Below, in pieces: positions 1-64,000 of a DNA stretch of 64,000 nt (position 1 is the stretch's first letter; every line of letters starts with the position of its first letter). The stretch comes from Parasedimentitalea maritima (lineage in GTDB: Bacteria > Pseudomonadota > Alphaproteobacteria > Rhodobacterales > Rhodobacteraceae), in assembly GCF_005771405.1 (NCBI RefSeq), contig NZ_VAUA01000006.1:83251-147250 (forward strand). The letters are read 5' to 3'. The notes under the pieces were generated by a model. The model did no database searches. It saw only the letters and a list, made by a program, of their open reading frames with translations, and was not told the DNA's origin. The position numbers and the translations under genes were made by a program.

Positions 1-1281
1 CTGAACATCTGTCATCACGCTGGTGTCGGTGTGTTCCACAACTTCGGATATGACACTGAAATCGACGGTCTTGATGGCTTGGCTAACGGCATCCGCATCC
101 GGCATAGACACCGCCGGGTTTGTGCCCATGATCCAGAGCGCCTTGATCTGGCCGGAGGCACAGGCACGAAACAGATCCACTGCTTTCAAACCGGGCTTGG
201 TGCAGATCGTCGGTGACCGCCACGCCTCTTGTACGGCCTTGCGGTGGTCGGCATTTTCTATATCCAAATGGCAGGCCAGCATGTTTGCCAACCCTCCGAC
301 CTCACGCCCTCCCATCGCATTGGGTTGCCCCGTCACCGAGAGCGGTCCCATGCCAGTGCGGCCAATACGGCCCGTTGCCAGATGACAATTGAGAATGGCG
401 TTTACCTTGTCGGTACCCCCGACAGATTGGTTTACCCCTTGGGAAAAGACAGTCACCACCTTTTCCGAACCGATCCACAGATCCTGGAACAGTTGCAGCT
501 CATCTGCACTCAGCCCTGTATCCTCAGGGTCTGTTGCCTGTGCGGCACTTAGGGTTTGTTCGAAGCCATTGACATGAAAGTCGACATAGTTTTGATCCAC
601 CCTGCCCTGCCGAGCGATTTCCGCCAACAGGCTGTTAAACAACGCAGCGTCGCCATCGGGACTGATGGACAGATGCAGATCAGAACCATCCGTTGTGGCG
701 GTGCGACGCGGGTCAATAGTGATGATTTTCATCTCCGGGCGTTCGGCCTTGGCAGCCTGAATGCGCTGGAATAATACCGGATGACACCAGGCCAGGTTGG
801 ATCCTACCAGCACAATCACATCCGCCAGATCAAGGTCTTCATAGTTGCCCGGCACCGTATCGTTGCCAAAGGCGCGTTTATGCCCGGCGACGGTTGACGC
901 CATGCAAAGCCTTGAATTGGTGTCGATATTGGCCGACCCGATGAAGCCCTTCATCAGCTTATTGGCAACGTAATAGTCTTCGCTTAGCAGCTGCCCAGAC
1001 ACATAAAAGGCCACACTGTCAGGCCCATGATCGCGGATGGCCGCGCTGAATTTACCGGCCACCAGATCCAATGCACTGTCCCAATCCGTGGGAGCACCAT
1101 TCACCTGAGGCGACAAAAGCCGCCCTTCTAGCCCCAGCGTTTCCCCCAACGCCGCACCCTTGGAACAAAGGCGGCCAAAATTTGACGGATGATCCGGATC
1201 ACCCTTTATGCTACCGTCACCTGACGCCAGCAACCCGCAGCCAACACCGCAATAGGGACATGTGGTGCACACAGGTTTCAT
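1..1281 (-). CDS. nasA: Assimilatory nitrate reductase catalytic subunit (partial, N-terminal 427 residues)
   Basis: Molybdopterin-dependent reductase that reduces nitrate to nitrite in the cytoplasm for nitrogen assimilation. The reverse strand reads MKPVCTTCPYCGVGCG, the N-terminal [4Fe-4S] Cys motif of NasA/NapA-type enzymes, followed by the fourth Cys (CSKGAAL) and the cofactor-binding stretches GSNLAWCHPV and GTNPAVSMPDAD. The frame is open from the ATG at 1281 to the left edge, so the C-terminal half lies outside the window. Its ATG overlaps the nirD stop by 4 bases (ATGA), which fixes the start and makes it the third gene of a nirB-nirD-nasA operon feeding nitrite straight to the reductase. 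Family assignment is firm; NasA rather than periplasmic NapA is inferred from the lack of a signal peptide and from the neighbours. Confidence 0.93.
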   Translation of the reverse strand, partial: MKPVCTTCPYCGVGCGLLASGDGSIKGDPDHPSNFGRLCSKGAALGETLGLEGRLLSPQVNGAPTDWDSALDLVAGKFSAAIRDHGPDSVAFYVSGQLLSEDYYVANKLMKGFIGSANIDTNSRLCMASTVAGHKRAFGNDTVPGNYEDLDLADVIVLVGSNLAWCHPVLFQRIQAAKAERPEMKIITIDPRRTATTDGSDLHLSISPDGDAALFNSLLAEIARQGRVDQNYVDFHVNGFEQTLSAAQATDPEDTGLSADELQLFQDLWIGSEKVVTVFSQGVNQSVGGTDKVNAILNCHLATGRIGRTGMGPLSVTGQPNAMGGREVGGLANMLACHLDIENADHRKAVQEAWRSPTICTKPGLKAVDLFRACASGQIKALWIMGTNPAVSMPDADAVSQAIKTVDFSVISEVVEHTDTSVMTDVQ

Positions 1282-1613
1282 GCGGCCGACCGCGCAGCCA
1301 GACGGCTCGCATCCAGCATGATCCGCCCGTTCAAAACTTGAATGTCAAAGGTTGCGACTTGGCCAACATCCTCGCCCTGTGCCATCCCCGTTTCCAAGTC
1401 AAACACCCAGTTGTGCAGCGGGCAAGTGACGGATGCACCATGGACAATGCCCTCTGACAACGGCCCTTGTTTATGCGGACATGTATCGTCGATGGCATAA
1501 ACGCGGTCATCGTCAGTGCGGAAAATCGCAACACAGCCTAGGGCAGTTTTGACCACGCGCGCCCCGCGTTTGGGGATGTCGCTCAAATCGGCAATATCAA
1601 TCCAGGTTCTCAT
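1278..1613 (-). CDS. nirD: Nitrite reductase (NADH) small subunit
   Basis: Small partner (111 aa) of the assimilatory NADH-nitrite reductase. It is a Rieske-fold protein, and here the metal ligands are kept: CPHKQGPLSEG near residue 45 and CPLHNWVFD near residue 64, a C-x-H / C-x2-H pattern, so a [2Fe-2S] centre is likely; many NirD proteins have lost these ligands. It overlaps nirB upstream and nasA downstream by 4 bases on each side (ATGA), showing translational coupling within one operon. Confidence 0.92.
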   Translation of the reverse strand: MRTWIDIADLSDIPKRGARVVKTALGCVAIFRTDDDRVYAIDDTCPHKQGPLSEGIVHGASVTCPLHNWVFDLETGMAQGEDVGQVATFDIQVLNGRIMLDASRLAARSAA

Positions 1614-4054
1614 TCTGCGGCCTCCAAAGTCAGATCAGCCAGCGCCGACCATTTGTCGCGCTGAAAAGCTGGGGTTGCCTGTTCGGCCCAGGGGTCTTTG
1701 CGATAAACCGACTGGGAAAGCTCGAACCGATCACACAGGGCGGCGCGCTCGGCCAGATCCTCCACCACCCGCTCCTTGACCCAGTCGAGCCCAACCTTGG
1801 CGACCCATTTGTAAGCCCGGTCCAGATAGCGCGCATGTTCGCGGTACAGCTGGATAAAGGCCGCTGTCAGCTCAATTGCCTCTTGCTCGGTGGCAACCTT
1901 AGCCAGCGCCTCAGTCTGTTTCAGCTCCATTCCAGCGGCGCCACCGACACTGATCTCAAAGCCGCTTTCGACACAGATGATTCCAAGATCCTTACACGTC
2001 GCCTCGGCGCAGTTGCGTGGGCAGCCAGACACCGCCAGTTTGACCTTATGCGGTGTCCAGCTGCCCCAAAGCAGCTTTTCCAATTTGATCCCCAACCCGG
2101 TGCTGTCCTGGGTTCCAAAGCGACAAAAATCAGTGCCCACGCAGGTTTTGACCGTGCGCAGACCCTTGGAATACGCGTGGCCAGAGACCATCCCGGCCTC
2201 ATTGAGGTCTGCCCACATATGCGGCAGGTCCTCCTTTTTTACCCCAAGCAGGTCGATCCGCTGACCGCCGGTCACTTTAACGGCAGGAACATCATATTTG
2301 TCGGCCGCATCAGCAATTGCGCGCAGCTCATCCGGGGTGGTCATACCTCCCCACATCCTAGGCAACACCGAATAGGTGCCATCTTTCTGGATGTTGGCGT
2401 GGTTGCGTTCATTCACAAAGCGGCTTTGCGCGTCATCGGCATAATCCAGCGGCCATTCGGCCAGCAGATAAAAATTCAGCGCCGGACGGCAGCTATGGCA
2501 GCCACACGAGGTCTTCCAACCGCATTCCTGCATTACCGCTGGCATGGTTTTCAGCCTCTGGCTTTTGATCATGCGGCGCAGGTCTTCATGGGTCATATCG
2601 GTGCAGCCGCAGATAGGCTGTGCAGTTGGGATGACAAATGTATCGCCCAACGTGCTGGCCAAAACCTTCTCGACCAACCCGGTGCAACTGCCACAAGAGG
2701 CAGAAGCCTTAGTAGTCGCCTTGAGCGCGGCGAGATCGGTTGCACCTTTTCCAATGGCCGTAACAATTGCACCCTTGCAAACGCCGTTGCAGCCACAGAT
2801 TTCAGCGTCATCAGGCAGCGCTGCGATGGTTGCCAAAGGGTCCGTTGGCGCCCCCACCGGAAAAGCCGGGCCAAAAATCAGCGTGTCGCGAATGTCGCTG
2901 ATGTCCTCTCCGCTTTTCAACTTGGAAAATAACCAGCTGCTGTCGGCGGTGTCGCCATACATCACTGTGCCGATGATCTGATTGTCGCGCAGAATAATGC
3001 GTTTGTAGATGCCGCGCCCCGGATCACGGAACACAATTTCTTCGCGCTCTGGCCCCTCGGCAAAATCACCAACTGAAAACAGATCTACGCCAGTGACCTT
3101 AAGCTTGGTCGATACCGCCGGAGCGATAAATCCAGCAGGCCGGCCCATCAATGTCTGCGCCAGCACCTTGGCCATATCAAACAACGGCGCAACCAAGCCA
3201 TAAACCGTACGATCATGTTCGACGCATTCACCGAGCGCAAATACATCCGGGTCCGAAGTCAGCAAAGTGTCATCCACAACAATGCCGCGCTCGACATGCA
3301 AACCAGCGTCATTGGCCAACCGAACTTCGGGGCGGATGCCAGCCGCCATCACCACCAGATCTGCACCATGCACTGTACCATCTTCCATCAGCACAGCCTC
3401 AACCTGATCTGTACCCAGAATGGCTTTGGTGTGGGCCTTGCAGACCACCTGAATTCCGCGGCTTTGCAATTCCTGCTGCAGTAAGTACCCAGCTGCCGGA
3501 TCCAATTGACGATCCATCAAGTGACCCATCAGATGTAGCACTGTGACCTGCATGCCCCGTTCATTCAGAGCCGCTGCCGCTTCCAGACCCAGCAGCCCAC
3601 CGCCAATCACTACCGCCTTTCCAGCGGGTGTTTGCGCCGCTGTTAGCATTGCAGTGACGTCGTCCAGATCGCGAAACCCCACCACCCCCGGCAGATCATT
3701 CCCAGCCACCGGAATAAAGAAAGACGCTGATCCGGTCGCAATCACCAGTTTATCGTAAGACGTAACACCGTTGGCGCTGAACACTTGTTTTCGAGCCCGG
3801 TCAATTTTGACCACCGCCTCGCCAAAACGACAATTGACGTTGTGGCCGCGATACCACTTGGCGTCATGGGTAACGATGTCATCATAACATTTCTCACCGG
3901 CCAGAACCGGCGACAGCATGATACGGTTATAGTTTCCCCGCGGTTCGGCCCCAAACAGGGTGACGTCATAAGTGTCAGGAGCAAGTTCAAACAGCTCCTC
4001 TAACATCCGCCCCGAGGCCATGCCTGCGCCAATGATGACAAGTTTCTGAGTCAT
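1610..4054 (-). CDS. nirB: Nitrite reductase (NADH) large subunit
   Basis: Cytoplasmic reductase (814 aa) converting nitrite to ammonium with NAD(P)H. Domain order seen: N-terminal FAD/NAD(P) pyridine-nucleotide-disulphide oxidoreductase (IGAGMASGRMLEEL at residue 7; second dinucleotide fold VIGGGLLGLEAAAAL near 150); two BFD-like [2Fe-2S] segments (CGCNGVCKG near 420 with CGSCTGL, and CGCTDMT with CGCHSCRP near 520); then the ferredoxin-like half-domain and sirohaem/[4Fe-4S] domain with TCVGTDFCRFG and SGCPRNCAEATCKDLG. Length is normal for the family. The ATG at 4054 follows an AGGAG about 8 bases upstream. It is the first gene of the nirB-nirD-nasA operon and diverges from a LysR regulator. 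Confidence 0.95.
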   Translation of the reverse strand: MTQKLVIIGAGMASGRMLEELFELAPDTYDVTLFGAEPRGNYNRIMLSPVLAGEKCYDDIVTHDAKWYRGHNVNCRFGEAVVKIDRARKQVFSANGVTSYDKLVIATGSASFFIPVAGNDLPGVVGFRDLDDVTAMLTAAQTPAGKAVVIGGGLLGLEAAAALNERGMQVTVLHLMGHLMDRQLDPAAGYLLQQELQSRGIQVVCKAHTKAILGTDQVEAVLMEDGTVHGADLVVMAAGIRPEVRLANDAGLHVERGIVVDDTLLTSDPDVFALGECVEHDRTVYGLVAPLFDMAKVLAQTLMGRPAGFIAPAVSTKLKVTGVDLFSVGDFAEGPEREEIVFRDPGRGIYKRIILRDNQIIGTVMYGDTADSSWLFSKLKSGEDISDIRDTLIFGPAFPVGAPTDPLATIAALPDDAEICGCNGVCKGAIVTAIGKGATDLAALKATTKASASCGSCTGLVEKVLASTLGDTFVIPTAQPICGCTDMTHEDLRRMIKSQRLKTMPAVMQECGWKTSCGCHSCRPALNFYLLAEWPLDYADDAQSRFVNERNHANIQKDGTYSVLPRMWGGMTTPDELRAIADAADKYDVPAVKVTGGQRIDLLGVKKEDLPHMWADLNEAGMVSGHAYSKGLRTVKTCVGTDFCRFGTQDSTGLGIKLEKLLWGSWTPHKVKLAVSGCPRNCAEATCKDLGIICVESGFEISVGGAAGMELKQTEALAKVATEQEAIELTAAFIQLYREHARYLDRAYKWVAKVGLDWVKERVVEDLAERAALCDRFELSQSVYRKDPWAEQATPAFQRDKWSALADLTLEAAE

Positions 4055-4202
4055 GTTGCGATCTCCTGTGCGGGAGCGGGGCCAAATTCCATTGGCGCGC
4101 AGCTGCGGACGAATTGCCAGTTTCCTAACCAGCGTAAGACGGGTTCGCCTTTTGCCTACCGCTTGAACGTGTTGATGTATGTTGCTAAGAATTCAGACAT
4201 CC

Positions 4203-4219
4203 GTTGCATTACTTGCAAC
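4203..4219. promoter_or_regulatory. Inverted repeat, possible LysR operator
   Basis: A perfect inverted repeat GTTGCA-5 nt-TGCAAC lies 31 bases before the LysR start at 4251 and about 150 bases before the divergent nirB start. LysR regulators commonly bind dyads of this size and repress their own gene, so an autoregulatory or shared operator is plausible. Binding is inference. Confidence 0.4.
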
Positions 4220-4250
4220 ACCGCGTGCATTCCCGCAAAAGGTTTCCAAA

Positions 4251-5153
4251 ATGCGCCATCTTTTGGTCCTGAAATATATCGAAAAAATCGCTCGGACCGG
4301 GTCGCTGCGTAGCGCAGCTGACGAGCTGAACATCACACCGTCAGCGCTTAACCGACGGATCTTAGGGATTGAGGAAGAATTGGGCGTCGAGATCTTTGAA
4401 CGCCACCCGTCCGGGCTACGTCCCAACATTGCTGGCGAGATCCTGTTAAAGCATATTCGCGACCAGATCGCCGACATGGATCGGGTAAAATCGCGGATTG
4501 CGGATCTGTCCGGGATGCGGGCGGGTCACATCAACATCGCGACCACCCGCGAAGTGGTGCCGTTTTTCCTCCCTGCCCTGATCAAGCGTCATTTGATGGA
4601 ATTTCCAGCAGTAACCTTTGGCGTCAATCTCTATGAACGTGGCGAAGCAGAAGCCTCGCTGATCGACAATACCAACGACATTGCCATTGTGTTTGAACCG
4701 ATCCGACTGGCAGAACTTCAAATCGTCAATTCGGTCCCCCAAACACTGTATTGTATCATGTCCTCCGAACATCCACTGGCCGGTCAAAAGGCACTTAAGA
4801 TTTACGAATGTACGGAGTATCCACTGCTACTGCCAAAACGCCCGGAAGGTATCCGGCGGATACTCGACGCTGCAGCCTCTAAGGTTGGGATTACTCTGGA
4901 ACCCGCAGTTGAATCCAACAGTCTTGATCTGTTGCGCCTGATGTCACAGGACAGTGAAGCGCTGAGTTTTTGCCTTGCAATCAACCTGAGACCACAGCTT
5001 GCAGAGGATCATCTGGTTGCGGTGCCTGTTGATCTAAAAGGTATCTCTGCGAATGCCTTGATTTCGGGCTACCTGCGGGGGCGCGCCCTGCCCGTTGCGG
5101 CGGCAAGATTTCTGGAAAGCGTGAACAAGGAACTATCGCTGCAATTTTCCTGA
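4251..5153 (+). CDS. LysR-family transcriptional regulator
   Basis: Typical LysR protein of 300 aa. The N-terminal winged helix-turn-helix runs from about residue 1 to 60 (TGSLRSAADELNITPSALN is the HTH), followed by a periplasmic-binding-protein-like effector domain from about residue 90. An in-frame ATG exists at 4179, but starting there adds 24 residues unlike the family; the start at 4251 (MRHLLVLKYIEKI) places the HTH where LysR proteins have it. It diverges from nirB, so control of nitrate/nitrite assimilation is possible, but nothing in the sequence shows the effector. It converges on the rep gene, with 57 bases between. Confidence 0.85.
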   Translation: MRHLLVLKYIEKIARTGSLRSAADELNITPSALNRRILGIEEELGVEIFERHPSGLRPNIAGEILLKHIRDQIADMDRVKSRIADLSGMRAGHINIATTREVVPFFLPALIKRHLMEFPAVTFGVNLYERGEAEASLIDNTNDIAIVFEPIRLAELQIVNSVPQTLYCIMSSEHPLAGQKALKIYECTEYPLLLPKRPEGIRRILDAAASKVGITLEPAVESNSLDLLRLMSQDSEALSFCLAINLRPQLAEDHLVAVPVDLKGISANALISGYLRGRALPVAAARFLESVNKELSLQFS

Positions 5154-5210
5154 CGCCTTCGAACGGCACTTTGCGCTCTGGCATTTATCCGCCTTGCTGC
5201 AACATCAATC

Positions 5211-6473
5211 TTATTCATCAAAGGCAGTGGGTTCCAACTCGCTCCAGAAGGCAATGATGGCACTGGCATTCAGACCCGAATGCCAGCCATGGGTGCGAAA
5301 GTTCTCGCGCTCTAAATCCCCATCAAGGCTGGCAATGAACAGTTGCTTGTCGGCATTGCGTTGAGTTGGGTTTCGCCGCGAAACCAGATCCGCCACAATT
5401 TCTAACTTACGCGCCCTTTCGGCCCGTTCAGCCTTGCGCTGGTGATAGGCAGCGTCTTCTTGATCCCGTACAGTCTGTTGCAAGCGCACCGCTTCAGCGG
5501 CCTCGGGGCTTAGCTCTTTTGCTATCGGCTCTGTCTTGGGCTGATAGTCATCTCTCAGAGCTGCAGACAGGTACCCAACAGAGGACTTAACCTCTCCTTG
5601 CCCAATCATATAGTCCAACTTCTGCAGCACATACTCTTCGCCATGTTCGGCAATCCATTGACGCGCCAAGCGGTCAGAAACGCCCTGCCCTCTTAGCGCC
5701 TTGTAGACATCCATGCCGCGCGCGCCGTCGCCATCGTCAATTTGGAACATTGCCATCTGGGGGTTCTCGCGGATCAGAAAGCGGATATCTGTAACCGCCC
5801 TGCCCTTTTTACGAAATTCGGGTGTGATGACGATATCCGAGCTTTTGTTGACCTCCCCCACAGCTGGTTTGATGATCTTGGCATTCAGGTGCTTAAAGCT
5901 CTCGTAGTAGCTCGACCCTTGCACCCCCATCAGTTTTCTAAACGTTTCCAGGCTCCACCAGCCTGTCGATCCAGTGCGTACAAACCGATAGCAGTTTTCA
6001 TACAGCGCCAAACCGTGACCCGAGCTGAAATTACGCTGAATATGCACATTGATCAGAGCATAAATTTTGGGATCATGTAGTTTCTGCGCCAACGCGGGCG
6101 AATAGGCGTATTCGCAAACCCCGTTCTTTAGCTTGGCAAAGGACAGAAGTGACGACACACCCCATTCTTGGCGACCTTGCTCATCCAGCATATCCCACTC
6201 TGCCACCGTTTCTGCCAATGCCCGCAGGCTGGCCCGCAGAGTGTCAAAATCATTGGAGTTATAGCCAACTATAGCGGCCAGTGTTCGGGCATCAATGGAA
6301 TGGGTTTGGGCCGTGGTGAGCGCATCATAGGCGTTGAGCAGCAAGACGTTCGATAACTTGCGCTGCAGCAAACTTAGCTTTCCACTGATATGAATCGCGG
6401 CGACATTCTTCTTGACCGTCTCGCGCCGAAGCGCACCGGTTAGCTGGTCTATGTCAATCTGGGTATCCGGCAT
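5211..6473 (-). CDS. rep: Plasmid replication initiator, Rep_3 (RepB-type) family
   Basis: Initiator protein expected to bind the iterons upstream and open the origin. Rep_3 hallmarks are visible: LSLLQRKLSNVLLLNAYDAL near the N-terminus, VGYNSNDFDTLRASLRAL, the FSSGHGLALYENCYRFV segment, and FRKLMGVQGSSYYESFKHL, which is the first of two winged-helix domains' end and linker, followed by an EVNKSSDIVI segment. The frame is open to an ATG at 6551, but two upstream ATGs (6551, 6524) lack a ribosome-binding site and the 6524 codon lies inside an iteron-like GGGTACC sequence; I therefore prefer 6473 (MPDTQIDID, 420 aa), itself without a strong Shine-Dalgarno. A parS-like palindrome is embedded in its 3' coding part (5369-5385). 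Rep_3 family is firm; the precise compatibility group cannot be read by eye. Confidence 0.85.
   Translation of the reverse strand: MPDTQIDIDQLTGALRRETVKKNVAAIHISGKLSLLQRKLSNVLLLNAYDALTTAQTHSIDARTLAAIVGYNSNDFDTLRASLRALAETVAEWDMLDEQGRQEWGVSSLLSFAKLKNGVCEYAYSPALAQKLHDPKIYALINVHIQRNFSSGHGLALYENCYRFVRTGSTGWWSLETFRKLMGVQGSSYYESFKHLNAKIIKPAVGEVNKSSDIVITPEFRKKGRAVTDIRFLIRENPQMAMFQIDDGDGARGMDVYKALRGQGVSDRLARQWIAEHGEEYVLQKLDYMIGQGEVKSSVGYLSAALRDDYQPKTEPIAKELSPEAAEAVRLQQTVRDQEDAAYHQRKAERAERARKLEIVADLVSRRNPTQRNADKQLFIASLDGDLERENFRTHGWHSGLNASAIIAFWSELEPTAFDE
5369..5385. promoter_or_regulatory. parS: parS-like centromere site 1 (inside rep)
   Basis: GGTTTCGCCGCGAAACC, a 17-bp palindrome (7-bp arms, 3-bp centre), identical to copies at 8488 and 9499 and differing by 2 central bases from the one at 6916. 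All four lie within 4.2 kb around parAB, as expected of ParB binding sites. This one lies within the rep coding sequence, where it specifies part of the residues VSRRNP on the coding strand. Confidence 0.75.
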
Positions 6474-6563
6474 GGCGGGGTATCTGCTCTTTTCTTTGTT
6501 CTGCCACAAAAGGTACCCAGACATCAAATCAATTTGGTTCCCAAAGCGCACGAAAGAAAGATC

Positions 6564-6585
6564 CCGTAGACAGGTACCTATAAAG
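6564..6585 (+). repeat. Solitary iteron-like copy near rep start
   Basis: CCGTAGACAGGTACCT matches 13 of the first 16 positions of array copy 2 (CTGTAGATGGGTACCC). A further copy of only the core occurs at 6512-6517 (GGTACC), extended as GGGTACC on the rep coding strand. Iteron plasmids often carry such inverted or solitary copies as the operator through which Rep represses itself; that role is inference. Confidence 0.45.
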
Positions 6586-6604
6586 GCTTTCTTGAATTTT
6601 TACC

Positions 6605-6613
6605 TGTGGATAT
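6605..6613 (-). promoter_or_regulatory. Putative DnaA box 1
   Basis: Reverse-strand ATATCCACA matches 8 of 9 positions of the DnaA consensus TTATCCACA and lies between rep and the iteron array. Confidence 0.45.
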
Positions 6614-6704
6614 CTCCAAACCGGGCCGCTAATTTGAGCGACAACTGCGGAAATAGGGCTCTAATCTCGCTTTCTAGAGCCTAAATGGACTCTACTTTCC
6701 CGCC

Positions 6705-6814
6705 CTGAGAATCGGTACTCCTCTTCCTGCAAGTGGGTACCTTTGGCCCTGTAGATGGGTACCCTTGGGACCGGACTCGGGCACCCTTCAGCCTGTATAC
6801 GGGCACCCAAACAT
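6705..6814 (+). repeat. Iteron array: five 22-bp direct repeats in perfect register
   Basis: Copies at 6727-6748, 6749-6770, 6771-6792 and 6793-6814 abut without spacers and share the pattern CTGnAnnnGGGnACCCTT; a degenerate first copy (6705-6726, GGTAC core kept) precedes them. The 22-bp period is close to two helical turns, so Rep molecules would line up on one face of the DNA, as in known iteron origins. Copies 1-2 carry GGGTACC, copies 3-4 carry GGGCACC. Confidence 0.85.
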
Positions 6815-6905
6815 AGTTAACTCATTGAAAATGAACCGCAGTTATAGCCTAAAGAATCTAAAACTCCTAAAGATAATAAACTCTTTGTTGTGTCTCAATT
6901 TGACT

Positions 6906-6914
6906 TTATCCATA
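6906..6914 (+). promoter_or_regulatory. Putative DnaA box 2
   Basis: TTATCCATA matches 8 of 9 positions of TTATCCACA. It lies just after the AT-rich stretch and ends one base before a parS-like palindrome. Confidence 0.4.
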
Positions 6915-6915
6915 G

Positions 6916-6932
6916 GGTTTCGTGGCGAAACC
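6916..6932. promoter_or_regulatory. parS: parS-like centromere site 2 (upstream of parA)
   Basis: GGTTTCGTGGCGAAACC, the one copy with a variant centre. Lies 117 bases before the parA start and might also serve in parAB autoregulation. Confidence 0.7.
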
Positions 6933-7049
6933 GGTCGCTAATAGACGCAAAACAGCGGAATATTGGGAACGATGCTGGATTGATCACAAAATGTCCGTTA
7001 TGATCCCCTATATACGCTAAAAAGGCGAACATAACTTTAGGCATAGCAA

Positions 7050-8435
7050 GTGAGCAGACCGACCCCCCCTACCCTTCCGCCCTACCTGAATCTTGATCCG
7101 GAGGCAGCAGCCAAGCGTTTACCGGACCCTATTGGCACCAGCCGATTCGCAAAAGCCGCAGCATTCTGTGCTAAAGGCCGTGAAGATCTTGCCCAGCGTG
7201 GCTATGCCCCAGATGGTGAAAAACGTCTGCGGAAATTCTCAACCTGGGAGATCACCAAATACCTCATTCCGATTGCCCCAGCCCATCTGCGTCGGGTGCT
7301 AAAGGCAAACCCCGACCTGCCCCAAGGCGAAGGAGAAGGGGGTTCCAAGTGGTTCACACTTGAGGAGGTCCTGGTTCTACGACAGCATTTTGCCAGTGAA
7401 GGTGTCAGCACAAAAGAATACCTGCCCTACCGGCCAAAAGGGTTACCCGCAAAAGTCGTGGCAGTGGCAAATTTCAAAGGTGGGGTTGGCAAGACAAGCA
7501 CGGCCGCGCATCTGGCGATGTCAGCGGCCTTGGATGGGTATAAGGTTTTGGTCATTGATCTCGACAGCCAAGGCTCGATGACCTCCATTCTGGGCGGAAA
7601 AGTCGCGGATGAGTGGCAAACAGTGTTCCCCTTGATGGCCAAGGACTATGCCAAGGCTGTGGTTGCTGAGAATGAGGTCCGCGTTGCGGCGGAACAGCCT
7701 GAAATCCCATTGGACGAAACCCTGCAAGAGGCGTTGAAAACCACGCCTCAGGATGTGATTCAAAACACCCATTGGCCCAATATCGATCTGATCGGCGCCC
7801 AGCTGAACCTGTACTGGGCTGAGTTTCAAATTCCTGTCTGGCGTATGGGGCTGCGCAGCTGGCCACTCTGGGATGGGCTGACCAACTTTTTACAGGATGA
7901 AGGTATTCTGGATCAATATGATGTGGTGTTCCTGGATACTCCGCCGGCCTTGGGCTATCTAACCATTAATGCACTGGCCGCAGCCGACATTCTGCTTGTC
8001 CCACTGGGCGCTTCTTTTCTCGAATTCGACTCGACCGGTCGCTTCTTTGATATGCTGTACACAACATTTGCCAGTATCGAAGACGGTGAAAATGCCGCGC
8101 AACGGGCGGCCGGTTTACCCGAAATAAAGTTCGAATGGGATGTAGTACGGGCCATTGTCACCCGATTTGACGCCAGCCAGCAGACCGATATGGCCAATGT
8201 TATCCAGGCGTATTTTGGCGACTTCATGAATGCCTACCGGCAAGACTACACAGCTTTGGTTGGGCAAGCGGGTGAGCAGGTGAATGGCATCTATGAAGCT
8301 GATTACCGAGACTTTAACCGTGACACTTATGTTCGTGGCCGCGAAACATTTGACCGGACTTATGCCGAGTTCAAAGAGCTATTGATCGGCTGCTGGTGGC
8401 GCGATGCCCATATGGGAGATGAGCAAGATGGCTAA
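7050..8435 (+). CDS. parA: Plasmid partition ATPase ParA/RepA
   Basis: Partition motor ATPase (461 aa). The central fold carries a deviant Walker A, NFKGGVGKTSTA (near residue 138), a Walker A' (VLVIDLDSQGSMTS) and a Walker B (DVVFLDTPPALGY). The N-terminal about 115 residues form an extra domain with a helix-turn-helix-like stretch (STWEITKYLIPIAPAHLRRVLK), which in type Ia ParA proteins binds the operator and represses parAB. The frame opens with GTG at 7050; no strong ribosome-binding site is visible, so the start is moderately certain. It overlaps parB by 8 bases and diverges from rep across the origin. Confidence 0.92.
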   Translation: MSRPTPPTLPPYLNLDPEAAAKRLPDPIGTSRFAKAAAFCAKGREDLAQRGYAPDGEKRLRKFSTWEITKYLIPIAPAHLRRVLKANPDLPQGEGEGGSKWFTLEEVLVLRQHFASEGVSTKEYLPYRPKGLPAKVVAVANFKGGVGKTSTAAHLAMSAALDGYKVLVIDLDSQGSMTSILGGKVADEWQTVFPLMAKDYAKAVVAENEVRVAAEQPEIPLDETLQEALKTTPQDVIQNTHWPNIDLIGAQLNLYWAEFQIPVWRMGLRSWPLWDGLTNFLQDEGILDQYDVVFLDTPPALGYLTINALAAADILLVPLGASFLEFDSTGRFFDMLYTTFASIEDGENAAQRAAGLPEIKFEWDVVRAIVTRFDASQQTDMANVIQAYFGDFMNAYRQDYTALVGQAGEQVNGIYEADYRDFNRDTYVRGRETFDRTYAEFKELLIGCWWRDAHMGDEQDG

Positions 8436-9495
8436 ACGCAGACGATTGACGGCTCCGGATGCTGGTACGCTGCAGGAGTTGGAAGAGGGTTTCGCCGCGA
8501 AACCTTCGCTCGGGCCGCTGGAAACCAAATCTGCAACACCACCAATAGCCCAGGTCGCAGGCGAGGCGGCTGCACTGGCAGGCATGTCAGCGGTGACGGA
8601 CCGGGTGGAACTGGCCCGTGACAAAGGGGACGCCGATCGCTGGCGCAAGGCTGAGCAAGCAGGGTTATTGGTTCAAAGGCTCTCTCTTGACGCAATTGAT
8701 CAGGACTTTATTCGGCGCGACCGGTTAAACGAAGACCCTGAAGCGATGCTTGAACTGGTCGCCTCGATCCGGGCAAATGGATTGAAAGCCCCAATCGAAG
8801 TTGCTGTGACCGAAGATGGGTATGGGTTGATTTCTGGGTTCAGGCGATTGTTGGCCTTTCGCCAGCTCTCAGCTTCGGACCCTGATTTTGAAGAGATCCC
8901 GGCATTTGTGCGCGACGCAGCCGAGAGTGAGACGGCTTATGTCTCTATGGTCGAAGAAAACGAAATTCGCGCAAACCTCAGCCACTATGAACGCGGGCGA
9001 ATTGCGGTGCTGGCGGCGGGGCAGGGGGTGTTTCCGTCGGTCGAAGAGGCCGTAGACAAATTGTTTTCAGTTGCGTCCAAGGCTAAGAGATCCAAGGTGC
9101 GAAGCTTCGCCTCGGTGCACGAAGCATTGGGTGATTTGCTCCGGTTTCCCACGGCATTGACCGAAAAGGCTGGATTACGCCTGGCCAACGCTTTGCGAGG
9201 TGGTGCACAGGCGCAGCTACGTGCGGCCTTGGATGGTGCAGAGGTCGTTGATGCCAAAGGGGAGTGGGGGGTGCTCCAGCAGGCGCTGGCGGGCGCTACG
9301 CCGCCAGCTCGAGATGCGTCGCGCGGTGGCCGTCCCCGGCAGATTGTCCGCATTGGCGCCCGTACATTGCCCAAGGGTGGCGAGTTGAGCGCAGAAGTGG
9401 TGCCGGATGGGGTGCGGATTGAGTTGAAGGGGAGGGCGCTGAATGCCGACACAGCCGAGCGGATTTTGCAGCTTATTGCCCGTCAAATTGGATAA
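8428..9495 (+). CDS. parB: Plasmid partition protein ParB
   Basis: Centromere-binding protein (355 aa). The ParB/Srx CTPase domain is recognisable: LIRANGLKAPIEV-like box (SIRANGLKAPIEVAVTED), GYGLISGFRRLLAF, and the conserved ENEIRANLSHYERG segment, followed by an HTH region. The frame also offers an ATG at 8404, but the ATG at 8428 (MAKRRRL) has GGAG about 10 bases upstream and gives a short 8-base overlap with parA. A parS-like site is embedded in codons specifying GFAAKP (8488-8504), so the protein probably binds inside its own gene. Confidence 0.92.
   Translation: MAKRRRLTAPDAGTLQELEEGFAAKPSLGPLETKSATPPIAQVAGEAAALAGMSAVTDRVELARDKGDADRWRKAEQAGLLVQRLSLDAIDQDFIRRDRLNEDPEAMLELVASIRANGLKAPIEVAVTEDGYGLISGFRRLLAFRQLSASDPDFEEIPAFVRDAAESETAYVSMVEENEIRANLSHYERGRIAVLAAGQGVFPSVEEAVDKLFSVASKAKRSKVRSFASVHEALGDLLRFPTALTEKAGLRLANALRGGAQAQLRAALDGAEVVDAKGEWGVLQQALAGATPPARDASRGGRPRQIVRIGARTLPKGGELSAEVVPDGVRIELKGRALNADTAERILQLIARQIG
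8488..8504. promoter_or_regulatory. parS: parS-like centromere site 3 (inside parB)
   Basis: GGTTTCGCCGCGAAACC, identical to sites 1 and 4, within the 5' coding part of parB. Confidence 0.75.
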
Positions 9496-9498
9496 AGA

Positions 9499-9515
9499 GG
9501 TTTCGCCGCGAAACC
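9499..9515. promoter_or_regulatory. parS: parS-like centromere site 4 (after parB)
   Basis: GGTTTCGCCGCGAAACC begins 4 bases after the parB stop. Here the dyad is extended by AGA and TCT on the two sides, giving 10-bp arms, the most symmetric of the four copies and therefore a likely primary site. The same hairpin could end parAB transcription, but no T-run follows. Confidence 0.8.
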
Positions 9516-9578
9516 TCTGGCGACAGTGGTCGCTGTGATGTTCTCTGAGGCAGCGATTCCCTTGACTGCCCTTAAAAG

Positions 9579-10514
9579 CTAGCTGCGCAACTGGCGGGGA
9601 GTAATGTTGAATTCAGCCTTAAACGCGCGGGTCATGGCGCTAGCGTTTTCATATCCGCAGCGTCCGGCAATTTCAGACACCGGCTGATCAGTGTCACTAA
9701 CCAGCTTGCGCGCCAGGTTAAGACGTAATCTGCGATAGACAGCCTGCGGGGTGGTTTTTAGCTCGGCCTGCATACGGTGTTCCAGAGTCCTTTGTGTGCA
9801 ACCCACCCGCTGTGCAACTTCGCTGATGGTCAAGGGGCGCTCAAGATGTGCCAGCATGATTGACGAGGCACGGTCGACTGTTTTGCTGGTATGAGATCGC
9901 GATGAATGGGACCGCGCGGAATCCTGGGTCATGAACAGCTGTGCGACGTCCATCGCTAGCAACTGCCCATTGTCCTCACCAATTAGGTGCATGGTCAGAT
10001 CAAAGGCCGCCATCGCGCCGGAACAGGTTATCCGGTCACCATCAATCACAAACCGCTTGCGTACGGCGTTCACCTCCGGGAACCGTTCTGCAAACCCAGT
10101 CAGTTCCTCCCAATGTATGGTGGCGCGATACCCATCCAGCAAACCCGCGCTGGCCAGTAGCCAGCTGCCAGTATCCAGCCCAGCCAAACGCGTGTAACGC
10201 GTCGCCGCATCTCTTAGCCCTCTGGTGGTCTCCCACCGATCCAGGTTACGAAATTCGTAGGAGGGCATAACCATCAGGGTTGTGCCTGCTCCATCCCTGA
10301 GCGCGCCATGTGGGGCGACTTGCATACCACTGGAGCTAAAAACGGGGTCCCCACTCAGAGTCAGAAACTGCCAGCGGTACAGCGATTTGCGCGACAGGGT
10401 ATTCGCGGCGCGCAGGGGTTCGACGGTGTTGGCCAGACAGTGGTTTGAGAAGTGATCAAACAGCAAGATGTCAAAACTTTGGGCCTGATCTGTGCTTTTT
10501 GTCGAACTCTGCAT
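9579..10514 (-). CDS. GlxA-family (AraC-type) transcriptional regulator
   Basis: Regulator of 311 aa with an N-terminal DJ-1/PfpI-like sensor domain (FDILLFDHFSNHCLANTVEPL at the start, then GLDTGSWLLASAGLLDGYRAT around the nucleophile-elbow position) and a C-terminal AraC double HTH (ISEVAQRVGCTQRTLEHRM; ISEIAGRCGYENASAMTRAF). This class includes CdhR and GbdR, which respond to carnitine and glycine betaine. I use ATG 10514 because TTAGGTG lies just upstream; a GTG at 10523 is possible. It diverges from the acyl-CoA dehydrogenase gene and probably controls that operon; the effector (a quaternary amine?) is inference. Confidence 0.88.
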   Translation of the reverse strand: MQSSTKSTDQAQSFDILLFDHFSNHCLANTVEPLRAANTLSRKSLYRWQFLTLSGDPVFSSSGMQVAPHGALRDGAGTTLMVMPSYEFRNLDRWETTRGLRDAATRYTRLAGLDTGSWLLASAGLLDGYRATIHWEELTGFAERFPEVNAVRKRFVIDGDRITCSGAMAAFDLTMHLIGEDNGQLLAMDVAQLFMTQDSARSHSSRSHTSKTVDRASSIMLAHLERPLTISEVAQRVGCTQRTLEHRMQAELKTTPQAVYRRLRLNLARKLVSDTDQPVSEIAGRCGYENASAMTRAFKAEFNITPRQLRS

Positions 10515-10595
10515 GATCAACACCTAACCCTGCACGTCATTCTAACGCAAGGCGCGATCTTATTTCTGCAAACACAGTGTTGGGGGAACCGCAAA

Positions 10596-11756
10596 ATGCA
10601 TTTTGGCCTGTCTGAAGAACAAGAGATGATCGTCTCGACTGTCCGCAGTTTTGTGGAAAAGGAGATCTACCCACACGAGGCCGAGGTCGAACGCACAGGG
10701 CAGGTCCCACGCGAGCTTGGTCAAGCGATCAAACAGAAATGTATCGATCTGGGGTTTTATGCCTGTAACTTCCCCGAGGAAGTGGGCGGTGCGGGGTTGA
10801 GCCACACAGACTTTACCCTTGTAGAACGTGAGTTGGGTCGCGGTTCTATGGCACTGACGCATTTCTTTGGTCGCCCACAGAACATCCTGATGGCCTGCAA
10901 TGACGATCAGCGCGAACGCTATCTGCTGCCCGCCGTACGTGGTGAGCGTATGGATGCGCTGGCGATGACGGAACCGGATGCGGGATCCGATGTGCGCGGC
11001 ATGAAATGTCAGGCAGTGCGTGATGGTGGGGACTGGGTCGTGAATGGGTCCAAGCACTTCATTTCGGGTGCAGAACACGCCGATTTCTTTATCGTTTTTA
11101 TTGCCACTGGTGTGGACGAAACCCCAAAGGGCCCCAAGTGCCGCATTACCACGTTTCTGGTGGATCGCGGTACGCCGGGGTTTGAGGTGCGCGACGGTTA
11201 CAACTCCGTCAGTCACAAGGGTTACAAGAACTATATCCTGACATTTGATGACTGCCGCCTGCCGGATGCACAGGTGCTGGGTGAGGTGGACGGTGGATTC
11301 GCGGTGATGAATGAGTGGCTCTATGCTACCCGCCTGACCGTCGCGGCCTTTTCTGTCGGACGTGCACGGCGTTGTTTTGACTATGCTTTGAATTATTCTG
11401 CCGAGCGTAAGCAGTTTGGCCAGCCGATTGGAAAATTCCAGGGTGTAAGTTTTCAGATCGCAGACATGATCACCGAGATTGACGCCGCCGATTGGCTAAC
11501 GCTTGCAGCCGCCTGGCGTCTGGATCAACAACTGCCAGCCAACCGCGAGATCGCCTCGGCGAAGCTATACGCATCTGAAGCTCTGGCGCGGGTCACTGAT
11601 GCCACGCTGCAGATATTTGGCGGCATGGGATTGATGGATGATTTCCCGATTGAACGGTTTTGGCGTGATGCACGGGTGGAACGGATTTGGGACGGCACCT
11701 CAGAAATTCAGCGTCACATCATATCCCGTGATCTCTTGCGACCTCTTGGCGCTTAA
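10596..11756 (+). CDS. Acyl-CoA dehydrogenase (possible gamma-butyrobetainyl-CoA dehydrogenase)
   Basis: FAD enzyme of 386 aa forming a 2,3-double bond in an acyl-CoA. Visible family signatures: EEVGGAGLSHTDFTLVERELGRG, AMTEPDAGSDVRGM (FAD binding), the ERKQFGQPIGKFQGVSFQIADM segment and the C-terminal QIFGGMGLMDDFPIERFWRD...WDGTSEIQR. The ATG at 10596 follows GGGGGA at a good distance; the frame upstream to 10452 overlaps the divergent regulator and is rejected. Followed 11 bases later by a CoA ligase and then a CaiD-like hydratase, which together suggest gamma-butyrobetaine as the substrate. Overall resemblance to E. coli CaiA is only at family level, so substrate is inference. Confidence 0.85.
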   Translation: MHFGLSEEQEMIVSTVRSFVEKEIYPHEAEVERTGQVPRELGQAIKQKCIDLGFYACNFPEEVGGAGLSHTDFTLVERELGRGSMALTHFFGRPQNILMACNDDQRERYLLPAVRGERMDALAMTEPDAGSDVRGMKCQAVRDGGDWVVNGSKHFISGAEHADFFIVFIATGVDETPKGPKCRITTFLVDRGTPGFEVRDGYNSVSHKGYKNYILTFDDCRLPDAQVLGEVDGGFAVMNEWLYATRLTVAAFSVGRARRCFDYALNYSAERKQFGQPIGKFQGVSFQIADMITEIDAADWLTLAAAWRLDQQLPANREIASAKLYASEALARVTDATLQIFGGMGLMDDFPIERFWRDARVERIWDGTSEIQRHIISRDLLRPLGA

Positions 11757-11767
11757 GGGATCTGCCG

Positions 11768-13783
11768 ATGACCAAATCTCTCCGCCGCCTGTTTCAGCCT
11801 AAATCTATCGCCATCATTGGCGGTGGGGCATGGTGTGAACAGGTCATTAAACAATCCGTGGGCATGGGGTTTTCCGGAGAAATCTGGCCGGTTCATCCCA
11901 AAGCTGCAGAAATTTCTGGGCATCAGGCCTATGCATCACTCGCGGACCTGCCAGCAGCGCCTGATGCGGTGTTCATTGGCGTCAATCGCCACGCAACTGT
12001 TGGGCTGGTCGCTAGGTTGTCAGAAATGGGGGCAGGGGGGGCCGTTTGCTTTGCTTCCGGCTTTGCCGAGGCCGTTGCCGAGGATGAAACAGGCGATGAC
12101 CTGCAAGCACAACTGGTTGCGGCGGCGGGGGAGATGCCAATCCTTGGGCCCAATTGCTATGGCTTTGTCAATGCACTGGACGGGGCGTTGTTGTGGCCGG
12201 ATCAGCATGGTTGCCAGCGGGTGGACCGTGGCGTTGCGATCCTGACGCAAAGCTCGAACATTGCCATCAACCTGACCATGCAGCAGCGCGGACTGCCGAT
12301 TGCCTATGTGGTGACCTGTGGCAACATGGCCCAGACCTCGCAGGCGCAGATTGCTTCAGCGCTGATTGATGATCCGCGTGTGACGGCCGTGGGCCTGCAT
12401 ATTGAAGGTTTTTCGGATCTGCGCGATTGGGAGGCTTTGGCAGCAAAGGCTTACAAACAGGGCGTGCCGCTGGTGGCGCTTAAAGTTGGTGCCTCTGAAC
12501 AGGCGCAACAGGCGACCGTTTCCCATACCGCGTCGCTGGCGGGTAGTGATGCCGGGGCTCAGGCCTTTCTGGATCGTCTGGGCATTCCGCGCCTGTCTGC
12601 CTTGCCCGACTTGTTGGAAACGCTGAAATTGCTACATTGTTATGGGCCGTTGCCCAGCGGTGATATCGCGTCCATCAGCTGTTCCGGCGGCGAGGCCAGC
12701 CTGATCGCCGATATGTCAGTCGAAACCACGCTGAGTTTTCCACCGCTGTCCAATCACCAACAGGCACAACTGCGGGATGCGCTGGGGCCAATGGTGGCGC
12801 TGAACAATCCGTTGGATTACCACACCTATATTTGGCGCGATGAGGATGCGATGGCGCGGGCCTGGTCGGGCATGACCGGCGATAGCATCGCCATGACCTT
12901 TTCGATTGTTGATTACCCAACCACTGATGCGGCGGATTGGGCCTGTGCCACCGGGGCGGCACTGAAGGTGCGCGCAGATACCAGCGCGCGATTTGCAGTT
13001 GTTGCGACCCTGCCAGAGCTGATGTCACCAGAGGTTGCGACAGAGCTGATGGCGGGGGGCGTGGTGCCGTTTCTGGGTCTGCGCGAGGCATTGGCCGCAA
13101 CTGAAGCCGCAGCAAATCTGCATCCGCCCAAACAGCAGCCTGTCTGCTTGCCGGGCACAGCAGAAGCGACAGTCACCTTGAGTGAAGCTGTGTCTAAATT
13201 GGCGCTGGCGGCGCATGGTGTGCTCACCCCGCAGAACCGGACTGCCCGTGGTATGGACGCAGTTGCAGCCGCTGCCGTTCAGCTGCGCCCTCCCTTTGCG
13301 ATCAAGGGCGTGGGGCTGGCCCATAAATCAGAACATGCCGCCGTGCGGTTGGAAGTCCAAGCCGAGGATGCCGCAACCGTTGCTGCCAATATCGGCACCG
13401 CAGAGGTGCTGATCGAAGAGATGATCACCGACACAGTGGCCGAGCTGCTGGTTGGTGTCATGCGAGACCCCGCTCACGGGTTTGTTCTGACACTGGGGGC
13501 AGGGGGCGTGTTGACCGAAATCCTGCGTGATACGGTTTCCATGCTGCTGCCAGTTCAGACCGCAGACATTGAAACTGCCCTGACCACACTGAACTGCGCC
13601 CCGTTACTGTCGGGTTATCGCGGTAAGCCTGCTGCCAATACCGCTTCGATTGTTGAGGCCGTATTAGCGGTGCAGGCTTACGTTCTTGCCAACGCTGAAA
13701 CACTCAGCGAAGTTGAAATTAACCCCTTGCTCTGCACGCCTGACCGGGCTGTTGCAGTTGATGCACTCATCCGAAAGGCCTGA
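11768..13783 (+). CDS. ADP-forming acyl-CoA synthetase (acetate-CoA ligase family)
   Basis: Acid-thiol ligase of 671 aa in the NDP-forming acetyl-CoA synthetase superfamily. Order seen: CoA-binding domain (SIAIIGGGAWCEQVIKQSVGM), succinyl-CoA-ligase-like flavodoxin domains (PILGPNCYGFVNALDGALLWP; VSHTASLAGSDAGAQAFLDRLG), and a C-terminal ATP-grasp domain (PFAIKGVGLAHKSEHAAVRLEV; EINPLLCTPDRAVAVDAL). It would activate the organic acid for the dehydrogenase upstream and the hydratase downstream, at the cost of one ATP to ADP. Spacings of 11 and 5 bases show one operon. A betaine such as gamma-butyrobetaine or carnitine is the likely substrate by context only. Confidence 0.85.
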   Translation: MTKSLRRLFQPKSIAIIGGGAWCEQVIKQSVGMGFSGEIWPVHPKAAEISGHQAYASLADLPAAPDAVFIGVNRHATVGLVARLSEMGAGGAVCFASGFAEAVAEDETGDDLQAQLVAAAGEMPILGPNCYGFVNALDGALLWPDQHGCQRVDRGVAILTQSSNIAINLTMQQRGLPIAYVVTCGNMAQTSQAQIASALIDDPRVTAVGLHIEGFSDLRDWEALAAKAYKQGVPLVALKVGASEQAQQATVSHTASLAGSDAGAQAFLDRLGIPRLSALPDLLETLKLLHCYGPLPSGDIASISCSGGEASLIADMSVETTLSFPPLSNHQQAQLRDALGPMVALNNPLDYHTYIWRDEDAMARAWSGMTGDSIAMTFSIVDYPTTDAADWACATGAALKVRADTSARFAVVATLPELMSPEVATELMAGGVVPFLGLREALAATEAAANLHPPKQQPVCLPGTAEATVTLSEAVSKLALAAHGVLTPQNRTARGMDAVAAAAVQLRPPFAIKGVGLAHKSEHAAVRLEVQAEDAATVAANIGTAEVLIEEMITDTVAELLVGVMRDPAHGFVLTLGAGGVLTEILRDTVSMLLPVQTADIETALTTLNCAPLLSGYRGKPAANTASIVEAVLAVQAYVLANAETLSEVEINPLLCTPDRAVAVDALIRKA

Positions 13784-13788
13784 CTCTG

Positions 13789-14568
13789 ATGTCTCCTATT
13801 AAAACCAAACGCGACGGTGCCATTCTTGAGGTCACGCTGGACCGGCCCAAGGCCAACGCCATTGATCTGGCCACCAGCCATGTCATGGGCGAAGTGTTCC
13901 GCGACTTTCGCGATGATCCCGAACTGCGGGTGGCCATCATAACGGGTGGCGGGGAGAAGTTCTTTTGCCCCGGCTGGGATCTGAAAGCTGCGGCTGACGG
14001 TGATGCCGTCGACGGTGACTATGGCGTTGGCGGCTTTGGCGGGCTGCAGGAGTTGCGCGACATGAACAAGCCGGTGATCGCCGCGGTGAATGGTATTGCC
14101 TGCGGTGGCGGGCTAGAACTGGCGCTGTCGGCAGATATGATCTTGGCTGCGGATCACGCGTCCTTTGCGCTGCCGGAAATCCGCTCGGGCACCGTGGCAG
14201 ATGCGGCCAGCATTAAACTGCCCAAGCGCATCCCCTATCACATCGCCATGGAGCTGCTGCTGACCGGGCGTTGGTTTGATGCGGAGGAGGCGCATCGCTG
14301 GGGATTGGTGAACGAGATTGTTGCGGGGGATCAGTTGATGGACCGCGCATGGGAGCTGGCGCGCCTATTGGCCAGTGGCCCGCCGCTTGTCTATGCCGCG
14401 ATCAAGGAAATCGTTCGAGACGCCGAAGACAGCAAGTTTCAGGATGCGATGAACCGGATCACCAAAAGCCAGTTGGCCTCGGTGGATGTGCTGTATCGCT
14501 CAGACGATCAATTGGAAGGCGCGCGCGCCTTTGCCGAAAAACGCGATCCTGTTTGGTCCGGAAAGTAA
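13789..14568 (+). CDS. caiD: Crotonobetainyl-CoA hydratase / carnitinyl-CoA dehydratase-like enoyl-CoA hydratase
   Basis: Crotonase-fold enzyme of 259 aa. As I remember the E. coli CaiD sequence, long stretches correspond nearly residue for residue: ILEVTLDRPKANAID, GEVFRDFRDDPELRVAIITG, GWDLKAAADGDA, KPVIAAVNGIACGGGLELAL and the end FAEKRDPVW. CaiD interconverts crotonobetainyl-CoA and L-carnitinyl-CoA. The oxyanion-hole regions (GWDLKAA and GIACGGGLE) are present. Last gene of the regulator-controlled operon; a strong two-stem structure follows at 14596. Confidence 0.85.
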   Translation: MSPIKTKRDGAILEVTLDRPKANAIDLATSHVMGEVFRDFRDDPELRVAIITGGGEKFFCPGWDLKAAADGDAVDGDYGVGGFGGLQELRDMNKPVIAAVNGIACGGGLELALSADMILAADHASFALPEIRSGTVADAASIKLPKRIPYHIAMELLLTGRWFDAEEAHRWGLVNEIVAGDQLMDRAWELARLLASGPPLVYAAIKEIVRDAEDSKFQDAMNRITKSQLASVDVLYRSDDQLEGARAFAEKRDPVWSGK

Positions 14569-14595
14569 TCTAAATTGCTGAGTTAGAGCTCATTT

Positions 14596-14672
14596 GACCC
14601 GGCAACGCCGGGTCGCGCCTGACCTTCCCCCCGGGAAGGCGCTTTGCACCTCCCCAAGGTCAGACGCGACCC
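14596..14672. terminator. Two overlapping stem-loops between convergent operons
   Basis: A short hairpin, GACCCGGC-AAC-GCCGGGTC (14596-14614), shares its right arm with a much longer one: GGGTCGCGCCTGACCTT (14610-14626) pairs with AAGGTCAGACGCGACCC (14656-14672), 16 of 17 positions matching, 29-base loop. They cannot form at once. Placed between the ends of caiD (+) and the permease gene (-), they could terminate transcription from both sides; there is no clear T-run. Confidence 0.55.
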
Positions 14673-14715
14673 TCACATCCGAACATTGATATAGTAGATA
14701 TAGGGCCACTTCAGC

Positions 14716-15486
14716 TTATCTGGCGACTTGGTTTTCGAACCGTTTGAAGGCAAGTGTGATCAGCCCCGCGATCACCATATAGACCAAGGCTAGCAGCAGC
14801 AGCGGTTCGTAGACGATGAAGGTGTCTGACCGCACCCGCGACGACACCGCGTAGATATCTATCACAGTAATCGTCGCCACTAGCGGTGTGGCTTTCAGCT
14901 GCAGGATGGTTTCCCCCCCCAAAGTAGGTAGCACGTTGCGGACCGCTTGTGGCAACCAGATGCGGCGGAACATGGTAAAACGGCGCATACCAAAGCTCTT
15001 GGCGGCCTCTAGTTGGCCTTTGGCCACACCCGAAAAGGCACCGCGCATCACTTCACCTTCATATCCGGCATATGACAGCGTCAGGGCCAGTACCGCATAG
15101 GGCCAGGCTTGGCGCAGGTAGGGCCACAGCTCGCTGCTGCGAATCCACGGGAATTGCGGAAAAAGCGATCCCAAACCGTAGTAGAGCAGCCATATTTGTA
15201 GCAGTAGCGGCGTGCCGCGAATGATAGTGCAGAAGGTGCGGGCGGGGATTGACAGGTACCAAGGTCCAATCGCCTGTGCCAGGCCCAGAGGCACCGCCAG
15301 CAAGAAACCCAGAACCGTGGTGAGGGCCAGAATCCAGATGGTGGTCCACAACCCTTCCAGTGCAAGCGGTGCATATTTCGGGATCCAATCCCAGCGCAGC
15401 GATAGTGCACACCACAGGACCAGCGCTGCGAAAAGCAGCATCATTACGATACGATGCGGCACCATCAGAGATTTTAGAGTGGTCAT
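14716..15486 (-). CDS. Polar amino-acid ABC transporter permease (HisM type)
   Basis: Inner-membrane permease of 256 aa with five or so hydrophobic segments and the inner-membrane component signature of the His/Glu/Arg family (GLWTTIWILALTTVLGFLLA; EAAKSFGMRRFTMFRRIWLPQA is the EAA loop). The frame is open to 15528, but the ATG at 15486 forms an ATGA overlap with the upstream permease and gives a normal N-terminus. Last gene of the leftward ABC operon; context suggests arginine or methylated arginine. Confidence 0.9.
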   Translation of the reverse strand: MTTLKSLMVPHRIVMMLLFAALVLWCALSLRWDWIPKYAPLALEGLWTTIWILALTTVLGFLLAVPLGLAQAIGPWYLSIPARTFCTIIRGTPLLLQIWLLYYGLGSLFPQFPWIRSSELWPYLRQAWPYAVLALTLSYAGYEGEVMRGAFSGVAKGQLEAAKSFGMRRFTMFRRIWLPQAVRNVLPTLGGETILQLKATPLVATITVIDIYAVSSRVRSDTFIVYEPLLLLALVYMVIAGLITLAFKRFENQVAR

Positions 15487-16235
15487 GTCCGGTCCTCGCG
15501 CAGGGATGGCTGACCACGACGGGCCCATTTTTCAATCCAGGCAAAGACCACGCCGGAACATAAGGTCACGATCAGATACAACGCGCCGGCGGCAAGGAAA
15601 AAGGTGAAGTAAGCACGTGTGCTGCTCGCGGCCTGACGGGTTTCCAAGGTGAGTTCTGAAAAGCCAACGATTGCCAATAAGGCGGTGTCCTTGGTGGCGA
15701 TCAGCCATAGATTGGCCAACCCGGGCGTGGCAAACGACATCATCGCGGGAATGGTGACGCGCCACATGGTCATGATCGGTGGCATACCAAAGGCGCGGGC
15801 GGCTTCGATTTGGCCGGGGGGCACAGCTTGGATCGCACCGCGCAGGACCTCGATCGAATAGGCGCCCTGAACAATGCCCAAAACCCAGATGCCGGCCACA
15901 ACACCGCTGATCTCAATCCGGCCGTAACCTAGGGCTGAGGACGCTTTGTTGATCAAGTCTGTGCCGACGTAATAGAGGATCAGGATCAGCACCAATTCCG
16001 GCACCGCCCTGATCACAGTGGTATATATGGCAAGCAGATCGCGCAGGACCGGCCCGCCATACAGTTTTCCATAGGCCCCGAAAAGCCCGATCAGCAACCC
16101 AAAGCCAAAGGCTCCGAACGCAATTTTCAGCGAGTTCACCAAGCCGCGCAGCAGATTGGCGCCCCAGCCCGGCGGCGAGAGCGACAGCAGCTGTGCGCTC
16201 TCGGCCAGACCAAGCGTTTCGAGGATCAGTTCCAA
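15483..16235 (-). CDS. Polar amino-acid ABC transporter permease (HisQ type)
   Basis: Second permease, 250 aa, with NLLRGLVNSLKIAFGAFGFGLLIG at the N-terminus, several transmembrane stretches and an EAA loop (EAARAFGMPPIMTMWRVTIPAM). Pairs with the HisM-type permease as heterodimer. Follows the binding-protein gene by 9 bases and overlaps the next gene by 4. Confidence 0.9.
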   Translation of the reverse strand: MELILETLGLAESAQLLSLSPPGWGANLLRGLVNSLKIAFGAFGFGLLIGLFGAYGKLYGGPVLRDLLAIYTTVIRAVPELVLILILYYVGTDLINKASSALGYGRIEISGVVAGIWVLGIVQGAYSIEVLRGAIQAVPPGQIEAARAFGMPPIMTMWRVTIPAMMSFATPGLANLWLIATKDTALLAIVGFSELTLETRQAASSTRAYFTFFLAAGALYLIVTLCSGVVFAWIEKWARRGQPSLREDRT

Positions 16236-16244
16236 AGCGAGATC

Positions 16245-17015
16245 TTATTCGCTGTAGATGCTGGCGTTGAAGTAGCGCGCGGTGATCTTTTCATGCGTGC
16301 CATCGGCCAAGATAGCCGCGATGCCGGCGTTCAAGGCCGTTTGCAGCGCGTCGTCGCCTTTGCGGGTGCCTGCACCTACGCCTTTGCCGAGGATGGCTTC
16401 GTCATTTGCAACCGGGCCTTTGATTTCGCAGCACCCACCAGCGTCGGAGCCAACGAAATCAGCCATGGCGATGCTGTCGGCCTGGGTCGCATCGATGCGG
16501 CCAGCGAACAGATCCTGGTTGGCTTCGTCCTGTGTTTGATACACGCGGATTTCGGAGTCTTTGAAATAGGCCTGCGCATAGGCCTGGTGGATGGTCGAGG
16601 CCTGAATACCGATGATCTTGCCTGCAAGTGATTCCGGTGTTGGCTCGATGTCCATCGATTTGTCAGCCACGATCACGGCAGGTGTATTATAGTAGGCGTT
16701 CGAAAAGTCGATGGTTTTGGACCGCTCTTCTGTGATCGACATCGAGGCCATGATGGCGTCGATCTGCTGGCCGGTCAGCGAGGGAATGATGCCGTCCCAT
16801 GCAACTGGGGTGATCACGCAGTCCAGTTCGGCAGCAGCGCAGACTGCGTCGATGACTTCGATTTCCCAGCCAACCCATGTGCCGGATGAATCAACCGACG
16901 CAAACGGAGGATAGGCTTCGGCGGCGATGCCTATTTTGACCTGTTCAGCACTGGCAGCACCTGCAGCAAGGGTGATTGCAGCAACTGTGGCGGCAAGAAT
17001 GGTTTTCACTTTCAT
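16245..17015 (-). CDS. Periplasmic amino-acid-binding protein of the ABC transporter
   Basis: Extracellular solute-binding protein family 3, 256 aa. Signal peptide MKVKTILAATVAAITLAAG with AxA cleavage (ASA-EQ) near residue 23. Family marks: IGIAAEAYPPFASVDSSGTWVGWEIEVIDAVC, then ITEERSKTIDFSNAYYNTPAVIV, as in lysine/arginine/ornithine-binding proteins. The aspartate/arginine pair usually contacting the ligand alpha-amino/carboxylate is likely present but I cannot assign specificity by eye. Gene lies between the ATPase and permeases. Confidence 0.92.
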   Translation of the reverse strand: MKVKTILAATVAAITLAAGAASAEQVKIGIAAEAYPPFASVDSSGTWVGWEIEVIDAVCAAAELDCVITPVAWDGIIPSLTGQQIDAIMASMSITEERSKTIDFSNAYYNTPAVIVADKSMDIEPTPESLAGKIIGIQASTIHQAYAQAYFKDSEIRVYQTQDEANQDLFAGRIDATQADSIAMADFVGSDAGGCCEIKGPVANDEAILGKGVGAGTRKGDDALQTALNAGIAAILADGTHEKITARYFNASIYSE

Positions 17016-17059
17016 GACGTTTCTCCCTGAGTTGTCATATTTAGAGTCTGTTTTGGTGG

Positions 17060-17857
17060 TTAGGCGACCGAACTGAGAAACTGTTTCAGTCGGGCCGACT
17101 GTGGGTTTCCAAAGACCTCGGCAGGTGGGCCCTGCTCTTCGATACGGCCTTCGAACAGGTAAACGACGTGGTTGGCCACCTCGCGTGCGAACTTCATTTC
17201 ATGGGTGACCAACAACATGGTGCGGCCTTCGGCGGCCAGATCGCGGATGACCGTCAGCACCTCACCTACCAGTTCCGGGTCCAGCGCCGATGTAGGTTCA
17301 TCAAACAGCATCACATTGGGGTCCACCGCCAGCGCGCGGGCAATTGCGGCGCGTTGTTGCTGACCCCCGGACAGGTAGGCCGGGAAGGTATCGGCCTTAT
17401 CGCCCAAGCCCACACGGTCCAGCAGAACTCTAGCTTGTGCGATGGCTTCAGCTCGCGACACTTTCAGTACATGAACGGGCACCTCGATCACGTTTTCCAG
17501 CAGGGTCCGGTGTGTCCAAAGGTTGAATTGCTGAAACACCATCGCCAGTCGGGTGCGAATGCGTTCGATCTGACGCCGATTGGCTGGGCTGCCATCGGCA
17601 TTCATTTCGATCTGCTCACCATCGATTGTGATTTTGCCCGAGGTTGGTGTCTCTAGAAAATTGATGCAGCGCAGCATCGTTGATTTGCCGGAACCGGAGC
17701 CACCAATGATCGCCACCACGTCACCCTTACGCGCGTTTAGTGACACGCCTTTCAGGACTTCGAGCGAACCAAAGGACTTGTGCAGATCCTCGACCTGAAT
17801 GGCTTCGCCAAGCGTGTCAGGCTCGGGTGATGGTTCTGCAGATGCAGCTGTCGGCAT
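17060..17857 (-). CDS. Polar amino-acid ABC transporter ATP-binding protein
   Basis: ABC ATPase of the HisP/GlnQ type, 265 aa: Walker A GGSGSGKSTMLRC, Q-loop VFQQFNLWTHRT, signature LSGGQQQRAAIARALA, Walker B VMLFDEPTSALDPE and the switch His in LLVTHEMKFA. The N-terminal 20 residues before the fold are rich in Pro/Glu/Ala and may start later, but no better start is seen. First gene of the leftward transport operon, divergent from the TetR gene. Confidence 0.92.
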   Translation of the reverse strand: MPTAASAEPSPEPDTLGEAIQVEDLHKSFGSLEVLKGVSLNARKGDVVAIIGGSGSGKSTMLRCINFLETPTSGKITIDGEQIEMNADGSPANRRQIERIRTRLAMVFQQFNLWTHRTLLENVIEVPVHVLKVSRAEAIAQARVLLDRVGLGDKADTFPAYLSGGQQQRAAIARALAVDPNVMLFDEPTSALDPELVGEVLTVIRDLAAEGRTMLLVTHEMKFAREVANHVVYLFEGRIEEQGPPAEVFGNPQSARLKQFLSSVA

Positions 17858-17898
17858 TTTCCGGCTTCCTCACATTTGTGCTTGTAGTAAGGCGCAAG

Positions 17899-17930
17899 CT
17901 TCGTAATTATGCAAGTGTATAAATACGAAG
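17899..17930. promoter_or_regulatory. Inverted repeat in the ABC/TetR divergent promoter region
   Basis: CTTCGTA (17899-17905) and TACGAAG (17924-17930) form perfect 7-bp arms 18 bases apart within the 91-base gap separating the transporter and TetR/aru operons. A plausible TetR operator able to control both directions; binding is inference. Confidence 0.45.
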
Positions 17931-17948
17931 TCTGTGAAAGGAAGCCCC

Positions 17949-18596
17949 GTGAGCGATGCGCGCCGCAAGTTCAAACGCGAAACAGCGGATCAGCGAAAAG
18001 AGGCTCTAATACAGGCCACTTTGTCCCTGGTAGCTGAAAAGGGCGTGCGGGGAGCAACAGTGCGGGCGATTGCCGAACGGGCAGATGTGACCCAGGGCCT
18101 GATCCGGCATTACTTCTCGACCAAGGAAGAATTGGTGACGGCGGCTTATGAAACTCACATGACCGAAATGACCGACCTGACCTTTACCATGGCGGCAAAG
18201 GTGCAGGGGACAGCACGGGACCATTTGGCCGCTTTGGTCAGGACTTCGCTGGAACCACCAGTGGCTGATCCTCGGGCGGTGGCTCTTTGGGCCAGTTTCC
18301 TTAACAAGGTGCAGCAGGATGCGCAGATGAAGGCCACTCACGAGCGCACATATGCCGACTTTCGGGACCGGTTGCAGGACTTGATCCGGGCGGCTTTGGA
18401 CGAGGCCGGACAATCTGTTTCAGATACACGCCTGCATCATCTGGCAACCGCCTGCAACGGCGTGATTGACGGGCTTTGGCTCGAGGGAGGTGCGCTGCCA
18501 GATGCTTTTGCTCCGGGGGAGTTGCCGGGCATTGGCGTCGAATCGGTCGGCGCAATTATTGGATTAGACTTGGAACAGAGGGCAAACCAGCCATGA
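17949..18596 (+). CDS. TetR-family transcriptional regulator
   Basis: Regulator of 215 aa with a clear N-terminal TetR HTH: ALIQATLSLVAEKGVRGATV then IAERADVTQGLIRHYFSTKEEL. The overall look, including the short spacing after the HTH, is BetI-like. Start chosen at GTG 17949 because AAGGAAG lies 5 bases upstream; a GTG at 17934 would lack one. Its stop overlaps the aruH start (ATGA), so it is co-transcribed with the enzymes it probably controls. Confidence 0.88.
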   Translation: MSDARRKFKRETADQRKEALIQATLSLVAEKGVRGATVRAIAERADVTQGLIRHYFSTKEELVTAAYETHMTEMTDLTFTMAAKVQGTARDHLAALVRTSLEPPVADPRAVALWASFLNKVQQDAQMKATHERTYADFRDRLQDLIRAALDEAGQSVSDTRLHHLATACNGVIDGLWLEGGALPDAFAPGELPGIGVESVGAIIGLDLEQRANQP

Positions 18597-19780
18597 AAAC
18601 GACTGCGGTTACACAGCGCCTTGCAGGCCTAGGTGGCGCCAAATGGGAAGTGCACCTGCGCGCCAAGGAAATGGTTCGGCAAGGCGCCGATATCGTTGAG
18701 ATGACCATTGGAGAGCCGGACGTGCCGACGCCGGACATTATGGCTGACACGGCTATCGCGGCGATGAAGGCGGGGCGGACGACCTATTCCGATGGCCGGG
18801 GTGAGGCCGGGTTGCTGGCTGCGCTGGCCGAACACTATTCCGCGTCCACTGGCCGCGTTTTTGAAATCAATCAGTTCTTATGTTTTCCCGGTACTCAAAC
18901 ATCACTTTACGCCGTGATGATGGGAGTCGCCGAGGCCGGGGATGAGGTGCTGATCGGAGACCCGATGTATGCCACTTACGAAGGGGTTGTGCGGGCCTCG
19001 GGCGCTGAGATGGTCCCGGTGCCGCTGCGGCCTGAACATGGGTTTCGCATTCAGGCAGCAGATATCGCCGCCCGAATTACGGACAAAACCCGTGCGATCC
19101 TGCTTACCACGCCGCATAATCCAACTGGATCAATCCTGACGGTTGAAGATATCGACGCCATTGGTGAGCTGGCGTTGAAACATGATCTGTGGATCATTTC
19201 GGACGAGGTCTATGACCAGTTGGTCTTTGATGGGGCTGAATTTGTGTCGCCCTTGTCGCGCAGTGCCTATGCGGACCGGGTGATCGCGGTGTCTTCGATC
19301 TCCAAGTCGCATGCGGCACCGGGATTCCGCAGTGGTTGGTGCGTTGGTCCGGCTGCCTTCACCGAAGCCTTGTTGCCGCTGTCTGAAACCATGTTGTTTG
19401 GCAATCAACCCTTTATCGCCGACATGACTGAAATGGCCGTACGCGAAGGCTCTCCGGTCGCTGAAGGTATGCGTAACCGGTATGCCGCGCGGGCTGCAAA
19501 ACTCTATGACCGGTTGACGCAGGAAACGGATTTGACGGTGCATCAGCCCCAGGCTGGCATGTTTGCGATGATCAATGTGGCCTGTACCGGTTTGGACGGG
19601 CAGGCCTATGCCGAACATCTGCTGGAAAATGGCGGAGTTGCGGTAATGCCAGGCACATCCTTTGGGACCACCATGGCCGATTGGGTGAGGGTGGCTCTGA
19701 CCATCGACGACGCGTCATTCGAAACGGCAATCGAGCGTATTGTTTCACATGCCAACAGCCTGCAAAAGGACGTTGCATGA
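18593..19780 (+). CDS. aruH: PLP aminotransferase, AruH-like arginine:pyruvate transaminase
   Basis: Fold-type I aminotransferase of 395 aa: VEMTIGEPDVPTPD at the N-terminus, TTPHNPTGSILTVEDI, DEVYDQLVFDG, the Schiff-base lysine in SSISKSHAAPGFRSGW and the C-terminal arginine region ADWVRVALTI. AruH of Pseudomonas converts L-arginine and pyruvate to 2-ketoarginine and alanine. The assignment rests mostly on its being coupled (ATGA overlap) to an AruI-like decarboxylase, the next enzyme in that route. Starts overlapping the TetR stop; the frame upstream to 18476 lies within TetR and is not used. Confidence 0.8.
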   Translation: MKTTAVTQRLAGLGGAKWEVHLRAKEMVRQGADIVEMTIGEPDVPTPDIMADTAIAAMKAGRTTYSDGRGEAGLLAALAEHYSASTGRVFEINQFLCFPGTQTSLYAVMMGVAEAGDEVLIGDPMYATYEGVVRASGAEMVPVPLRPEHGFRIQAADIAARITDKTRAILLTTPHNPTGSILTVEDIDAIGELALKHDLWIISDEVYDQLVFDGAEFVSPLSRSAYADRVIAVSSISKSHAAPGFRSGWCVGPAAFTEALLPLSETMLFGNQPFIADMTEMAVREGSPVAEGMRNRYAARAAKLYDRLTQETDLTVHQPQAGMFAMINVACTGLDGQAYAEHLLENGGVAVMPGTSFGTTMADWVRVALTIDDASFETAIERIVSHANSLQKDVA

Positions 19781-21375
19781 CCAGCATCGGAGAAGCGCTG
19801 GTCACGCAACTGGCCGAACGTGGCGTTGAAACTGTCTTTGGCATTCCGGGTGTGCACACTGTGGAACTTTACCGGGGCCTTGCGGCTTCGGGTATTCGTC
19901 ATGTAACGCCGCGCCACGAACAGGGCGCTGGATTTATGGCGGATGGCTATGCCCGTGTATCCGGCAAGCCCGGCGTAGCCTTTGTCATCACCGGACCGGG
20001 GCTGACCAACACGCTGACCCCAATGGCGCAGGCCCGAGCGGATAGTATCCCGATGTTAGTGGTCTCTGGCGTTAATCGTCTGTCGTCATTGGGCAAAGGA
20101 TTGGGCTGTCTGCATGAATTGCCCAACCAGCACGCGATGGTGTCCACCGTTGCGCTTGTGTCTGCGCAGGTGCGTCAGTCGGACGATCTGTCTTCGGCTC
20201 TAACCAAAGCCTTTTTGCCTTTTTCCAGTGGCAGGCCGGGCCCAACCCATGTCGAAATTCCGCTGGATGTGGCCGGAGGGGACTACGTTGAAAACTCTGT
20301 TGTGACAGAAACTGGTAGTCAAACTCAATTGGAGCCGGATCAGGTTTCTCGGGCACAGAACGCGTTAGAGGCGGCCAAAGCCCCGGTCATTCTGGCTGGT
20401 GGCGGGTCTGTTGCTGCGGCAGATTTGGTTCGCGATCTGGCCGAGCGTCTGGATGCCCCGGTGGTGCAAACTGTAAATGCCCGAGGTGTCATGTATGACC
20501 ACCCGCTGGGTGTTCCTGCCAGTCCTAGTTTGCGGGCCGTTCGCGACCTGATTGAAGGCGCAGATGTGGTTTTGGCCGTAGGTACCGAACTGGGGCCGAC
20601 AGATTATGACATGTATGCCACCGGCAGTATGGCCCGGATGCAGGGGCTTATTCGGATTGATTGTTGTAACGAGCAGATTGGCCGCCATCCGGCGGAGATT
20701 GGTTTGCAAGGTGATGCGGGAGTTGTACTTGATGTTCTGATTGCTGACCTGCGTCGCAAGAACGCCTCAACTGGGGCTGGGGCCGACCGTGCCGCGCAGA
20801 CGCGAACAGCGGCTTTTGAAGAGCTCGGCCAGGAATACCAATCTCAAGTCCAGATCCTTGATGCAATGCGTGTCGCTGCCCCTGGTTCGGTTATGGTCGG
20901 CGATTCAACCCAACCGATCTATGCTGGCAATCTGTATTACGACCATGACAGGGCAGGGGGCTGGTTCAATGCGGCCACCGGATACGGTGCATTGGGGTAT
21001 GCCATCCCGGCTGCAATTGGCGCGGCCATCGCCGATCCGGGCGCGCGGGTCATCTGCATTATTGGCGATGGCGGGGCACAGTTCAGTCTGCCAGAGATCA
21101 TGGCGGCCGTGGACGAAAAGCTGCCCATCATCTTTGTAGTGTGGAACAATCACGGCTACCGCGAGATCGCGACGTCGATGCAAGACGTTGGCGTCACTGT
21201 GGTGGGCTGCGACCCGACCCCGCCGAATTTTGAGGCAGCTGCGCTGTCTTTTGGCATTCCTCACCAGAAATGCGGGACCGACCCACAAGCTGTGGCTGCT
21301 GCGGTGACGGCCTGTGACGGCATTACCGGCCCCTGCATGATTGAAATCGAGGCCCCGGTATTTACCCCCTCCTGA
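19777..21375 (+). CDS. aruI: 5-guanidino-2-oxopentanoate decarboxylase (AruI-like, ThDP enzyme)
   Basis: Thiamine-diphosphate enzyme of 532 aa. The N-terminal third is strikingly like P. aeruginosa AruI as I recall it: VETVFGIPGVHTVELYRGL, then RHEQGAGFMADGYARVSGKPG with the catalytic Glu in RHEQ. The C-terminal ThDP-binding motif GDGGAQFSL...NNHGYREI is present. Reaction: 2-ketoarginine to 4-guanidinobutanal plus CO2. The start at 19777 overlaps the aminotransferase stop by 4 bases. Alternative: an acetolactate-synthase-like enzyme of other specificity, less likely given the pairing. Confidence 0.85.
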   Translation: MTSIGEALVTQLAERGVETVFGIPGVHTVELYRGLAASGIRHVTPRHEQGAGFMADGYARVSGKPGVAFVITGPGLTNTLTPMAQARADSIPMLVVSGVNRLSSLGKGLGCLHELPNQHAMVSTVALVSAQVRQSDDLSSALTKAFLPFSSGRPGPTHVEIPLDVAGGDYVENSVVTETGSQTQLEPDQVSRAQNALEAAKAPVILAGGGSVAAADLVRDLAERLDAPVVQTVNARGVMYDHPLGVPASPSLRAVRDLIEGADVVLAVGTELGPTDYDMYATGSMARMQGLIRIDCCNEQIGRHPAEIGLQGDAGVVLDVLIADLRRKNASTGAGADRAAQTRTAAFEELGQEYQSQVQILDAMRVAAPGSVMVGDSTQPIYAGNLYYDHDRAGGWFNAATGYGALGYAIPAAIGAAIADPGARVICIIGDGGAQFSLPEIMAAVDEKLPIIFVVWNNHGYREIATSMQDVGVTVVGCDPTPPNFEAAALSFGIPHQKCGTDPQAVAAAVTACDGITGPCMIEIEAPVFTPS

Positions 21376-21390
21376 ATTGATGAGACTGAC

Positions 21391-22173
21391 ATGAGCAATC
21401 CTACCTATGAATTCACCCGCGCCATCACCCGGCGTCCCTCTGCCAGTATTGTTGACGGGTTGCGCGCCGAAGATATTGGCACCCCGGATCTGGATAAAAT
21501 GCTATCGGCCCATGCGGATTACGTTGCTGCGCTAAAAAGCACCGGTGCCAAAGTGATCGAACTAAACGCTATCGAGGCGCACCCGGATGCGGTGTTTGTT
21601 GAAGATACCACCCTCTGTTTGCCTCAGGGTGCAATCATGATGCGCCCCGGCGCGCCATCGCGGATGGGGGAAGTGGCTGAAATGTTGCCCACCATTCGCG
21701 CCTGTTACGATGAAGTGCGCGAAATCAAAGGCCCCGGCCATGTCGAGGGCGGTGACATACTAGTCACCGGGCATGAGATTTTAGTGGGTCGATCAGATCG
21801 TACTGATGCCAAGGGTGTGGCTGAACTGGCTGAAATTGCCGCTGAATGGGGCCACCAACTGCGTGAGGTCTTTACCCCGCCGGGCGTGCTGCACTTCAAA
21901 ACCGACTGTTCCTTGATGGATGCAGAGACCATCCTGTCAACAAAACGTCTGGATGCTTCGGGCTGCTTTGACGGCTACCGCGTTCTGCATGTCGCCGAGG
22001 GTGAAGAGGCCGCCGCCAATGCGATCCGGTTCAATAATTTGGTGCTGATGGCGTCTGGGTTCCCACGTACGGCTGAGATGCTGGATAAGGCAGGTTATCA
22101 GGTTGTTGAAATCAGCAACTCTGAATGTGCCAAGCTAGATGGCGGCATGTCCTGCCTGTCACTAAGGTTATAA
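21391..22173 (+). CDS. N(G),N(G)-dimethylarginine dimethylaminohydrolase
   Basis: Amidinotransferase-fold hydrolase of 260 aa (DDAH), which splits mono- or dimethylarginine into citrulline and methylamine or dimethylamine. Visible family features: FTRAITRRPSASIVDGL at the start, VEDTTLCLP, GHVEGGDILVTG, the catalytic His in LHFKTDCSLMD and the nucleophile in the C-terminal DGGMSCLSLRL. Lies 15 bases after aruI, on the same transcript as the arginine-degrading enzymes. No recognisable family member for the released amine nearby. Confidence 0.88.
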   Translation: MSNPTYEFTRAITRRPSASIVDGLRAEDIGTPDLDKMLSAHADYVAALKSTGAKVIELNAIEAHPDAVFVEDTTLCLPQGAIMMRPGAPSRMGEVAEMLPTIRACYDEVREIKGPGHVEGGDILVTGHEILVGRSDRTDAKGVAELAEIAAEWGHQLREVFTPPGVLHFKTDCSLMDAETILSTKRLDASGCFDGYRVLHVAEGEEAAANAIRFNNLVLMASGFPRTAEMLDKAGYQVVEISNSECAKLDGGMSCLSLRL

Positions 22174-22253
22174 ACCTGAGAACAGTCTCCTTCAAAGTGT
22201 AGGGATCTCGACAAGTCGATTGCAGCAAAAAGCGGGCGGCGATATAAGGCGTA

Positions 22254-23387
22254 ATGCAATTTTTGGATTACTCCCACAACCCAGCACTGATTGGCGCCTC
22301 CCTATTGGTGGCGCTGATGGCGGGGTTTACTGGTCTGAGTTTGACCCAGGGGTTGGCGCAACGCAGCACCTTACAGAAAAAGCTGTCGATTGCATTGGCG
22401 GCCATTTCTTTGGGCGGTGGGATCTGGTCGATGCATTTCGTGGCCATGTTAGGCCTGCAGCTGCCGATCCTGTTTTATTATGATGCGGCAGTCACCCTGT
22501 CTTCCGCATTGGTTGCGATACTAGTTGTTGGTGTTGCTTTGCTGTTGCTGCACTTTCGTGAACGAACGCCTCTGGTGTTAGTCAGCGCGGGTTCCATTGT
22601 GGGGCTGGGTATAATTGCCATGCACTATATCGGTATGGCTGGATTGGAAATGTGCCGGGCACTTTATACCCCTTTGGGCATTACTCTGGCCGTGTTGGCG
22701 TCCTGCCTGCTGAATATTGCGGCGTTCTGGATAGCCTATGGTCAGCGCAGTCATCGAAATATCCTGCTGGGGACAGTTTGTTTTGGGGTAGCGGTGGTTG
22801 CCGTGCACTTTATTGCAATTGCCGGAACCGGGTTTGTAGCCGATTCTTCGGTTAACGAAGTTGGACCTTCGATTGGAAAAGAGATCATGGCCATGGGCGT
22901 TGTGATCAGCAGTTTTGTGCTATGCGGTGCCTTCCTGTTGACAGGGGTGACATTTCTGGAGCCATCGCAGCAGGTGGTCCCGGCAGTCTTTGCAGAAACA
23001 GGCGGGGAGGGGGCCATAGCGGAAGTCGAGAGCGGGCCAATCGAAATCGAACCGCGCGGAAAACAGATCCCTTACGAGCTGAAGGGCCAGACACTTTTTG
23101 CGGATTTGGATTCTGTGGCCGCGATCCGGGCCGAAGGGCATTACACCCACATCTATACAGCGCATGGCGTGTTCTTTTGTGCCTGGTCCATCACCGAGGC
23201 AGAAAAACGTGTTGCACCTAATCCCTTTCTAAAAACGCATCGTAGCTATCTGATCAATCCTGCCCATGTCATCAGTTTCGAACGCCTGAAAGACAACGGT
23301 ATTTGCCACTTTGATCTTCCCGGTCTGGCCAAAGTGCCCGTTAGCCGGTCGCGGCTGAAACAAGTGCGCGCGACACTGGGTGTCTAA
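22254..23387 (+). CDS. coxC: MHYT-LytTR membrane-bound regulator, CoxC-like
   Basis: Protein of 377 aa. The N-terminal 230 residues hold about seven hydrophobic segments with MHYT-type motifs: SMHFVAML, AMHYIGMAG and VHFIAIAG, a pattern proposed to bind a metal and sense O2, CO or NO. After a linker, residues about 275-375 form a LytTR DNA-binding domain (VAAIRAEGHYTHIYT; FLKTHRSYLINPAHV; VPVSRSRLKQVRATL). CoxC and CoxH of the Oligotropha cox cluster have this same architecture. It sits just upstream of coxM and probably regulates the cox genes, perhaps through the direct repeats at 23592-23642. ATG 22254 has AAGG upstream. Confidence 0.85.
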   Translation: MQFLDYSHNPALIGASLLVALMAGFTGLSLTQGLAQRSTLQKKLSIALAAISLGGGIWSMHFVAMLGLQLPILFYYDAAVTLSSALVAILVVGVALLLLHFRERTPLVLVSAGSIVGLGIIAMHYIGMAGLEMCRALYTPLGITLAVLASCLLNIAAFWIAYGQRSHRNILLGTVCFGVAVVAVHFIAIAGTGFVADSSVNEVGPSIGKEIMAMGVVISSFVLCGAFLLTGVTFLEPSQQVVPAVFAETGGEGAIAEVESGPIEIEPRGKQIPYELKGQTLFADLDSVAAIRAEGHYTHIYTAHGVFFCAWSITEAEKRVAPNPFLKTHRSYLINPAHVISFERLKDNGICHFDLPGLAKVPVSRSRLKQVRATLGV

Positions 23388-23723
23388 GGTTTCATTTGCA
23401 ATCTTGGCGCTGAGCGGCGTCAGTTCCTGAAGCGTTCTCCTTCTTCTCTTTAATGCCCTATTCATTCCGCCTGTATCGCTAACCATGTGGCTCGGTGCGT
23501 TGGCGGATGAAATGCTTGCAAGTAAAGCAACCCAGCCATTTGTTTAGTGGCCGTTGGGGCGCACCCGCCTACAGGACACGTTGGAATGTCGTCGCATTTC
23601 GTGCGGGTAATTCGCATTTCGTGCAGCAGATCGCGAATTTCGATACAAAACAGCAGGTTCCGTATGCGAAAGCATGCAGGTCTTCCCTTAGCCAGATCAA
23701 CTGCACGTCAGGGAGGACCAGCA
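23388..23723 (+). promoter_or_regulatory. coxM upstream region
   Basis: This 336-base stretch has no convincing gene; the reading frame running through it into coxM lacks any start with a ribosome-binding site before 23724. It carries the direct repeats described separately and a GGGAGG (23711-23716) before coxM, so it is taken as the cox promoter and leader. Confidence 0.5.
23592..23642 (+). promoter_or_regulatory. Direct repeats, candidate LytTR operator for coxMSL
   Basis: TCGCATTTCGTGC occurs at 23592-23604 and again exactly 20 bases on at 23612-23624; a weaker third copy, TCGCGAATTTCG, follows at 23631. LytTR proteins bind direct repeats about two helical turns apart, and the neighbouring gene encodes a LytTR sensor. 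Distance to coxM start is about 80 bases. Confidence 0.55.
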
Positions 23724-24578
23724 ATGATACCAGCGGCGTTTGACTATTATCGCCCAAAAGATGTCGAAGGGGTGATAGCCCTTTTGCAAGAACACGGCGA
23801 TGACGCGCGCGTCATGGCGGGCGGGCACAGCCTGATCCCGATGATGAAACTGCGCATGGCCGAGGTGCCGCATCTTATCGATCTTCAGGACATTGCAGCC
23901 CTTAAAGGCATCGCCATTGATGGTGACACAATCACCATTGGGGCGATGGTTACTCAGCATGAGTTGATCAACCACGATGGGTTGTCAGCCGCAGCGCCTA
24001 TCCTGAGTGAAGCTGCCTTGCAGATTGCTGATCCTCAGGTGCGGTACATGGGGACTGTGGGTGGCAATATTGCTAATGGGGATCCGGGCAACGATATGCC
24101 GGGTCTGATGCAATGTCTGGACGCACAGATTGAACTGTTGGGGCCCGAGGGCACTCGTAAGGTTGCGGCCCGTGAGTATTACGAAGCGGCCTATATGACC
24201 GACCGCGAGGATGATGAGGTTCTGATTTCAGTTCGCTTTGCAGCCCCCACCGGCGGTTATTCCTATGAAAAGCAAAAGCGCAAGATTGGCGACTACGCCA
24301 CGGCTGCGGCGGCGGTCCAAATCACCAAGGCAGAGGGCAAAGTTGCCACAGCTTCAATTGCGATGACCAATCTGAGCGATGTGCCGGTCTGGTCCGAAGA
24401 TGCGGGTGACGCATTGGTAGGCACGACCTGTGACACGGAGGCAATGAAGGCCGCCGTTGCAGCGATGCTGGGCGACATCGATCCAACCGAAGACAACCGC
24501 GGTCCGGTGGCGTTCAAACGCCATGTGGCCGGTATCATCCTGACCCGCGCGATCACGCGCGCCTGGGACCGCGCGTAA
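23724..24578 (+). CDS. coxM: Carbon monoxide dehydrogenase medium subunit (FAD)
   Basis: FAD-binding subunit of 284 aa that passes electrons from the iron-sulphur subunit to quinone. The two FAD loops known from CoxM are present: AGGHSLIPMMKLRM near residue 32 and TVGGNIANGDPGNDMPG near 111. The frame is open to 23547, but ATG 23724 (MIPAAFDYYRP) has GGGAGG 7 bases upstream and matches the family N-terminus. Followed after 12 bases by coxS. Confidence 0.93.
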   Translation: MIPAAFDYYRPKDVEGVIALLQEHGDDARVMAGGHSLIPMMKLRMAEVPHLIDLQDIAALKGIAIDGDTITIGAMVTQHELINHDGLSAAAPILSEAALQIADPQVRYMGTVGGNIANGDPGNDMPGLMQCLDAQIELLGPEGTRKVAAREYYEAAYMTDREDDEVLISVRFAAPTGGYSYEKQKRKIGDYATAAAAVQITKAEGKVATASIAMTNLSDVPVWSEDAGDALVGTTCDTEAMKAAVAAMLGDIDPTEDNRGPVAFKRHVAGIILTRAITRAWDRA

Positions 24579-24590
24579 GGAAACCATCAA

Positions 24591-25085
24591 ATGTCTGACA
24601 AGATGCATATCAAGTTGAATGTAAACGGTGAGGACCACGAGTTCCTGGCCGAACCCCGCGATTTGTTGATTTACGCGCTGCGTGAAAAACTGAACATCAC
24701 TGGCCCGCACGTTGGTTGTGACACCTCTCATTGCGGTGCCTGCACTGTGACCGTGGATGGTAAATCGGTGAAATCCTGCACCATGTTTGTGGCGCAGGCC
24801 AATGGGGCAGAAATCACCACTATCGAAGGCATCGGCCAGCCCGACGCCCTGCATGTCCTGCAAGAAAGCTTTCGTGAACATCACGGGTTGCAATGTGGGT
24901 TTTGCACGCCGGGAATGATCACCCGCGCAACCAAACTGCTTGAGGAAAACGCAAACCCAACCGAAGAAGAGGTTCGCTTTGGCATGGCTGGCAATATTTG
25001 CCGCTGCACCGGATATCAGAACATTGTGAAATCCATCCTTGCGGTAGCAAGTGAACTGAATTCCGCAAAGGAGGCTGCACAATGA
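24591..25085 (+). CDS. coxS: Carbon monoxide dehydrogenase small subunit (two [2Fe-2S])
   Basis: Iron-sulphur subunit of 164 aa. Plant-type ferredoxin cluster ligands [11 protein letters not shown]...C near residues 44-64, and the second cluster in CGFCTPGM with [10 protein letters not shown] near 103-140. These carry electrons from the Mo centre of CoxL to the FAD of CoxM. Stop overlaps the coxL start (ATGA). Confidence 0.95.
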
Positions 25086-27499
25086 ACGACCTGACTCCTG
25101 ATCGCGAAGAGCGTTCTGCTGGCCTTAAGGGGCTGGGCTGTTCGCGCAAACGCGTTGAAGACGCCCGGTTTACCCAGGGCAAAGGCAATTATGTGGATGA
25201 CGTGAAACTGCCGGGTATGCTGCACGGTGATTTTGTTCGCTCGCCTTATGCCCATGCGCGGGTTGTTTCGGTAAACAAGGACGCTGCACTGGCGCTGGAT
25301 GGCGTTGTTGCCGTTCTGACCGCTGAAGATCTGGCTCCGCTGAACCTGCACTGGATGCCAACCCTTGCCGGTGACAAACAGATGGTGCTTGCCGATGGTA
25401 AGGTGCTGTTTCAAGGCCAAGAGGTTGCTTTTGTTGTGGCCCGCGACCGTTATGTCGCTGCGGATGCAGTGGAACTGGTTGAGGTCGAATACGAAGAACT
25501 TCCAGTTATCACGGACCCGTTTGAATCACTGAAGTCTGACGTTGTTCTGCGCGAGGATCTGGCCGGGCAAACCGAAGGCCCGCATGGTCCGCGCAAGCAT
25601 CACAACCACATCTTCACCTGGGAGCAAGGGGACGAAACCGCGACCAATCAGGTGCTTGACGGTGCCGAGGTCGTGGCGACAGAAAGTATGTATTACCATC
25701 GCACCCATCCCTGTCCGCTGGAAACCTGCGGATCGGTTGCGTCGATGGATAAGGTCAATGGCAAGCTGACGCTTTGGGGCACCTTTCAGGCACCGCATGT
25801 GGTGCGCACGGTGGCGTCATTGCTGTCTGGCATCGAAGAGCACAATATCCGGGTGATCTCGCCTGATATCGGCGGTGGCTTTGGTAACAAGGTGGGTGTC
25901 TATCCCGGCTATGTCTGTTCGATTGTGGCGTCGATTGTCACTGGTCAACCGGTGAAATGGGTCGAGGACCGGATGGAGAACCTGATGTCCACCGCCTTTG
26001 CCCGTGACTATTGGATGACTGGCAAAATCGCGGCCACCAAAGAGGGCAAGATCACAGGGTTGCATTGTCATGTGACAGCGGATCACGGCGGCTTTGATGC
26101 TTGCGCCGATCCGACCAAGTTTCCGGCTGGGTTCATGAACATCTGCACCGGATCGTATGACATCCCAGTGGCCTATCTGGGTGTTGATGGCGTCTACACC
26201 AATAAGGCTCCGGGTGGCGTCAGCTATCGCTGTTCCTTCCGGGTGACCGAGGCGGTCTATTTCATCGAACGAATGATCGAGGTTCTGGCGATTGAACTAA
26301 ACATGGATGCAGCTGAGCTGCGCCGGATCAACTTTATCAAGAAAGAGCAGTTCCCGTATCAGTCGGCTTTGGGCTGGGAATACGACAGTGGCGACTATCA
26401 CACGGCTTGGGATAAGGCGTTGAAGACCGTCGATTATGAAGGTCTACGCAAGGAACAGGCAGACCGGGTCGAAGCGTTCAAGCGCGGCGAAACCCGCAAG
26501 TTGATGGGTGTTGGGCTTAGCTTCTTCACCGAAATCGTCGGTGCAGGCCCGGTCAAGAATTGTGATATCCTGGGCATGGGGATGTTTGACAGCTGCGAGA
26601 TACGCATCCACCCAACCGGATCAGCGGTTGCTCGATTGGGGACTATCAGTCAGGGGCAGGGGCATGCGACCACCTTTGCACAGATCCTCGCTAGTGAAAT
26701 TGGGCTGTCGGCTGACAGTATCACCATAGAAGAAGGTGATACTGATACAGCGCCCTATGGGCTTGGTACTTATGGGTCACGGTCTACCCCAGTAGCTGGT
26801 GCTGCGGCGGCGATGGCGGGGCGTAAAATCCGTGCTAAGGCGCAGATGATCGCGGCCTACTTGTTGGAAGTGCATGATGATGACGTTGAATTCGATGTAG
26901 ATCGATTTGCCGTCAAAGGTGCGCCCGAGCGGTTCAAGACGATGAAAGACATCGCTTATGCCGCCTACAACCAGGCCATTCCAGGTTTGGAGCCGGGGCT
27001 AGAGGCGGTCAGCTACTATGACCCACCCAACATGACCTATCCCTTTGGTGCTTATGTCTGTGTGATGGACATTGACGTTGATACTGGTGTTCCGGAAATC
27101 CGCCGCTTTTACGCGCTGGACGACTGTGGCACTCGGATAAACCCGATGATCATCGAAGGACAGGTGCATGGTGGCCTGACCGAGGCACTGGCCGTCGCAC
27201 TGGGGCAGGAGATCTCCTACGATAAGATGGGCAACGTCAAAACCGGCACGCTGATGGATTTCTTCCTGCCAACAGCCTGGGAGGTCCCCAACTATGAGAC
27301 CGACTATACGGTTACCCCCAGCCCGCATCACCCGATTGGGGCCAAAGGCGTTGGTGAAAGCCCGCATGTGGGGGGCGTGCCGTGTTTCTCGAATGCGGTG
27401 CAGGATGCGTTCCGGGCCTTTGGCCTGCGTCACACCAATATGCCACATGACCACTGGCGGATCTGGCAGACCGCCAATGATCTGGGTCTGCACGAGTAA
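25082..27499 (+). CDS. coxL: Carbon monoxide dehydrogenase large subunit, form I (Mo/Cu)
   Basis: Catalytic subunit of 805 aa, oxidising CO to CO2 with water; the holoenzyme sits at the cytoplasmic face of the membrane. Cys384 is the copper ligand, within SYRCSFR. Form I enzymes have AYxCSFR, form II AYRGAGR, so this is form I with a first-position Ser in place of Ala. Other cofactor loops: [25 protein letters not shown] and [12 protein letters not shown] with the catalytic Glu. Length is close to the 809 residues of Oligotropha CoxL. A hairpin follows the stop. Confidence 0.95.
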
Positions 27500-27508
27500 C
27501 TGACAAAC

Positions 27509-27532
27509 GCGCTGCCCTAATCAGGGCAGCGC
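27509..27532 (+). promoter_or_regulatory. Hairpin between coxL and coxD
   Basis: GCGCTGCCCT-AATC-AGGGCAGCGC, a perfect 10-bp GC-rich stem with a 4-base loop, starting 10 bases after the coxL stop. No T-run follows, so it is more likely to attenuate read-through or protect the upstream coxMSL message from decay than to stop transcription fully. Confidence 0.6.
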
Positions 27533-27554
27533 ATCCCAAAATCTGGAATTTGAA

Positions 27555-28430
27555 ATGCAGTGGACATCACGTCAAACCGCCATGGCGGAACAGGGATATA
27601 TTGCCTCGGATGATTTGGCGATGGCTGTTCATCTGGCCTTGTCGCTCGGCCGTCCGTTGCTGCTGGAAGGGGCCGCAGGGGTAGGTAAAACCGAAATTGC
27701 GCGTGTTCTGGCTGCGATCTGTGAGACCCAATTGATCCGGTTGCAATGTTATGAAGGGCTGGATGCGGCACAGGCGATTTATGAATGGAACTATCAGCGC
27801 CAGTTGCTGACGATCCGGGCGGCTGCTGAGGATGGGGAAACCGGCCGCAGTGTTGAGCAGCGCATCTTTTCCGAAGAATTCCTGCTGGAACGCCCACTGC
27901 TCAAAGCAATCCGCCAGCCAAAGGCGCCGGTGTTGCTGATTGACGAAATTGATCGTGCGGATGAGGAGTTTGAGGCCTATTTGCTGGAAGTCCTGTCGGA
28001 ATTTCAAATTTCGATTCCCGAGTTGGGTACCCTCACAGCGACCTCACGCCCGATGGTGATCCTGACCGCAAACGGGACCCGCGATTTGAGTGACGCGCTG
28101 CGCAGGCGTTGTCTTTATGCGCATGTGGAGTATCCGGACCGTGAGACGGAACTGGCGATCCTGAAGGCGCGCTGCCCAGAGATCGAGGCGGCTTTGGCCG
28201 GGCAGATCATTGGATTTGTGCAATCGCTGCGCAAAGAAGATTTGGAGAAAAAGCCCGGCATTGCTGAAATGCTGGATTTTTCGGCGGCGCTGATGGGGCT
28301 GGGGATTGCTGATCTGACCCAGGATCCCGTGCTGTTGCAGGCCAGTCTGGTCACCTTGCTGAAAACCGAAACGGACCGCGGCAACATTTCTACTGAGATA
28401 GCCCAACGCTTGGCGGGGCAGGCAGCATGA
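27555..28430 (+). CDS. coxD: CoxD, MoxR-type AAA+ ATPase
   Basis: AAA+ chaperone of 291 aa. Walker A GAAGVGKTEIARVLA near residue 38, Walker B VLLIDEIDRADEEFEAYLLE near 125, sensor/arginine-finger region NGTRDLSDALRRRCLYAH. CoxD is needed to insert the sulphur and copper of the [CuSMoO2] site in CoxL. It is coupled (ATGA) to coxE, its usual partner. Confidence 0.92.
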   Translation: MQWTSRQTAMAEQGYIASDDLAMAVHLALSLGRPLLLEGAAGVGKTEIARVLAAICETQLIRLQCYEGLDAAQAIYEWNYQRQLLTIRAAAEDGETGRSVEQRIFSEEFLLERPLLKAIRQPKAPVLLIDEIDRADEEFEAYLLEVLSEFQISIPELGTLTATSRPMVILTANGTRDLSDALRRRCLYAHVEYPDRETELAILKARCPEIEAALAGQIIGFVQSLRKEDLEKKPGIAEMLDFSAALMGLGIADLTQDPVLLQASLVTLLKTETDRGNISTEIAQRLAGQAA

Positions 28431-29611
28431 GCCGGGTTACTAAATTTGCTGCCCGTGATCCGGGCCCTGCTGCCCGGATGGCCGGGTTCATGGCGCATCT
28501 GCGCGCACATGGATTGCGTGTTGGAGTGGGGGAGGCCGAAACTGCGCTGAGGGCCCTGACCCAAATACAAGCGGGCAACCCTGAGGAAGCCCGCCGGGCG
28601 CTAAAAAGTGTTTGTAGCGGATGCGGCGAAGAGGTTGAGCGGTTTGATGATCTGTTCGATAGTTTCTGGCTAAACGGTGGTCGGGTCCGGCAGAAAGTTA
28701 TGCCGGTTTTGGCGTCACCCAACACAGATGATGTGCATTCGTCGCGACCTGCAAAGACCGATCAGATCGGCTCCGGTACCGAAACTGCGACCACTCCGGA
28801 CGGTGGGGATGGTGAGGCTGCGGCGGATGGAGAAGGCAAGCTGATTGCCTCCTCTGTGCAGAACCTGATGAAGAAAGATCTGCGTGATCTGGTCCAACCC
28901 GAAGATATTGCCGAGGCCGAAGCGATCGCGCGACGGTTGGGTGCTGCGCTGCGGGATCGTCGTTCGCGTCGCCGCAAGGCCGCACGCAAGGGTGATCAGA
29001 TCCACTTTCGCAAGCTGATCCGGCAAAGCTTATCTACGGGTGGAGAACCACTTTGCCTGCCCAAGAAACAACGCCCCGACAGGCCGCAAAAAATCGTTGC
29101 TATCTGTGACGTGTCCGGGTCGATGGCTCTTTATGCGCAAGTGTTCTTAGCGTTTTTGGCGGGGCTGATGCGGGCGGATGACGCGACAGATGCGTATCTA
29201 TTCCATACGCGCCTTGTACGCATAACAGATGCATTGCGGGACAAGGATGCACTGCGTGCACTTGGGCGGATGTCTGTGCTGGCTGATGGGTTTGGCGGGG
29301 GATCTAACATAGGCTCCTCTCTAACTCAGTTTTCCCAAACCTATGCGCGACGCTTTGTGGATGGGCGCAGTGTCGTGATGATCCTGTCCGATGGCTATGA
29401 CACAGGCCCTGCGCACCGAATTGGTGATGCGCTTGCGGCGTTGAAAAAGCGCGGTTGCAAGGTCATCTGGCTGAACCCGCTGAAAGGCTGGAACGGATAC
29501 GAACCTGTCGCCAAGGGCATGGCCGCCGCTCTTCCCCATCTTGATTTATTTCGCGCTGCCAACCGGCTTGCTGACTTGGCGGCCCTAGAACCGGAGTTGT
29601 CACGCCTATGA
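28427..29611 (+). CDS. coxE: CoxE, von Willebrand factor A domain protein
   Basis: VWA protein of 394 aa (CoxE family). The C-terminal half has the MIDAS motif DVSGSMALYAQVFLAFLAG near residue 226 and LSDGYDTGPAHRIG. Works with CoxD in maturation of the CO dehydrogenase active site. The linker (residues about 105-150) is acidic and of low complexity. Overlaps coxD and coxF by 4 bases on each side. Confidence 0.92.
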   Translation: MSRVTKFAARDPGPAARMAGFMAHLRAHGLRVGVGEAETALRALTQIQAGNPEEARRALKSVCSGCGEEVERFDDLFDSFWLNGGRVRQKVMPVLASPNTDDVHSSRPAKTDQIGSGTETATTPDGGDGEAAADGEGKLIASSVQNLMKKDLRDLVQPEDIAEAEAIARRLGAALRDRRSRRRKAARKGDQIHFRKLIRQSLSTGGEPLCLPKKQRPDRPQKIVAICDVSGSMALYAQVFLAFLAGLMRADDATDAYLFHTRLVRITDALRDKDALRALGRMSVLADGFGGGSNIGSSLTQFSQTYARRFVDGRSVVMILSDGYDTGPAHRIGDALAALKKRGCKVIWLNPLKGWNGYEPVAKGMAAALPHLDLFRAANRLADLAALEPELSRL

Positions 29612-30411
29612 CCCAAGCTGAATTGATAGATCGTGACATGTCTGCGCTGGCTGATGAGCTGCGCGCCAAAGGGGCCCCGTTTGCGATCGCAACTGTGGTG
29701 CGCACCATTGGTGCAACCGCGGCGAAACCGGGTGCCAAGGCATTGCTGACCGCAGATGGTACCATCCAAAAGGGTTGGATTGGGGGCGGCTGTGTGCGCT
29801 CGGCGCTGACCAAGGCCGCCAAACGGTGCCTTGCCAAAGGTGGCCCTCAATTAATCTCGCTGCATCCACAGGATGTCTTGGCTGAGAAGGGTGTAAAGGC
29901 AGGAGACGATATTGACGGTGTGCATTTTGCCCGCAATGGCTGCCCGTCCAAGGGGTCAATGGATGTTTTTATTGAACCCGTATTACCCGCGCCGGAATTA
30001 CTGATCTTTGGGGCGTCGCCGGTTGCGCAATCCTTGGCGGCCATGGCGATCCCGTTTCGTTGGTCCGTTCAGGATGCAGAGCCTACTGCCCCTGCTATCC
30101 CGCTGCCAACTGGGGCCCGGCGGATGGTTGTTGTGGCCAGCCAAGGCAAGGATGATGCAGCCTGTCTTAGTACGGCTTTGAATTCGGGCGCGGAGTTTGT
30201 GGCCTTTGTTGGCAGTCGCCGCAAGTTTGCGGCCCTGTCAGAGCGATTGATTGCGGCAGGAGCTGATCCGCAAAAGCTGGCTCAGGTCCAGGCACCGGCT
30301 GGATTGGCCATTGATGCGGTCACGCCAGAGGAAATTGCGCTTTCGATTCTGGCGCAGTTGACACAGGTCCGCCGCAAGAACCATCGATCTGATGAGGCTT
30401 CGAATGAGTGA
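29608..30411 (+). CDS. coxF: CoxF, XdhC-family Mo-cofactor maturation protein
   Basis: XdhC-like protein of 267 aa. N-terminal XdhC/CoxI segment (FAIATVVRTIGATAAKPGAKALLT, GWIGGGCVRSAL) and C-terminal Rossmann XdhC_C domain (PELLIFGASPVAQSLAAMAI; EEIALSILAQL). XdhC proteins bind and sulphurate the molybdenum cofactor before insertion. Overlaps coxE by 4 bases and the following small gene by 8. Confidence 0.9.
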   Translation: MTQAELIDRDMSALADELRAKGAPFAIATVVRTIGATAAKPGAKALLTADGTIQKGWIGGGCVRSALTKAAKRCLAKGGPQLISLHPQDVLAEKGVKAGDDIDGVHFARNGCPSKGSMDVFIEPVLPAPELLIFGASPVAQSLAAMAIPFRWSVQDAEPTAPAIPLPTGARRMVVVASQGKDDAACLSTALNSGAEFVAFVGSRRKFAALSERLIAAGADPQKLAQVQAPAGLAIDAVTPEEIALSILAQLTQVRRKNHRSDEASNE

Positions 30412-30547
30412 AACCGCCGCTCATCCCCTCGCAAAATCAGGCGCCCTGCAAGTCATCATGATGCGCCTGCGATCCCTGTTTGGCCGGGCAAAACTGACGC
30501 CGGAACAGGCCGAAACCCTTGCCACAATCAAATTCCCCTGTTGTTAA
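30404..30547 (+). CDS. Small protein of the cox operon (47 aa)
   Basis: Unrecognised. The frame ATG 30404 to TAA 30547 encodes MSETAAHPLAKSG at the start and ends TLATIKFPCC, with a basic middle (MMRLRSLFGRAK). It fits the operon exactly: 8-base overlap with coxF and 13 bases before coxG. The terminal Cys-Cys could bind a metal (copper would be attractive for this locus) but that is speculation. The middle could form an amphipathic helix. No other gene explains this gap. Confidence 0.6.
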   Translation: MSETAAHPLAKSGALQVIMMRLRSLFGRAKLTPEQAETLATIKFPCC

Positions 30548-30560
30548 GAAAGACAAGACC

Positions 30561-31010
30561 ATGGAACTGAACGACGAAATTATCATCGATGCCCCAATGA
30601 CCCGCGTTTACGAGGCGTTGAACGATCCAGACATCCTTCAGCAGTGCATTCCCGGCTGTGAAGAATTGATCAAACATTCCGATACTGAGTTGGAAGCCAA
30701 GGTTGTCTTGAAAATCGGCCCCGTAAAGGCGCGTTTTGGCGGCAACGTAGTGTTGGACACTTCGGGTGCACCCAGCGCGTTTTCATTGACGGGGCAGGGC
30801 AATGGCGGGGCGGCAGGTCATGCCAAGGGCGGCGCAGATGTGACCCTGGAAGAGGTCGCTGGAAAGACAGTGCTGAGATACACCGCCAAAGCAGAGATTG
30901 GTGGCAAACTGGCGCAACTTGGTGGACGGTTGATCCAGAGCACGGCTAAAAAGCTGGCAGCAAAGTTCTTTAAGAAGTTTGCAGAAGTCGTGGCCCCAGT
31001 TGAGGCATAA
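30561..31010 (+). CDS. coxG: CoxG, SRPBCC-family membrane-anchoring protein
   Basis: Carbon monoxide dehydrogenase subunit G family, 149 aa (SRPBCC fold). MELNDEIIIDAPMTRVYEALNDPDILQQCIPGCEEL at the start is typical. Its family recruits CO dehydrogenase to the membrane. The C-terminus (LIQSTAKKLAAKFFKKFAEV) is basic and amphipathic, fitting membrane contact. The frame is open from 30519 but the ATG at 30561 fits the family. Last gene of the cox operon. Confidence 0.9.
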   Translation: MELNDEIIIDAPMTRVYEALNDPDILQQCIPGCEELIKHSDTELEAKVVLKIGPVKARFGGNVVLDTSGAPSAFSLTGQGNGGAAGHAKGGADVTLEEVAGKTVLRYTAKAEIGGKLAQLGGRLIQSTAKKLAAKFFKKFAEVVAPVEA

Positions 31011-31378
31011 GCTGTGCAGGCTGATCCCATAGGCTGGCGGAGCAAGTTGGAGCTTGGTTTGATGGGTAAGTAGAACAAACAAAGTCTTTGGCGGCATTTT
31101 TGCGGCTGAAGACGCCCATTTTGGGAAAACACCACGCGTCGTCAGGTGAAACACCCACCACATTTAGCTGTAGATCAGCCGCTTGGATCGAGCCAATGCA
31201 GACCATCTGGCCGCTTTTTGCTTTTGCGCCGGTGCAGGACTCAGCGGTTTATTGCGCTGGTCTTACCGCTCGTTGCACCGGTACCCAGATTGGCCAGCAT
31301 GACCGTGGGTTGTCCGAGAGGGGCAAATTCAGGAGCATCAAATCGCAGGCGCGTTCCGGGGTTAGTCGGTCGTCAAGC
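31011..31378. other. Intergenic stretch between coxG and the FAD-oxidase gene
   Basis: 368 bases between convergent genes. Several short frames exist on both strands but none has a ribosome-binding site or recognisable domain, and the rightward 197-codon frame beginning at 31088 runs antisense into the next gene. I see no intact gene; a decayed one is possible. Confidence 0.5.
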
Positions 31379-32785
31379 TTAGTTTATAGATACATTCGGG
31401 TTTATATGACCGTCAGGATCGAAGGCCCGCCGAATGCGTTTCAGAAGGCTCAGCTCAATTGGGTCGGTCCCGTTTTCAAAGCGGTGTTTCTTCAGAGATC
31501 CGATACCATGCTCTGCGCTGATCGTTCCATTGAGCTTCAGCGCTTCCTGATCAACAATTTTGGACAGCTGCAGGCGATACTGCATGAAGGTTTCTGCGTC
31601 CATGTCCTTTGGTCGGGCAATGTTGAAATGGATGTTGCCATCTCCAAGATGCCCGAATGGTACAGGCCTCACATTTGGTAGGTATCTGGTCAGAGCATCT
31701 GCGGTTGCGCGAAGGTATTCTGGTAGCGCGGCGACCGGCACTGCTGTGTCGCATTTGATGGCGGATTTATCATCAACAAAACCTGCTGCGAAAGCCTCGC
31801 GTAACATCCAAAAACCCTGACGCTGGCCTACCGACTGTGCAATCGCCGCATCTTGTACCAGCCCATTTTCATTAGCTTCAAAAAGCGCAGCCATCAACGC
31901 ATCTTCCAGGTCAAAGGCTTTTGCAGAGGTTTCAGCTTCGATTAGAAGATACCAATCGCTTTGCTGTTCAAGTGGCTGTCGGTTCTTTCCCACGGCTTCG
32001 CCAAATTCCAGCGCGGCTTTCGACATCAATTCAAATGCCGAGATGACTTGGCCCAGCTGGTCCTCCAAAAAGCGCAGTAAATGCAGGGCTGCCTCGACGG
32101 AAGCTATGGCCACAAAAGCAGTGGTGCGGTTTTATGGGTAGGCGCCCAGTTTCAGTACTGCACCAGTGATCAATCCTAACGTGCCTTCTGAACCGATAAA
32201 CAGATGCTTCAGATCATATCCGGCGGTATTTTTTCGCAGCTTTCGCAAGCCGTTCCAGATAGTCCCATCGGGCAAGACAACCTCAAGTCCCAGCACCTGA
32301 TCGCGGGCGGTGCCGTAGCGAAGCGCGTTGTTACCGCCTGCGTTTGTGGCAAGGTTACCGCCGATCTGGCTGGAATCCTGACCTCCATGGTGCAGCGGGA
32401 AGTACCGCCCGGCTTGTTTTGCAGAAGACTGTACCTTGCTCAACACAACACCGGCGTCCACAGTCATGCTGTTGTTGTCCAGATCCACCTCTCGGATTGC
32501 GTTCATCCGCTCCAGCGCAATGATCGCTGAAGGGGAGGGGGCAGTGGGCACTGCTGCGCCCGTTAAGCCAGTCAATCCACCTTGCGGGACAATGCTCAGG
32601 TTATTGGCCCGGCACCACTTTACTGCTGCGGCCACTTGGTCTGTGTTGGCAGGGCGCAAAATTGCCATGGGCTGCGTGACGGTTACGCCTTGCAGATCGT
32701 CCAGATATTTTTCCATATCGCGTGGGGCGGTCAGAACTGCCTTATGGCCCAATGTTGCAATGATCTGGTCCAGCGCCTCCTGCAT
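31379..32785 (-). pseudogene. FAD-linked D-2-hydroxyacid dehydrogenase (GlcD-type) with one in-frame stop
   Basis: Read leftward from ATG 32785, codons 1-217 give the FAD-binding half (IVPQGGLTGLTGAAVP; DSSQIGGNLATNAGGNNALRYG; IGSEGTLGLITGAVLKLG) and then a TAA at 32132-32134. The same frame continues with NRTTAFVAIASVEAAL and the FAD_oxidase_C half (PFGHLGDGNIHFNI; ISAEHGIGSLKK) to 31379. Together 467 residues, the normal length of GlcD/lactate-dehydrogenase-like flavoenzymes, with nothing missing. So it is one gene broken by a single nonsense codon, unless the base is a sequencing error. Lies one base after the aminotransferase gene and is the last of the leftward operon. It would oxidise a 2-hydroxyacid to a 2-oxoacid. 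Confidence 0.85.
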
Positions 32786-32786
32786 G

Positions 32787-33890
32787 TCAGTGTTCCAGGA
32801 TTTTGCTGATTGCCAGGATCAATCTGTCGGTATTGGATTGTGACCCTATGGTGATCCGCAGAGCTCCGTTGCCGCCGGGCCAGGGCATTGCCTGGACCAG
32901 AATGTTCTCCGCCGCCAGTGATGAGCTGATAATGTCCGCGCTGACAGGTGGGACAACTGTCAAGAAATTGGCAAAGCTTGGCAGGGCTGAAAACCCGAGA
33001 AGTGTTAGCGCAATCTCCAGTCGCTTGCGTTCGGAAATGGTATGGGTCAGGCAGGTCTGTAAATAGCGGTCATCGTTCATCGCAGCAGTCGCGGCTGCTA
33101 TCGCCACCCGATTGACGTTGAAGTTGGGCCGTAGCTGCCACAGGGCTTTATGGATGTCCTCATCGCTTGCCAGTGCATATCCGACGCGCATTCCAGCCAT
33201 GCAATAGGCCTTGGAAAATGAGCGTGTCACCACCCATGGGCCTGCTCGGTTCGCGAGGATCTTGAGTACATCCGGACCGCCCTCAGCCTGGGCAAACTCA
33301 AAATAGGCTTCGTCGACAACCAACAGCACCGTGTCCGGCACTTGGCGCGCTGCCAGTTCCAGATCTGACGCCGTGAGTATCGCTCCGGTGGGGTTATTGG
33401 GGGTACATAGGTAGAACAACCGTGTGTCCGGCGTCACCGCTGCCAGCATTGTTACAACGTCATTGCTGCCATCGGGCAGCACCGGAACGCTGACCACTTT
33501 GCCCCCCGCGATTTGCACCCCCTTGCCGCAAGTTGGAAAAGTTGGCGTGGGCATCACCGCCTCGTCGCCCTCGTTTATCGAGAGCATCGCGAGCGCCACC
33601 AGGATCTCGCCGCTGCCATTTCCAAAGCTAATCCGGCTGGCTGGAATCCCGGTGCGCTTGCTGATCACCGCTGTCAACGTGCTGCAACCATGATCAGGGT
33701 AGCGGTTGGTTTGCGTCAATGCCTGCGCCGCCGCGGCCAATGCGTTGGGGGAGGGAGGCAGGTGCGACTCGTTCAAGTTTAACCGCAGAACATCTGCGGC
33801 CACGCCTGTGGCCTCTTCGGTGATCGAGGGTGGCGGGGGATAGGTGATCCCCCGGATTTTCTCAATCGGCAGGGCCACAGGCTGTTTCAT
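32787..33890 (-). CDS. Histidinol-phosphate-aminotransferase-like PLP enzyme
   Basis: Fold-type I aminotransferase of 367 aa resembling HisC: LRLNLNESHLPPSPNAL at the N-terminus (in HisC usually NENP), YLCTPNNPTGAILT, VVDEAYFEFA, the PLP lysine in TRSFSKAYCMAGMRVGYA, and GALRITIGSQSNTD at the end. In this operon, next to HutH and a 2-hydroxyacid dehydrogenase, it may interconvert histidine and imidazolepyruvate rather than work in histidine synthesis; this is inference. Abuts the genes on both sides (0 and 1 base). Confidence 0.82.
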   Translation of the reverse strand: MKQPVALPIEKIRGITYPPPPSITEEATGVAADVLRLNLNESHLPPSPNALAAAAQALTQTNRYPDHGCSTLTAVISKRTGIPASRISFGNGSGEILVALAMLSINEGDEAVMPTPTFPTCGKGVQIAGGKVVSVPVLPDGSNDVVTMLAAVTPDTRLFYLCTPNNPTGAILTASDLELAARQVPDTVLLVVDEAYFEFAQAEGGPDVLKILANRAGPWVVTRSFSKAYCMAGMRVGYALASDEDIHKALWQLRPNFNVNRVAIAAATAAMNDDRYLQTCLTHTISERKRLEIALTLLGFSALPSFANFLTVVPPVSADIISSSLAAENILVQAMPWPGGNGALRITIGSQSNTDRLILAISKILEH

Positions 33891-34499
33891 TCAGGTATGG
33901 CTCCAGTCGTCCGGGTTTTGAGACTTGTTGGGCGATAGACCAAGAATATCTCCCTTGGTCGAGCAGCCCAACCCCAGCACCGTACGGTTGGCATAGCCGA
34001 AATAGGCCGAGACCTGATTGATTTCGAGGATTTCTCCGTCGGTAAACCCAGCATCGCGTAGCTGAACGACTATTGTCTCCGTCATGCCCGCTGCATCGCG
34101 GGTCAGTTGACGGGCGTATTCCATCGCCAGTTTCTGCTGTGCGTCCAACGGTGCAGCCGCAATGTTACGCGTTTCGATGGCCAGACGGATAGCATCTGAT
34201 TTCGTGTCGTCTTTCAGCAGCCGCTTTAAACCCGAGAAATGATGATCAACACAGTAGTTGCATTCATTCAGCGAGCTGACCCAAACACCCAGAGTTTCCA
34301 GGAACCATTTGGGGATGGTGTTGCCGGTGTGGTGCAAGACGTATTTGTAAATCGCCATATGCCCCTCCATCGTATGGGGGCGCAACGAATGCATCATCAT
34401 GATGTTGTCGACATTGTTGTCCGGGCCTTTGACTCGGTCGTACAACATCTTCAGTTTGCCATCGGCATCTTCGTATTCAACGGTATCAATCCAGGGCAT
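33891..34499 (-). CDS. Carboxymuconolactone decarboxylase/AhpD-like peroxidase-related protein
   Basis: CMD-fold protein of 202 aa. The redox pair CNYCVDHH near residue 79 is the AhpD-type CxxC...H site, and the C-terminus (EILEINQVSAYFGYANRTVLGLG) is typical of the 'peroxidase-related' subgroup. Likely detoxifies a peroxide or quinone made by the flavoenzymes of this operon. Its stop directly abuts the aminotransferase start. Confidence 0.82.
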   Translation of the reverse strand: MPWIDTVEYEDADGKLKMLYDRVKGPDNNVDNIMMMHSLRPHTMEGHMAIYKYVLHHTGNTIPKWFLETLGVWVSSLNECNYCVDHHFSGLKRLLKDDTKSDAIRLAIETRNIAAAPLDAQQKLAMEYARQLTRDAAGMTETIVVQLRDAGFTDGEILEINQVSAYFGYANRTVLGLGCSTKGDILGLSPNKSQNPDDWSHT

Positions 34500-34512
34500 T
34501 TTTTGTTCTTTC

Positions 34513-36048
34513 TTAGTTCTTGAGGCTTGCGCCGATAGGTTCAGAAACCATCGCGCTCAGAGTGTTTGTTTTCAACATTTCAATGGCTTTTTCCAGATCA
34601 GGGGCCATAAATCTGTCCCGCTTGAAAGACGGAACCTGTTCTCGTAACGCGGTGACTGCGGCTTGCAGCGGTGGGGAGGTTTCCAGCGGCAGGTGAAACT
34701 CCAACCCTTGAGCTGCTGCCATCCATTCTACTGCCAGCACCGCCCGGCAATTGTCGGCCATATCACCCAGCCTTCGCGCCGCATAGGTCGCCATCGACAC
34801 ATGGTCTTCTTGATTGGCCGAGGTCGGGATACTGTCAACTGATGATGGATGCGCCAGTGCCTTGTTCTCTGAAACCAGCGCCGCCGAGGTAACCTGCACC
34901 ATCATGAAGCCTGAATTTAGTCCGCTCTCAGGTGCCAGAAAGGCAGGCAGGCCGGAAACCGAAGCATCCACCATCATCGCTTGACGTCGTTCTGAAATTG
35001 ATCCGATTTCGGCAATCGCCAGCGCAATATTGTCGGCTGCCATTGCGATGGGTTCAGCATGGAAGTTCCCACCCGACAGAATTTCTCCGGTCTCAGGGAA
35101 CACCAAGGGGTTATCGCTGATTGAATTGGCCTCGTTTTTGATCACACCGGCAGCGAACTCCAACTGATCCAGGCAAGCGCCCATCACCTGCGGCTGGCAG
35201 CGCAGGCAGTAAGGGTCCTGTACCTTTTCGCAATCGATGTGGGAGTGCCGCACTTGGCTGCTATCCAGCAATCTCCGGTAGGCTCCGGCAACCTGCTGCT
35301 GACCATTTTGCCGACGGACCGCATGAATGCGGGCATCAAACGGAGTGGTGGAGCCTTTGCAGGCGTCAACGCTGAGAGCACCAGTTACCAAACCACTACG
35401 TAGCAGGTCTTCGGCGGCAAACAGTCCCTTCATAGCCAGTGCGGTTGAGACTTGGGTGCCATTGATCAGCGCCACGCCTTCCTTTGGGCCCAATTCGATC
35501 GGTTGGCGACCAATCACCGCCAGTGCGTGGGACGCAGGCATCTTTTCACCACGCACCCTCATTTCACCTTCGCCCATCATTGCGGCGACCATATGCGATA
35601 ACGGTGCCAAATCGCCCGAAGCGCCGACAGATCCCTTGGAAGGGATACAGGGCAGCACATCGTTCTCGGCCATGTCCAGCAGCATCTCGATGACTTCCCA
35701 GCGGATACCGGAATGGCCCTGGCTCAAGGCATTGGCCTTAAGGTATATCACTAAGCGCACGACATCGTCGTCCAGTAGGGCGCCAGTGCCGACACAATGT
35801 GACATGATCAGTCGGTGCTGCAACTCGACAATTTGGTCTCTCTCGATCTTGACGTGAGCCAGTTTTCCAAAACCAGTGTTGACGCCATAGACCGGACGTC
35901 CCTTGTTCAAGATCTCCATCACAGCGGCCTGGCAGGCCTTAACGGTTTCGATGGTTTCAGGGCCAAACCCGATCGATATTTTGTTCTCGAAGATACGGCG
36001 CCAGTCCCCTAGAGAGATTTCTCCAGGCTGAAATTGTGTCTTGGTCAT
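34513..36048 (-). CDS. hutH: Histidine ammonia-lyase
   Basis: MIO-dependent lyase of 511 aa, releasing ammonia from histidine to give urocanate. The MIO-forming Ala-Ser-Gly is at 143-145 in SVGASGDLAPLSHM; VYGVNTGFG (catalytic Tyr near 54), QDPYCLRCQPQVMG and SISDNPLVFPETGE are present. The selectivity position reads Ser83-His84 (MSH), as in HutH, and not the His-Leu of tyrosine lyases. Unusually, hutI and hutG are not nearby; instead it follows ABC transporter genes and precedes a CMD protein and aminotransferase on one leftward operon. A modified histidine as substrate cannot be excluded. Confidence 0.9.
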   Translation of the reverse strand: MTKTQFQPGEISLGDWRRIFENKISIGFGPETIETVKACQAAVMEILNKGRPVYGVNTGFGKLAHVKIERDQIVELQHRLIMSHCVGTGALLDDDVVRLVIYLKANALSQGHSGIRWEVIEMLLDMAENDVLPCIPSKGSVGASGDLAPLSHMVAAMMGEGEMRVRGEKMPASHALAVIGRQPIELGPKEGVALINGTQVSTALAMKGLFAAEDLLRSGLVTGALSVDACKGSTTPFDARIHAVRRQNGQQQVAGAYRRLLDSSQVRHSHIDCEKVQDPYCLRCQPQVMGACLDQLEFAAGVIKNEANSISDNPLVFPETGEILSGGNFHAEPIAMAADNIALAIAEIGSISERRQAMMVDASVSGLPAFLAPESGLNSGFMMVQVTSAALVSENKALAHPSSVDSIPTSANQEDHVSMATYAARRLGDMADNCRAVLAVEWMAAAQGLEFHLPLETSPPLQAAVTALREQVPSFKRDRFMAPDLEKAIEMLKTNTLSAMVSEPIGASLKN

Positions 36049-36071
36049 TTTCTATTTTCCATTTGCTTCCG

Positions 36072-36866
36072 TTAGCCCAGGAGAAGAGCATCATCAGTCA
36101 GCTCTTCCCCTTGCTCGCGTTTGAACAATTCCAGCAGGTCAGCGACTTCCATGTTGTCGCGTTCGGCACCGCCTGCATCAAAGACGATCTTGCCACGGTG
36201 GAACATAATGGTCCGTTCTCCGGTGTGCAGTGCTTGGGCCATAGAGTGCGTCACCATCACAGCCGTAAGTTTCAGATCATCCACAATTTTCTTGGTCAGT
36301 TCCAAAACGAAATCAGCCGTCTTTGGGTCTAGTGCTGCAGTATGTTCATCAAGCAGTAGCACCTTGGTGTCACCGGTTGCCGCCATCAGCAACGATACTG
36401 CCTGGCGCTGACCGCCTGAAAGCAGCCCAACCTTGTCGTTCAGACGATCCTCAAGCCCCAGTCCCAAAATTTTAAGTTGCTCGGCTGCTTCGTCGCGCAT
36501 CGAGGCGCCAACAGCATAACGAAACCCACGCGGTCTTGTTCGGCCATGGGCAAGGGCAAAGTTTTCCAGGATGGACAGGTCTTCACAGGTGCCCATTTTT
36601 GGATCCTGAAAAACGCGCGACAGCATTTTTGAACGCTTGTAGACGGGCCAGTTGGTCACGTCCTGACCGTCGATTTTAACGTGTCCAACCTCGAGTTTTG
36701 TGTGCCCGGCAATCACATTCAAGCTGGTTGATTTACCCGCTCCGTTTGAGCCGATGATGGTCAAGAACTGTCCTTTTGGTACGTTGAGATCAACGCCACG
36801 CAAGGCGCGTGTTTCCAATGGAGTGTCTTTGTTGAAAGTGACGTGGACTTCGGAAAGTTCGATCAT
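36072..36866 (-). CDS. ABC transporter ATP-binding protein (TrpXYZ-type)
   Basis: ATPase of 264 aa (COG1101-like): Walker A GSNGAGKSTSLNVIAG, signature LSGGQRQAVSLLMA, Walker B VLLLDEHTAALDPKTA (note DEH where most have DEP), switch VTHSMAQAL. Belongs with the COG4120 permease and COG2984 binding protein upstream, a system usually labelled tryptophan/tyrosine uptake. Overlaps the permease gene by 4 bases; 23 bases before hutH. Confidence 0.9.
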   Translation of the reverse strand: MIELSEVHVTFNKDTPLETRALRGVDLNVPKGQFLTIIGSNGAGKSTSLNVIAGHTKLEVGHVKIDGQDVTNWPVYKRSKMLSRVFQDPKMGTCEDLSILENFALAHGRTRPRGFRYAVGASMRDEAAEQLKILGLGLEDRLNDKVGLLSGGQRQAVSLLMAATGDTKVLLLDEHTAALDPKTADFVLELTKKIVDDLKLTAVMVTHSMAQALHTGERTIMFHRGKIVFDAGGAERDNMEVADLLELFKREQGEELTDDALLLG

Positions 36867-37765
36867 TTCCGGCCTCCTTTCCGAAGGATGGTTCTGAATG
36901 ATCCGGTTTGTTGGGCGATCAGTGCAATGGCTACCAACAGTGCAGTCACCAATTGGACATCCGAAGCCTGAAAACCCAGGAAATCAGCGTTTAAGGCGAG
37001 CGCCACTGCCAGGCGGTAGAGGACTGCACCGAACAGGCAAGCGAGGGTCGCCAGAAAGATTGTTCGTGAAGGCAGGATCGACATCCCGACGATAACCGAG
37101 GCCAGGCCAACGATAATGACGCCGATGCCCATGTAAGCATCCGCCGCGCCAAATATCTGGGCAAACAGTGCGCCTGCGATGGCTGTCAGGGCATTAGCTG
37201 TTCCAACCCCGTAAAGCTTCATGTTGCCAACGTTTACGCCATTGGCCTCTGCCATTGCAGGGTTGGCACCAGCTGCACGCATGGAAATGCCCCAGCCAGT
37301 GGCAAGGAAAGCATCCAGTAGCAGTTTGATAACCAGCACCATGATGCCAAGAAAGATGGGGTTGATGATATAGCCGGGCAATCCGAGCCCTTCGAACGAG
37401 GTGAACACAGTGTCCACCATGAGCAAAGGTTTGTTTGGTCCGCTCATGATCCGCAGATTGATGGAGTAAAGTGAGATCGACAACAGAATGCCGGCCAAAA
37501 TGTGCAGGATCTTGAAACGTACATTTAGCATCGCGGTGGCGAAACCGGCAGCAAAGCCAGCAACCCCGCCGGTTAGTGTTGCCAACCAGGGGTTCCAACC
37601 TGCCGCAACGATCAAAGTTGCTGCCACGGCTGCGCCTAAGGGGAAGCTGCCTTCGACTGTCAGATCGGGGAAGTCGAGAATTTGAAAAGTGAGATAAGCG
37701 CCGAGTGCGACGATACCAAAGATGAACCCGGTTTCGAGTGTTCCCAGAATTTCATAGAGGGACAT
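36863..37765 (-). CDS. ABC transporter permease (TrpXYZ-type)
   Basis: Membrane protein of 300 aa with 8 or so hydrophobic helices, related to branched-chain amino-acid permeases (FQILDFPDLTVEGSFPLGAAVAATLIVA; GWGISMRAAGANPAMAEANGVNVG; VGLASVIVGMSILPSRTI). The frame continues to 37846, but those extra 27 residues are Arg-rich and do not fit; MSLYEILG at 37765 does. Last base pairs overlap the ATPase start. Confidence 0.88.
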   Translation of the reverse strand: MSLYEILGTLETGFIFGIVALGAYLTFQILDFPDLTVEGSFPLGAAVAATLIVAAGWNPWLATLTGGVAGFAAGFATAMLNVRFKILHILAGILLSISLYSINLRIMSGPNKPLLMVDTVFTSFEGLGLPGYIINPIFLGIMVLVIKLLLDAFLATGWGISMRAAGANPAMAEANGVNVGNMKLYGVGTANALTAIAGALFAQIFGAADAYMGIGVIIVGLASVIVGMSILPSRTIFLATLACLFGAVLYRLAVALALNADFLGFQASDVQLVTALLVAIALIAQQTGSFRTILRKGGRK

Positions 37766-37855
37766 ATGTATTGCCTTTTGAGTGAACCTCCTGCGGGATC
37801 TGAGAACTCTCAGGCGCAGAAAAAATGTGCGCCCGAAGACGCACAAGTTGGGGAA

Positions 37856-38833
37856 TTATTCGATGATTTGGGTCGCGCGTGACATTACGGATTCAGGGAT
37901 TTTCACCGCCATGCGTTCAGCAGCCCCCAAGTTCACGACAACTTTGAAGTGGTCGACCACATTGTAAGCAATCACGGCATCGATCTCGCTGACTGATTTG
38001 CCTTCCAGAATGTCGGCAGCCATGTCGCCGGCCACACGTCCAACCGCAACGTAATCAAGCCCGACTGACGCCAATGCACCACGCTCTACCCCACCGGTTT
38101 CACCTGTAAAGATCGGCATATCAACGTCTTGGCCAATTTTCACGATAGCTTCGAGTGCGGCCACGATGGTTGTGTCGTTCGGCACATAGATCGCATCCAC
38201 TTCGCCAATTAGCTTTTTGGTTGCCAGAATGACTTCATTGGTTGTTGGGGCAGGGGATTCGACCACGGTGATGCCGCGCTTTTCGCCCTCTTCCTTGATC
38301 CAACCGAGCGTTGCCAAGGCGTTGTCCAGGCCGGGGTTGTAGATGAAACCGATCTTGCTAAGGCCTGGAACGATTTCTTCAAACATGTCCAGCTGAGCGG
38401 CAATCGGTGCAGCGTCTGACACACCTGTAACATTTGCACCGGGCTTTTCGTATTGAGTAATCAGGCTGGCTTTGATTGGGTCTGTCACAGTGGCAAAGAC
38501 AATTGGAATATCTTTGGTTGCTGCTGCCATCGCCTGCGAGGTTGGCGTGGTGATCGGAATGATCACATCCGGTGCATCGCCGACGAATTTCTTAGCAATC
38601 TGCTGTTGGGTTGGCATGTTCCCGTTGGCATTTTGGTAGTCGACGGTCAGGTTTTCACCTTCGACATAGCCCCGGTCTGCAAGTGCGGCGAGAATACCGT
38701 CACGGGTCTCGGTCAGTGCCGGTACTTCGACAATAGTCGCAATAGCGATTGATTTGCTGTCTTGCGCTACGGCTGTAGTCGCAGCGGCGGCAAACGCGAA
38801 TGACACCAGCGCGGTTTTGAATGAATTGTTCAT
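37856..38833 (-). CDS. ABC transporter substrate-binding protein (TrpX-type)
   Basis: Periplasmic protein of 325 aa of the ABC_sub_bind family (COG2984). Signal peptide MNNSFKTALVSFAFAAAATT with cleavage after AVA near residue 23. Typical motifs: ILAALADRGYVEGENLTVDYQNANG, IVFATVTDP, GVSDAAPIAAQLDMFEEIVPG. GGGAGG-type ribosome-binding site (GGGAGG) just before the ATG. First gene of the leftward seven-gene operon that includes hutH, so its ligand is presumably the substrate of that pathway, perhaps histidine or an imidazole compound. Confidence 0.9.
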   Translation of the reverse strand: MNNSFKTALVSFAFAAAATTAVAQDSKSIAIATIVEVPALTETRDGILAALADRGYVEGENLTVDYQNANGNMPTQQQIAKKFVGDAPDVIIPITTPTSQAMAAATKDIPIVFATVTDPIKASLITQYEKPGANVTGVSDAAPIAAQLDMFEEIVPGLSKIGFIYNPGLDNALATLGWIKEEGEKRGITVVESPAPTTNEVILATKKLIGEVDAIYVPNDTTIVAALEAIVKIGQDVDMPIFTGETGGVERGALASVGLDYVAVGRVAGDMAADILEGKSVSEIDAVIAYNVVDHFKVVVNLGAAERMAVKIPESVMSRATQIIE

Positions 38834-38851
38834 CGGATCCTCCCTTAGGAT

Positions 38852-38870
38852 GCCGGCATGAGGTGCCGGC
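38852..38870 (-). promoter_or_regulatory. Hairpin in the leader of the transporter/hutH operon
   Basis: GCCGGCA-5 nt-TGCCGGC, a perfect 7-bp GC-rich dyad 18 bases before the binding-protein start, in the 149-base gap shared with the IclR gene. Could be an IclR operator or an mRNA leader stem. I cannot decide between them. Confidence 0.4.
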
Positions 38871-38982
38871 TAAGCTCTTTTTTCCAGGATTTGATGTCCC
38901 AGGGCGAAGAGCCGGTTGACGTGCCCCTGTTTTTTGGTGTTTCATATTGTGAGCAGCAAGCACATATAACGGGTCAATCGAA

Positions 38983-39771
38983 ATGGAAGTCAAGATGGAA
39001 TCACAGGCCGGCGTTGCGTTGGTTGCTAAGGCGTTTCAGATTCTCGATCTGTTTCAAGCGAGCAGCCCAACATGGTCTCAAGCTGAAATTATCCGAAAGA
39101 CGGACCTCAACAGATCAACAGTGAACCGCCTTGTCCGCTTCCTCGCTGGCCGTGGGTATCTGGTTCAGATTGCTTATTCAGGGCGGTATTCACTGGGGCT
39201 CTCGGCTATTGAGTTGGGCAATCGGGCAAACGCCGGTTTCGATTTGCGTGCAAACTGCCAAGCCGCGATGGAAGAGCTATCAGCAAAAGTGAATGAGACG
39301 GTTGTTCTCAGTGCTTTTGACCCGTTTAAGATGGTCGCAGTCTGCATTGATCAGGTCGAAAGTCGCAAAGAAGGGCTGCGCGTTTTTGAAAAGGTTGGCT
39401 CTAGTTTTCCCCTGCATGCCGGCGCTGCGCCCAAGGCGATTCTGGCGTTTTTGAATGAGGATACGAGAGAAGAGTTTCTACAAAACCAGCTGAAGAGATT
39501 TACCGCCAATACGCTGACATCGAAGAAAGAGATGCGTCAGGACATCGAGGAAACGCGTCTACGCGGCTACGCGCTGTCCAGAGAGGAGACCTATGAGGGC
39601 ACCGTTGGACTCGCTGCGCCGATTTTTGGACCTTTAGGGACCGCCATTGGCAGTCTTGCGGTGGCGCTGCCAGTACATCGCGCAACCCCCGAGGCATTGA
39701 CGACGATCGCGCAGCAAGTGCTTTCCGAAGCACGGAGTGTGTCTGAAACGCTCACTGGGGCAGTGGAATGA
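38983..39771 (+). CDS. IclR-family transcriptional regulator
   Basis: Regulator of 262 aa. N-terminal winged HTH (WSQAEIIRKTDLNRSTVNRLVRFL) and C-terminal IclR effector domain (FEKVGSSFPLHAGAAPKAILAFL; TYEGTVGLAAPIFGP). It stands between the leftward transporter/hutH operon and the rightward operon containing hutU and is translationally coupled to the latter (ATGA). It is therefore the likely regulator of both. Start may instead be ATG 38995, which has GGAAG upstream. Confidence 0.88.
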   Translation: MEVKMESQAGVALVAKAFQILDLFQASSPTWSQAEIIRKTDLNRSTVNRLVRFLAGRGYLVQIAYSGRYSLGLSAIELGNRANAGFDLRANCQAAMEELSAKVNETVVLSAFDPFKMVAVCIDQVESRKEGLRVFEKVGSSFPLHAGAAPKAILAFLNEDTREEFLQNQLKRFTANTLTSKKEMRQDIEETRLRGYALSREETYEGTVGLAAPIFGPLGTAIGSLAVALPVHRATPEALTTIAQQVLSEARSVSETLTGAVE

Positions 39772-40766
39772 GTGGAGTTTCCAAAGATATGAATTGCTGG
39801 ATCTCGGGGGATGTTCCTGGATCTGAAAGCCTGGAACTCTGCACTCGGTCAGTGCCGGAGGCTAAGTCCGGTACTGTGGTCATTCAGGTCAAGGCGGCAG
39901 CGCTGAATTTTTCGGATTTGTTGATGATTGACGGCACCTATCAGGTGCGCCCACCCCGGCCGTTTGTCCCCGGGCAAGAGGTGGCCGGTGTTGTTGTTAC
40001 AACCGGTGAAGACTGCCGCTGGAAGGTTGGAGACCGCATAGCAAGCAAAGTGTTTTGGGGTGGGTTTGCCGAATATGTCGAAGTCCGAGAGGACATGGCT
40101 ATTCCGGTCCCGGACAATATGGGGTTTGCGCAGGCCGTTGCTCTGCCAGTTGCTTACATGACCGGCATGGTCGCACTGCATCATTGCGTTTCTGTCGGTC
40201 CACAGGACAGGGTTTTGGTTCATGCTGCAGCAGGAGGCGTTGGGCTGGCAGCAGTGGAAATCGCCCATGCAGCTGGCGCGCAGGTGATTGCTACCGCAGG
40301 CAGCGCGGAAAAGCGAGCGTTGGCCGAACACCACGGTGCGGATCACACCGTTGATTATGGCGAACCCAATTGGAAAGATCAGGTCAAAGAGCTGACGGGC
40401 GGAAAGGGGGCGACGATTATTGTCGACCCTGTCGGTGGTGATGTTGCGTTGCAAAGTCTGCGTTGCATTGCGCGCTATGGCACGTTGTTGATTGTCGGAT
40501 TTGCCTCAGGTGAAATTGCCAAACTGCCATCTAATTACCTGTTGCTCAAAAGTGCCCGCGCGCAGGGTGTGCTTTGGAGTCATGATCAGGACGCAGAGAT
40601 AGTGACACATATGACGGACAGACTGGGCAAATTGCTCAACGCTGGACAGATCAATCCGGTTGTGAGCGACAATTATACTCTCTCTGACTTGCCTAAGGCG
40701 CTGAAGGATCTCAGGAACCGCGGTACAGTGGGTAAAGTCGTTCTCACCGTCGGCGGTGGAGAATAG
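39768..40766 (+). CDS. Zinc-independent MDR oxidoreductase (quinone oxidoreductase family)
   Basis: Medium-chain reductase of 332 aa: GroES-like half (ALNFSDLLMIDGTYQ; PFVPGQEVAGVVV) and Rossmann NADPH site (LVHAAAGGVGLAAVEIAHAAGAQVIATAG). No zinc ligands are evident, as in NADPH:quinone or enoyl reductases. Substrate unknown; a reduction of an unsaturated acid or CoA ester (urocanate-like?) would fit the neighbours. Overlaps IclR by 4 bases. Confidence 0.85.
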   Translation: MSGVSKDMNCWISGDVPGSESLELCTRSVPEAKSGTVVIQVKAAALNFSDLLMIDGTYQVRPPRPFVPGQEVAGVVVTTGEDCRWKVGDRIASKVFWGGFAEYVEVREDMAIPVPDNMGFAQAVALPVAYMTGMVALHHCVSVGPQDRVLVHAAAGGVGLAAVEIAHAAGAQVIATAGSAEKRALAEHHGADHTVDYGEPNWKDQVKELTGGKGATIIVDPVGGDVALQSLRCIARYGTLLIVGFASGEIAKLPSNYLLLKSARAQGVLWSHDQDAEIVTHMTDRLGKLLNAGQINPVVSDNYTLSDLPKALKDLRNRGTVGKVVLTVGGGE

Positions 40767-40767
40767 G

Positions 40768-41967
40768 ATGGTTATGAACAACTCTGGACTGCTTAAGGGA
40801 ATACGCGTGCTGGACCTGACCCGGGTTATGTCGGGGCCGTTTTGCACCTCGATGCTGGCCGATCTAGGGGCCGAAATCATCAAGATCGAAATGCCAGGCT
40901 TTGGCGACGAGGCGCGCCATTTCGGCCCATACCAGGAAGATGAAAGTACCTATTTCATGATGCTGAACCGGCGCAAAAAGAGCGTAACGGTGAACATAAA
41001 GGAACAGCAGGGGCGCGATATTGTCAAAGCGCTGGTTCCGCAGTGCGACGTCATAGTTGAGAATTTTCGACCGGGTGTGATGCAACGGTTAGGATTGGGC
41101 GAGGATGCAGTGCGCGCGCTGAACCCAACCATCATTTACGCCAGCATCTCAGGCTTTGGTCAGGACAGTCCGCTCAAAAACTGGCCCGCATTTGACCTTG
41201 TTATTCAGGCCATGGGAGGCCTGATGAGCCTGACCGGTCCCAAGGGTGGTCCAGCAACGGCCGTGGGCGAGTCGATGGCCGATGTTTGTACCGGAATGTT
41301 TGGTGCCTTTGGTATCGTTTCAGCGCTGTTTGACCGCGAGCGCAGCGGTAAGGGTCATTCGGTGGATGTCGCCATGCTGGATTCGATCATGGCGATGCAG
41401 TTAACCGGGTTATCGCGCCAACTCTACGCAGGTGACACACCCAAACCCGTCGGCAACCGGCATCCAGTTACTTACCCTGTCGACAGCTTCGCCACTCAAG
41501 ACGGTGACATTGTTATGGTTTGCTTTTCACAAGGGGCGTTCCGCGCGCTTTGCGGGGTGATGGGGCAGCCTGATCTTGCTGATGACGCGCGCTTTAAAAG
41601 CAACGACAACCGCAATACGAACGAGGATGCTCTGCGCGCAATCATAGCAAATTGGGCGGCAACCCAAACGCAGGATGCATTGGTTGAGACACTTCAGAAC
41701 GCTGGAATTCCCGCTGGTCCGGTTTGGACACTGCAGGATCTTACGCAGTCGGATCACGTGGCGGAGCGCGGTCTTGTGACAGAAGGCGCACACCAGAAAT
41801 TTGGCAAGGTCCCCCTTGTCCCGCAGCCGGTGAAGTTCAACGGCGCGGCGCATGTGGGTGAGGCCTTTGTGCCCACTCTTGGCGAACACACAGATGAGGT
41901 TTTGGGTGAGTTACTCGACCTTGATCAGACTGAAATAGGCGCGTTGCGCGCCAACAAGGTTATTTGA
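40768..41967 (+). CDS. CaiB/BaiF (family III) CoA-transferase
   Basis: Family III CoA-transferase of 399 aa. [19 protein letters not shown], then [25 protein letters not shown], and the catalytic Asp in [16 protein letters not shown] near residue 170. Transfers CoA from a donor acyl-CoA to a carboxylic acid. ATG 40768 has GGAG 8 bases upstream, one base after the stop of the preceding gene; GTG 40756 is less likely. That a CoA-transferase precedes hutU directly suggests CoA-bound intermediates, which are no part of the usual Hut pathway. Confidence 0.87.
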
Positions 41968-41972
41968 CGGAC

Positions 41973-43655
41973 ATGGATATGAACACTGACACCAAAAACA
42001 CCCGCGTCATTCGCGCGCCAACCGGCAACGAGCTGAACGCAAAAAGCTGGCAGACCGAAGCACCACTGCGGCTGCTAATGAACAACCTTGATCCGGACGT
42101 AGCAGAGCGCCCCGAAGATCTGGTGGTTTATGGCGGCATTGGCCGCGCTGCGCGGAACTGGGAATGTTTTGACGAAATCGTTAGTCAGCTCAAAGAACTG
42201 GAAACCGATGAGACCTTGCTGGTGCAATCTGGCAAACCCGTTGGCGTGCTCAAAACGCATTCCAAAGCCCCCAGAGTTTTGATTGCTAACGGAAATTTGG
42301 TGCCTCGTTGGGCGACTTGGGAAAAGTTCAATGAATTGGATAAGCTGGGCCTGACCATGTATGGCCAGATGACCGCAGGCTCTTGGCTGTACATCGGCAG
42401 TCAGGGCATTGTGCAGGGCACGTTTGAAACCTTTTCGGAAATTGGTCGCCGCCATTTTGATGGTGATCCTGCTGGACGTCTGGTGGTGACCGGCGGTCTT
42501 GGTGGTATGGGCGGGGCACAGCCTCTGGCGGCGACTATGGCCGGGTTCAATGCCATCGTAGTTGAGTGCCAGCCAAGCAAAATCGATTTCCGTATCCGCT
42601 CGGGCTATCTCGACGCAAAGGCCATTTCTCTCGACGAAGCTCTCACGATGATCGCTGACGCAAATGCGAAAGGGATGCCGCTGTCTGTTGGTCTTTTGGG
42701 GAATGTCATTGATGTTCTAGAAGAGATGCAAATCCAGGGCATTGTTCCGGATGTCTTGACCGATCAAACCTCGGCGCATGACCCGGTTTATGGCTATCTG
42801 CCACGCAATTGGACCCTAACGCAGTGGCAGACCAATCAGGTTGCTGATCCCACTCTGGTGTCGGCAGAGGCCAAGAAGAGCATGGCCGAGCATGTAAAAT
42901 TGATGCTGGATTTTCAGGGCAAGGGCTCTGTTGTCATGGAGTATGGCAATAACCTGCGCGCCATGGCGGAAGAGGCAGGTGCTGAGAATGCCTTTGGTTT
43001 TCCAGGTTTTGTCGAGGCTTACGTGCGGCCGCTGTTTTGTCAGGGCAAAGGTCCATTCCGCTGGGTGGCGCTGTCTGGTGATCCCGAAGATATCTACAAG
43101 ACCGACGCCAAAGTACGTGAGTTGATGCCGGATGATACGTTCCTGCATCGCTGGCTTGATAAGGCGCGTGAGCACATCAAATTTCAGGGATTGCCTTCAC
43201 GGATTTGCTGGGTTGGTCTTGGGGATCGTGACCGGTTGGGCCGCGCCTTTAACGAAATGGTGCGCACCGGTGAATTAAGTGCGCCTGTTGTGATTGGCCG
43301 CGATCACATGGATAGCGGTTCGGTCGCCAGTCCCAATCGGGAAACCGAAGGCATGAAGGATGGTTCGGACGCGATTTCCGACTGGCCAATCCTGAACGCA
43401 TTATTGAACTCAGCAAACGGAGCCACCTGGGTGTCTTTCCACCATGGCGGTGGCATGGGGATGGGCTATTCCCAGCATTCCGGCATTGCTCTGTTGGCCG
43501 ATGGCAGTGACGAGGCCGATGAGATGATCGCCCGGACCCTGTGGAACGATCCCGCAAGTGGTGTCATCCGCCATGCCGATGCTGGCTATGAAAGTGCAAT
43601 TGAATGTGCGGCCGAACACGGCCTCAACCTACCCATGCAAAATCGCAAGGAGTAA
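41973..43655 (+). CDS. hutU: Urocanate hydratase
   Basis: NAD-dependent urocanase of 560 aa, urocanate to 4-imidazolone-5-propionate. Many invariant blocks: [16 protein letters not shown]-like ([16 protein letters not shown]), [43 protein letters not shown] (NAD+), [34 protein letters not shown]. The frame begins with TTG at 41964, inside the CaiB stop; ATG 41973 is preferred. Full length for the family. Lack of hutI and hutG in the window is notable. Confidence 0.93.
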
Positions 43656-43661
43656 GCTGCA

Positions 43662-43952
43662 ATGCCTGTCTTGATTGTCTCACGTGTATCTATCAAAGAT
43701 GCCGAAGCCATGGCGTCTTATATGGAGGCGGCGCCGGAAACGGTGGCCGCCTACGGCGGCAATTATCTAGCGCGCACACCGCAAATTGAAGTTCTGGAAG
43801 GCGTGGCCGATTATGATCGGATGGTGGTGGTTGAGTTTCCCGACCGGACACGTGCGATGGCCTGGTATGAGTCCGAAGAATACCGTGACCTGCGACAGTC
43901 ACGCTGGAATGCGGCAGAGGCGCATATCGTAGTCATACCCACCGAACAGTAA
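43662..43952 (+). CDS. DUF1330-family small protein
   Basis: Dimeric alpha-beta-barrel protein of 96 aa: MPVLIVSRVSIKDAEAMASY at the start and VVVEFPDRTRAMAWYESEEYR, the DUF1330 signature (EFP...A..WY.S.EY). Begins 6 bases after hutU, so co-transcribed. Function of the family is unknown; related folds are monooxygenases and small-molecule isomerases. Confidence 0.85.
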   Translation: MPVLIVSRVSIKDAEAMASYMEAAPETVAAYGGNYLARTPQIEVLEGVADYDRMVVVEFPDRTRAMAWYESEEYRDLRQSRWNAAEAHIVVIPTEQ

Positions 43953-43987
43953 GTCTCCATTTCCGGCAGCGTGCACCCAGTAACGGG

Positions 43988-44323
43988 TTAAAATGCTTTT
44001 GCATCTTCGGGAAAAAACGCGGCCAATTTCCCTGACTTCCCATCGTGGGATTCTGCTTCTGGAGCGGGATCTTTGCGCTGGACCATGACCGGCCAAAGTT
44101 CTGCATATTTTCGGTTGAAGGCGACCCAAGCATCACTGTCTGCTTCGGTATCTGGTCGGATGGCGTCAGCAGGGCATTCCGGCTCACATACCCCGCAGTC
44201 AATGCATTCGTCCGGATGGATGACCAGTGTATTTTCGCCCTCATAGAAGCAATCCACTGGGCAGACCTCGACGCAATCGGTGTATTTGCAAGCAATACAA
44301 TTTTCAGTCACGACATAAGTCAT
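43988..44323 (-). CDS. fdxA: 7Fe ferredoxin (FdxA type)
   Basis: Ferredoxin of 111 aa with [3Fe-4S] and [4Fe-4S] ligands in [18 protein letters not shown] and [16 protein letters not shown]. Length and C-terminal tail are those of FdxA. Converges on the DUF1330 gene and lies downstream of the nitroreductase gene on the same strand, with a 172-base gap. Most likely electron carrier between the ferredoxin-NADP reductase and the nitroreductase-fold enzyme near it. Confidence 0.92.
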
Positions 44324-44351
44324 GCTACTTCCTTATTAAAACAGCGGACAG

Positions 44352-44368
44352 AACCCCGCTGTGGGGTT
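44352..44368 (-). promoter_or_regulatory. Small hairpin between nitroreductase and fdxA genes
   Basis: AACCCC-GCTGT-GGGGTT, 6-bp stem, about 30 bases before the fdxA start and 128 after the nitroreductase stop. Weak as a terminator (no T-run). Confidence 0.3.
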
Positions 44369-44495
44369 GTGATTGGCAAGCCTGGAAAGCCAGCTATTCG
44401 GAGAAGAGCAGTCTTTCGCCCTCTGGTTTTCTAGGACCAGACGAAACAGAACGCGGGCTCAACCTGTGCTCGGGCAAACAACTTGGGAAACACCC

Positions 44496-45359
44496 TTAGT
44501 CTTTGAGACGTCGTTTTGTGGCCCGACCAGTGGTACGCGGAGCAGAGAAGTCAGCGCTGTTTTCTAACTGGCCATTGGGATTAGGCGTGCCTGTTGTAAA
44601 CGCAGTTTCCCAGTCCCCCAGTTTCTCTTGACGGTCGCTCCAAGTTTCCATGGTTTCCTCGTCCCGGTACATCGCAAATGGGCGCAAGGAGCTTTCATAG
44701 AAATCCACTTGTTCATGGGTGCGATATTGCGTGGGTTGGAATCCGTTCCAGTGTAGGGCCTGTTCCAGAGGGCGGCGATAGCGCCTATTTTGGGTCGCGG
44801 CCGGATATCCAATTGGAATGGTGCCATAGGCTTTCATCCAGTCGGGATAGCCTAACAGATCTGACAGTTCCTTATTGGTGATGTCCTCGCCGCCGCCAGA
44901 CAACCAGGCGCTGGTGAGGTTCTCAGCAGCGACACCCAACTGGATATTCTGGATCGCAGCGCCAATTGAGTTTTGATAAATGACTTCGTTGTTTTCGAGG
45001 TATTCTTTTTCCCAACCTTCAGTTGTTGGCTGCGGGAAACAGACTTTCCAGCGTGGATCACCAAGAACGATGACAATTGCCACAGTGTTTGCAAGATAAG
45101 TTTTCTTGACCGCCGGAAACCCTTTGGCGTGGTCGACCAGACGTTGGGCTTGCCGTAAAAACACCTCCATGACCTTGTCACGCAGTATGGGGTCATCAAC
45201 GACGATGAAATCAAAGCACTGCACGTTGGCGCCCGAAGGTGCCCACCGTCCGCAATCAACGATACGCTCTAGCACCTTCCGGTCAACAGACCGACCGGGT
45301 TCGAATTTTCGCACGCTCCGCCGTTTGCGTATGACATCCTGAAAAAGTGGATCGGACAT
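44496..45359 (-). CDS. Nitroreductase-family flavoprotein
   Basis: FMN-dependent nitroreductase fold, 287 aa, longer than the usual 200-220. RKRRSVRKFEPGRSVDRK and CGRWAPSGANVQCFDFIVVDD bind the flavin phosphate; QNSIGAAIQNIQLGVAAE and GYPDWMKAYGTIPIGYPA are the conserved core. A C-terminal extension of about 70 residues (FQPTQYRTHEQVDFYESSLRPF onward) is family-atypical and hydrophilic. ATG 45359 has GAGGAG upstream; the longer frame to 45485 is rejected. Divergent from the fpr gene; substrate unknown. Confidence 0.85.
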   Translation of the reverse strand: MSDPLFQDVIRKRRSVRKFEPGRSVDRKVLERIVDCGRWAPSGANVQCFDFIVVDDPILRDKVMEVFLRQAQRLVDHAKGFPAVKKTYLANTVAIVIVLGDPRWKVCFPQPTTEGWEKEYLENNEVIYQNSIGAAIQNIQLGVAAENLTSAWLSGGGEDITNKELSDLLGYPDWMKAYGTIPIGYPAATQNRRYRRPLEQALHWNGFQPTQYRTHEQVDFYESSLRPFAMYRDEETMETWSDRQEKLGDWETAFTTGTPNPNGQLENSADFSAPRTTGRATKRRLKD

Positions 45360-45488
45360 AGGTTTTCTCCTCGATTTTGAAAATTTTACGCCATCGAAGG
45401 TTTGCGATGCATTCCTCAGTGATGAGGATTGTTGAAATGAGGTCGATGTTTTTGTTTGGGGCTGCGCGAAACAAACAGGACCCATGAG

Positions 45489-46286
45489 ATGAATCAGATC
45501 GCAAGAGAAATCACAGCTCCCAAAGGCTTTGCCGCGTTACGGGTGAGTGACGTCAAACACTATAGTGATCGGCTTTTTGCTTTCAAAACCGAGCGCCCCG
45601 CTGGATTCCGTTTCCGCTCGGGTGAGTTTGCAATGATTGGGCTGCCAGTGGACGGCAAGCCCTTGGTGCGGGCCTATTCCATTGCTTCGCCAAATTGGGA
45701 GGAACATCTGGAGTTTTATTCGATCAAGGTGCCGGACGGGCCGTTGACGTCGCGTCTGCAAAACATAGGCGTCGGAGATCATATTCTAATCCGGCCCAAA
45801 CCTGTGGGAACACTGGTGTTTGACGCGCTTCTACCGGGAAAACGGCTGTTCTTGCTTTCCACCGGTACTGGCGTTGCACCGTTTGCCAGCGTCATACGGG
45901 ATCCAGAAGTATATGAAAAGTTTGATGAAATTTATCTACTGCACACCTGCCGTGAGGTGAGTGAACTGGCCTATGGGCGCGACTTGGTGCAGTCCGTTCT
46001 CACGCACGAATATTTGGGTGAACTTGCCGATGGCAAGCTACTCCACCTACCGACCACTACGCGCGAAAACTCTGATCATATGGGGCGGATTAACACCTGG
46101 ATCGAAGATGGGCGGTTGGCAGAGTTCGCAGGCGGTACTTTGACGCCCCAGACCGATCGAGTAATGATCTGCGGATCCATGGCGATGTTGAAAACACTCA
46201 AGGATTGCTGTGAAGCACTGGGGTTTAAGGAGGGGTCGAACTCTAAGCCTGGGGAGTTTGTGATCGAAAAGGCTTTTGCGGAGTAA
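45489..46286 (+). CDS. fpr: Ferredoxin-NADP reductase (Fpr type)
   Basis: FAD enzyme of 265 aa: FRFRSGEFAMIGL, the FAD motif RAYSIASPNWEEHLEFYSIK, then NADP-binding LLSTGTGVAPFASVIRDPE and the C-terminal GEFVIEKAFAE. Bacterial subclass I FNR. Starts at ATG 45489 (MNQIAREI). Probably reduces the nearby ferredoxin; possibly one electron-supply unit with the divergent nitroreductase. Confidence 0.92.
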   Translation: MNQIAREITAPKGFAALRVSDVKHYSDRLFAFKTERPAGFRFRSGEFAMIGLPVDGKPLVRAYSIASPNWEEHLEFYSIKVPDGPLTSRLQNIGVGDHILIRPKPVGTLVFDALLPGKRLFLLSTGTGVAPFASVIRDPEVYEKFDEIYLLHTCREVSELAYGRDLVQSVLTHEYLGELADGKLLHLPTTTRENSDHMGRINTWIEDGRLAEFAGGTLTPQTDRVMICGSMAMLKTLKDCCEALGFKEGSNSKPGEFVIEKAFAE

Positions 46287-46308
46287 CGTGCTTCGCGAGT
46301 AAGCATTC

Positions 46309-47085
46309 ATGACTTTGGAACACAAGTTCGAGTGGCCAGCGCCTGAAATAGTGATGCCGATGTCGCTAGCGGCAGAGCTTACCCGGAGCATCGGCACCAC
46401 CGCCTTTGTGCAAACGACAATGCGTTTTGCCTATGAAACTGCAGGTGCCGATTTTGTTTCTGTTTTCTGTCTTGGGGATCGGGACAAACCGCTTTTGATG
46501 GGAACGGCCTGCCGGTTGGGGCAAAATCGGGCTGACCGTGCCGCCAAGGGCTATGTTCGCCATGTTGAACAGGACCGAAACGCCCAATTGTTGCAAAGCG
46601 CACGTGGGGTTGGTGATTTTTTGACCGTGCAAGAGGCCGACAATATTCCGCTATTTACCTATCGACGCGACTGTTATGATCTGCCGGGGATAAGTGGTCG
46701 GGTTTCATTGGTGCGGCGCACGCCAGCATATGGACTATCTGTAAGTCTATATTCGAGCTTAGAAACAGGTCCTTTCCCCGAGCACTCATACTCGGATGTA
46801 AAGGCCGTTCTGGGGTATCTGTTAGCTGCCACTGAACGGCACGTCGCATTTTCTATGAAAGGGCCAGTCTGGCAGGGGCAAGATATCCAAACGCGGTTGG
46901 CATTGACTTATCCCGACTTAACGACGCGCGAGCGGGAGGTCGCAGCTATGGCAATTAAAGGCAGAACTGCGGCTGAAACGGCGGATTTACTGAACCTTGC
47001 AGAAACAACGATCATAACACACCGCAAGAATGCATATAGACGCATGAACGTGGCATCCCTACGTCAGTTGGTTGCCACGCTGTGA
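46309..47085 (+). CDS. LuxR-family transcriptional regulator
   Basis: Regulator of 258 aa. The C-terminal HTH is clear (LTTREREVAAMAIKGRTAAETADLLNLAETTIITHRKNAYRRM). The first 180 residues are a sensor-like region of no obvious family (possibly GAF-like). Follows fpr by 22 bases, so probably co-transcribed, and may control the redox genes or the hutU operon. Acyl-homoserine-lactone binding residues of LuxR are not evident. Confidence 0.85.
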   Translation: MTLEHKFEWPAPEIVMPMSLAAELTRSIGTTAFVQTTMRFAYETAGADFVSVFCLGDRDKPLLMGTACRLGQNRADRAAKGYVRHVEQDRNAQLLQSARGVGDFLTVQEADNIPLFTYRRDCYDLPGISGRVSLVRRTPAYGLSVSLYSSLETGPFPEHSYSDVKAVLGYLLAATERHVAFSMKGPVWQGQDIQTRLALTYPDLTTREREVAAMAIKGRTAAETADLLNLAETTIITHRKNAYRRMNVASLRQLVATL

Positions 47086-47592
47086 TCTTCCGCACCTTGT
47101 TTCAACCTGGCCGAACCAATATGCTCTCAAAGAGCAGGTGACCGATGTTATGCTACTGCGAAAGCAACGGAGTCTCCGATAAAGTGTTCATCGACAAGAA
47201 CATAGCCTTTCTAATGTATACGCATCGAGGGTTGCCATTTGGTTGTGCCGCAATAGGCAGGTGAGTTGTGCCCGGTCATGAACGCTGGATGATGGGCGGT
47301 GCTCCCTGGGAAAACGGGTTTGAAATGTAGGAGGAAGACATCGATCGCATAGAGAAAGCTGTGTTCGATATCAAAGCACAAAGGTTTCAGTTCAAATTAT
47401 ATAACATAACAAACCTTATCGGGAATTTGGACGTGATCGGTCGCGCTACCCTCAAGTGCGACTCTTGTTAGAGAACAGTAGTTTATCTAACAAGAGGAAT
47501 CGGAATGGAAACCGTTTATACCCGGTACGTTCTAAATTGGGTTATGACTACTCCTCTGTCTTACTGGGAAATAGGGAGATCAGTTTACATGA
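47086..47592. other. Gene-free stretch with a strong inverted repeat
   Basis: 507 bases between the convergent luxR and xylG genes, more AT-rich than its neighbours. I see no frame with start, ribosome-binding site and family resemblance. It contains the dyad at 47462-47496. Confidence 0.5.
47462..47496. repeat. Perfect 11-bp inverted repeat
   Basis: CTCTTGTTAGA (47462-47472) and TCTAACAAGAG (47486-47496) with a 13-base loop. No T-run on either strand, so not a classical terminator. Lies about 97 bases beyond the end of xylG. Confidence 0.6.
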
Positions 47593-48390
47593 TCATGCAA
47601 CGGCTTGGTTCGGCACCTTACCCAGAATGATCATCGACAAAAGATCATCATCGGTGACCTCATCAATATTCACGGTTCCAACAAGCTGGCCGTTTTTCAT
47701 CACACTCGCCCTGTCGCAAAGTTCCATCACGGCGTGAACATCGTGGTCAATCAGGAATATCCCAATACCCTGCGCCTTCAGCTTTTGGATCAGCTCAGCC
47801 ACCATCTGAGTTTCTTGCGGCCCCAGTGCTGCGGTCGGTTCATCCATGATCAGAATTTTGGCGTTGAAATAGACCGCCCGTGCGATGGCGACTGACTGAC
47901 GCTGACCACCTGACAAGGCGCTAACAGGCTCTGCGAATTTACTAAAGTTCGGGTTCAGTCCACCCATGATCTTGCGGCACTCTGCTTCCATTGCGGCGTC
48001 ATCGACAAGACCAACCGGCGTGATCAACTCACGTCCCAGGAACAGGTTAGATGCAGCGTCCAGATTATCAGCCAGTGCAAGCGTCTGGTAGATGGTCTCA
48101 ACATTGTAACTGCGCGCGTCGCGTGGATTGTGAATTTCAGCTTTGTTGCCATTGATGCGGATTTCGCCGCTGTCCATCTGATAGGCGCCGGACAATACTT
48201 TGATCAGGGTCGATTTGCCTGCACCGTTGTGACCCAGCAGGCCCACAACTTCGCCCGGATGCAGATCAACACTGACATGGTCGACGGCGTGAATGCCGCC
48301 AAATGATACGCAAATGTCTTTCAACTCGACCAGTGGCGTATCCCCATCGATACGCCGTTGCTGAGCTGTTTTAATTTCTGAAGCCATCAT
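47593..48390 (-). CDS. xylG: Sugar (xylose) ABC transporter ATP-binding protein, single-domain
   Basis: ABC ATPase of 265 aa. Walker [20 protein letters not shown]-loop [21 protein letters not shown], signature [16 protein letters not shown], Walker [16 protein letters not shown], switch LIDHDVHAV. XylG/RbsA of E. coli carry two such domains in tandem; this one has a single copy, probably forming a homodimer. ATG 48390 gives an ATGA overlap with xylH. Last gene of xylF-xylH-xylG. Confidence 0.88.
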
Positions 48391-49688
48391 ATTTTTGCTC
48401 CCAACCGTTTGCGGTACTGAATATCGAGCCAAACTGCAAAAACCAGCACCGATCCAACAACAATGTTCTGTAGCGGTGCATCAACGCCAACCATCGCCAT
48501 TCCGGACTGCAGGCTTTGCATAACAAGCGCCCCAAGGATGGCGCCATAAATCGTCCCGGCACCGCCAGCCAAGGCTGTACCACCGATGACCGCAGCAGCA
48601 ATCACACGCAATTCATCAAGGGTTCCGATGTCGTTGGTGTGGTTTTGTAAACGTGCCGAAGCCACAACAGCAGATAAGGCGCAGAGAAACCCCATGATAG
48701 CAAAGACTTTGACGGTCAGCAGACGAGTGTTGATGCCCGATAGATCAGCCGCGTCCGGGTTTCCGCCGGTTGCAAAAATGTATCGCCCCAGTCGTGTACG
48801 GCGGGCGACAACTGTCATGACGATGGCGGTAGCAATCAGGATTAAAACGGAAATTGGCAGACCATAACCAACTTCCAGCCCCTCTGGCATTACCTCGCCT
48901 TTGGCCTCGAACATGCGCTGCAGTTTTCGACTTGGAATATCATAAGAGTTCAGGATCCAGACAAAACCCAGAATGGCACAGGTCACGATGCCCATGACAA
49001 TACCTTCGGCCCAAGCGGGTTTCGCCGGAAATCCATGTTGAATTCGTCCACGACGGGAAGAGACCATTGCCCAAAGTGAAATTGCGACCGCAACCACCCC
49101 AATGGTCCAGCTCATTGCTTCTCCCATGGTGCCACTGACGCCCCCCAGAACCAAAAAGTTCTTGTCCAACGGCCCAATTGTCTGCCCGGAGGTGAACAAC
49201 CAGCCGTAGTTCCTCCAGACCAGAAACCCGCCAAGTGTCACGATAAAGGCCGGAACGCTTTGATACCCGACCAGCCATCCTTGAAAGGCACCGATCAATG
49301 TGCCGATGCTTAGACCTATTGCGATGGCAATTATCCAGGTCAGTGGGTGGTCGAACCCAAGGCCCAGATATGTTGGCAGGAATTTTGTTTGTACCAGCGC
49401 CATGACGGCTGAACTCACAGCTAGTACTCCGCCAACAGACAGATCAATGTGGCGCATCACAATAACAAACACCATTCCCGTCGCCATGATCGCGACCGAC
49501 ACTGTCTGGATCGTCAGGTTGAACAGGTTACGCGGGCTGAGGAAGCGGCCATCCGTCAAAATGTTGAATCCGATACACAGGATGACAAAGGCACCGATCA
49601 TACCCAACAGCCGTACGTCCAGTTCCAGCTGCTGGAACATGTTGCGTTTTGACTGGGACGGGATCGGCTGAGATGTGGTTTCGGTCAT
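48387..49688 (-). CDS. xylH: Xylose ABC transporter permease
   Basis: Permease of 433 aa with about ten or more transmembrane segments ([95 protein letters not shown]), matching BPD_transp_2 sugar permeases of the XylH kind, which are longer than RbsC. ATG 49688 (MTETTSQPI) chosen over the frame extension to 49733. Coupled to xylG. Confidence 0.9.
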
Positions 49689-49768
49689 GTCCGAACTCCA
49701 GATACAGCGGTGGTTTTCAACAGCACGCCCCAATCAGATTGGGGCGTGCCAATGTTCAAGATTAGAGT

Positions 49769-50797
49769 TTAGTTACAAGGTGCAGGACCGTTGGTCACAC
49801 CCTGACACAATTTGTCCTTACTGATCCAACCGGCGTCGACAACGACGCTTAGATTGCCAGCAGTCACAGGAACCGGAGCCAGGAACATGGATGTCATGGC
49901 TGTACCACCTGGCGACGTCCAAGCCGCAGATCCTGCTACGTCTGACAAAGCAGCCCCGCCGGCCAGTGCCACAGCGATTTCACCGGCATTCTTACCCAGA
50001 TCTCGGGCATCTTTCCAAACAGAAACAGTCTGAGTGCCCAGTGCAACGCGGTTCAGCGCAGCGTGATCACCATCCTGGCCTGACACGGGAAGTCCTTCCA
50101 TGCCCTGAGCTGTCAAAGCTGCAACAACACCACCAGCGGTGCCATCGTTGGACGCAATTACAGCGTCAACTTTGTTGTCGTTGGCGGTCAAGATCTGCTC
50201 CATGTTGCGCTGTGCATTCGCAGGCAGCCAACCATCGGTATAGGCTTCGGCAACAATTTTGATTTTGCCACTGTCAACCGCTGCCTGAATGACTTCCTGC
50301 TGTCCACCGCGCAGGAAATCTGCGTTGGGATCAGTTGGAGAGCCCTTAATCATGACGTAGTTACCGGCAGGCAAAGCCTCCAGAACTGCGCGGGCCTGCA
50401 TGCGGCCAACTTCGACATTGTCAAAGGTCAGATAAAACGCGCGGCTGTCTTCGATCAAACGGTCATAGGCAATAACCGGAATGCCTTCGTCGGCCGCAGC
50501 CTGAATGGCCGGGCCAATGGCCTGTGTATCCTGTGCTAGAACGATCAGTGCATCTACGCCCTGAGCAATCAGGCTTTCGATATCTGACAGCTGCTTGGAC
50601 GACGACGATTGCGCATCAGCTGAAATGTAGTCTGCGCCCCCGGCTTCCAAGGCGTCCTTGATAGCGGCTTCGTCAGTTTTCCAGCGCTCTTCCTGAAAGT
50701 TCGACCAGCTTACGCCAACAGTCAAATCAGCGGCAAAAGCTGCCGAACCGGTCATGGCCACAGCTGCGGCCAGAGAGATTCCACTCAAAAATTTCAT
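49769..50797 (-). CDS. xylF: D-xylose-binding periplasmic protein
   Basis: Sugar-binding protein of 342 aa, Peripla_BP_4. Signal peptide [20 protein letters not shown] with cleavage after AFA near residue 22. [65 protein letters not shown] and [16 protein letters not shown] are characteristic of XylF. ATG 50797 follows GGGGAGGA; the frame upstream to 50881 is rejected. First gene of the transporter operon, divergent from xylR. Confidence 0.92.
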
Positions 50798-50864
50798 TGT
50801 ATTCCTCCCCGTTCTGAAAGGGCCCGTAAAACCGGGCTCTCCGTACAAAACCGGCTTAGCACCA

Positions 50865-50887
50865 TTTTTTTTGAAATTCAAATTAAA
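50865..50887. promoter_or_regulatory. AT-rich palindrome between xylF and xylR
   Basis: The core TTTGAA-A-TTCAAA (50870-50882) is perfect, and extended arms of 11 bases match at 9 positions. Lies in the 92-base divergent gap, ending 2 bases before the xylR start. Likely XylR operator; ROK repressors bind such AT-rich dyads. Confidence 0.5.
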
Positions 50888-50889
50888 TC

Positions 50890-52182
50890 ATGTACCCTGC
50901 CCTTGGAGGTACCTATTACCAAGACCGCAACGATGGTTTATTGGTCTCGCAGGGGGTGAAAAATTTGGTGAAAGAAAACCGTCTCTCGCATTCGGGCGAA
51001 CAGCGCGAAAGTGGCAAGCAACAGGTCATCGATACGATTCGAGCGGCCGGCAGTATTGCGCGTATTGATATTTCAACAGCAACACGGGTCAGCCCGGCCA
51101 CGGTGACGGCAATTACCGCTGAACTGATAGACGTCGGGCTGATCGAAGAGATAATTCCGGACGTCCCCCGGCAGGAAGCCAAACGTGGTCGCCCACGGGT
51201 TGCCCTCAAAATCCGTGGTGATGCGCACAGAATTGCCGGGATCAAAGTGTCTCATCGGGTGATTTCAGTCGTGCTTCTTGATTTTGAGGGCAACGACATC
51301 GTCGACCACGAGATGCCACTTCAACAGGCATGCATGCCTGTTTCACAACTGTGCACATCGATCATGGATGCGCTTGCGCAAGCCTGCAGCAAGGGCGGGT
51401 TTGATATCAGCACGATCTCCGGAATTGGCGTCGGCCTTGCTGGTCTGGTGGATGCAAAAAGAAATTTTGTCTACTGGTCCTCGTCTCTGGACGAACGGAA
51501 TGTCGATTTTGGCGCCCACCTCGCCCAACACACCCCCTGCCCTATTTTTATAGACAATGATGCCAACTTGGTTGCAAAGGCTGAACATCTTTTTGGCAAA
51601 GGGCAAAATGTCAGCGATTTTGTCGTTATCACAATTGAGCATGGCGTTGGCATGGGTATCGTCATCAATAACGAGATCTATCGTGGCTCGCGCGGATGTG
51701 GCGCTGAGTTTGGCCACACCAAAGTCCAGTTGGAAGGCGCGTTGTGCCAATGCGGGCAGCGCGGCTGCCTCGAGGCTTATGTCGGTGACTATGCGCTACT
51801 GCGCGAAGCAAACATCACCAATGGCGGTGTGGGGCATCGGGATTTGGGACAACTGGTAGAGGCGGCGCAGTCCGGTGACCAGATGGCCTGTTCTATCTTT
51901 GATCGGGCCGGTCGCATGTTTGCGATGGGGCTGGCCAACGTTGTGAATGTTTTCGATCCAAAACTGATCATATTGTCCGGCGCACGACTATCCTTTGATT
52001 ATCTCTATTCGGAGCAGGTGATCCAGGAAATGCAGCGTTGGGTCGTGCAGGTCGATGCCCCGCCACCCGAAGTTCTCGTGCACAGTTGGGGGGATTTGAT
52101 GTGGGCAAAAGGCGCGGCAGCCTACGCAATTGAAGAAGTTTCCGCCTTGGCCATTCGGGAGTTGGCAAGCAGTGAAAAGTGA
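50890..52182 (+). CDS. xylR: ROK-family xylose repressor
   Basis: Repressor of 430 aa. N-terminal winged HTH (GSIARIDISTATRVSPATVTAITAEL) followed by the ROK sugar-kinase-like domain: IEHGVGMGIVINNEIYRGSRG, and the zinc motif GHTKVQLEGALCQCGQRGCLEAYVG. The ATG at 50890 lacks a Shine-Dalgarno and the first 40 residues are unusual, so a later non-ATG start is possible (a GGAGGT lies at 50905). It separates xylose transport from catabolic genes and likely represses both. Confidence 0.88.
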   Translation: MYPALGGTYYQDRNDGLLVSQGVKNLVKENRLSHSGEQRESGKQQVIDTIRAAGSIARIDISTATRVSPATVTAITAELIDVGLIEEIIPDVPRQEAKRGRPRVALKIRGDAHRIAGIKVSHRVISVVLLDFEGNDIVDHEMPLQQACMPVSQLCTSIMDALAQACSKGGFDISTISGIGVGLAGLVDAKRNFVYWSSSLDERNVDFGAHLAQHTPCPIFIDNDANLVAKAEHLFGKGQNVSDFVVITIEHGVGMGIVINNEIYRGSRGCGAEFGHTKVQLEGALCQCGQRGCLEAYVGDYALLREANITNGGVGHRDLGQLVEAAQSGDQMACSIFDRAGRMFAMGLANVVNVFDPKLIILSGARLSFDYLYSEQVIQEMQRWVVQVDAPPPEVLVHSWGDLMWAKGAAAYAIEEVSALAIRELASSEK

Positions 52183-53686
52183 GCTGGCGCTAACCCTCGC
52201 ATTGATCGCACCACAGGTTTCCGCTGAGGTGAGCTATACTCAACACCCCCTGCCCGATCACATCTATTCAGGTGGGTGGGAGCATTTCGTCGGCGGTGGC
52301 GTGGCGGCTTTTGATTGCAACGGAGATCAGTTTCCTGAACTCTATGCTGCTGGCGGTGAAAACCCAGCGCAGCTCATGCTCAACACCACAACAGGTGCGG
52401 GTCAAGATCTGTCCTTCAATGCAAGTACCCCCGATGCACTTTCGATAACTGGTGTCATCGGAGCCTATCCGCTGGATATCAATGGGGATGCGATCCTGGA
52501 TTTGGCAGTGCTTCGCAACGGTTCGGATATGCTGTTGCAAGGTTTGGGAAATTGTCAATTTGCGCCCTTTTCTGATTTGGGTTTCGAAAGCGGCGACCAT
52601 TGGACCACAGCGTTTTCCGCAACATGGGAGGCGGGGAATACGCTGCCAACACTGGCCTTTGGCACCTATGTCGACCGTAGCCATCCCGAGGGTCCGTTTG
52701 AGACATGTGATGCGACATTGCTATACCGCCCCAACGGTCAATCTTACGGGGCAGCCGAGCATCTGGAACCCGGCTTTTGCGCCTTATCCATGCTGTTTAC
52801 AGATTGGTCCCGGACGGGTCGTGCGGATCTGAGGGTCAGCAATGACCGGCATTATTATGTGCGCGGCGGCCAAGAGCAGATGTGGGCGATGGAAGGCAAT
52901 CCACGCCTGTATGCAGAAGACCAAGGCTGGCGGCCTTATTTTCTCTGGGGCATGGGCATCGCCTCTCGCGATCTAACCGGCGATGGCTTTGCCGATGTCT
53001 ATCTGACCTCGATGGGGGATCAAAAGTTCCAGTATTTCGACCCGGACAGGGGTGGGCCTTCGTACCGAGATGCCACCTATGAGCGCGGAACAACTGCGCA
53101 CCGCCCCTACACTGGCGGCGATGGCCGCCCCTCCACTGGGTGGCACGCTGCATTTGGCGATGTGAATAACGATGGGTTGGATGATATCTTTGTGGCCAAA
53201 GGCAATGTCGAACAGATGCCCGGCGCGGCTATGAACGATCCCAATAACCTGCTGATCCAATCTCCAGACGGCACGTTTCGCGAACATGGTCTAACCGCTG
53301 GGATTGCCAATCTGGCTCGATCCCGGGGCGCAGCGTTGATGGACCTGAACCTGGATGGGCAGTTGGATCTGGCAGTTGTAAACCGGCGGGCACCGATGGA
53401 GCTGTACCAAAACACCACGGCGGAAGGGAACTGGCTGATGGTGCAACCTGCTGCCCGTGCCGACAATACTCAATCCGTTGGCAGTCATGTGGAATTGCGC
53501 GTTGGGGACAGGGTGCAGACCCGCGAAATCACGGTCGGGGGTGGGCATGCCAGTGGACAAGCTGGGCAAATCCATTTTGGATTGGGGCAAGTCACCGAGG
53601 GCGAGATCAGGATTATCAGGTCAGATCAAAGTGTATCTGACTGGCAGCGGTTCACAGCCAATCAGGTTATTACACTCGCTCACTGA
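52172..53686 (+). CDS. Secreted FG-GAP/VCBS beta-propeller protein with ASPIC/UnbV domain (CRTAC1 family)
   Basis: Exported protein of 504 aa starting with GTG 52172: signal peptide VKSELALTLALIAPQVSA with AxA-like cleavage before EVSYTQ. Several Ca2+-binding FG-GAP repeats of the type DxNxDxxxDL are visible: DINGDAILDLAVL, DLTGDGFADVYLT, DVNNDGLDDIFVA, DLNLDGQLDLAVV. The C-terminal UnbV/ASPIC domain (GSHVELRVGDRVQTREITVG; IHFGLGQ) follows. Overlaps the end of xylR by 11 bases and converges with a di-heme protein gene (7-base overlap). Function not known; perhaps works with that cytochrome. Confidence 0.87.
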   Translation: MKSELALTLALIAPQVSAEVSYTQHPLPDHIYSGGWEHFVGGGVAAFDCNGDQFPELYAAGGENPAQLMLNTTTGAGQDLSFNASTPDALSITGVIGAYPLDINGDAILDLAVLRNGSDMLLQGLGNCQFAPFSDLGFESGDHWTTAFSATWEAGNTLPTLAFGTYVDRSHPEGPFETCDATLLYRPNGQSYGAAEHLEPGFCALSMLFTDWSRTGRADLRVSNDRHYYVRGGQEQMWAMEGNPRLYAEDQGWRPYFLWGMGIASRDLTGDGFADVYLTSMGDQKFQYFDPDRGGPSYRDATYERGTTAHRPYTGGDGRPSTGWHAAFGDVNNDGLDDIFVAKGNVEQMPGAAMNDPNNLLIQSPDGTFREHGLTAGIANLARSRGAALMDLNLDGQLDLAVVNRRAPMELYQNTTAEGNWLMVQPAARADNTQSVGSHVELRVGDRVQTREITVGGGHASGQAGQIHFGLGQVTEGEIRIIRSDQSVSDWQRFTANQVITLAH

Positions 53687-54975
53687 TCAACCGGCAATCC
53701 ACTGGGGACCTGCATTGGTACGCCCAACCGACCTTTGATCGCAGTTGCGTCGGTTAAACTGTGCAAAAAGGCGACCAGATCTGTCACGGAACCATCGTTC
53801 AACCCAACTGGCTGCAATTCATTTGCCTCTGCGATCCGCGCCAGTTCATCTTCGTCCCCCACAACACGCCAATCGTCAGCATCATCGATTTGGTGAAACA
53901 CCACCTGCGTTGGATCATAGGCATGCAGGGATACAACCGGATCAAGATGATGCCGAACAACGGCTTCCAGACTGGCATAGGCTCCGTTGTGGCCATAGGG
54001 GCCAGTTACGGACACGTTGCGCAGCGAGGGTGTCAGGAATTTGTACTGGTCAGTCAGATCTCCGGTCACGCGCATCCTCCCGTCGTCGCGTGCGTGGGTT
54101 TCAAACGGAGCTGATTTTCCCGGTCCGATTTGCGGCATGGCAATCGCGTGAAAACCGTGGTCCGTTTGCAGCCATCCCGAATGACAGTTGGAACACCCCG
54201 CCTTGCCATAAAACAGCTGCTGACCGCGGGCCGCGTCATCAGGCAGCGGGTTTCCCCCCATCATGGCGCGGTCAAACGGGCTGTCATCTGCCCGCCATTC
54301 AACCCGCGTGAAATCGGCAATGACATTGGCAATGTCAGTGAACTTAATGGGTTCCTGTTCCCCCAACACAGCATCAAAGGCGGTGCGGTATTCTGGTATT
54401 GCAGCGACCCGTGCCGCAATTTTATCCCAGGCCCCATCCTTGATGCTCAGATGACCCAAACGAACTGCTTGTGACACCTCGTTCTCCGAATAATGCCCCG
54501 CCATTTCATCACTGGCCAGAACCGGGAACATCGCCTGCGCGGCCAAAACACTGTCAAACCCAACCACCATTTCACTGCCTAACGGTGTTCGGATGCCACC
54601 TGGCCTGTCAGGATCAATTTCCAAACGACCGTCATGGAAAAAGGACGTATATTCTTGGGCACCCAGGTTCCACAGGGCCGGTGCATTACGGGGCAATCTG
54701 TCTTCGGGGATGTTGTTCGGATCAATACGCCGGTCCGGGCCAAGTCCAATTCCCCCTTCCCCTATCGACAGCGACATCCCGTCAGAGGTGCCAAACCGGG
54801 GATGATGGCAGGTCCCGCAGCTGATGTTTCGGTTGCCGGACAAGATGGAATCGTAAAACAGCAGTTGCCCAAGCTGAACACGCGATGGGTCCATCTCGGG
54901 AAACACAGGTCGAGGCCCCAGATTCTGTGCCTGAGCACCGGTTGCCAACAGGGCGCCGACCATCATCCACTTCAT
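53680..54975 (-). CDS. Di-heme cytochrome c peroxidase / MauG-like protein
   Basis: Periplasmic protein of 431 aa. Signal peptide MKWMMVGALLATGAQAQ. Two haem c motifs: CGTCHH near residue 53 and CSNCHS near residue 266. The linker and haem-distal features (LFYDSILSGNRNISCGTC; GQQLFYGKAGCSNCHSG; TPSLRNVSVTGPYGHNGAY) are those of the CcpA/MauG family. Such proteins reduce H2O2 or oxidise protein or small-molecule targets. It begins 3 bases after galM and so is the fourth gene of the xylB-xylA-galM operon, an unusual place for it. Confidence 0.9.
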   Translation of the reverse strand: MKWMMVGALLATGAQAQNLGPRPVFPEMDPSRVQLGQLLFYDSILSGNRNISCGTCHHPRFGTSDGMSLSIGEGGIGLGPDRRIDPNNIPEDRLPRNAPALWNLGAQEYTSFFHDGRLEIDPDRPGGIRTPLGSEMVVGFDSVLAAQAMFPVLASDEMAGHYSENEVSQAVRLGHLSIKDGAWDKIAARVAAIPEYRTAFDAVLGEQEPIKFTDIANVIADFTRVEWRADDSPFDRAMMGGNPLPDDAARGQQLFYGKAGCSNCHSGWLQTDHGFHAIAMPQIGPGKSAPFETHARDDGRMRVTGDLTDQYKFLTPSLRNVSVTGPYGHNGAYASLEAVVRHHLDPVVSLHAYDPTQVVFHQIDDADDWRVVGDEDELARIAEANELQPVGLNDGSVTDLVAFLHSLTDATAIKGRLGVPMQVPSGLPVDQ

Positions 54976-54978
54976 CCG

Positions 54979-55983
54979 TCAGCTCCCTTTGATTTCGATC
55001 TGCAACTTCTGAGTATAAGGCATTTCGGGAGAAACCATAACGGATGGGAACGAGGGGATATTGACCGCGTTGGGAAATCCCTGCGGCTCAAAACAAAAAC
55101 CGCCAGCCGGGCCATAGGTCTGACCCTCCAGCCCACCGCTCTGCGGTGCCATCTGCGCGGCGGTATAAAGCTGCGCACCTAATTGATCACTCCAGATTTT
55201 CAGCCCCATACCGTTGGGGGCCACCACAGTCGCGATGGCCTCTCTGATATTCCTGTCCGCTTCAAAAACCAAATTATGGTCGATCCCAAGCCGCGCAGAA
55301 TCTGCTTCATTAAACGAACGTTTCTTGCGAAAATCAAAGCGGGTGCCATCAACCGGCGCAATATGTCCCGTTGCGACGCCCTCATCATCCATTTCTAGCA
55401 CACTGTCCGCTGCACAGCACATTTGGTGCTCCCAAATGGAGCCACAGCCTGCGAGGTTGTAATAATTATGTTGGGCCAAGCTAATCGGAGTCACGCAATC
55501 CACTTCGGCGCGCATATCATAGGTTACACGGGCTCCATTCAACCGAATATCAACAGAGAATTTAGCGCGCCCCGGGAACCCCCCTTCCCCAGCGGGCGAC
55601 GTATATGACAAACGCACAGCAGACGCTCCGTCGGGTTCGATGTCCCAAAAAACTTTGGATAAGCCAGCAGGGCCACCATGCAGTTGGTTGGCCCCTTCAT
55701 TGGGGTCCAATTGGTGAGTTTGCCCATTTTGCGAATAGACCGCACCGCCAATCCTGTTGGACACCCGCCCGGCAATGGCTCCAAAGTAGGTGCTGCAATT
55801 CAAGTAGCGAGCAGGATCTTCATATCCCAGCACAACAGGAACACGCAGCCCATTCAACGGAACCCGCCAATCCTTAGTCGTCGCACCATAGTTCAGGATC
55901 AACAGCGAGACATCACCATCTCTGATGGTGGCCTCCCGTAGAGTTTGGCCATTAAATTGGCCGCAGTCGCTAACGACAGTCAT
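54979..55983 (-). CDS. galM: Aldose 1-epimerase
   Basis: Mutarotase of 334 aa: [39 protein letters not shown] near the N-terminus, catalytic His in [11 protein letters not shown] near 180, and the C-terminal [20 protein letters not shown] with the general-base Glu. Interconverts sugar anomers ahead of xylose isomerase. Start overlaps the xylA stop by 4 bases. Confidence 0.92.
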
Positions 55984-57293
55984 ACGAACCTATTGACGAC
56001 ATTTTCCAGATATTCCTGTTTTCCGGATCGTGGCTTTGGATTAATCTCCTGCGCCTCGACACGTGCCGCAATTTCATCCAGGGATTCATTGCCCGCCAAC
56101 ATGGATTGGTTCACAGGTTTGTCCCAATCGGCATACCGGTCTTTTAAAAAGTTCGGTAATGTACCGTCTTCGATCATTGCAGCAGCGGCCTTTAGCCCGC
56201 GGGCACATACATCCATACCGCCGATATGAGCAATCAACAGGTCTTCGGCATCTAGAGATTGACGGCGTAGTTTCGCGTCAAAGTTGGTGCCACCGGTTTT
56301 CAAACCGCCATCCTGAAGAATGTGATAGTAAGCCAGCGCAACTTCTGGAACGTTGTTCGGGAATTGATCCGTGTCCCAGCCAGATTGGTAATCGTTACGG
56401 TTCATATCAATCGAGCCCAAGATCCCCAGTGACGTGGCCGTTGCGATCTCGTGCTCAAACGAATGGCCTGCCAGAATAGCATGGCCTTGCTCAATGTTCA
56501 CTTTGACTTCGTTTTCCAGCCCGTGACGTTTCAAGAACCCGTAAACAGTTGCAGTATCGTAATCATACTGGTGCTTGGACGGTTCCTGTGGCTTTGGTTC
56601 AACCAGGATTTCGCCTTTGAACCCGATCTTATGCTTGTGCTCAACAACAAGGTTCAACATGCGCCCCATCTGTGCGTCTTCTTTGGCCAGATCGGTGTTC
56701 AACAGCGTTTCATAGCCTTCACGGCCACCCCACAGAACATAGTTCTCACCGCCCAAACGATGGGTTGCATCCATACATGTTTTGATGGTCGCCGCACAGA
56801 ACGCAAACACGTCGGGGTCAGGATTGGTGGAGGCACCAGACATGAATTTCACCTGACTAAACAGGTTAGCAGTCCCCCAAAGTAGCTTCACGCCGGTCTC
56901 TTCTTGCTTTTGCGCAAAATAGTCGACGATCTCGTTTAGGTTCTTGGTGTTTTCGGCAAAATTTGCCCCTTCGGGACGTGCATCCGCATCGTGGAAGCAA
57001 TAGTATGGCGACTTCAATAGTGTGAACATTTCAAAGGCCACATCGGCTTTCAGCTTTGCCAGTTCCATGGAATCCGCAGGAAACCAAGGGCGGTCAAAGG
57101 TCTGACCACCAAAGGGGTCGCTGCCCGGCCAAGCAAAGTTGTGCCAGTAACAGGTGGCAAAACGCAGATGGTCCTCCATCCGTTTGCCCATGACAACTTC
57201 GTTTGGATTGTAGTGACGAAACGCCAGCGGATTGGTGCTGTCGGCGCCTTCGAATGGAATTTCGGTGATGTCGCGGAAAAATCCAGTGCTCAT
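55980..57293 (-). CDS. xylA: Xylose isomerase
   Basis: Class II xylose isomerase of 437 aa converting D-xylose to D-xylulose. [13 protein letters not shown] (catalytic His/Asp near 101), [68 protein letters not shown] are all present. Coupled to xylB (ATGA) and galM (ATGA). Confidence 0.97.
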
Positions 57294-58744
57294 GATAAGG
57301 CAACCTTCAAGTTGGGGTAAAGCGCGCGATACCGCGCATGAGTTTCGGAATATCGGTCGACCAAATCAATGCGTGGCTCGACGGTCTCTGCGACCTTGGG
57401 CCTGTTCATAATCGTAGAAAGGTCGGCATTTGTGTCCGCTGCAATTGCTAGTCTCGCCGCGCCAAGCGCTGCGCCAAAGTCGCCTTTTTCCGGCAAATCC
57501 AGTGGCAGATTTAACGTGGTGGCTAGCGTTTCCAGCCAGAACCGGGATTTTGTCCCGCCGCCAATGGCCAGGACGCGCGACAAGCAGGTTCCGGTCGCCC
57601 TTAACGCGTCAAGGTTATCGCGCAGAGCAAAAGAGACACCTTCCATAACCGCCCGCGTTAAATCTTCGGGCGAGGTTGCAACATCCAAGCCTACAAATGA
57701 ACCTCTCACTGTGCTGTCGTTATGTGGGGTCCGCTCACCAGACAAATAGGGAAGGAACAAGGTCTTAGAGGGTCCGGAGATCGCCCCATCTAGTTTTCCG
57801 GCAAGCTCTGCCGGAGACCGCCCTAAAATCCGCGATAGCCAGTTCAAACAATCGGTTGCGGCAAGGATAACACCCATCTGGTACCAGGTATCCGGCACTG
57901 CGTGGCAGAATGTATGCACGGCCGATGCCGGATCAGGGGCAAAGCTGTTCTTGGCCGCAAGTAAAACGCCCGATGTTCCAAGCGAGACAAATCCGTCGCC
58001 GTCTTGAAAACACCCAACACCACAGGCGGCCACTGCATTATCACCGCCACCGCCTGCAACAACCACAGGGCCAGGGATTTCCCAGTCGGCACGCAGTTTT
58101 TCACGCAAATTTCCAGAAATTTCGGAGCCTTCGACCAGACGGGGCATTTGGTCCCGACGCATGTGCCCTGCGGCAAGCAGGTCATCAGACCAGTCGCGCT
58201 TTCCAACGTCCAGCCAAGACGTGCCAGCACTGTCCGACATGTCGCTAACATATTCCCCTGTCAGCCAAAGGCGCAGATAATCCTTGGGCAGCAGAACTTT
58301 TGCCACCTTGGCAAAGATTTCAGGTTCATTTTCTTCAACCCAAGTCAGCTTGGGGGCGGTAAAGCCCGGAAATACGATATTCCCTGAAAGGTTGCGTACA
58401 TTGGGTGTCTCATCAAGAACGGTAGCCTGCACCGCCGCGCGCGTGTCGTTCCACAAAATACAGGGCCGCAGCACTTGCCCTTGGGCATTCAACAGGGTTG
58501 CGCCGTGCATGTGGCCACTTAATCCGATCCCTCTGACAGCGCTGAATTCGGCAGGATAATCAGTCCGGAGCTGCGCCATCACCGTTTTGCAGGCATCAAC
58601 CCAATCCGTAGGATCTTGTTCGCTCCAGCCCGAATGTGGGTTTGCCACCGAATAGGCTGCATCAGCAGTTGCAACAATCGCCCCGCCCACATCAGACAAC
58701 AACGCGCGCAAGCCAGATGTTCCCAGATCTAAACCGATATACAT
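57290..58744 (-). CDS. xylB: Xylulokinase
   Basis: FGGY-family kinase of 484 aa phosphorylating D-xylulose. [20 protein letters not shown] at the start, [12 protein letters not shown] (substrate), [36 protein letters not shown] and the FGGY_C site [11 protein letters not shown]. First gene of xylB-xylA-galM-(di-heme protein). Confidence 0.95.
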
Positions 58745-58791
58745 CCGTGTCCCTTTAACATTGGCGCACTCGCAATGGAGTTCGAGTTTAT

Positions 58792-58812
58792 TTATTTTAG
58801 AGTATAAAATAA
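58792..58812. promoter_or_regulatory. AT-rich palindrome upstream of xylB
   Basis: Arms TTATTTTA (58792-58799) and TAAAATAA (58805-58812) around a 5-base centre, 47 bases before the xylB start. Probably the XylR operator of the catabolic operon; similar in base composition to the dyad at 50865. Confidence 0.5.
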
Positions 58813-59047
58813 AACAGAGGGAGCGTAGTTGTCAACACAGGTCAGCGATCAGAATTGCGCGGGCTGCCAGTCCGAAGCCAAGACGGTCTGCTGCTCTGAG
58901 CTTCGCGCGACAGGTATGTCGCTCTAGCAAAAGGAGAAGTTGATGCGGGCGAACACATATCCACGCGGTACAGATCTGTCGGCCAAACTAGCGGGAGCAA
59001 CTCCACGAAAGGCGTCCCGTCTATGACAGGACCAAGAGCGCAAGTAA

Positions 59048-59227
59048 GAGAGTGCAGTGCAGTGTCTTTTTGCTCGCGCCAAAGATCGGCACCTACCTGG
59101 TCGCAAACATGACGGGAATCTGCAGACCTGGCGTTTGCTGAACTTCAAGGGTGGGAGCAGCAAGACTACATCTGCAATGTGTGCCGCCCCTATGAGTTTA
59201 TGGCGTCAGAATGTGAATTGGAGCTAA
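59048..59227 (+). pseudogene. Remnant of a second ParA/RepA partition ATPase gene
   Basis: One open frame of 59 codons between stops reads KDRHLPGRKHDGNLQTW followed by RLLNFKGGSSKTTSAM, the linker and deviant Walker A motif of plasmid RepA/ParA proteins (NFKGGSxKTT with a preceding LQ is typical of repABC-type RepA). Nothing resembling the rest of the ATPase follows, the frame stops at 59225, and there is a stop just upstream at 59045. It differs from the intact parA of this window (NFKGGVGKTSTA). Confidence 0.65.
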
Positions 59228-59260
59228 GCGGTGAAAAGTGCCCCCTAGCTCCAGAATTTT

Positions 59261-60118
59261 TCATGAGAAAGCGCGCACCCGCTGGGTTTGCGTGCCCAAT
59301 CCTTTGATGCCCAGTGACATCACTTCTCCGCCTTTTAGGTAAACCTGCGGCGATTGTGCCATGCCAACACCTGGGGGCGTACCGGTTGAAATGATATCGC
59401 CGGGTTGCAGGCTCATGAACTGGCTGCAATAGGCCACCAGATGCGGCACCTTGTAAACCATCGTTGCGGTTGAACCGTTTTGATAACGCGTCCCATCCAC
59501 ATCCAGCCACATGGCCAGATTATCAAAATCGTCCACCTCGTCCTGGGTTACCAACCAGGGGCCGGTTGGGCCAAAGGTGTCGCAGCCTTTGCCCTTGTCC
59601 CATGTGCCTGCACGTTCCAGTTGGAATTCACGTTCCGAAACGTCGTTGACCACGCAGAACCCTGCCACATGGGACAGCGCGTCGGCCTCATCGATGTAGC
59701 TGCCACCAGTGCCAATCACCACGCCCAGCTCTACCTCCCAATCGGTCTTGGTGGAGTCGCGCGGGATCTGTACGTCGTCATCAGGCCCAACAATGGCCGA
59801 GGTCCATTTGTTGAAAATCACCGGTTCGGACGGAACATCCATGCCTGCCTCGGCAGCGTGATCGGCATAATTCAAGCCGATACAGATGAATTTCCCGACT
59901 TGACCCACACAAGCGCCCAAGCGCAGATCTTCTTGCGGCTTTCCGGCTACAACCGGCAGGCTGTTCGGGTCCAGTGCGGCCAGTTTTGCCAGGCTTTCGC
60001 TGCTCAGTGCTGCACCCGCAATGTCAGACACCACACCGGACAGATCTCGCACCTGTCCTTGAGTATCCAAAAGACCGGGTTTTTCCTGTCCCGCTGGACC
60101 ATAGCGCAAGAGCTTCAT
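59261..60118 (-). CDS. Fumarylacetoacetate hydrolase-family enzyme
   Basis: FAH-superfamily protein of 285 aa: ICIGLNYADHAAEAGMDVPSEPVIFNKW, DWEVELGVVIG (metal-ligand Glu residues), FCVVNDVSEREFQ, KGCDTFGPTGPWLVT and DIISTGTPPGVGM. These enzymes hydrolyse or decarboxylate 2-oxo or acylpyruvate compounds, often labelled 2-keto-4-pentenoate hydratase or ureidoglycolate lyase; actual substrate unknown. Lies downstream of, but 298 bases away from, the EutB/EutC-like pair on the same strand. Confidence 0.9.
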   Translation of the reverse strand: MKLLRYGPAGQEKPGLLDTQGQVRDLSGVVSDIAGAALSSESLAKLAALDPNSLPVVAGKPQEDLRLGACVGQVGKFICIGLNYADHAAEAGMDVPSEPVIFNKWTSAIVGPDDDVQIPRDSTKTDWEVELGVVIGTGGSYIDEADALSHVAGFCVVNDVSEREFQLERAGTWDKGKGCDTFGPTGPWLVTQDEVDDFDNLAMWLDVDGTRYQNGSTATMVYKVPHLVAYCSQFMSLQPGDIISTGTPPGVGMAQSPQVYLKGGEVMSLGIKGLGTQTQRVRAFS

Positions 60119-60174
60119 GTATTGTCTTCCCTATTAACATGGGGCCGGGCGATACATTGCCCAAACCCGACTTC

Positions 60175-60369
60175 CTATTCTGGTTCAGTCGAACAAAACG
60201 GCCGCGAATTTGGCGCTATCTTGTTTGACTTGTCATAGGAATGGAACCCAGTAACAATCAACGCTGGCACGATTTCACCGTTCATTGCAAACCCTACATT
60301 GGCGCCAAAGATATCATTCAGGCTGGAATGGGTCATTAGAATCGCCAGCAAATAGATTTGGCGATCCAC
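60175..60369 (-). CDS. Possible small protein or gene fragment (64 aa)
   Basis: A frame in the 298-base gap between the EutB-like and FAH genes reads YLLAILMTHSSLNDIFGANV and continues plausibly, with an upstream extension lacking a start (SQIKTLDDETK). I do not recognise it and no ribosome-binding site is obvious. It may be the remains of a longer gene or chance. Confidence 0.25.
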   Translation of the reverse strand: MDRQIYLLAILMTHSSLNDIFGANVGFAMNGEIVPALIVTGFHSYDKSNKIAPNSRPFCSTEPE

Positions 60370-60416
60370 CTTGGTTTCATCGTCCAGTGTTTTAATCTGA
60401 CTCCAAAGTCACTGTC

Positions 60417-61382
60417 TCAGAACAACACCTTGGCTATCCGGTCCTTATCATAGTTTGCGCCGCATAAGAGAACCACATTGATGGCTCCGGCATAATTGTC
60501 AGGTTCGATCAATAAGGGAGCCAGAGCAAGTGCTGCGGCACCTTCCACTATCATGTTTTCTTGCCAAGCGAGAACGCGCAAGGCCCCTGCGATCTGGTCT
60601 TCGTTGACATGAACAATCTGGTCGATAACGTCACTCGCCAACGGGAGGGTTAAAGAGTTTTCGTCCACGCCGCCGGCTACCCCGTCAGCGAGCGTGTCCA
60701 GATGCTCTGTTTCGACAACCTCCCCGGCCTTGATCGAGGCTGCGAGCGCTGCGGAGTTGGTGGCACTTACACCAATGATACGTGTGTCGGGCGATACTGA
60801 TTTCACAACTGAACCGATGCCCGAGATCAAACCGCCACCGCCCATGGAAACAAAAATGTTGTCAATACGAGGCAGCTGTTCGAGAATTTCCAGCCCAATG
60901 GTCCCCTGACCTGCGATGACTTCGGCATCATTGTAAGGCGAGACATAGGTATGTCCTTCGGTGTCTGCCAACATCCTTGCATGCACCTCGGCCAGAGATG
61001 AGTCTGCACCTGCAATCACCACACGCGTTCCAAAAGCCTCGATGGCTTTGCGTTTCTGATCGATCACAGTTTCAGGCAAAACGACGGTGAGCTTGTGTCC
61101 AGTTCTTTGGGCAGTCAGCGAACAGGCAATGCCGTGGTTGCCAGAGGAGGCAGTGATAACCGGCCGATCAACAGGAACCGAGCTGAGTTTAGCCGAGGCA
61201 CCGCGAAGCTTGAAAGATCCGGTGAGTTGGAAATTTTCGGTTTTGTAGTGGATCTCTGTGCCGGGGAGCAAAGTCATTCTGCTAGGTAAAACTTCAGTTT
61301 TTCTAACCAGGGCAGCGATGCGTCGGCGAGCGGCAACAGAGCGGCAGGCGGATTGAAGAACCCGTTCGGTTGGACGTGTCAT
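60417..61382 (-). CDS. Threonine-dehydratase-like PLP enzyme (EutB/BhcB-like)
   Basis: Fold-type II PLP enzyme of 321 aa. Schiff-base Lys in LTGSFKLRGASAK near residue 58, ASSGNHGIACSLTAQ, and the phosphate loop SMGGGGLISGIG. EutB (hydroxyectoine utilisation) and BhcB (3-hydroxyaspartate dehydratase) are close relatives; both occur next to an EutC/BhcD-like protein as here. The other genes of either pathway are missing from the window. Overlaps the next upstream gene by 4 bases. Confidence 0.82.
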   Translation of the reverse strand: MTRPTERVLQSACRSVAARRRIAALVRKTEVLPSRMTLLPGTEIHYKTENFQLTGSFKLRGASAKLSSVPVDRPVITASSGNHGIACSLTAQRTGHKLTVVLPETVIDQKRKAIEAFGTRVVIAGADSSLAEVHARMLADTEGHTYVSPYNDAEVIAGQGTIGLEILEQLPRIDNIFVSMGGGGLISGIGSVVKSVSPDTRIIGVSATNSAALAASIKAGEVVETEHLDTLADGVAGGVDENSLTLPLASDVIDQIVHVNEDQIAGALRVLAWQENMIVEGAAALALAPLLIEPDNYAGAINVVLLCGANYDKDRIAKVLF

Positions 61383-62371
61383 GTGATAGTTCCTTCATTT
61401 GGTTTGCCTGTTTGCGCTGCGCGATAAACAGACAAGGAAACGGCTGCGTCCTGGACTGCGAGGCCTGTCAGATCGGCAATGGTGATTTGGGCGTCGTTGG
61501 TTCGCCCCGGGTGGTCGTCCGACAGAACTGCACCAATCGGGATAACGGTTTTGGCAGAGAGTTTTCCCGCCGCCGCCGCCGTTTGAAATTCCCCGTGCGA
61601 GAGCGACTGGGCCGCCAGATCACACAGGCAAAGGTCAGCGCGCAGAACCAGATCTGCCTCCAACTCTTGTTTGCCAGGGCAATCGGCGCCAATTGCTGTA
61701 ATATGCGTGCCAGGTGCCACCCAACTGGACTGCACCAAGGGCGTTTTGGTTGGGGTTGTGGTAATGATCACATCTGCCTGCTTGCAGGCCTCTTGTAGAT
61801 CACTTGCGGCACTGGCCTCTATGCCATCGGATCGCAATCTCTGTGCTGTTTGCTCCGCTTGATCCGGCCGCCGCGCCCAGATCTCGAAAGTGATGCCTGG
61901 ATTGGATGACAGATGCTGAAGGCAGCGGGCCTGATGTTCGGCCTGCAGGCCCGCCCCAACAATGAGCACTCTGGAAAAATCAGCCCGCGCCAGAGCCAGA
62001 GTGGTCAGCGCTCCGCCCAGACCTGTACGGATGTCCGTCAACCAGCCCTCGTCTTTCAGCAGGGCCAGAGTCTGACCCGTTTTGGCGCAGAACAATAGGT
62101 TCAAGCCATTTGAGCTGGCCAGGCCCTGGCTTGGGTTGTTGTAAAACCCGGTTGCGATTTTGACCACAAAACCTTCGCTGCCATCAATGTGCCCGGATTT
62201 TACATGGCAGTCGCCATTGACCTCTTCGAACCCAAGATAGGTGACCTCAGAAACCTGCACGCAACCCTGTGCCTGTGCAATATAGGCTTGGCGTATGGCC
62301 TTTGCTCCAGTGGACAAGTCAAGCAGGCCCTGGATCTCAGATTTATGTAGTTCCAGCAAAATGTCTCTCAA
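61379..62371 (-). CDS. Ornithine-cyclodeaminase-family protein (EutC/BhcD-like)
   Basis: Mu-crystallin/OCD family, 330 aa: GYFNNPSQGLASSNGLNLLF-type substrate region, then the NAD(P) fold VLIVGAGLQAEHQARCL, ITTTPTKTPLVQSSWVAPGTHITAIGAD. EutC and the iminosuccinate reductase BhcD belong here. No ATG fits; the frame begins with TTG 62371 just after an in-frame stop, so TTG is the likely start. Coupled by ATGA to the EutB-like gene. Confidence 0.82.
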   Translation of the reverse strand: MRDILLELHKSEIQGLLDLSTGAKAIRQAYIAQAQGCVQVSEVTYLGFEEVNGDCHVKSGHIDGSEGFVVKIATGFYNNPSQGLASSNGLNLLFCAKTGQTLALLKDEGWLTDIRTGLGGALTTLALARADFSRVLIVGAGLQAEHQARCLQHLSSNPGITFEIWARRPDQAEQTAQRLRSDGIEASAASDLQEACKQADVIITTTPTKTPLVQSSWVAPGTHITAIGADCPGKQELEADLVLRADLCLCDLAAQSLSHGEFQTAAAAGKLSAKTVIPIGAVLSDDHPGRTNDAQITIADLTGLAVQDAAVSLSVYRAAQTGKPNEGTIT

Positions 62372-62377
62372 TGCTTA

Positions 62378-62406
62378 TTGACTGATTTTTTATACTCAAC
62401 TATCTA
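62378..62406 (+). promoter_or_regulatory. Putative sigma-70 promoter for the aminotransferase/YheO operon
   Basis: TTGACT (62378-62383), 17-base spacer, TATCTA (62401-62406). The -35 is also the left arm of a widely spaced dyad, ATTGACT (62377-62383) and AGTCAAT (62420-62426), which might be an operator in this divergent, AT-rich gap. Confidence 0.45.
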
Positions 62407-62465
62407 AATTATACAAATGAGTCAATTTCAACAACTCTCTACCCCGCTTATCGAAAGGTAATCCA

Positions 62466-63605
62466 ATGTTCCGCGTAGATTTTCACCCCTTCAAGGTCGA
62501 GCAATTTCTGTCGGAGCTGGAACATGGGGTTACGTATAATTTTTCAGAAAGTGGCGTGCACCCAATTTCGTTTCAGGGTCTGGTGGACATGGCCGACATT
62601 GACCTGCCCTCACTAATGGCAACGCTGATCGATTATCCGCAAGTGAATGGAAAGCAGTCCCTACGGGATACCATCTCAGGGTTTTACCCAGATTCTTCGT
62701 CGGATGGGGTGATGATTACAGTTGGTGCAACCGAAGCCAATACACTGGTTGCCAACACGCTGCTGCAGCCCGGGGACAACGTCGTCTGCTTTCGGCCAAC
62801 CTATGAACAGATTTCGGGCAATGCGGCCAACCTGGGCAATGAGGTGCGCTGGGTTGATCTGGTTGGGTCCGACGGGTGGGCCATCGACAGCGCTGCGCTC
62901 GCCAAGGCCGTAGACAATAAGACACGCATCATTCACGTGGTGAACCCAAACAATCCAACCGGGCGTATCCTGTCCGACAGTGACCGCCGCCAAATCATCG
63001 CAGCGGCTGATCGTGTGGGAGCATGGATCGTTGCAGACGAGGTCTATGCGGGCACTGAACGCGAAGGTGACGTTGAAACACCTTCGTTCTGGGGCAGCTA
63101 TGATCGGGTTTTGATCGTCAATTCGACATCAAAGGCCTACGGTCTCCCGGGTTTGCGCCTCGGCTGGCTTGTCGGACCGGAAGATGTCATCACCGAGTGC
63201 TGGCGGCGGCACGAATATGCCTCGATCACTACATCGATGTTGTCGATGGAGCTGGCAGATAAGGCCCTGTCAGACCCCACACGATCGAAACTAAACGCCC
63301 GGGCAAAAACGCTGATCCGGACTGGCTTTGATGTTCTTGCTGCGGAATTAGCTCGCCACCCCGGTGTCTTCGATGTGGTGCCTCCGCAAGCCTCGGCGAT
63401 GTCTTTTGTTCGTTTCGACCTGCCAATTTCTTCAGAAGATTTCTGTATGCGTCTGCTGCGTGAGCGGGAAGTTCTGGTCATTCCCGGTTCGCGATTTGGA
63501 GTGGAAAATCATTTTCGCTTCAGCTCCGCCCTGCCCGAAGACCACTTGCGTGAGGGTCTCTCACGTCTCAATGGTCTGACAAGTGAAATTCTACAGGGAC
63601 ACTAA
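62466..63605 (+). CDS. PLP-dependent aminotransferase, class I/II
   Basis: Fold-type I enzyme of 379 aa. VTYNFSESGVHPISFQGL at the N-terminus, VNPNNPTGRILS, DEVYAGTEREG, PLP Lys in VNSTSKAYGLPGLRLGWLVG, and GSRFGVENHFRFSSALPE near the end (substrate-carboxylate Arg). Specificity unknown. Divergent from the EutC-like gene and followed by a YheO-type regulator 3 bases later. Confidence 0.85.
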   Translation: MFRVDFHPFKVEQFLSELEHGVTYNFSESGVHPISFQGLVDMADIDLPSLMATLIDYPQVNGKQSLRDTISGFYPDSSSDGVMITVGATEANTLVANTLLQPGDNVVCFRPTYEQISGNAANLGNEVRWVDLVGSDGWAIDSAALAKAVDNKTRIIHVVNPNNPTGRILSDSDRRQIIAAADRVGAWIVADEVYAGTEREGDVETPSFWGSYDRVLIVNSTSKAYGLPGLRLGWLVGPEDVITECWRRHEYASITTSMLSMELADKALSDPTRSKLNARAKTLIRTGFDVLAAELARHPGVFDVVPPQASAMSFVRFDLPISSEDFCMRLLREREVLVIPGSRFGVENHFRFSSALPEDHLREGLSRLNGLTSEILQGH

Positions 63606-63608
63606 GCC

Positions 63609-64000
63609 ATGACCAATCGTACTGCTCTTTTGACCAATACCAAGGCGCTTGCTGAGGCGATCCCCCTGCTGATGGGGGACCGAGTTGAAGTCGTTGTTCA
63701 CGACCTGCGAAGCGAGACAATCGCCCATATCGTCAATCCGTTTTCGCAGCGTAAATCTGGCGATCCATCGAACATGCAGGAAATTGATTTTCGCCCCAGT
63801 GACACAGTCATCGGCCCCTATGAAAAGGTAAATTGGGATGGCAATGTCATCCGCTCGATCAGTGTTGTGATGCGTGCTGAAAGTGGTGACGCTGAATTTG
63901 TGCTCTGTATCAACCACGATCAAGTGGACCTGCAGCAACTGCAACGAGCGGTCCGTGCTTTACAGCCAGCCAGACTTTCCAGCTCACAGCCCGAATCCCT
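63609..64000 (+). CDS. YheO-like PAS/HTH transcriptional regulator (partial)
   Basis: First 130 residues of a YheO-family regulator. VEVVVHDLRSETIAHIVNPFSQRKSGDP is characteristic of the YheO_N PAS-like domain. The C-terminal HTH lies beyond the window. Family members include DauR, which responds to D-arginine. Co-transcribed with the aminotransferase; likely regulator of this amino-acid locus. Confidence 0.85.
   Translation, partial: MTNRTALLTNTKALAEAIPLLMGDRVEVVVHDLRSETIAHIVNPFSQRKSGDPSNMQEIDFRPSDTVIGPYEKVNWDGNVIRSISVVMRAESGDAEFVLCINHDQVDLQQLQRAVRALQPARLSSSQPES

What the first reader, a model, noticed from the sequence alone, without database searches (positions are those of the whole stretch)
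31379..47085. HutH and HutU embedded in an unconventional catabolic locus without HutI/HutG
Seen: a leftward operon (TrpX-type binding protein, permease, ATPase, HutH, CMD protein, HisC-like aminotransferase, FAD 2-hydroxyacid dehydrogenase) and a rightward one (IclR, MDR oxidoreductase, CaiB CoA-transferase, HutU, DUF1330) diverge around the IclR promoter. Established: canonical Hut clusters pair hutH/hutU with hutI, hutG or hutF and a HutC or other regulator. Inference: the flavoenzyme and aminotransferase could feed imidazole-lactate or -pyruvate into histidine, and the CoA-transferase plus MDR reductase suggest CoA-bound or reduced imidazole acids. The substrate might be a modified histidine rather than free histidine. 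Thiourocanate hydratases of ergothioneine breakdown are HutU homologues, so such a variant is possible.
Basis: partly seen in the sequence, partly recalled or inferred. Interest (0 to 1): 0.75.

Follow-up and report, generated by a model that had tools for sequence, protein, structure and literature searches.

The report
Side-branch locus feeding histidine breakdown
Besides its normal histidine-degrading genes, this bacterium carries a second set of genes that looks built to feed histidine-like waste molecules (probably imidazole lactate and imidazole propionate, the latter linked to diabetes) into that pathway, which gives testable candidate genes for breaking them down.

Summary
The two divergent operons are real. 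Left: importer, HutH2, CMD, HisC-like aminotransferase, D-2-hydroxyacid dehydrogenase-type flavoenzyme (cut here by an in-frame TAA, intact in a sister genome). Right: IclR, MDR, CaiB, HutU2, DUF1330. HutI and HutG are not missing: a complete hutC-F-I-H-G-U cluster lies on another contig, so HutH2 (51%) and HutU2 (67%) are paralogues with ordinary motifs. HutU2 is not a thiourocanate hydratase by model score. IclR-MDR-CaiB-HutU2 recurs in two other genera beside a TRAP importer; HutU2 forms its own clade (100/100). CaiB relatives sit with an acyl-CoA dehydrogenase inside hut clusters at 8 loci, and aminotransferase-flavoenzyme pairs recur beside HutH or HutC in several lineages. Best reading: an auxiliary locus turning imidazole lactate (left) and imidazole propionate via CoA esters (right) into histidine and urocanate for the main pathway. 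The auxiliary role is well supported; substrates are inferred. Against it: an MDR is normally a reductase, the window's CaiB groups with lyase/beta-oxidation CaiBs rather than the hut ones, and such flavoenzymes pair with aminotransferases outside hut loci too. The paper searches found no gene-level account of imidazole-propionate breakdown.

The parts
37856..38833 (-). ABC importer substrate-binding protein, PF04392, TrpX-like (262 bits, below the TrpX cut-off of 390)
   Evidence: nearest solved chains 3lkv and 6hni
36863..37846 (-). ABC importer permease (BPD_transp_2); the TTG-started ORF may begin too early (inference)
36072..36866 (-). ABC importer ATPase
34513..36048 (-). HutH2, histidine ammonia-lyase paralogue; MIO Ala-Ser-Gly and histidine-type active-site motifs kept
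   Evidence: 51% to the main-cluster HutH
33891..34499 (-). CMD/AhpD-like peroxidase-related protein; no hut gene seen beside its three plasmid relatives read
32787..33890 (-). HisC-like aminotransferase (below the curated HisC cut-off)
   Evidence: 35% to the AT of the G813 hut locus
31379..32785 (-). GlcD/D-2-hydroxyacid dehydrogenase-type flavoprotein gene, interrupted by one in-frame TAA at 32132-32134; intact in the sister genome
   Evidence: (1 TAA)
38940..38954 (+). Possible IclR operator TTTCATATTGTGAGC, similar to sites in the same promoter of L238 and L239 (perfect palindrome only in L238)
   Evidence: the pattern was built from these sites, so the chance control is partly circular
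38983..39771 (+). IclR-family regulator
   Evidence: 48-50% in L238 and L239
39768..40766 (+). MDR oxidoreductase, PIG3/quinone-reductase-like, weaker match to MDR acryloyl-CoA reductases; below all curated cut-offs shown
   Evidence: 52-54% in L238 and L239
40756..41967 (+). Family III (CaiB) CoA-transferase with an Asp motif GESMADV
   Evidence: 66-72% in L238 and L239
41964..43655 (+). HutU2, urocanase paralogue of its own clade
43662..43952 (+). DUF1330 protein; no match in L238 or L239

Best explanation
An auxiliary histidine-derivative locus that feeds the genome's separate, complete hut pathway. Left operon: an ABC importer takes up an aromatic/imidazole amino acid or its 2-hydroxy acid; a GlcD-type flavoenzyme oxidises D-imidazole-lactate to imidazole-pyruvate, the HisC-like aminotransferase makes histidine, and HutH2 makes urocanate. 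Right operon, under IclR: a family III CoA-transferase activates imidazole propionate, probably taking CoA from urocanoyl-CoA; an oxidoreductase (MDR here, acyl-CoA dehydrogenase in relatives) interconverts imidazolepropionyl-CoA and urocanoyl-CoA; released urocanate goes to HutU2, and HutI/F/G from the main cluster finish to glutamate. Shown: gene content, tight gene spacing, paralogy, presence of full hut elsewhere, conserved neighbourhoods. Inferred: substrates, direction, the CoA donor, regulation by IclR, and what the MDR does. In this strain the flavoenzyme step is probably broken.
For: Complete hut cluster on contig C1; G304, G079 and G031, the other three genomes found with the right operon, each have a hutI (for the operons; 92), and G079 and G031 have hutC-F-I-H-G-U clusters. 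IclR-MDR-CaiB-HutU2 is conserved in 2 other genera, divergent from TRAP importers; HutU2 clade 100/100. CaiB: 7 of 10 matches in 198 family genomes, this one included, lie in a stretch with a urocanase-family gene. CaiB plus acyl-CoA dehydrogenase lie with hutI, hutH and hutU at 8 loci (L240, L242, L243, L248, L256, L258, L265, L290), and with a HutC-type regulator and an importer like that of the hut operons in Sinorhizobium and Mesorhizobium. In f201, 8 of 9 FAD orthologues of 63% or more among 201 genomes lie with HutH, importer and a HisC-like AT; the ninth is in a hut locus without AT. G434 holds FAD, AT, HutH, CaiB, dehydrogenase, HutU, HutG and HutI in about 21 kb.
Against: No substrate was tested. 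An NAD(P)-linked MDR is normally a reductase, so oxidising imidazolepropionyl-CoA with it is thermodynamically unfavourable (general knowledge), and the four MDR-type genomes have no close homologue of the CaiB-linked dehydrogenase (best by E-value 34-36%, none listed above 39%). In the CaiB tree the window's group joins the CaiBs of rhizobial MIO-lyase/beta-oxidation clusters (100/99, midpoint root), not those of the hut clusters, and the hut-cluster label needs 4 changes. The left operon as a whole was seen only in this genus; the right operon occurs without it in G079 and G031. The window's AT and FAD are only about 31-39% identical to the hut-linked ones. In f201, 12 of 21 lower-identity FAD loci (L167-L187) also show a distant AT hit (24-26%) with no HutH within the short flanks, so FAD-AT pairing is not hut-specific. 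CaiB-dehydrogenase pairs also occur with no hut gene in the stretch read (L241, L244, L260, L261, L291, L292). CMD and DUF1330 are unexplained.
Confidence: 0.42

Rival explanations
1. An N-methylated histidine (from anserine, balenine or actin turnover) is the substrate; the AT and flavoenzyme act on methylimidazole oxo- and hydroxy-acids and HutH2/HutU2 tolerate the methyl group.
For: Related AT-FAD loci carry a Rieske oxygenase, mostly with a reductase (Gemmobacter, Mesorhizobium, Aureimonas, G434; the G434 one has a VanA-type C-terminal domain), a 2OG-Fe(II) oxygenase (f201 loci), or formaldehyde-handling enzymes (Roseateles), as expected for demethylation.
Against: No Rieske or 2OG oxygenase was found among the proteins of this locus scanned. 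HutH2 keeps the ordinary motifs.
Confidence: 0.2
2. A redundant second hut branch for histidine and urocanate under IclR control; CaiB, MDR, AT and FAD belong to unrelated acid metabolism and are neighbours by chance.
For: HutH2 and HutU2 are ordinary by motif and curated score. The left operon was seen only in the genus. FAD-AT pairs occur away from hut genes, as do CaiB-dehydrogenase pairs.
Against: Overlapping genes, conservation of IclR-MDR-CaiB-HutU2 across genera, and repeated CaiB/urocanase and AT/FAD/HutH linkage are hard to get by chance.
Confidence: 0.2
3. The CaiB-MDR pair acts on the acrylate: urocanate is made into its CoA ester and reduced to imidazolepropionyl-CoA, as an electron sink or overflow, rather than the reverse.
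For: MDR enzymes are usually NAD(P)H-dependent reductases; this one matches MDR acryloyl-CoA reductase models weakly. The four MDR-type genomes lack the paired dehydrogenase. The window's CaiB groups with those of lyase/beta-oxidation clusters, where the acid to be activated would be the lyase's acrylate product.
Against: It sits with a dedicated urocanase and importers, and relatives use an acyl-CoA dehydrogenase inside oxidative hut clusters.
Confidence: 0.12
4. Ergothioneine/thiourocanate catabolism.
For: Distant homology; a protein over the thiourocanate hydratase cut-off in G114 does lie about 3 kb from a CaiB relative.
Against: HutU2 scores 666 on the thiourocanate hydratase model (cut-off 930) and 692 on the S-methyl model (cut-off 880), much like the main HutU (687, 683). 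HutH2 scores 571 bits against a solved histidine lyase and 208.5 against the solved ergothionase.
Confidence: 0.03

Closest known systems
Canonical Hut pathway (hutC-F-I-H-G-U)
   Same: HutH and HutU homologues with the ordinary motifs; product would be imidazolonepropionate
   Different: No HutI/F/G here; IclR instead of HutC; extra CoA-transferase, MDR, aminotransferase and flavoenzyme; the canonical cluster is present separately
Bacterial breakdown of imidazolyl-lactate and imidazolylpropionate described biochemically in Pseudomonas testosteroni in 1973 (recalled from memory; paper not held)
   Same: Same proposed entry of side substrates into histidine and urocanate
   Different: As recalled, that work named no genes; no link to this gene set was tested
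CaiB plus acyl-CoA dehydrogenase inside hut clusters (Paracoccus aminophilus pAMI6 and 7 other loci seen here)
   Same: A CaiB relative (46% identical to that of pAMI6) next to hut genes and an oxidoreductase
   Different: Acyl-CoA dehydrogenase instead of MDR, HutC-type regulator, hutI and hutH in the same cluster; the CaiBs fall in a different part of the tree
MIO lyase-CaiB-beta-oxidation clusters of rhizobial plasmids (L250, L263)
   Same: Nearest CaiB group in the tree; lyase and importer beside CaiB
   Different: Hydroxyacyl-CoA dehydrogenase and enoyl-CoA hydratase instead of MDR and HutU; lyase motifs differ from HutH
Thiourocanate hydratase / ergothioneine degradation
   Same: HutU superfamily
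   Different: HutU2 falls below both curated thiourocanate models

Membership tests
Histidine ammonia-lyase (HutH) | Curated hutH equivalog score and MIO Ala-Ser-Gly with histidine-binding residues | tested here: met
   678.5 vs 539.15 bits; motifs match the main HutH and 1gkm (residue roles and numbers recalled)
Urocanate hydratase (HutU) | Curated hutU equivalog score | tested here: met
   905.5 vs 375 bits; 67% to the main HutU
Urocanate hydratase (HutU) | Hydrates urocanate | not testable with these tools
   needs an enzyme assay
Thiourocanate hydratase | Curated equivalog score of at least 930 bits | tested here: not met
   666.4 bits; positive case L246 scores 976.7
Canonical Hut operon | hutI and hutG/hutF with hutH and hutU in one cluster | tested here: not met
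   not at this locus; present on contig C1
Family III CoA-transferase | PF02515 over the whole protein and the catalytic Asp motif | tested here: met
   422 bits; GESMADV at residues 171-177; that this Asp is the catalytic one is recalled
Histidinol-phosphate aminotransferase HisC | Curated hisC equivalog score | tested here: not met
   249.4 vs 276.55 bits: HisC-like only
Glycolate oxidase GlcD | Curated glcD equivalog score over the whole protein | tested here: not met
   168.7 and 92.5 for the two halves vs 567.9; the intact sister protein is nearest 3pm9, then D-2-hydroxyglutarate dehydrogenase
MDR acryloyl-CoA reductase | Curated equivalog score | tested here: not met
   127.1 vs 500 bits; also below the PIG3 subfamily cut-off, 238.4 vs 296.8

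The most novel reading that the evidence does not exclude
CaiB-type CoA-transferases, paired with either an acyl-CoA dehydrogenase or an MDR oxidoreductase, form a CoA-dependent entry route for imidazole propionate into the Hut pathway: gene-level candidates for aerobic breakdown of this diabetes-linked metabolite, with two unrelated enzymes filling the same C2-C3 step and a dedicated urocanase clade.
Probability: 0.33. Interest if true: 0.78.

Novelty: new variant of a known kind. Interest (0 to 1): 0.6.

Why it matters
Imidazole propionate is made from histidine by gut bacteria and is raised in diabetes (start of the abstract of PMC7676231; passages of PMC13320830). A search for its degradation or its CoA esters gave 0 papers, and wider searches listed none that looked like a gene-level account (listings and abstract starts only). 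If right, this locus and its relatives name genes for its breakdown and for imidazole-lactate use, testable by simple growth and enzyme assays in cultivable bacteria.

Tried and rejected
Thiourocanate/ergothioneine: rejected by model scores with a positive case. Lost HutI/HutG: rejected, a full cluster exists. CMD as a pathway marker: relatives on the Aminobacter and Deinococcus plasmids sit in unrelated surroundings; the Tritonibacter stretch (L249) has no annotation and tblastn found CMD and a weak AT hit (30%) but no hut gene. I read 3 of the 15 records. HutH2 as a marker: its relatives outside the genus reach at most 62%; of 22 wider stretches read around such relatives (L135-L157 without the sister L146), 17 hold another hut gene and none holds CaiB, CMD or the binding protein, so HutH2 does not track the locus; CaiB and HutU2 do. 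Whole left operon elsewhere: among loci L016-L120, those with AT or CMD beside HutH2 were only this genome and its sister; many of those loci are short. FAD in the window's own family: 187 of 198 genomes have homologues, at most 44% outside this genome; the two read (L226, L227) show no hut gene. IclR operator in the main hut locus: one match at 2 mismatches where 1.48 are expected, so no sign of shared control. Literature: (thiourocanate hydratase) 0 papers; one unrelated paper; the 1973 paper is not held. Rows dropped: tblastn tables show the best hit per gene or place and drop hits under 30% of the query (under 10%; no coverage cut); trees use one protein per locus, and one of 43 loci (L219, HutU cut off) fell out of the HutU tree, whose bootstrap had not settled.
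Full report
WHAT IS THERE. The window is G000:C20:83251-147250 of a 4.85-Mb genome in 23 contigs. The left operon runs substrate-binding protein, permease, ATPase, HutH2, CMD, HisC-like aminotransferase (AT), GlcD-type flavoprotein (FAD); the right runs IclR, MDR, CaiB, HutU2, DUF1330. Gaps run from -11 to 23 bp. The flavoprotein gene is broken by one in-frame TAA (one search reports '1 TAA'). The sister genome (Zongyanglinia huanghaiensis, L016, the same DNA as G304 over 18.5 kb) has the whole locus at 91.5-99.2% protein identity, the two FAD halves at 94-95%, with this gene intact.

THE MISSING GENES ARE NOT MISSING. Contig C1 holds HutC, HutF, HutI, HutH, HutG and HutU, all over their curated cut-offs. 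HutH2 and HutU2 are 51% and 67% identical to the C1 copies. A third, divergent MIO lyase lies on C19. HutH2 keeps the motifs of histidine lyase and HutU2 aligns end to end with solved urocanases. On the thiourocanate hydratase model HutU2 scores 666 and the main HutU 687, cut-off 930, while L246:4743-6371 scores 977.

HOW RARE. In 394 family genomes 121 match HutH2 at E<=1e-150, but only this genome and G304 exceed 90% identity; the rest listed are 49-56%. Best others: 62% in 385 class genomes, 60% in 398 phylum genomes, 60% among the 75 loci (an exact-peptide scan that can miss relatives), 60.5% on plasmids (436 records). For HutU2 no plasmid record of 662 reaches 80%; the best listed is 70%.

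RIGHT OPERON ELSEWHERE. CaiB was searched in 198 family genomes; 9 have 10 matches at E<=1e-100, this one included. Two (G079, G031) carry IclR-MDR-CaiB-HutU2 at 48-50, 52-54, 66-72 and 79-81%, divergent from DctP/DctM TRAP importers, without HutH2, AT or FAD in the stretch. Three (G046, G111, G023) carry CaiB and an acyl-CoA dehydrogenase between hut genes. One G114 copy lies about 3 kb from the thiourocanate hydratase. The other three (second G114 copy, G086, G128) show no hut gene in the stretch read. So 7 of 10 are in a stretch with a urocanase-family gene. The HutU2 group is one clade, 100/100 (42 rows, bootstrap unsettled), and so is its CaiB group, 100/100 (26 rows). In that CaiB tree, however, the window's group joins the CaiBs of the rhizobial lyase/beta-oxidation clusters L250 and L263 (100/99, midpoint root), not the hut-cluster CaiBs; 7 of the 8 hut-cluster CaiBs fall together with 2 from loci without full hut, the eighth (L290) elsewhere, and the hut label needs 4 changes. 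TTYCAYATTKTGRRM lies in the divergent promoter of all three genera; I built the pattern from those sites, so its chance count is partly circular, and only the L238 site is a perfect palindrome.

CaiB PLUS DEHYDROGENASE. Plasmid search with the Paracoccus aminophilus dehydrogenase gave 14 records; I read 9 of 14. Four are hut clusters with hutF, hutI, hutH and hutU (P. aminophilus, P. alcaliphilus, Thioclava, Pseudorhodobacter; the Thioclava HutU reads in two pieces). Two have a HutC-type regulator and an importer like that of the hut operons (Sinorhizobium mexicanum, Mesorhizobium). One is beside Rieske-HisC-FAD (Gemmobacter). Two have no hut gene (Leisingera, P. yeei). In 190 class genomes, 4 match the P. 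aminophilus CaiB at E<=1e-105: this genome, G434 (hut supercluster) and G429 and G471 (no hut gene in 19.5 kb). Over all, 8 loci hold CaiB and dehydrogenase with hutI, hutH and hutU; hutG was seen in 5 of the 8 (not in L242, L243, L265). The dehydrogenase's best curated model is acryloyl-CoA reductase, 345 bits, far below the cut-off of 640. The four MDR-type genomes have no close homologue of it (best by E-value 34-36%, none listed above 39%). So MDR and acyl-CoA dehydrogenase may fill the same step, but direction is open.

AT PLUS FLAVOENZYME. In the family of G813 (f201, 201 genomes) 9 genomes, G813 included, have a FAD orthologue at 63% or more; 8 lie with HutH, an importer and a HisC-like AT (in some, about 1.3 kb separates FAD and HutH), and the ninth (G1255) lies in a hut locus without AT. 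Against this, of 21 lower-identity FAD loci there (L167-L187, 4-kb stretches), 12 show a distant AT hit (24-26%) and none a HutH hit: FAD-AT pairing is not special to hut. A search with the Mesorhizobium FAD gave 23 plasmid records; of 7 read, 5 have AT directly beside FAD (L259, L262, L299, L300, L303), 1 has it about 6 kb away (L302), and 1 has none in the stretch (L301). Hut genes (HutC, or HutC and HutH) are annotated in 2 of the 7 (L262, L299). Five of 7 have a Rieske oxygenase; L302 has two formaldehyde enzymes. G434 holds FAD, AT, Rieske, HutH, CaiB, dehydrogenase, HutU, HutG and HutI in about 21 kb. The window's AT and FAD are only about 31-39% identical to these, so this shows that the combination recurs, not that it is one orthologous locus.

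INTERPRETATION. AT plus D-2-hydroxyacid dehydrogenase beside HutH fits imidazole-lactate to imidazole-pyruvate to histidine to urocanate. CaiB plus a C2-C3 oxidoreductase beside urocanase fits imidazole propionate to its CoA ester to urocanoyl-CoA to urocanate. Both end in the main hut cluster. No substrate was tested. The 1973 Pseudomonas testosteroni work on these two acids is recalled, not read. Paper searches found no gene-level account (listings and abstract starts only; 12 passages of PMC13320830), in a library that lacks most subscription journals.

Noticed in passing
window 23547-31010: Aerobic carbon-monoxide dehydrogenase region beside the locus: CoxL-type large subunit over the curated cut-off (1400 vs 991 bits), with FAD-subunit-like, MadB-type ATPase, VWA, XdhC-like and CoxG-like proteins.
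   Followed up: no
L246:4743-6371 (G114:C145): A protein over the thiourocanate hydratase cut-off lies about 3 kb from a CaiB relative, hinting that CaiB enzymes may also act in thio-imidazole breakdown.
   Followed up: partly
L259, L262, L299, L300, L301, L302: FAD loci, most with HisC beside, that carry a Rieske oxygenase (all but L302) or formaldehyde enzymes (L302); L262, L300, L301 and L302 also have a DUF2817 protein (peptidase-like, recalled): candidate methylhistidine or anserine degradation clusters.
   Followed up: partly
L140 and L218-L224: f201 hut loci carry a 2OG-Fe(II) oxygenase beside HutD and HutH (L140 and L222 also show a BCCT transporter), a possible histidine-betaine or methylhistidine branch.
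   Followed up: partly
L015:6737-8218 (G000:C19): A third, divergent MIO lyase with altered histidine-binding motifs lies next to a DddP-like protein (below the DddP cut-off).
   Followed up: no
L250, L263, L264: MIO lyase-CaiB-beta-oxidation type clusters on rhizobial plasmids (hydroxyacyl-CoA dehydrogenase, enoyl-CoA hydratase) and on Paracoccus pAMI4 (SDR, MaoC dehydratase) suggest a further CoA route from an aryl acrylate.
   Followed up: partly
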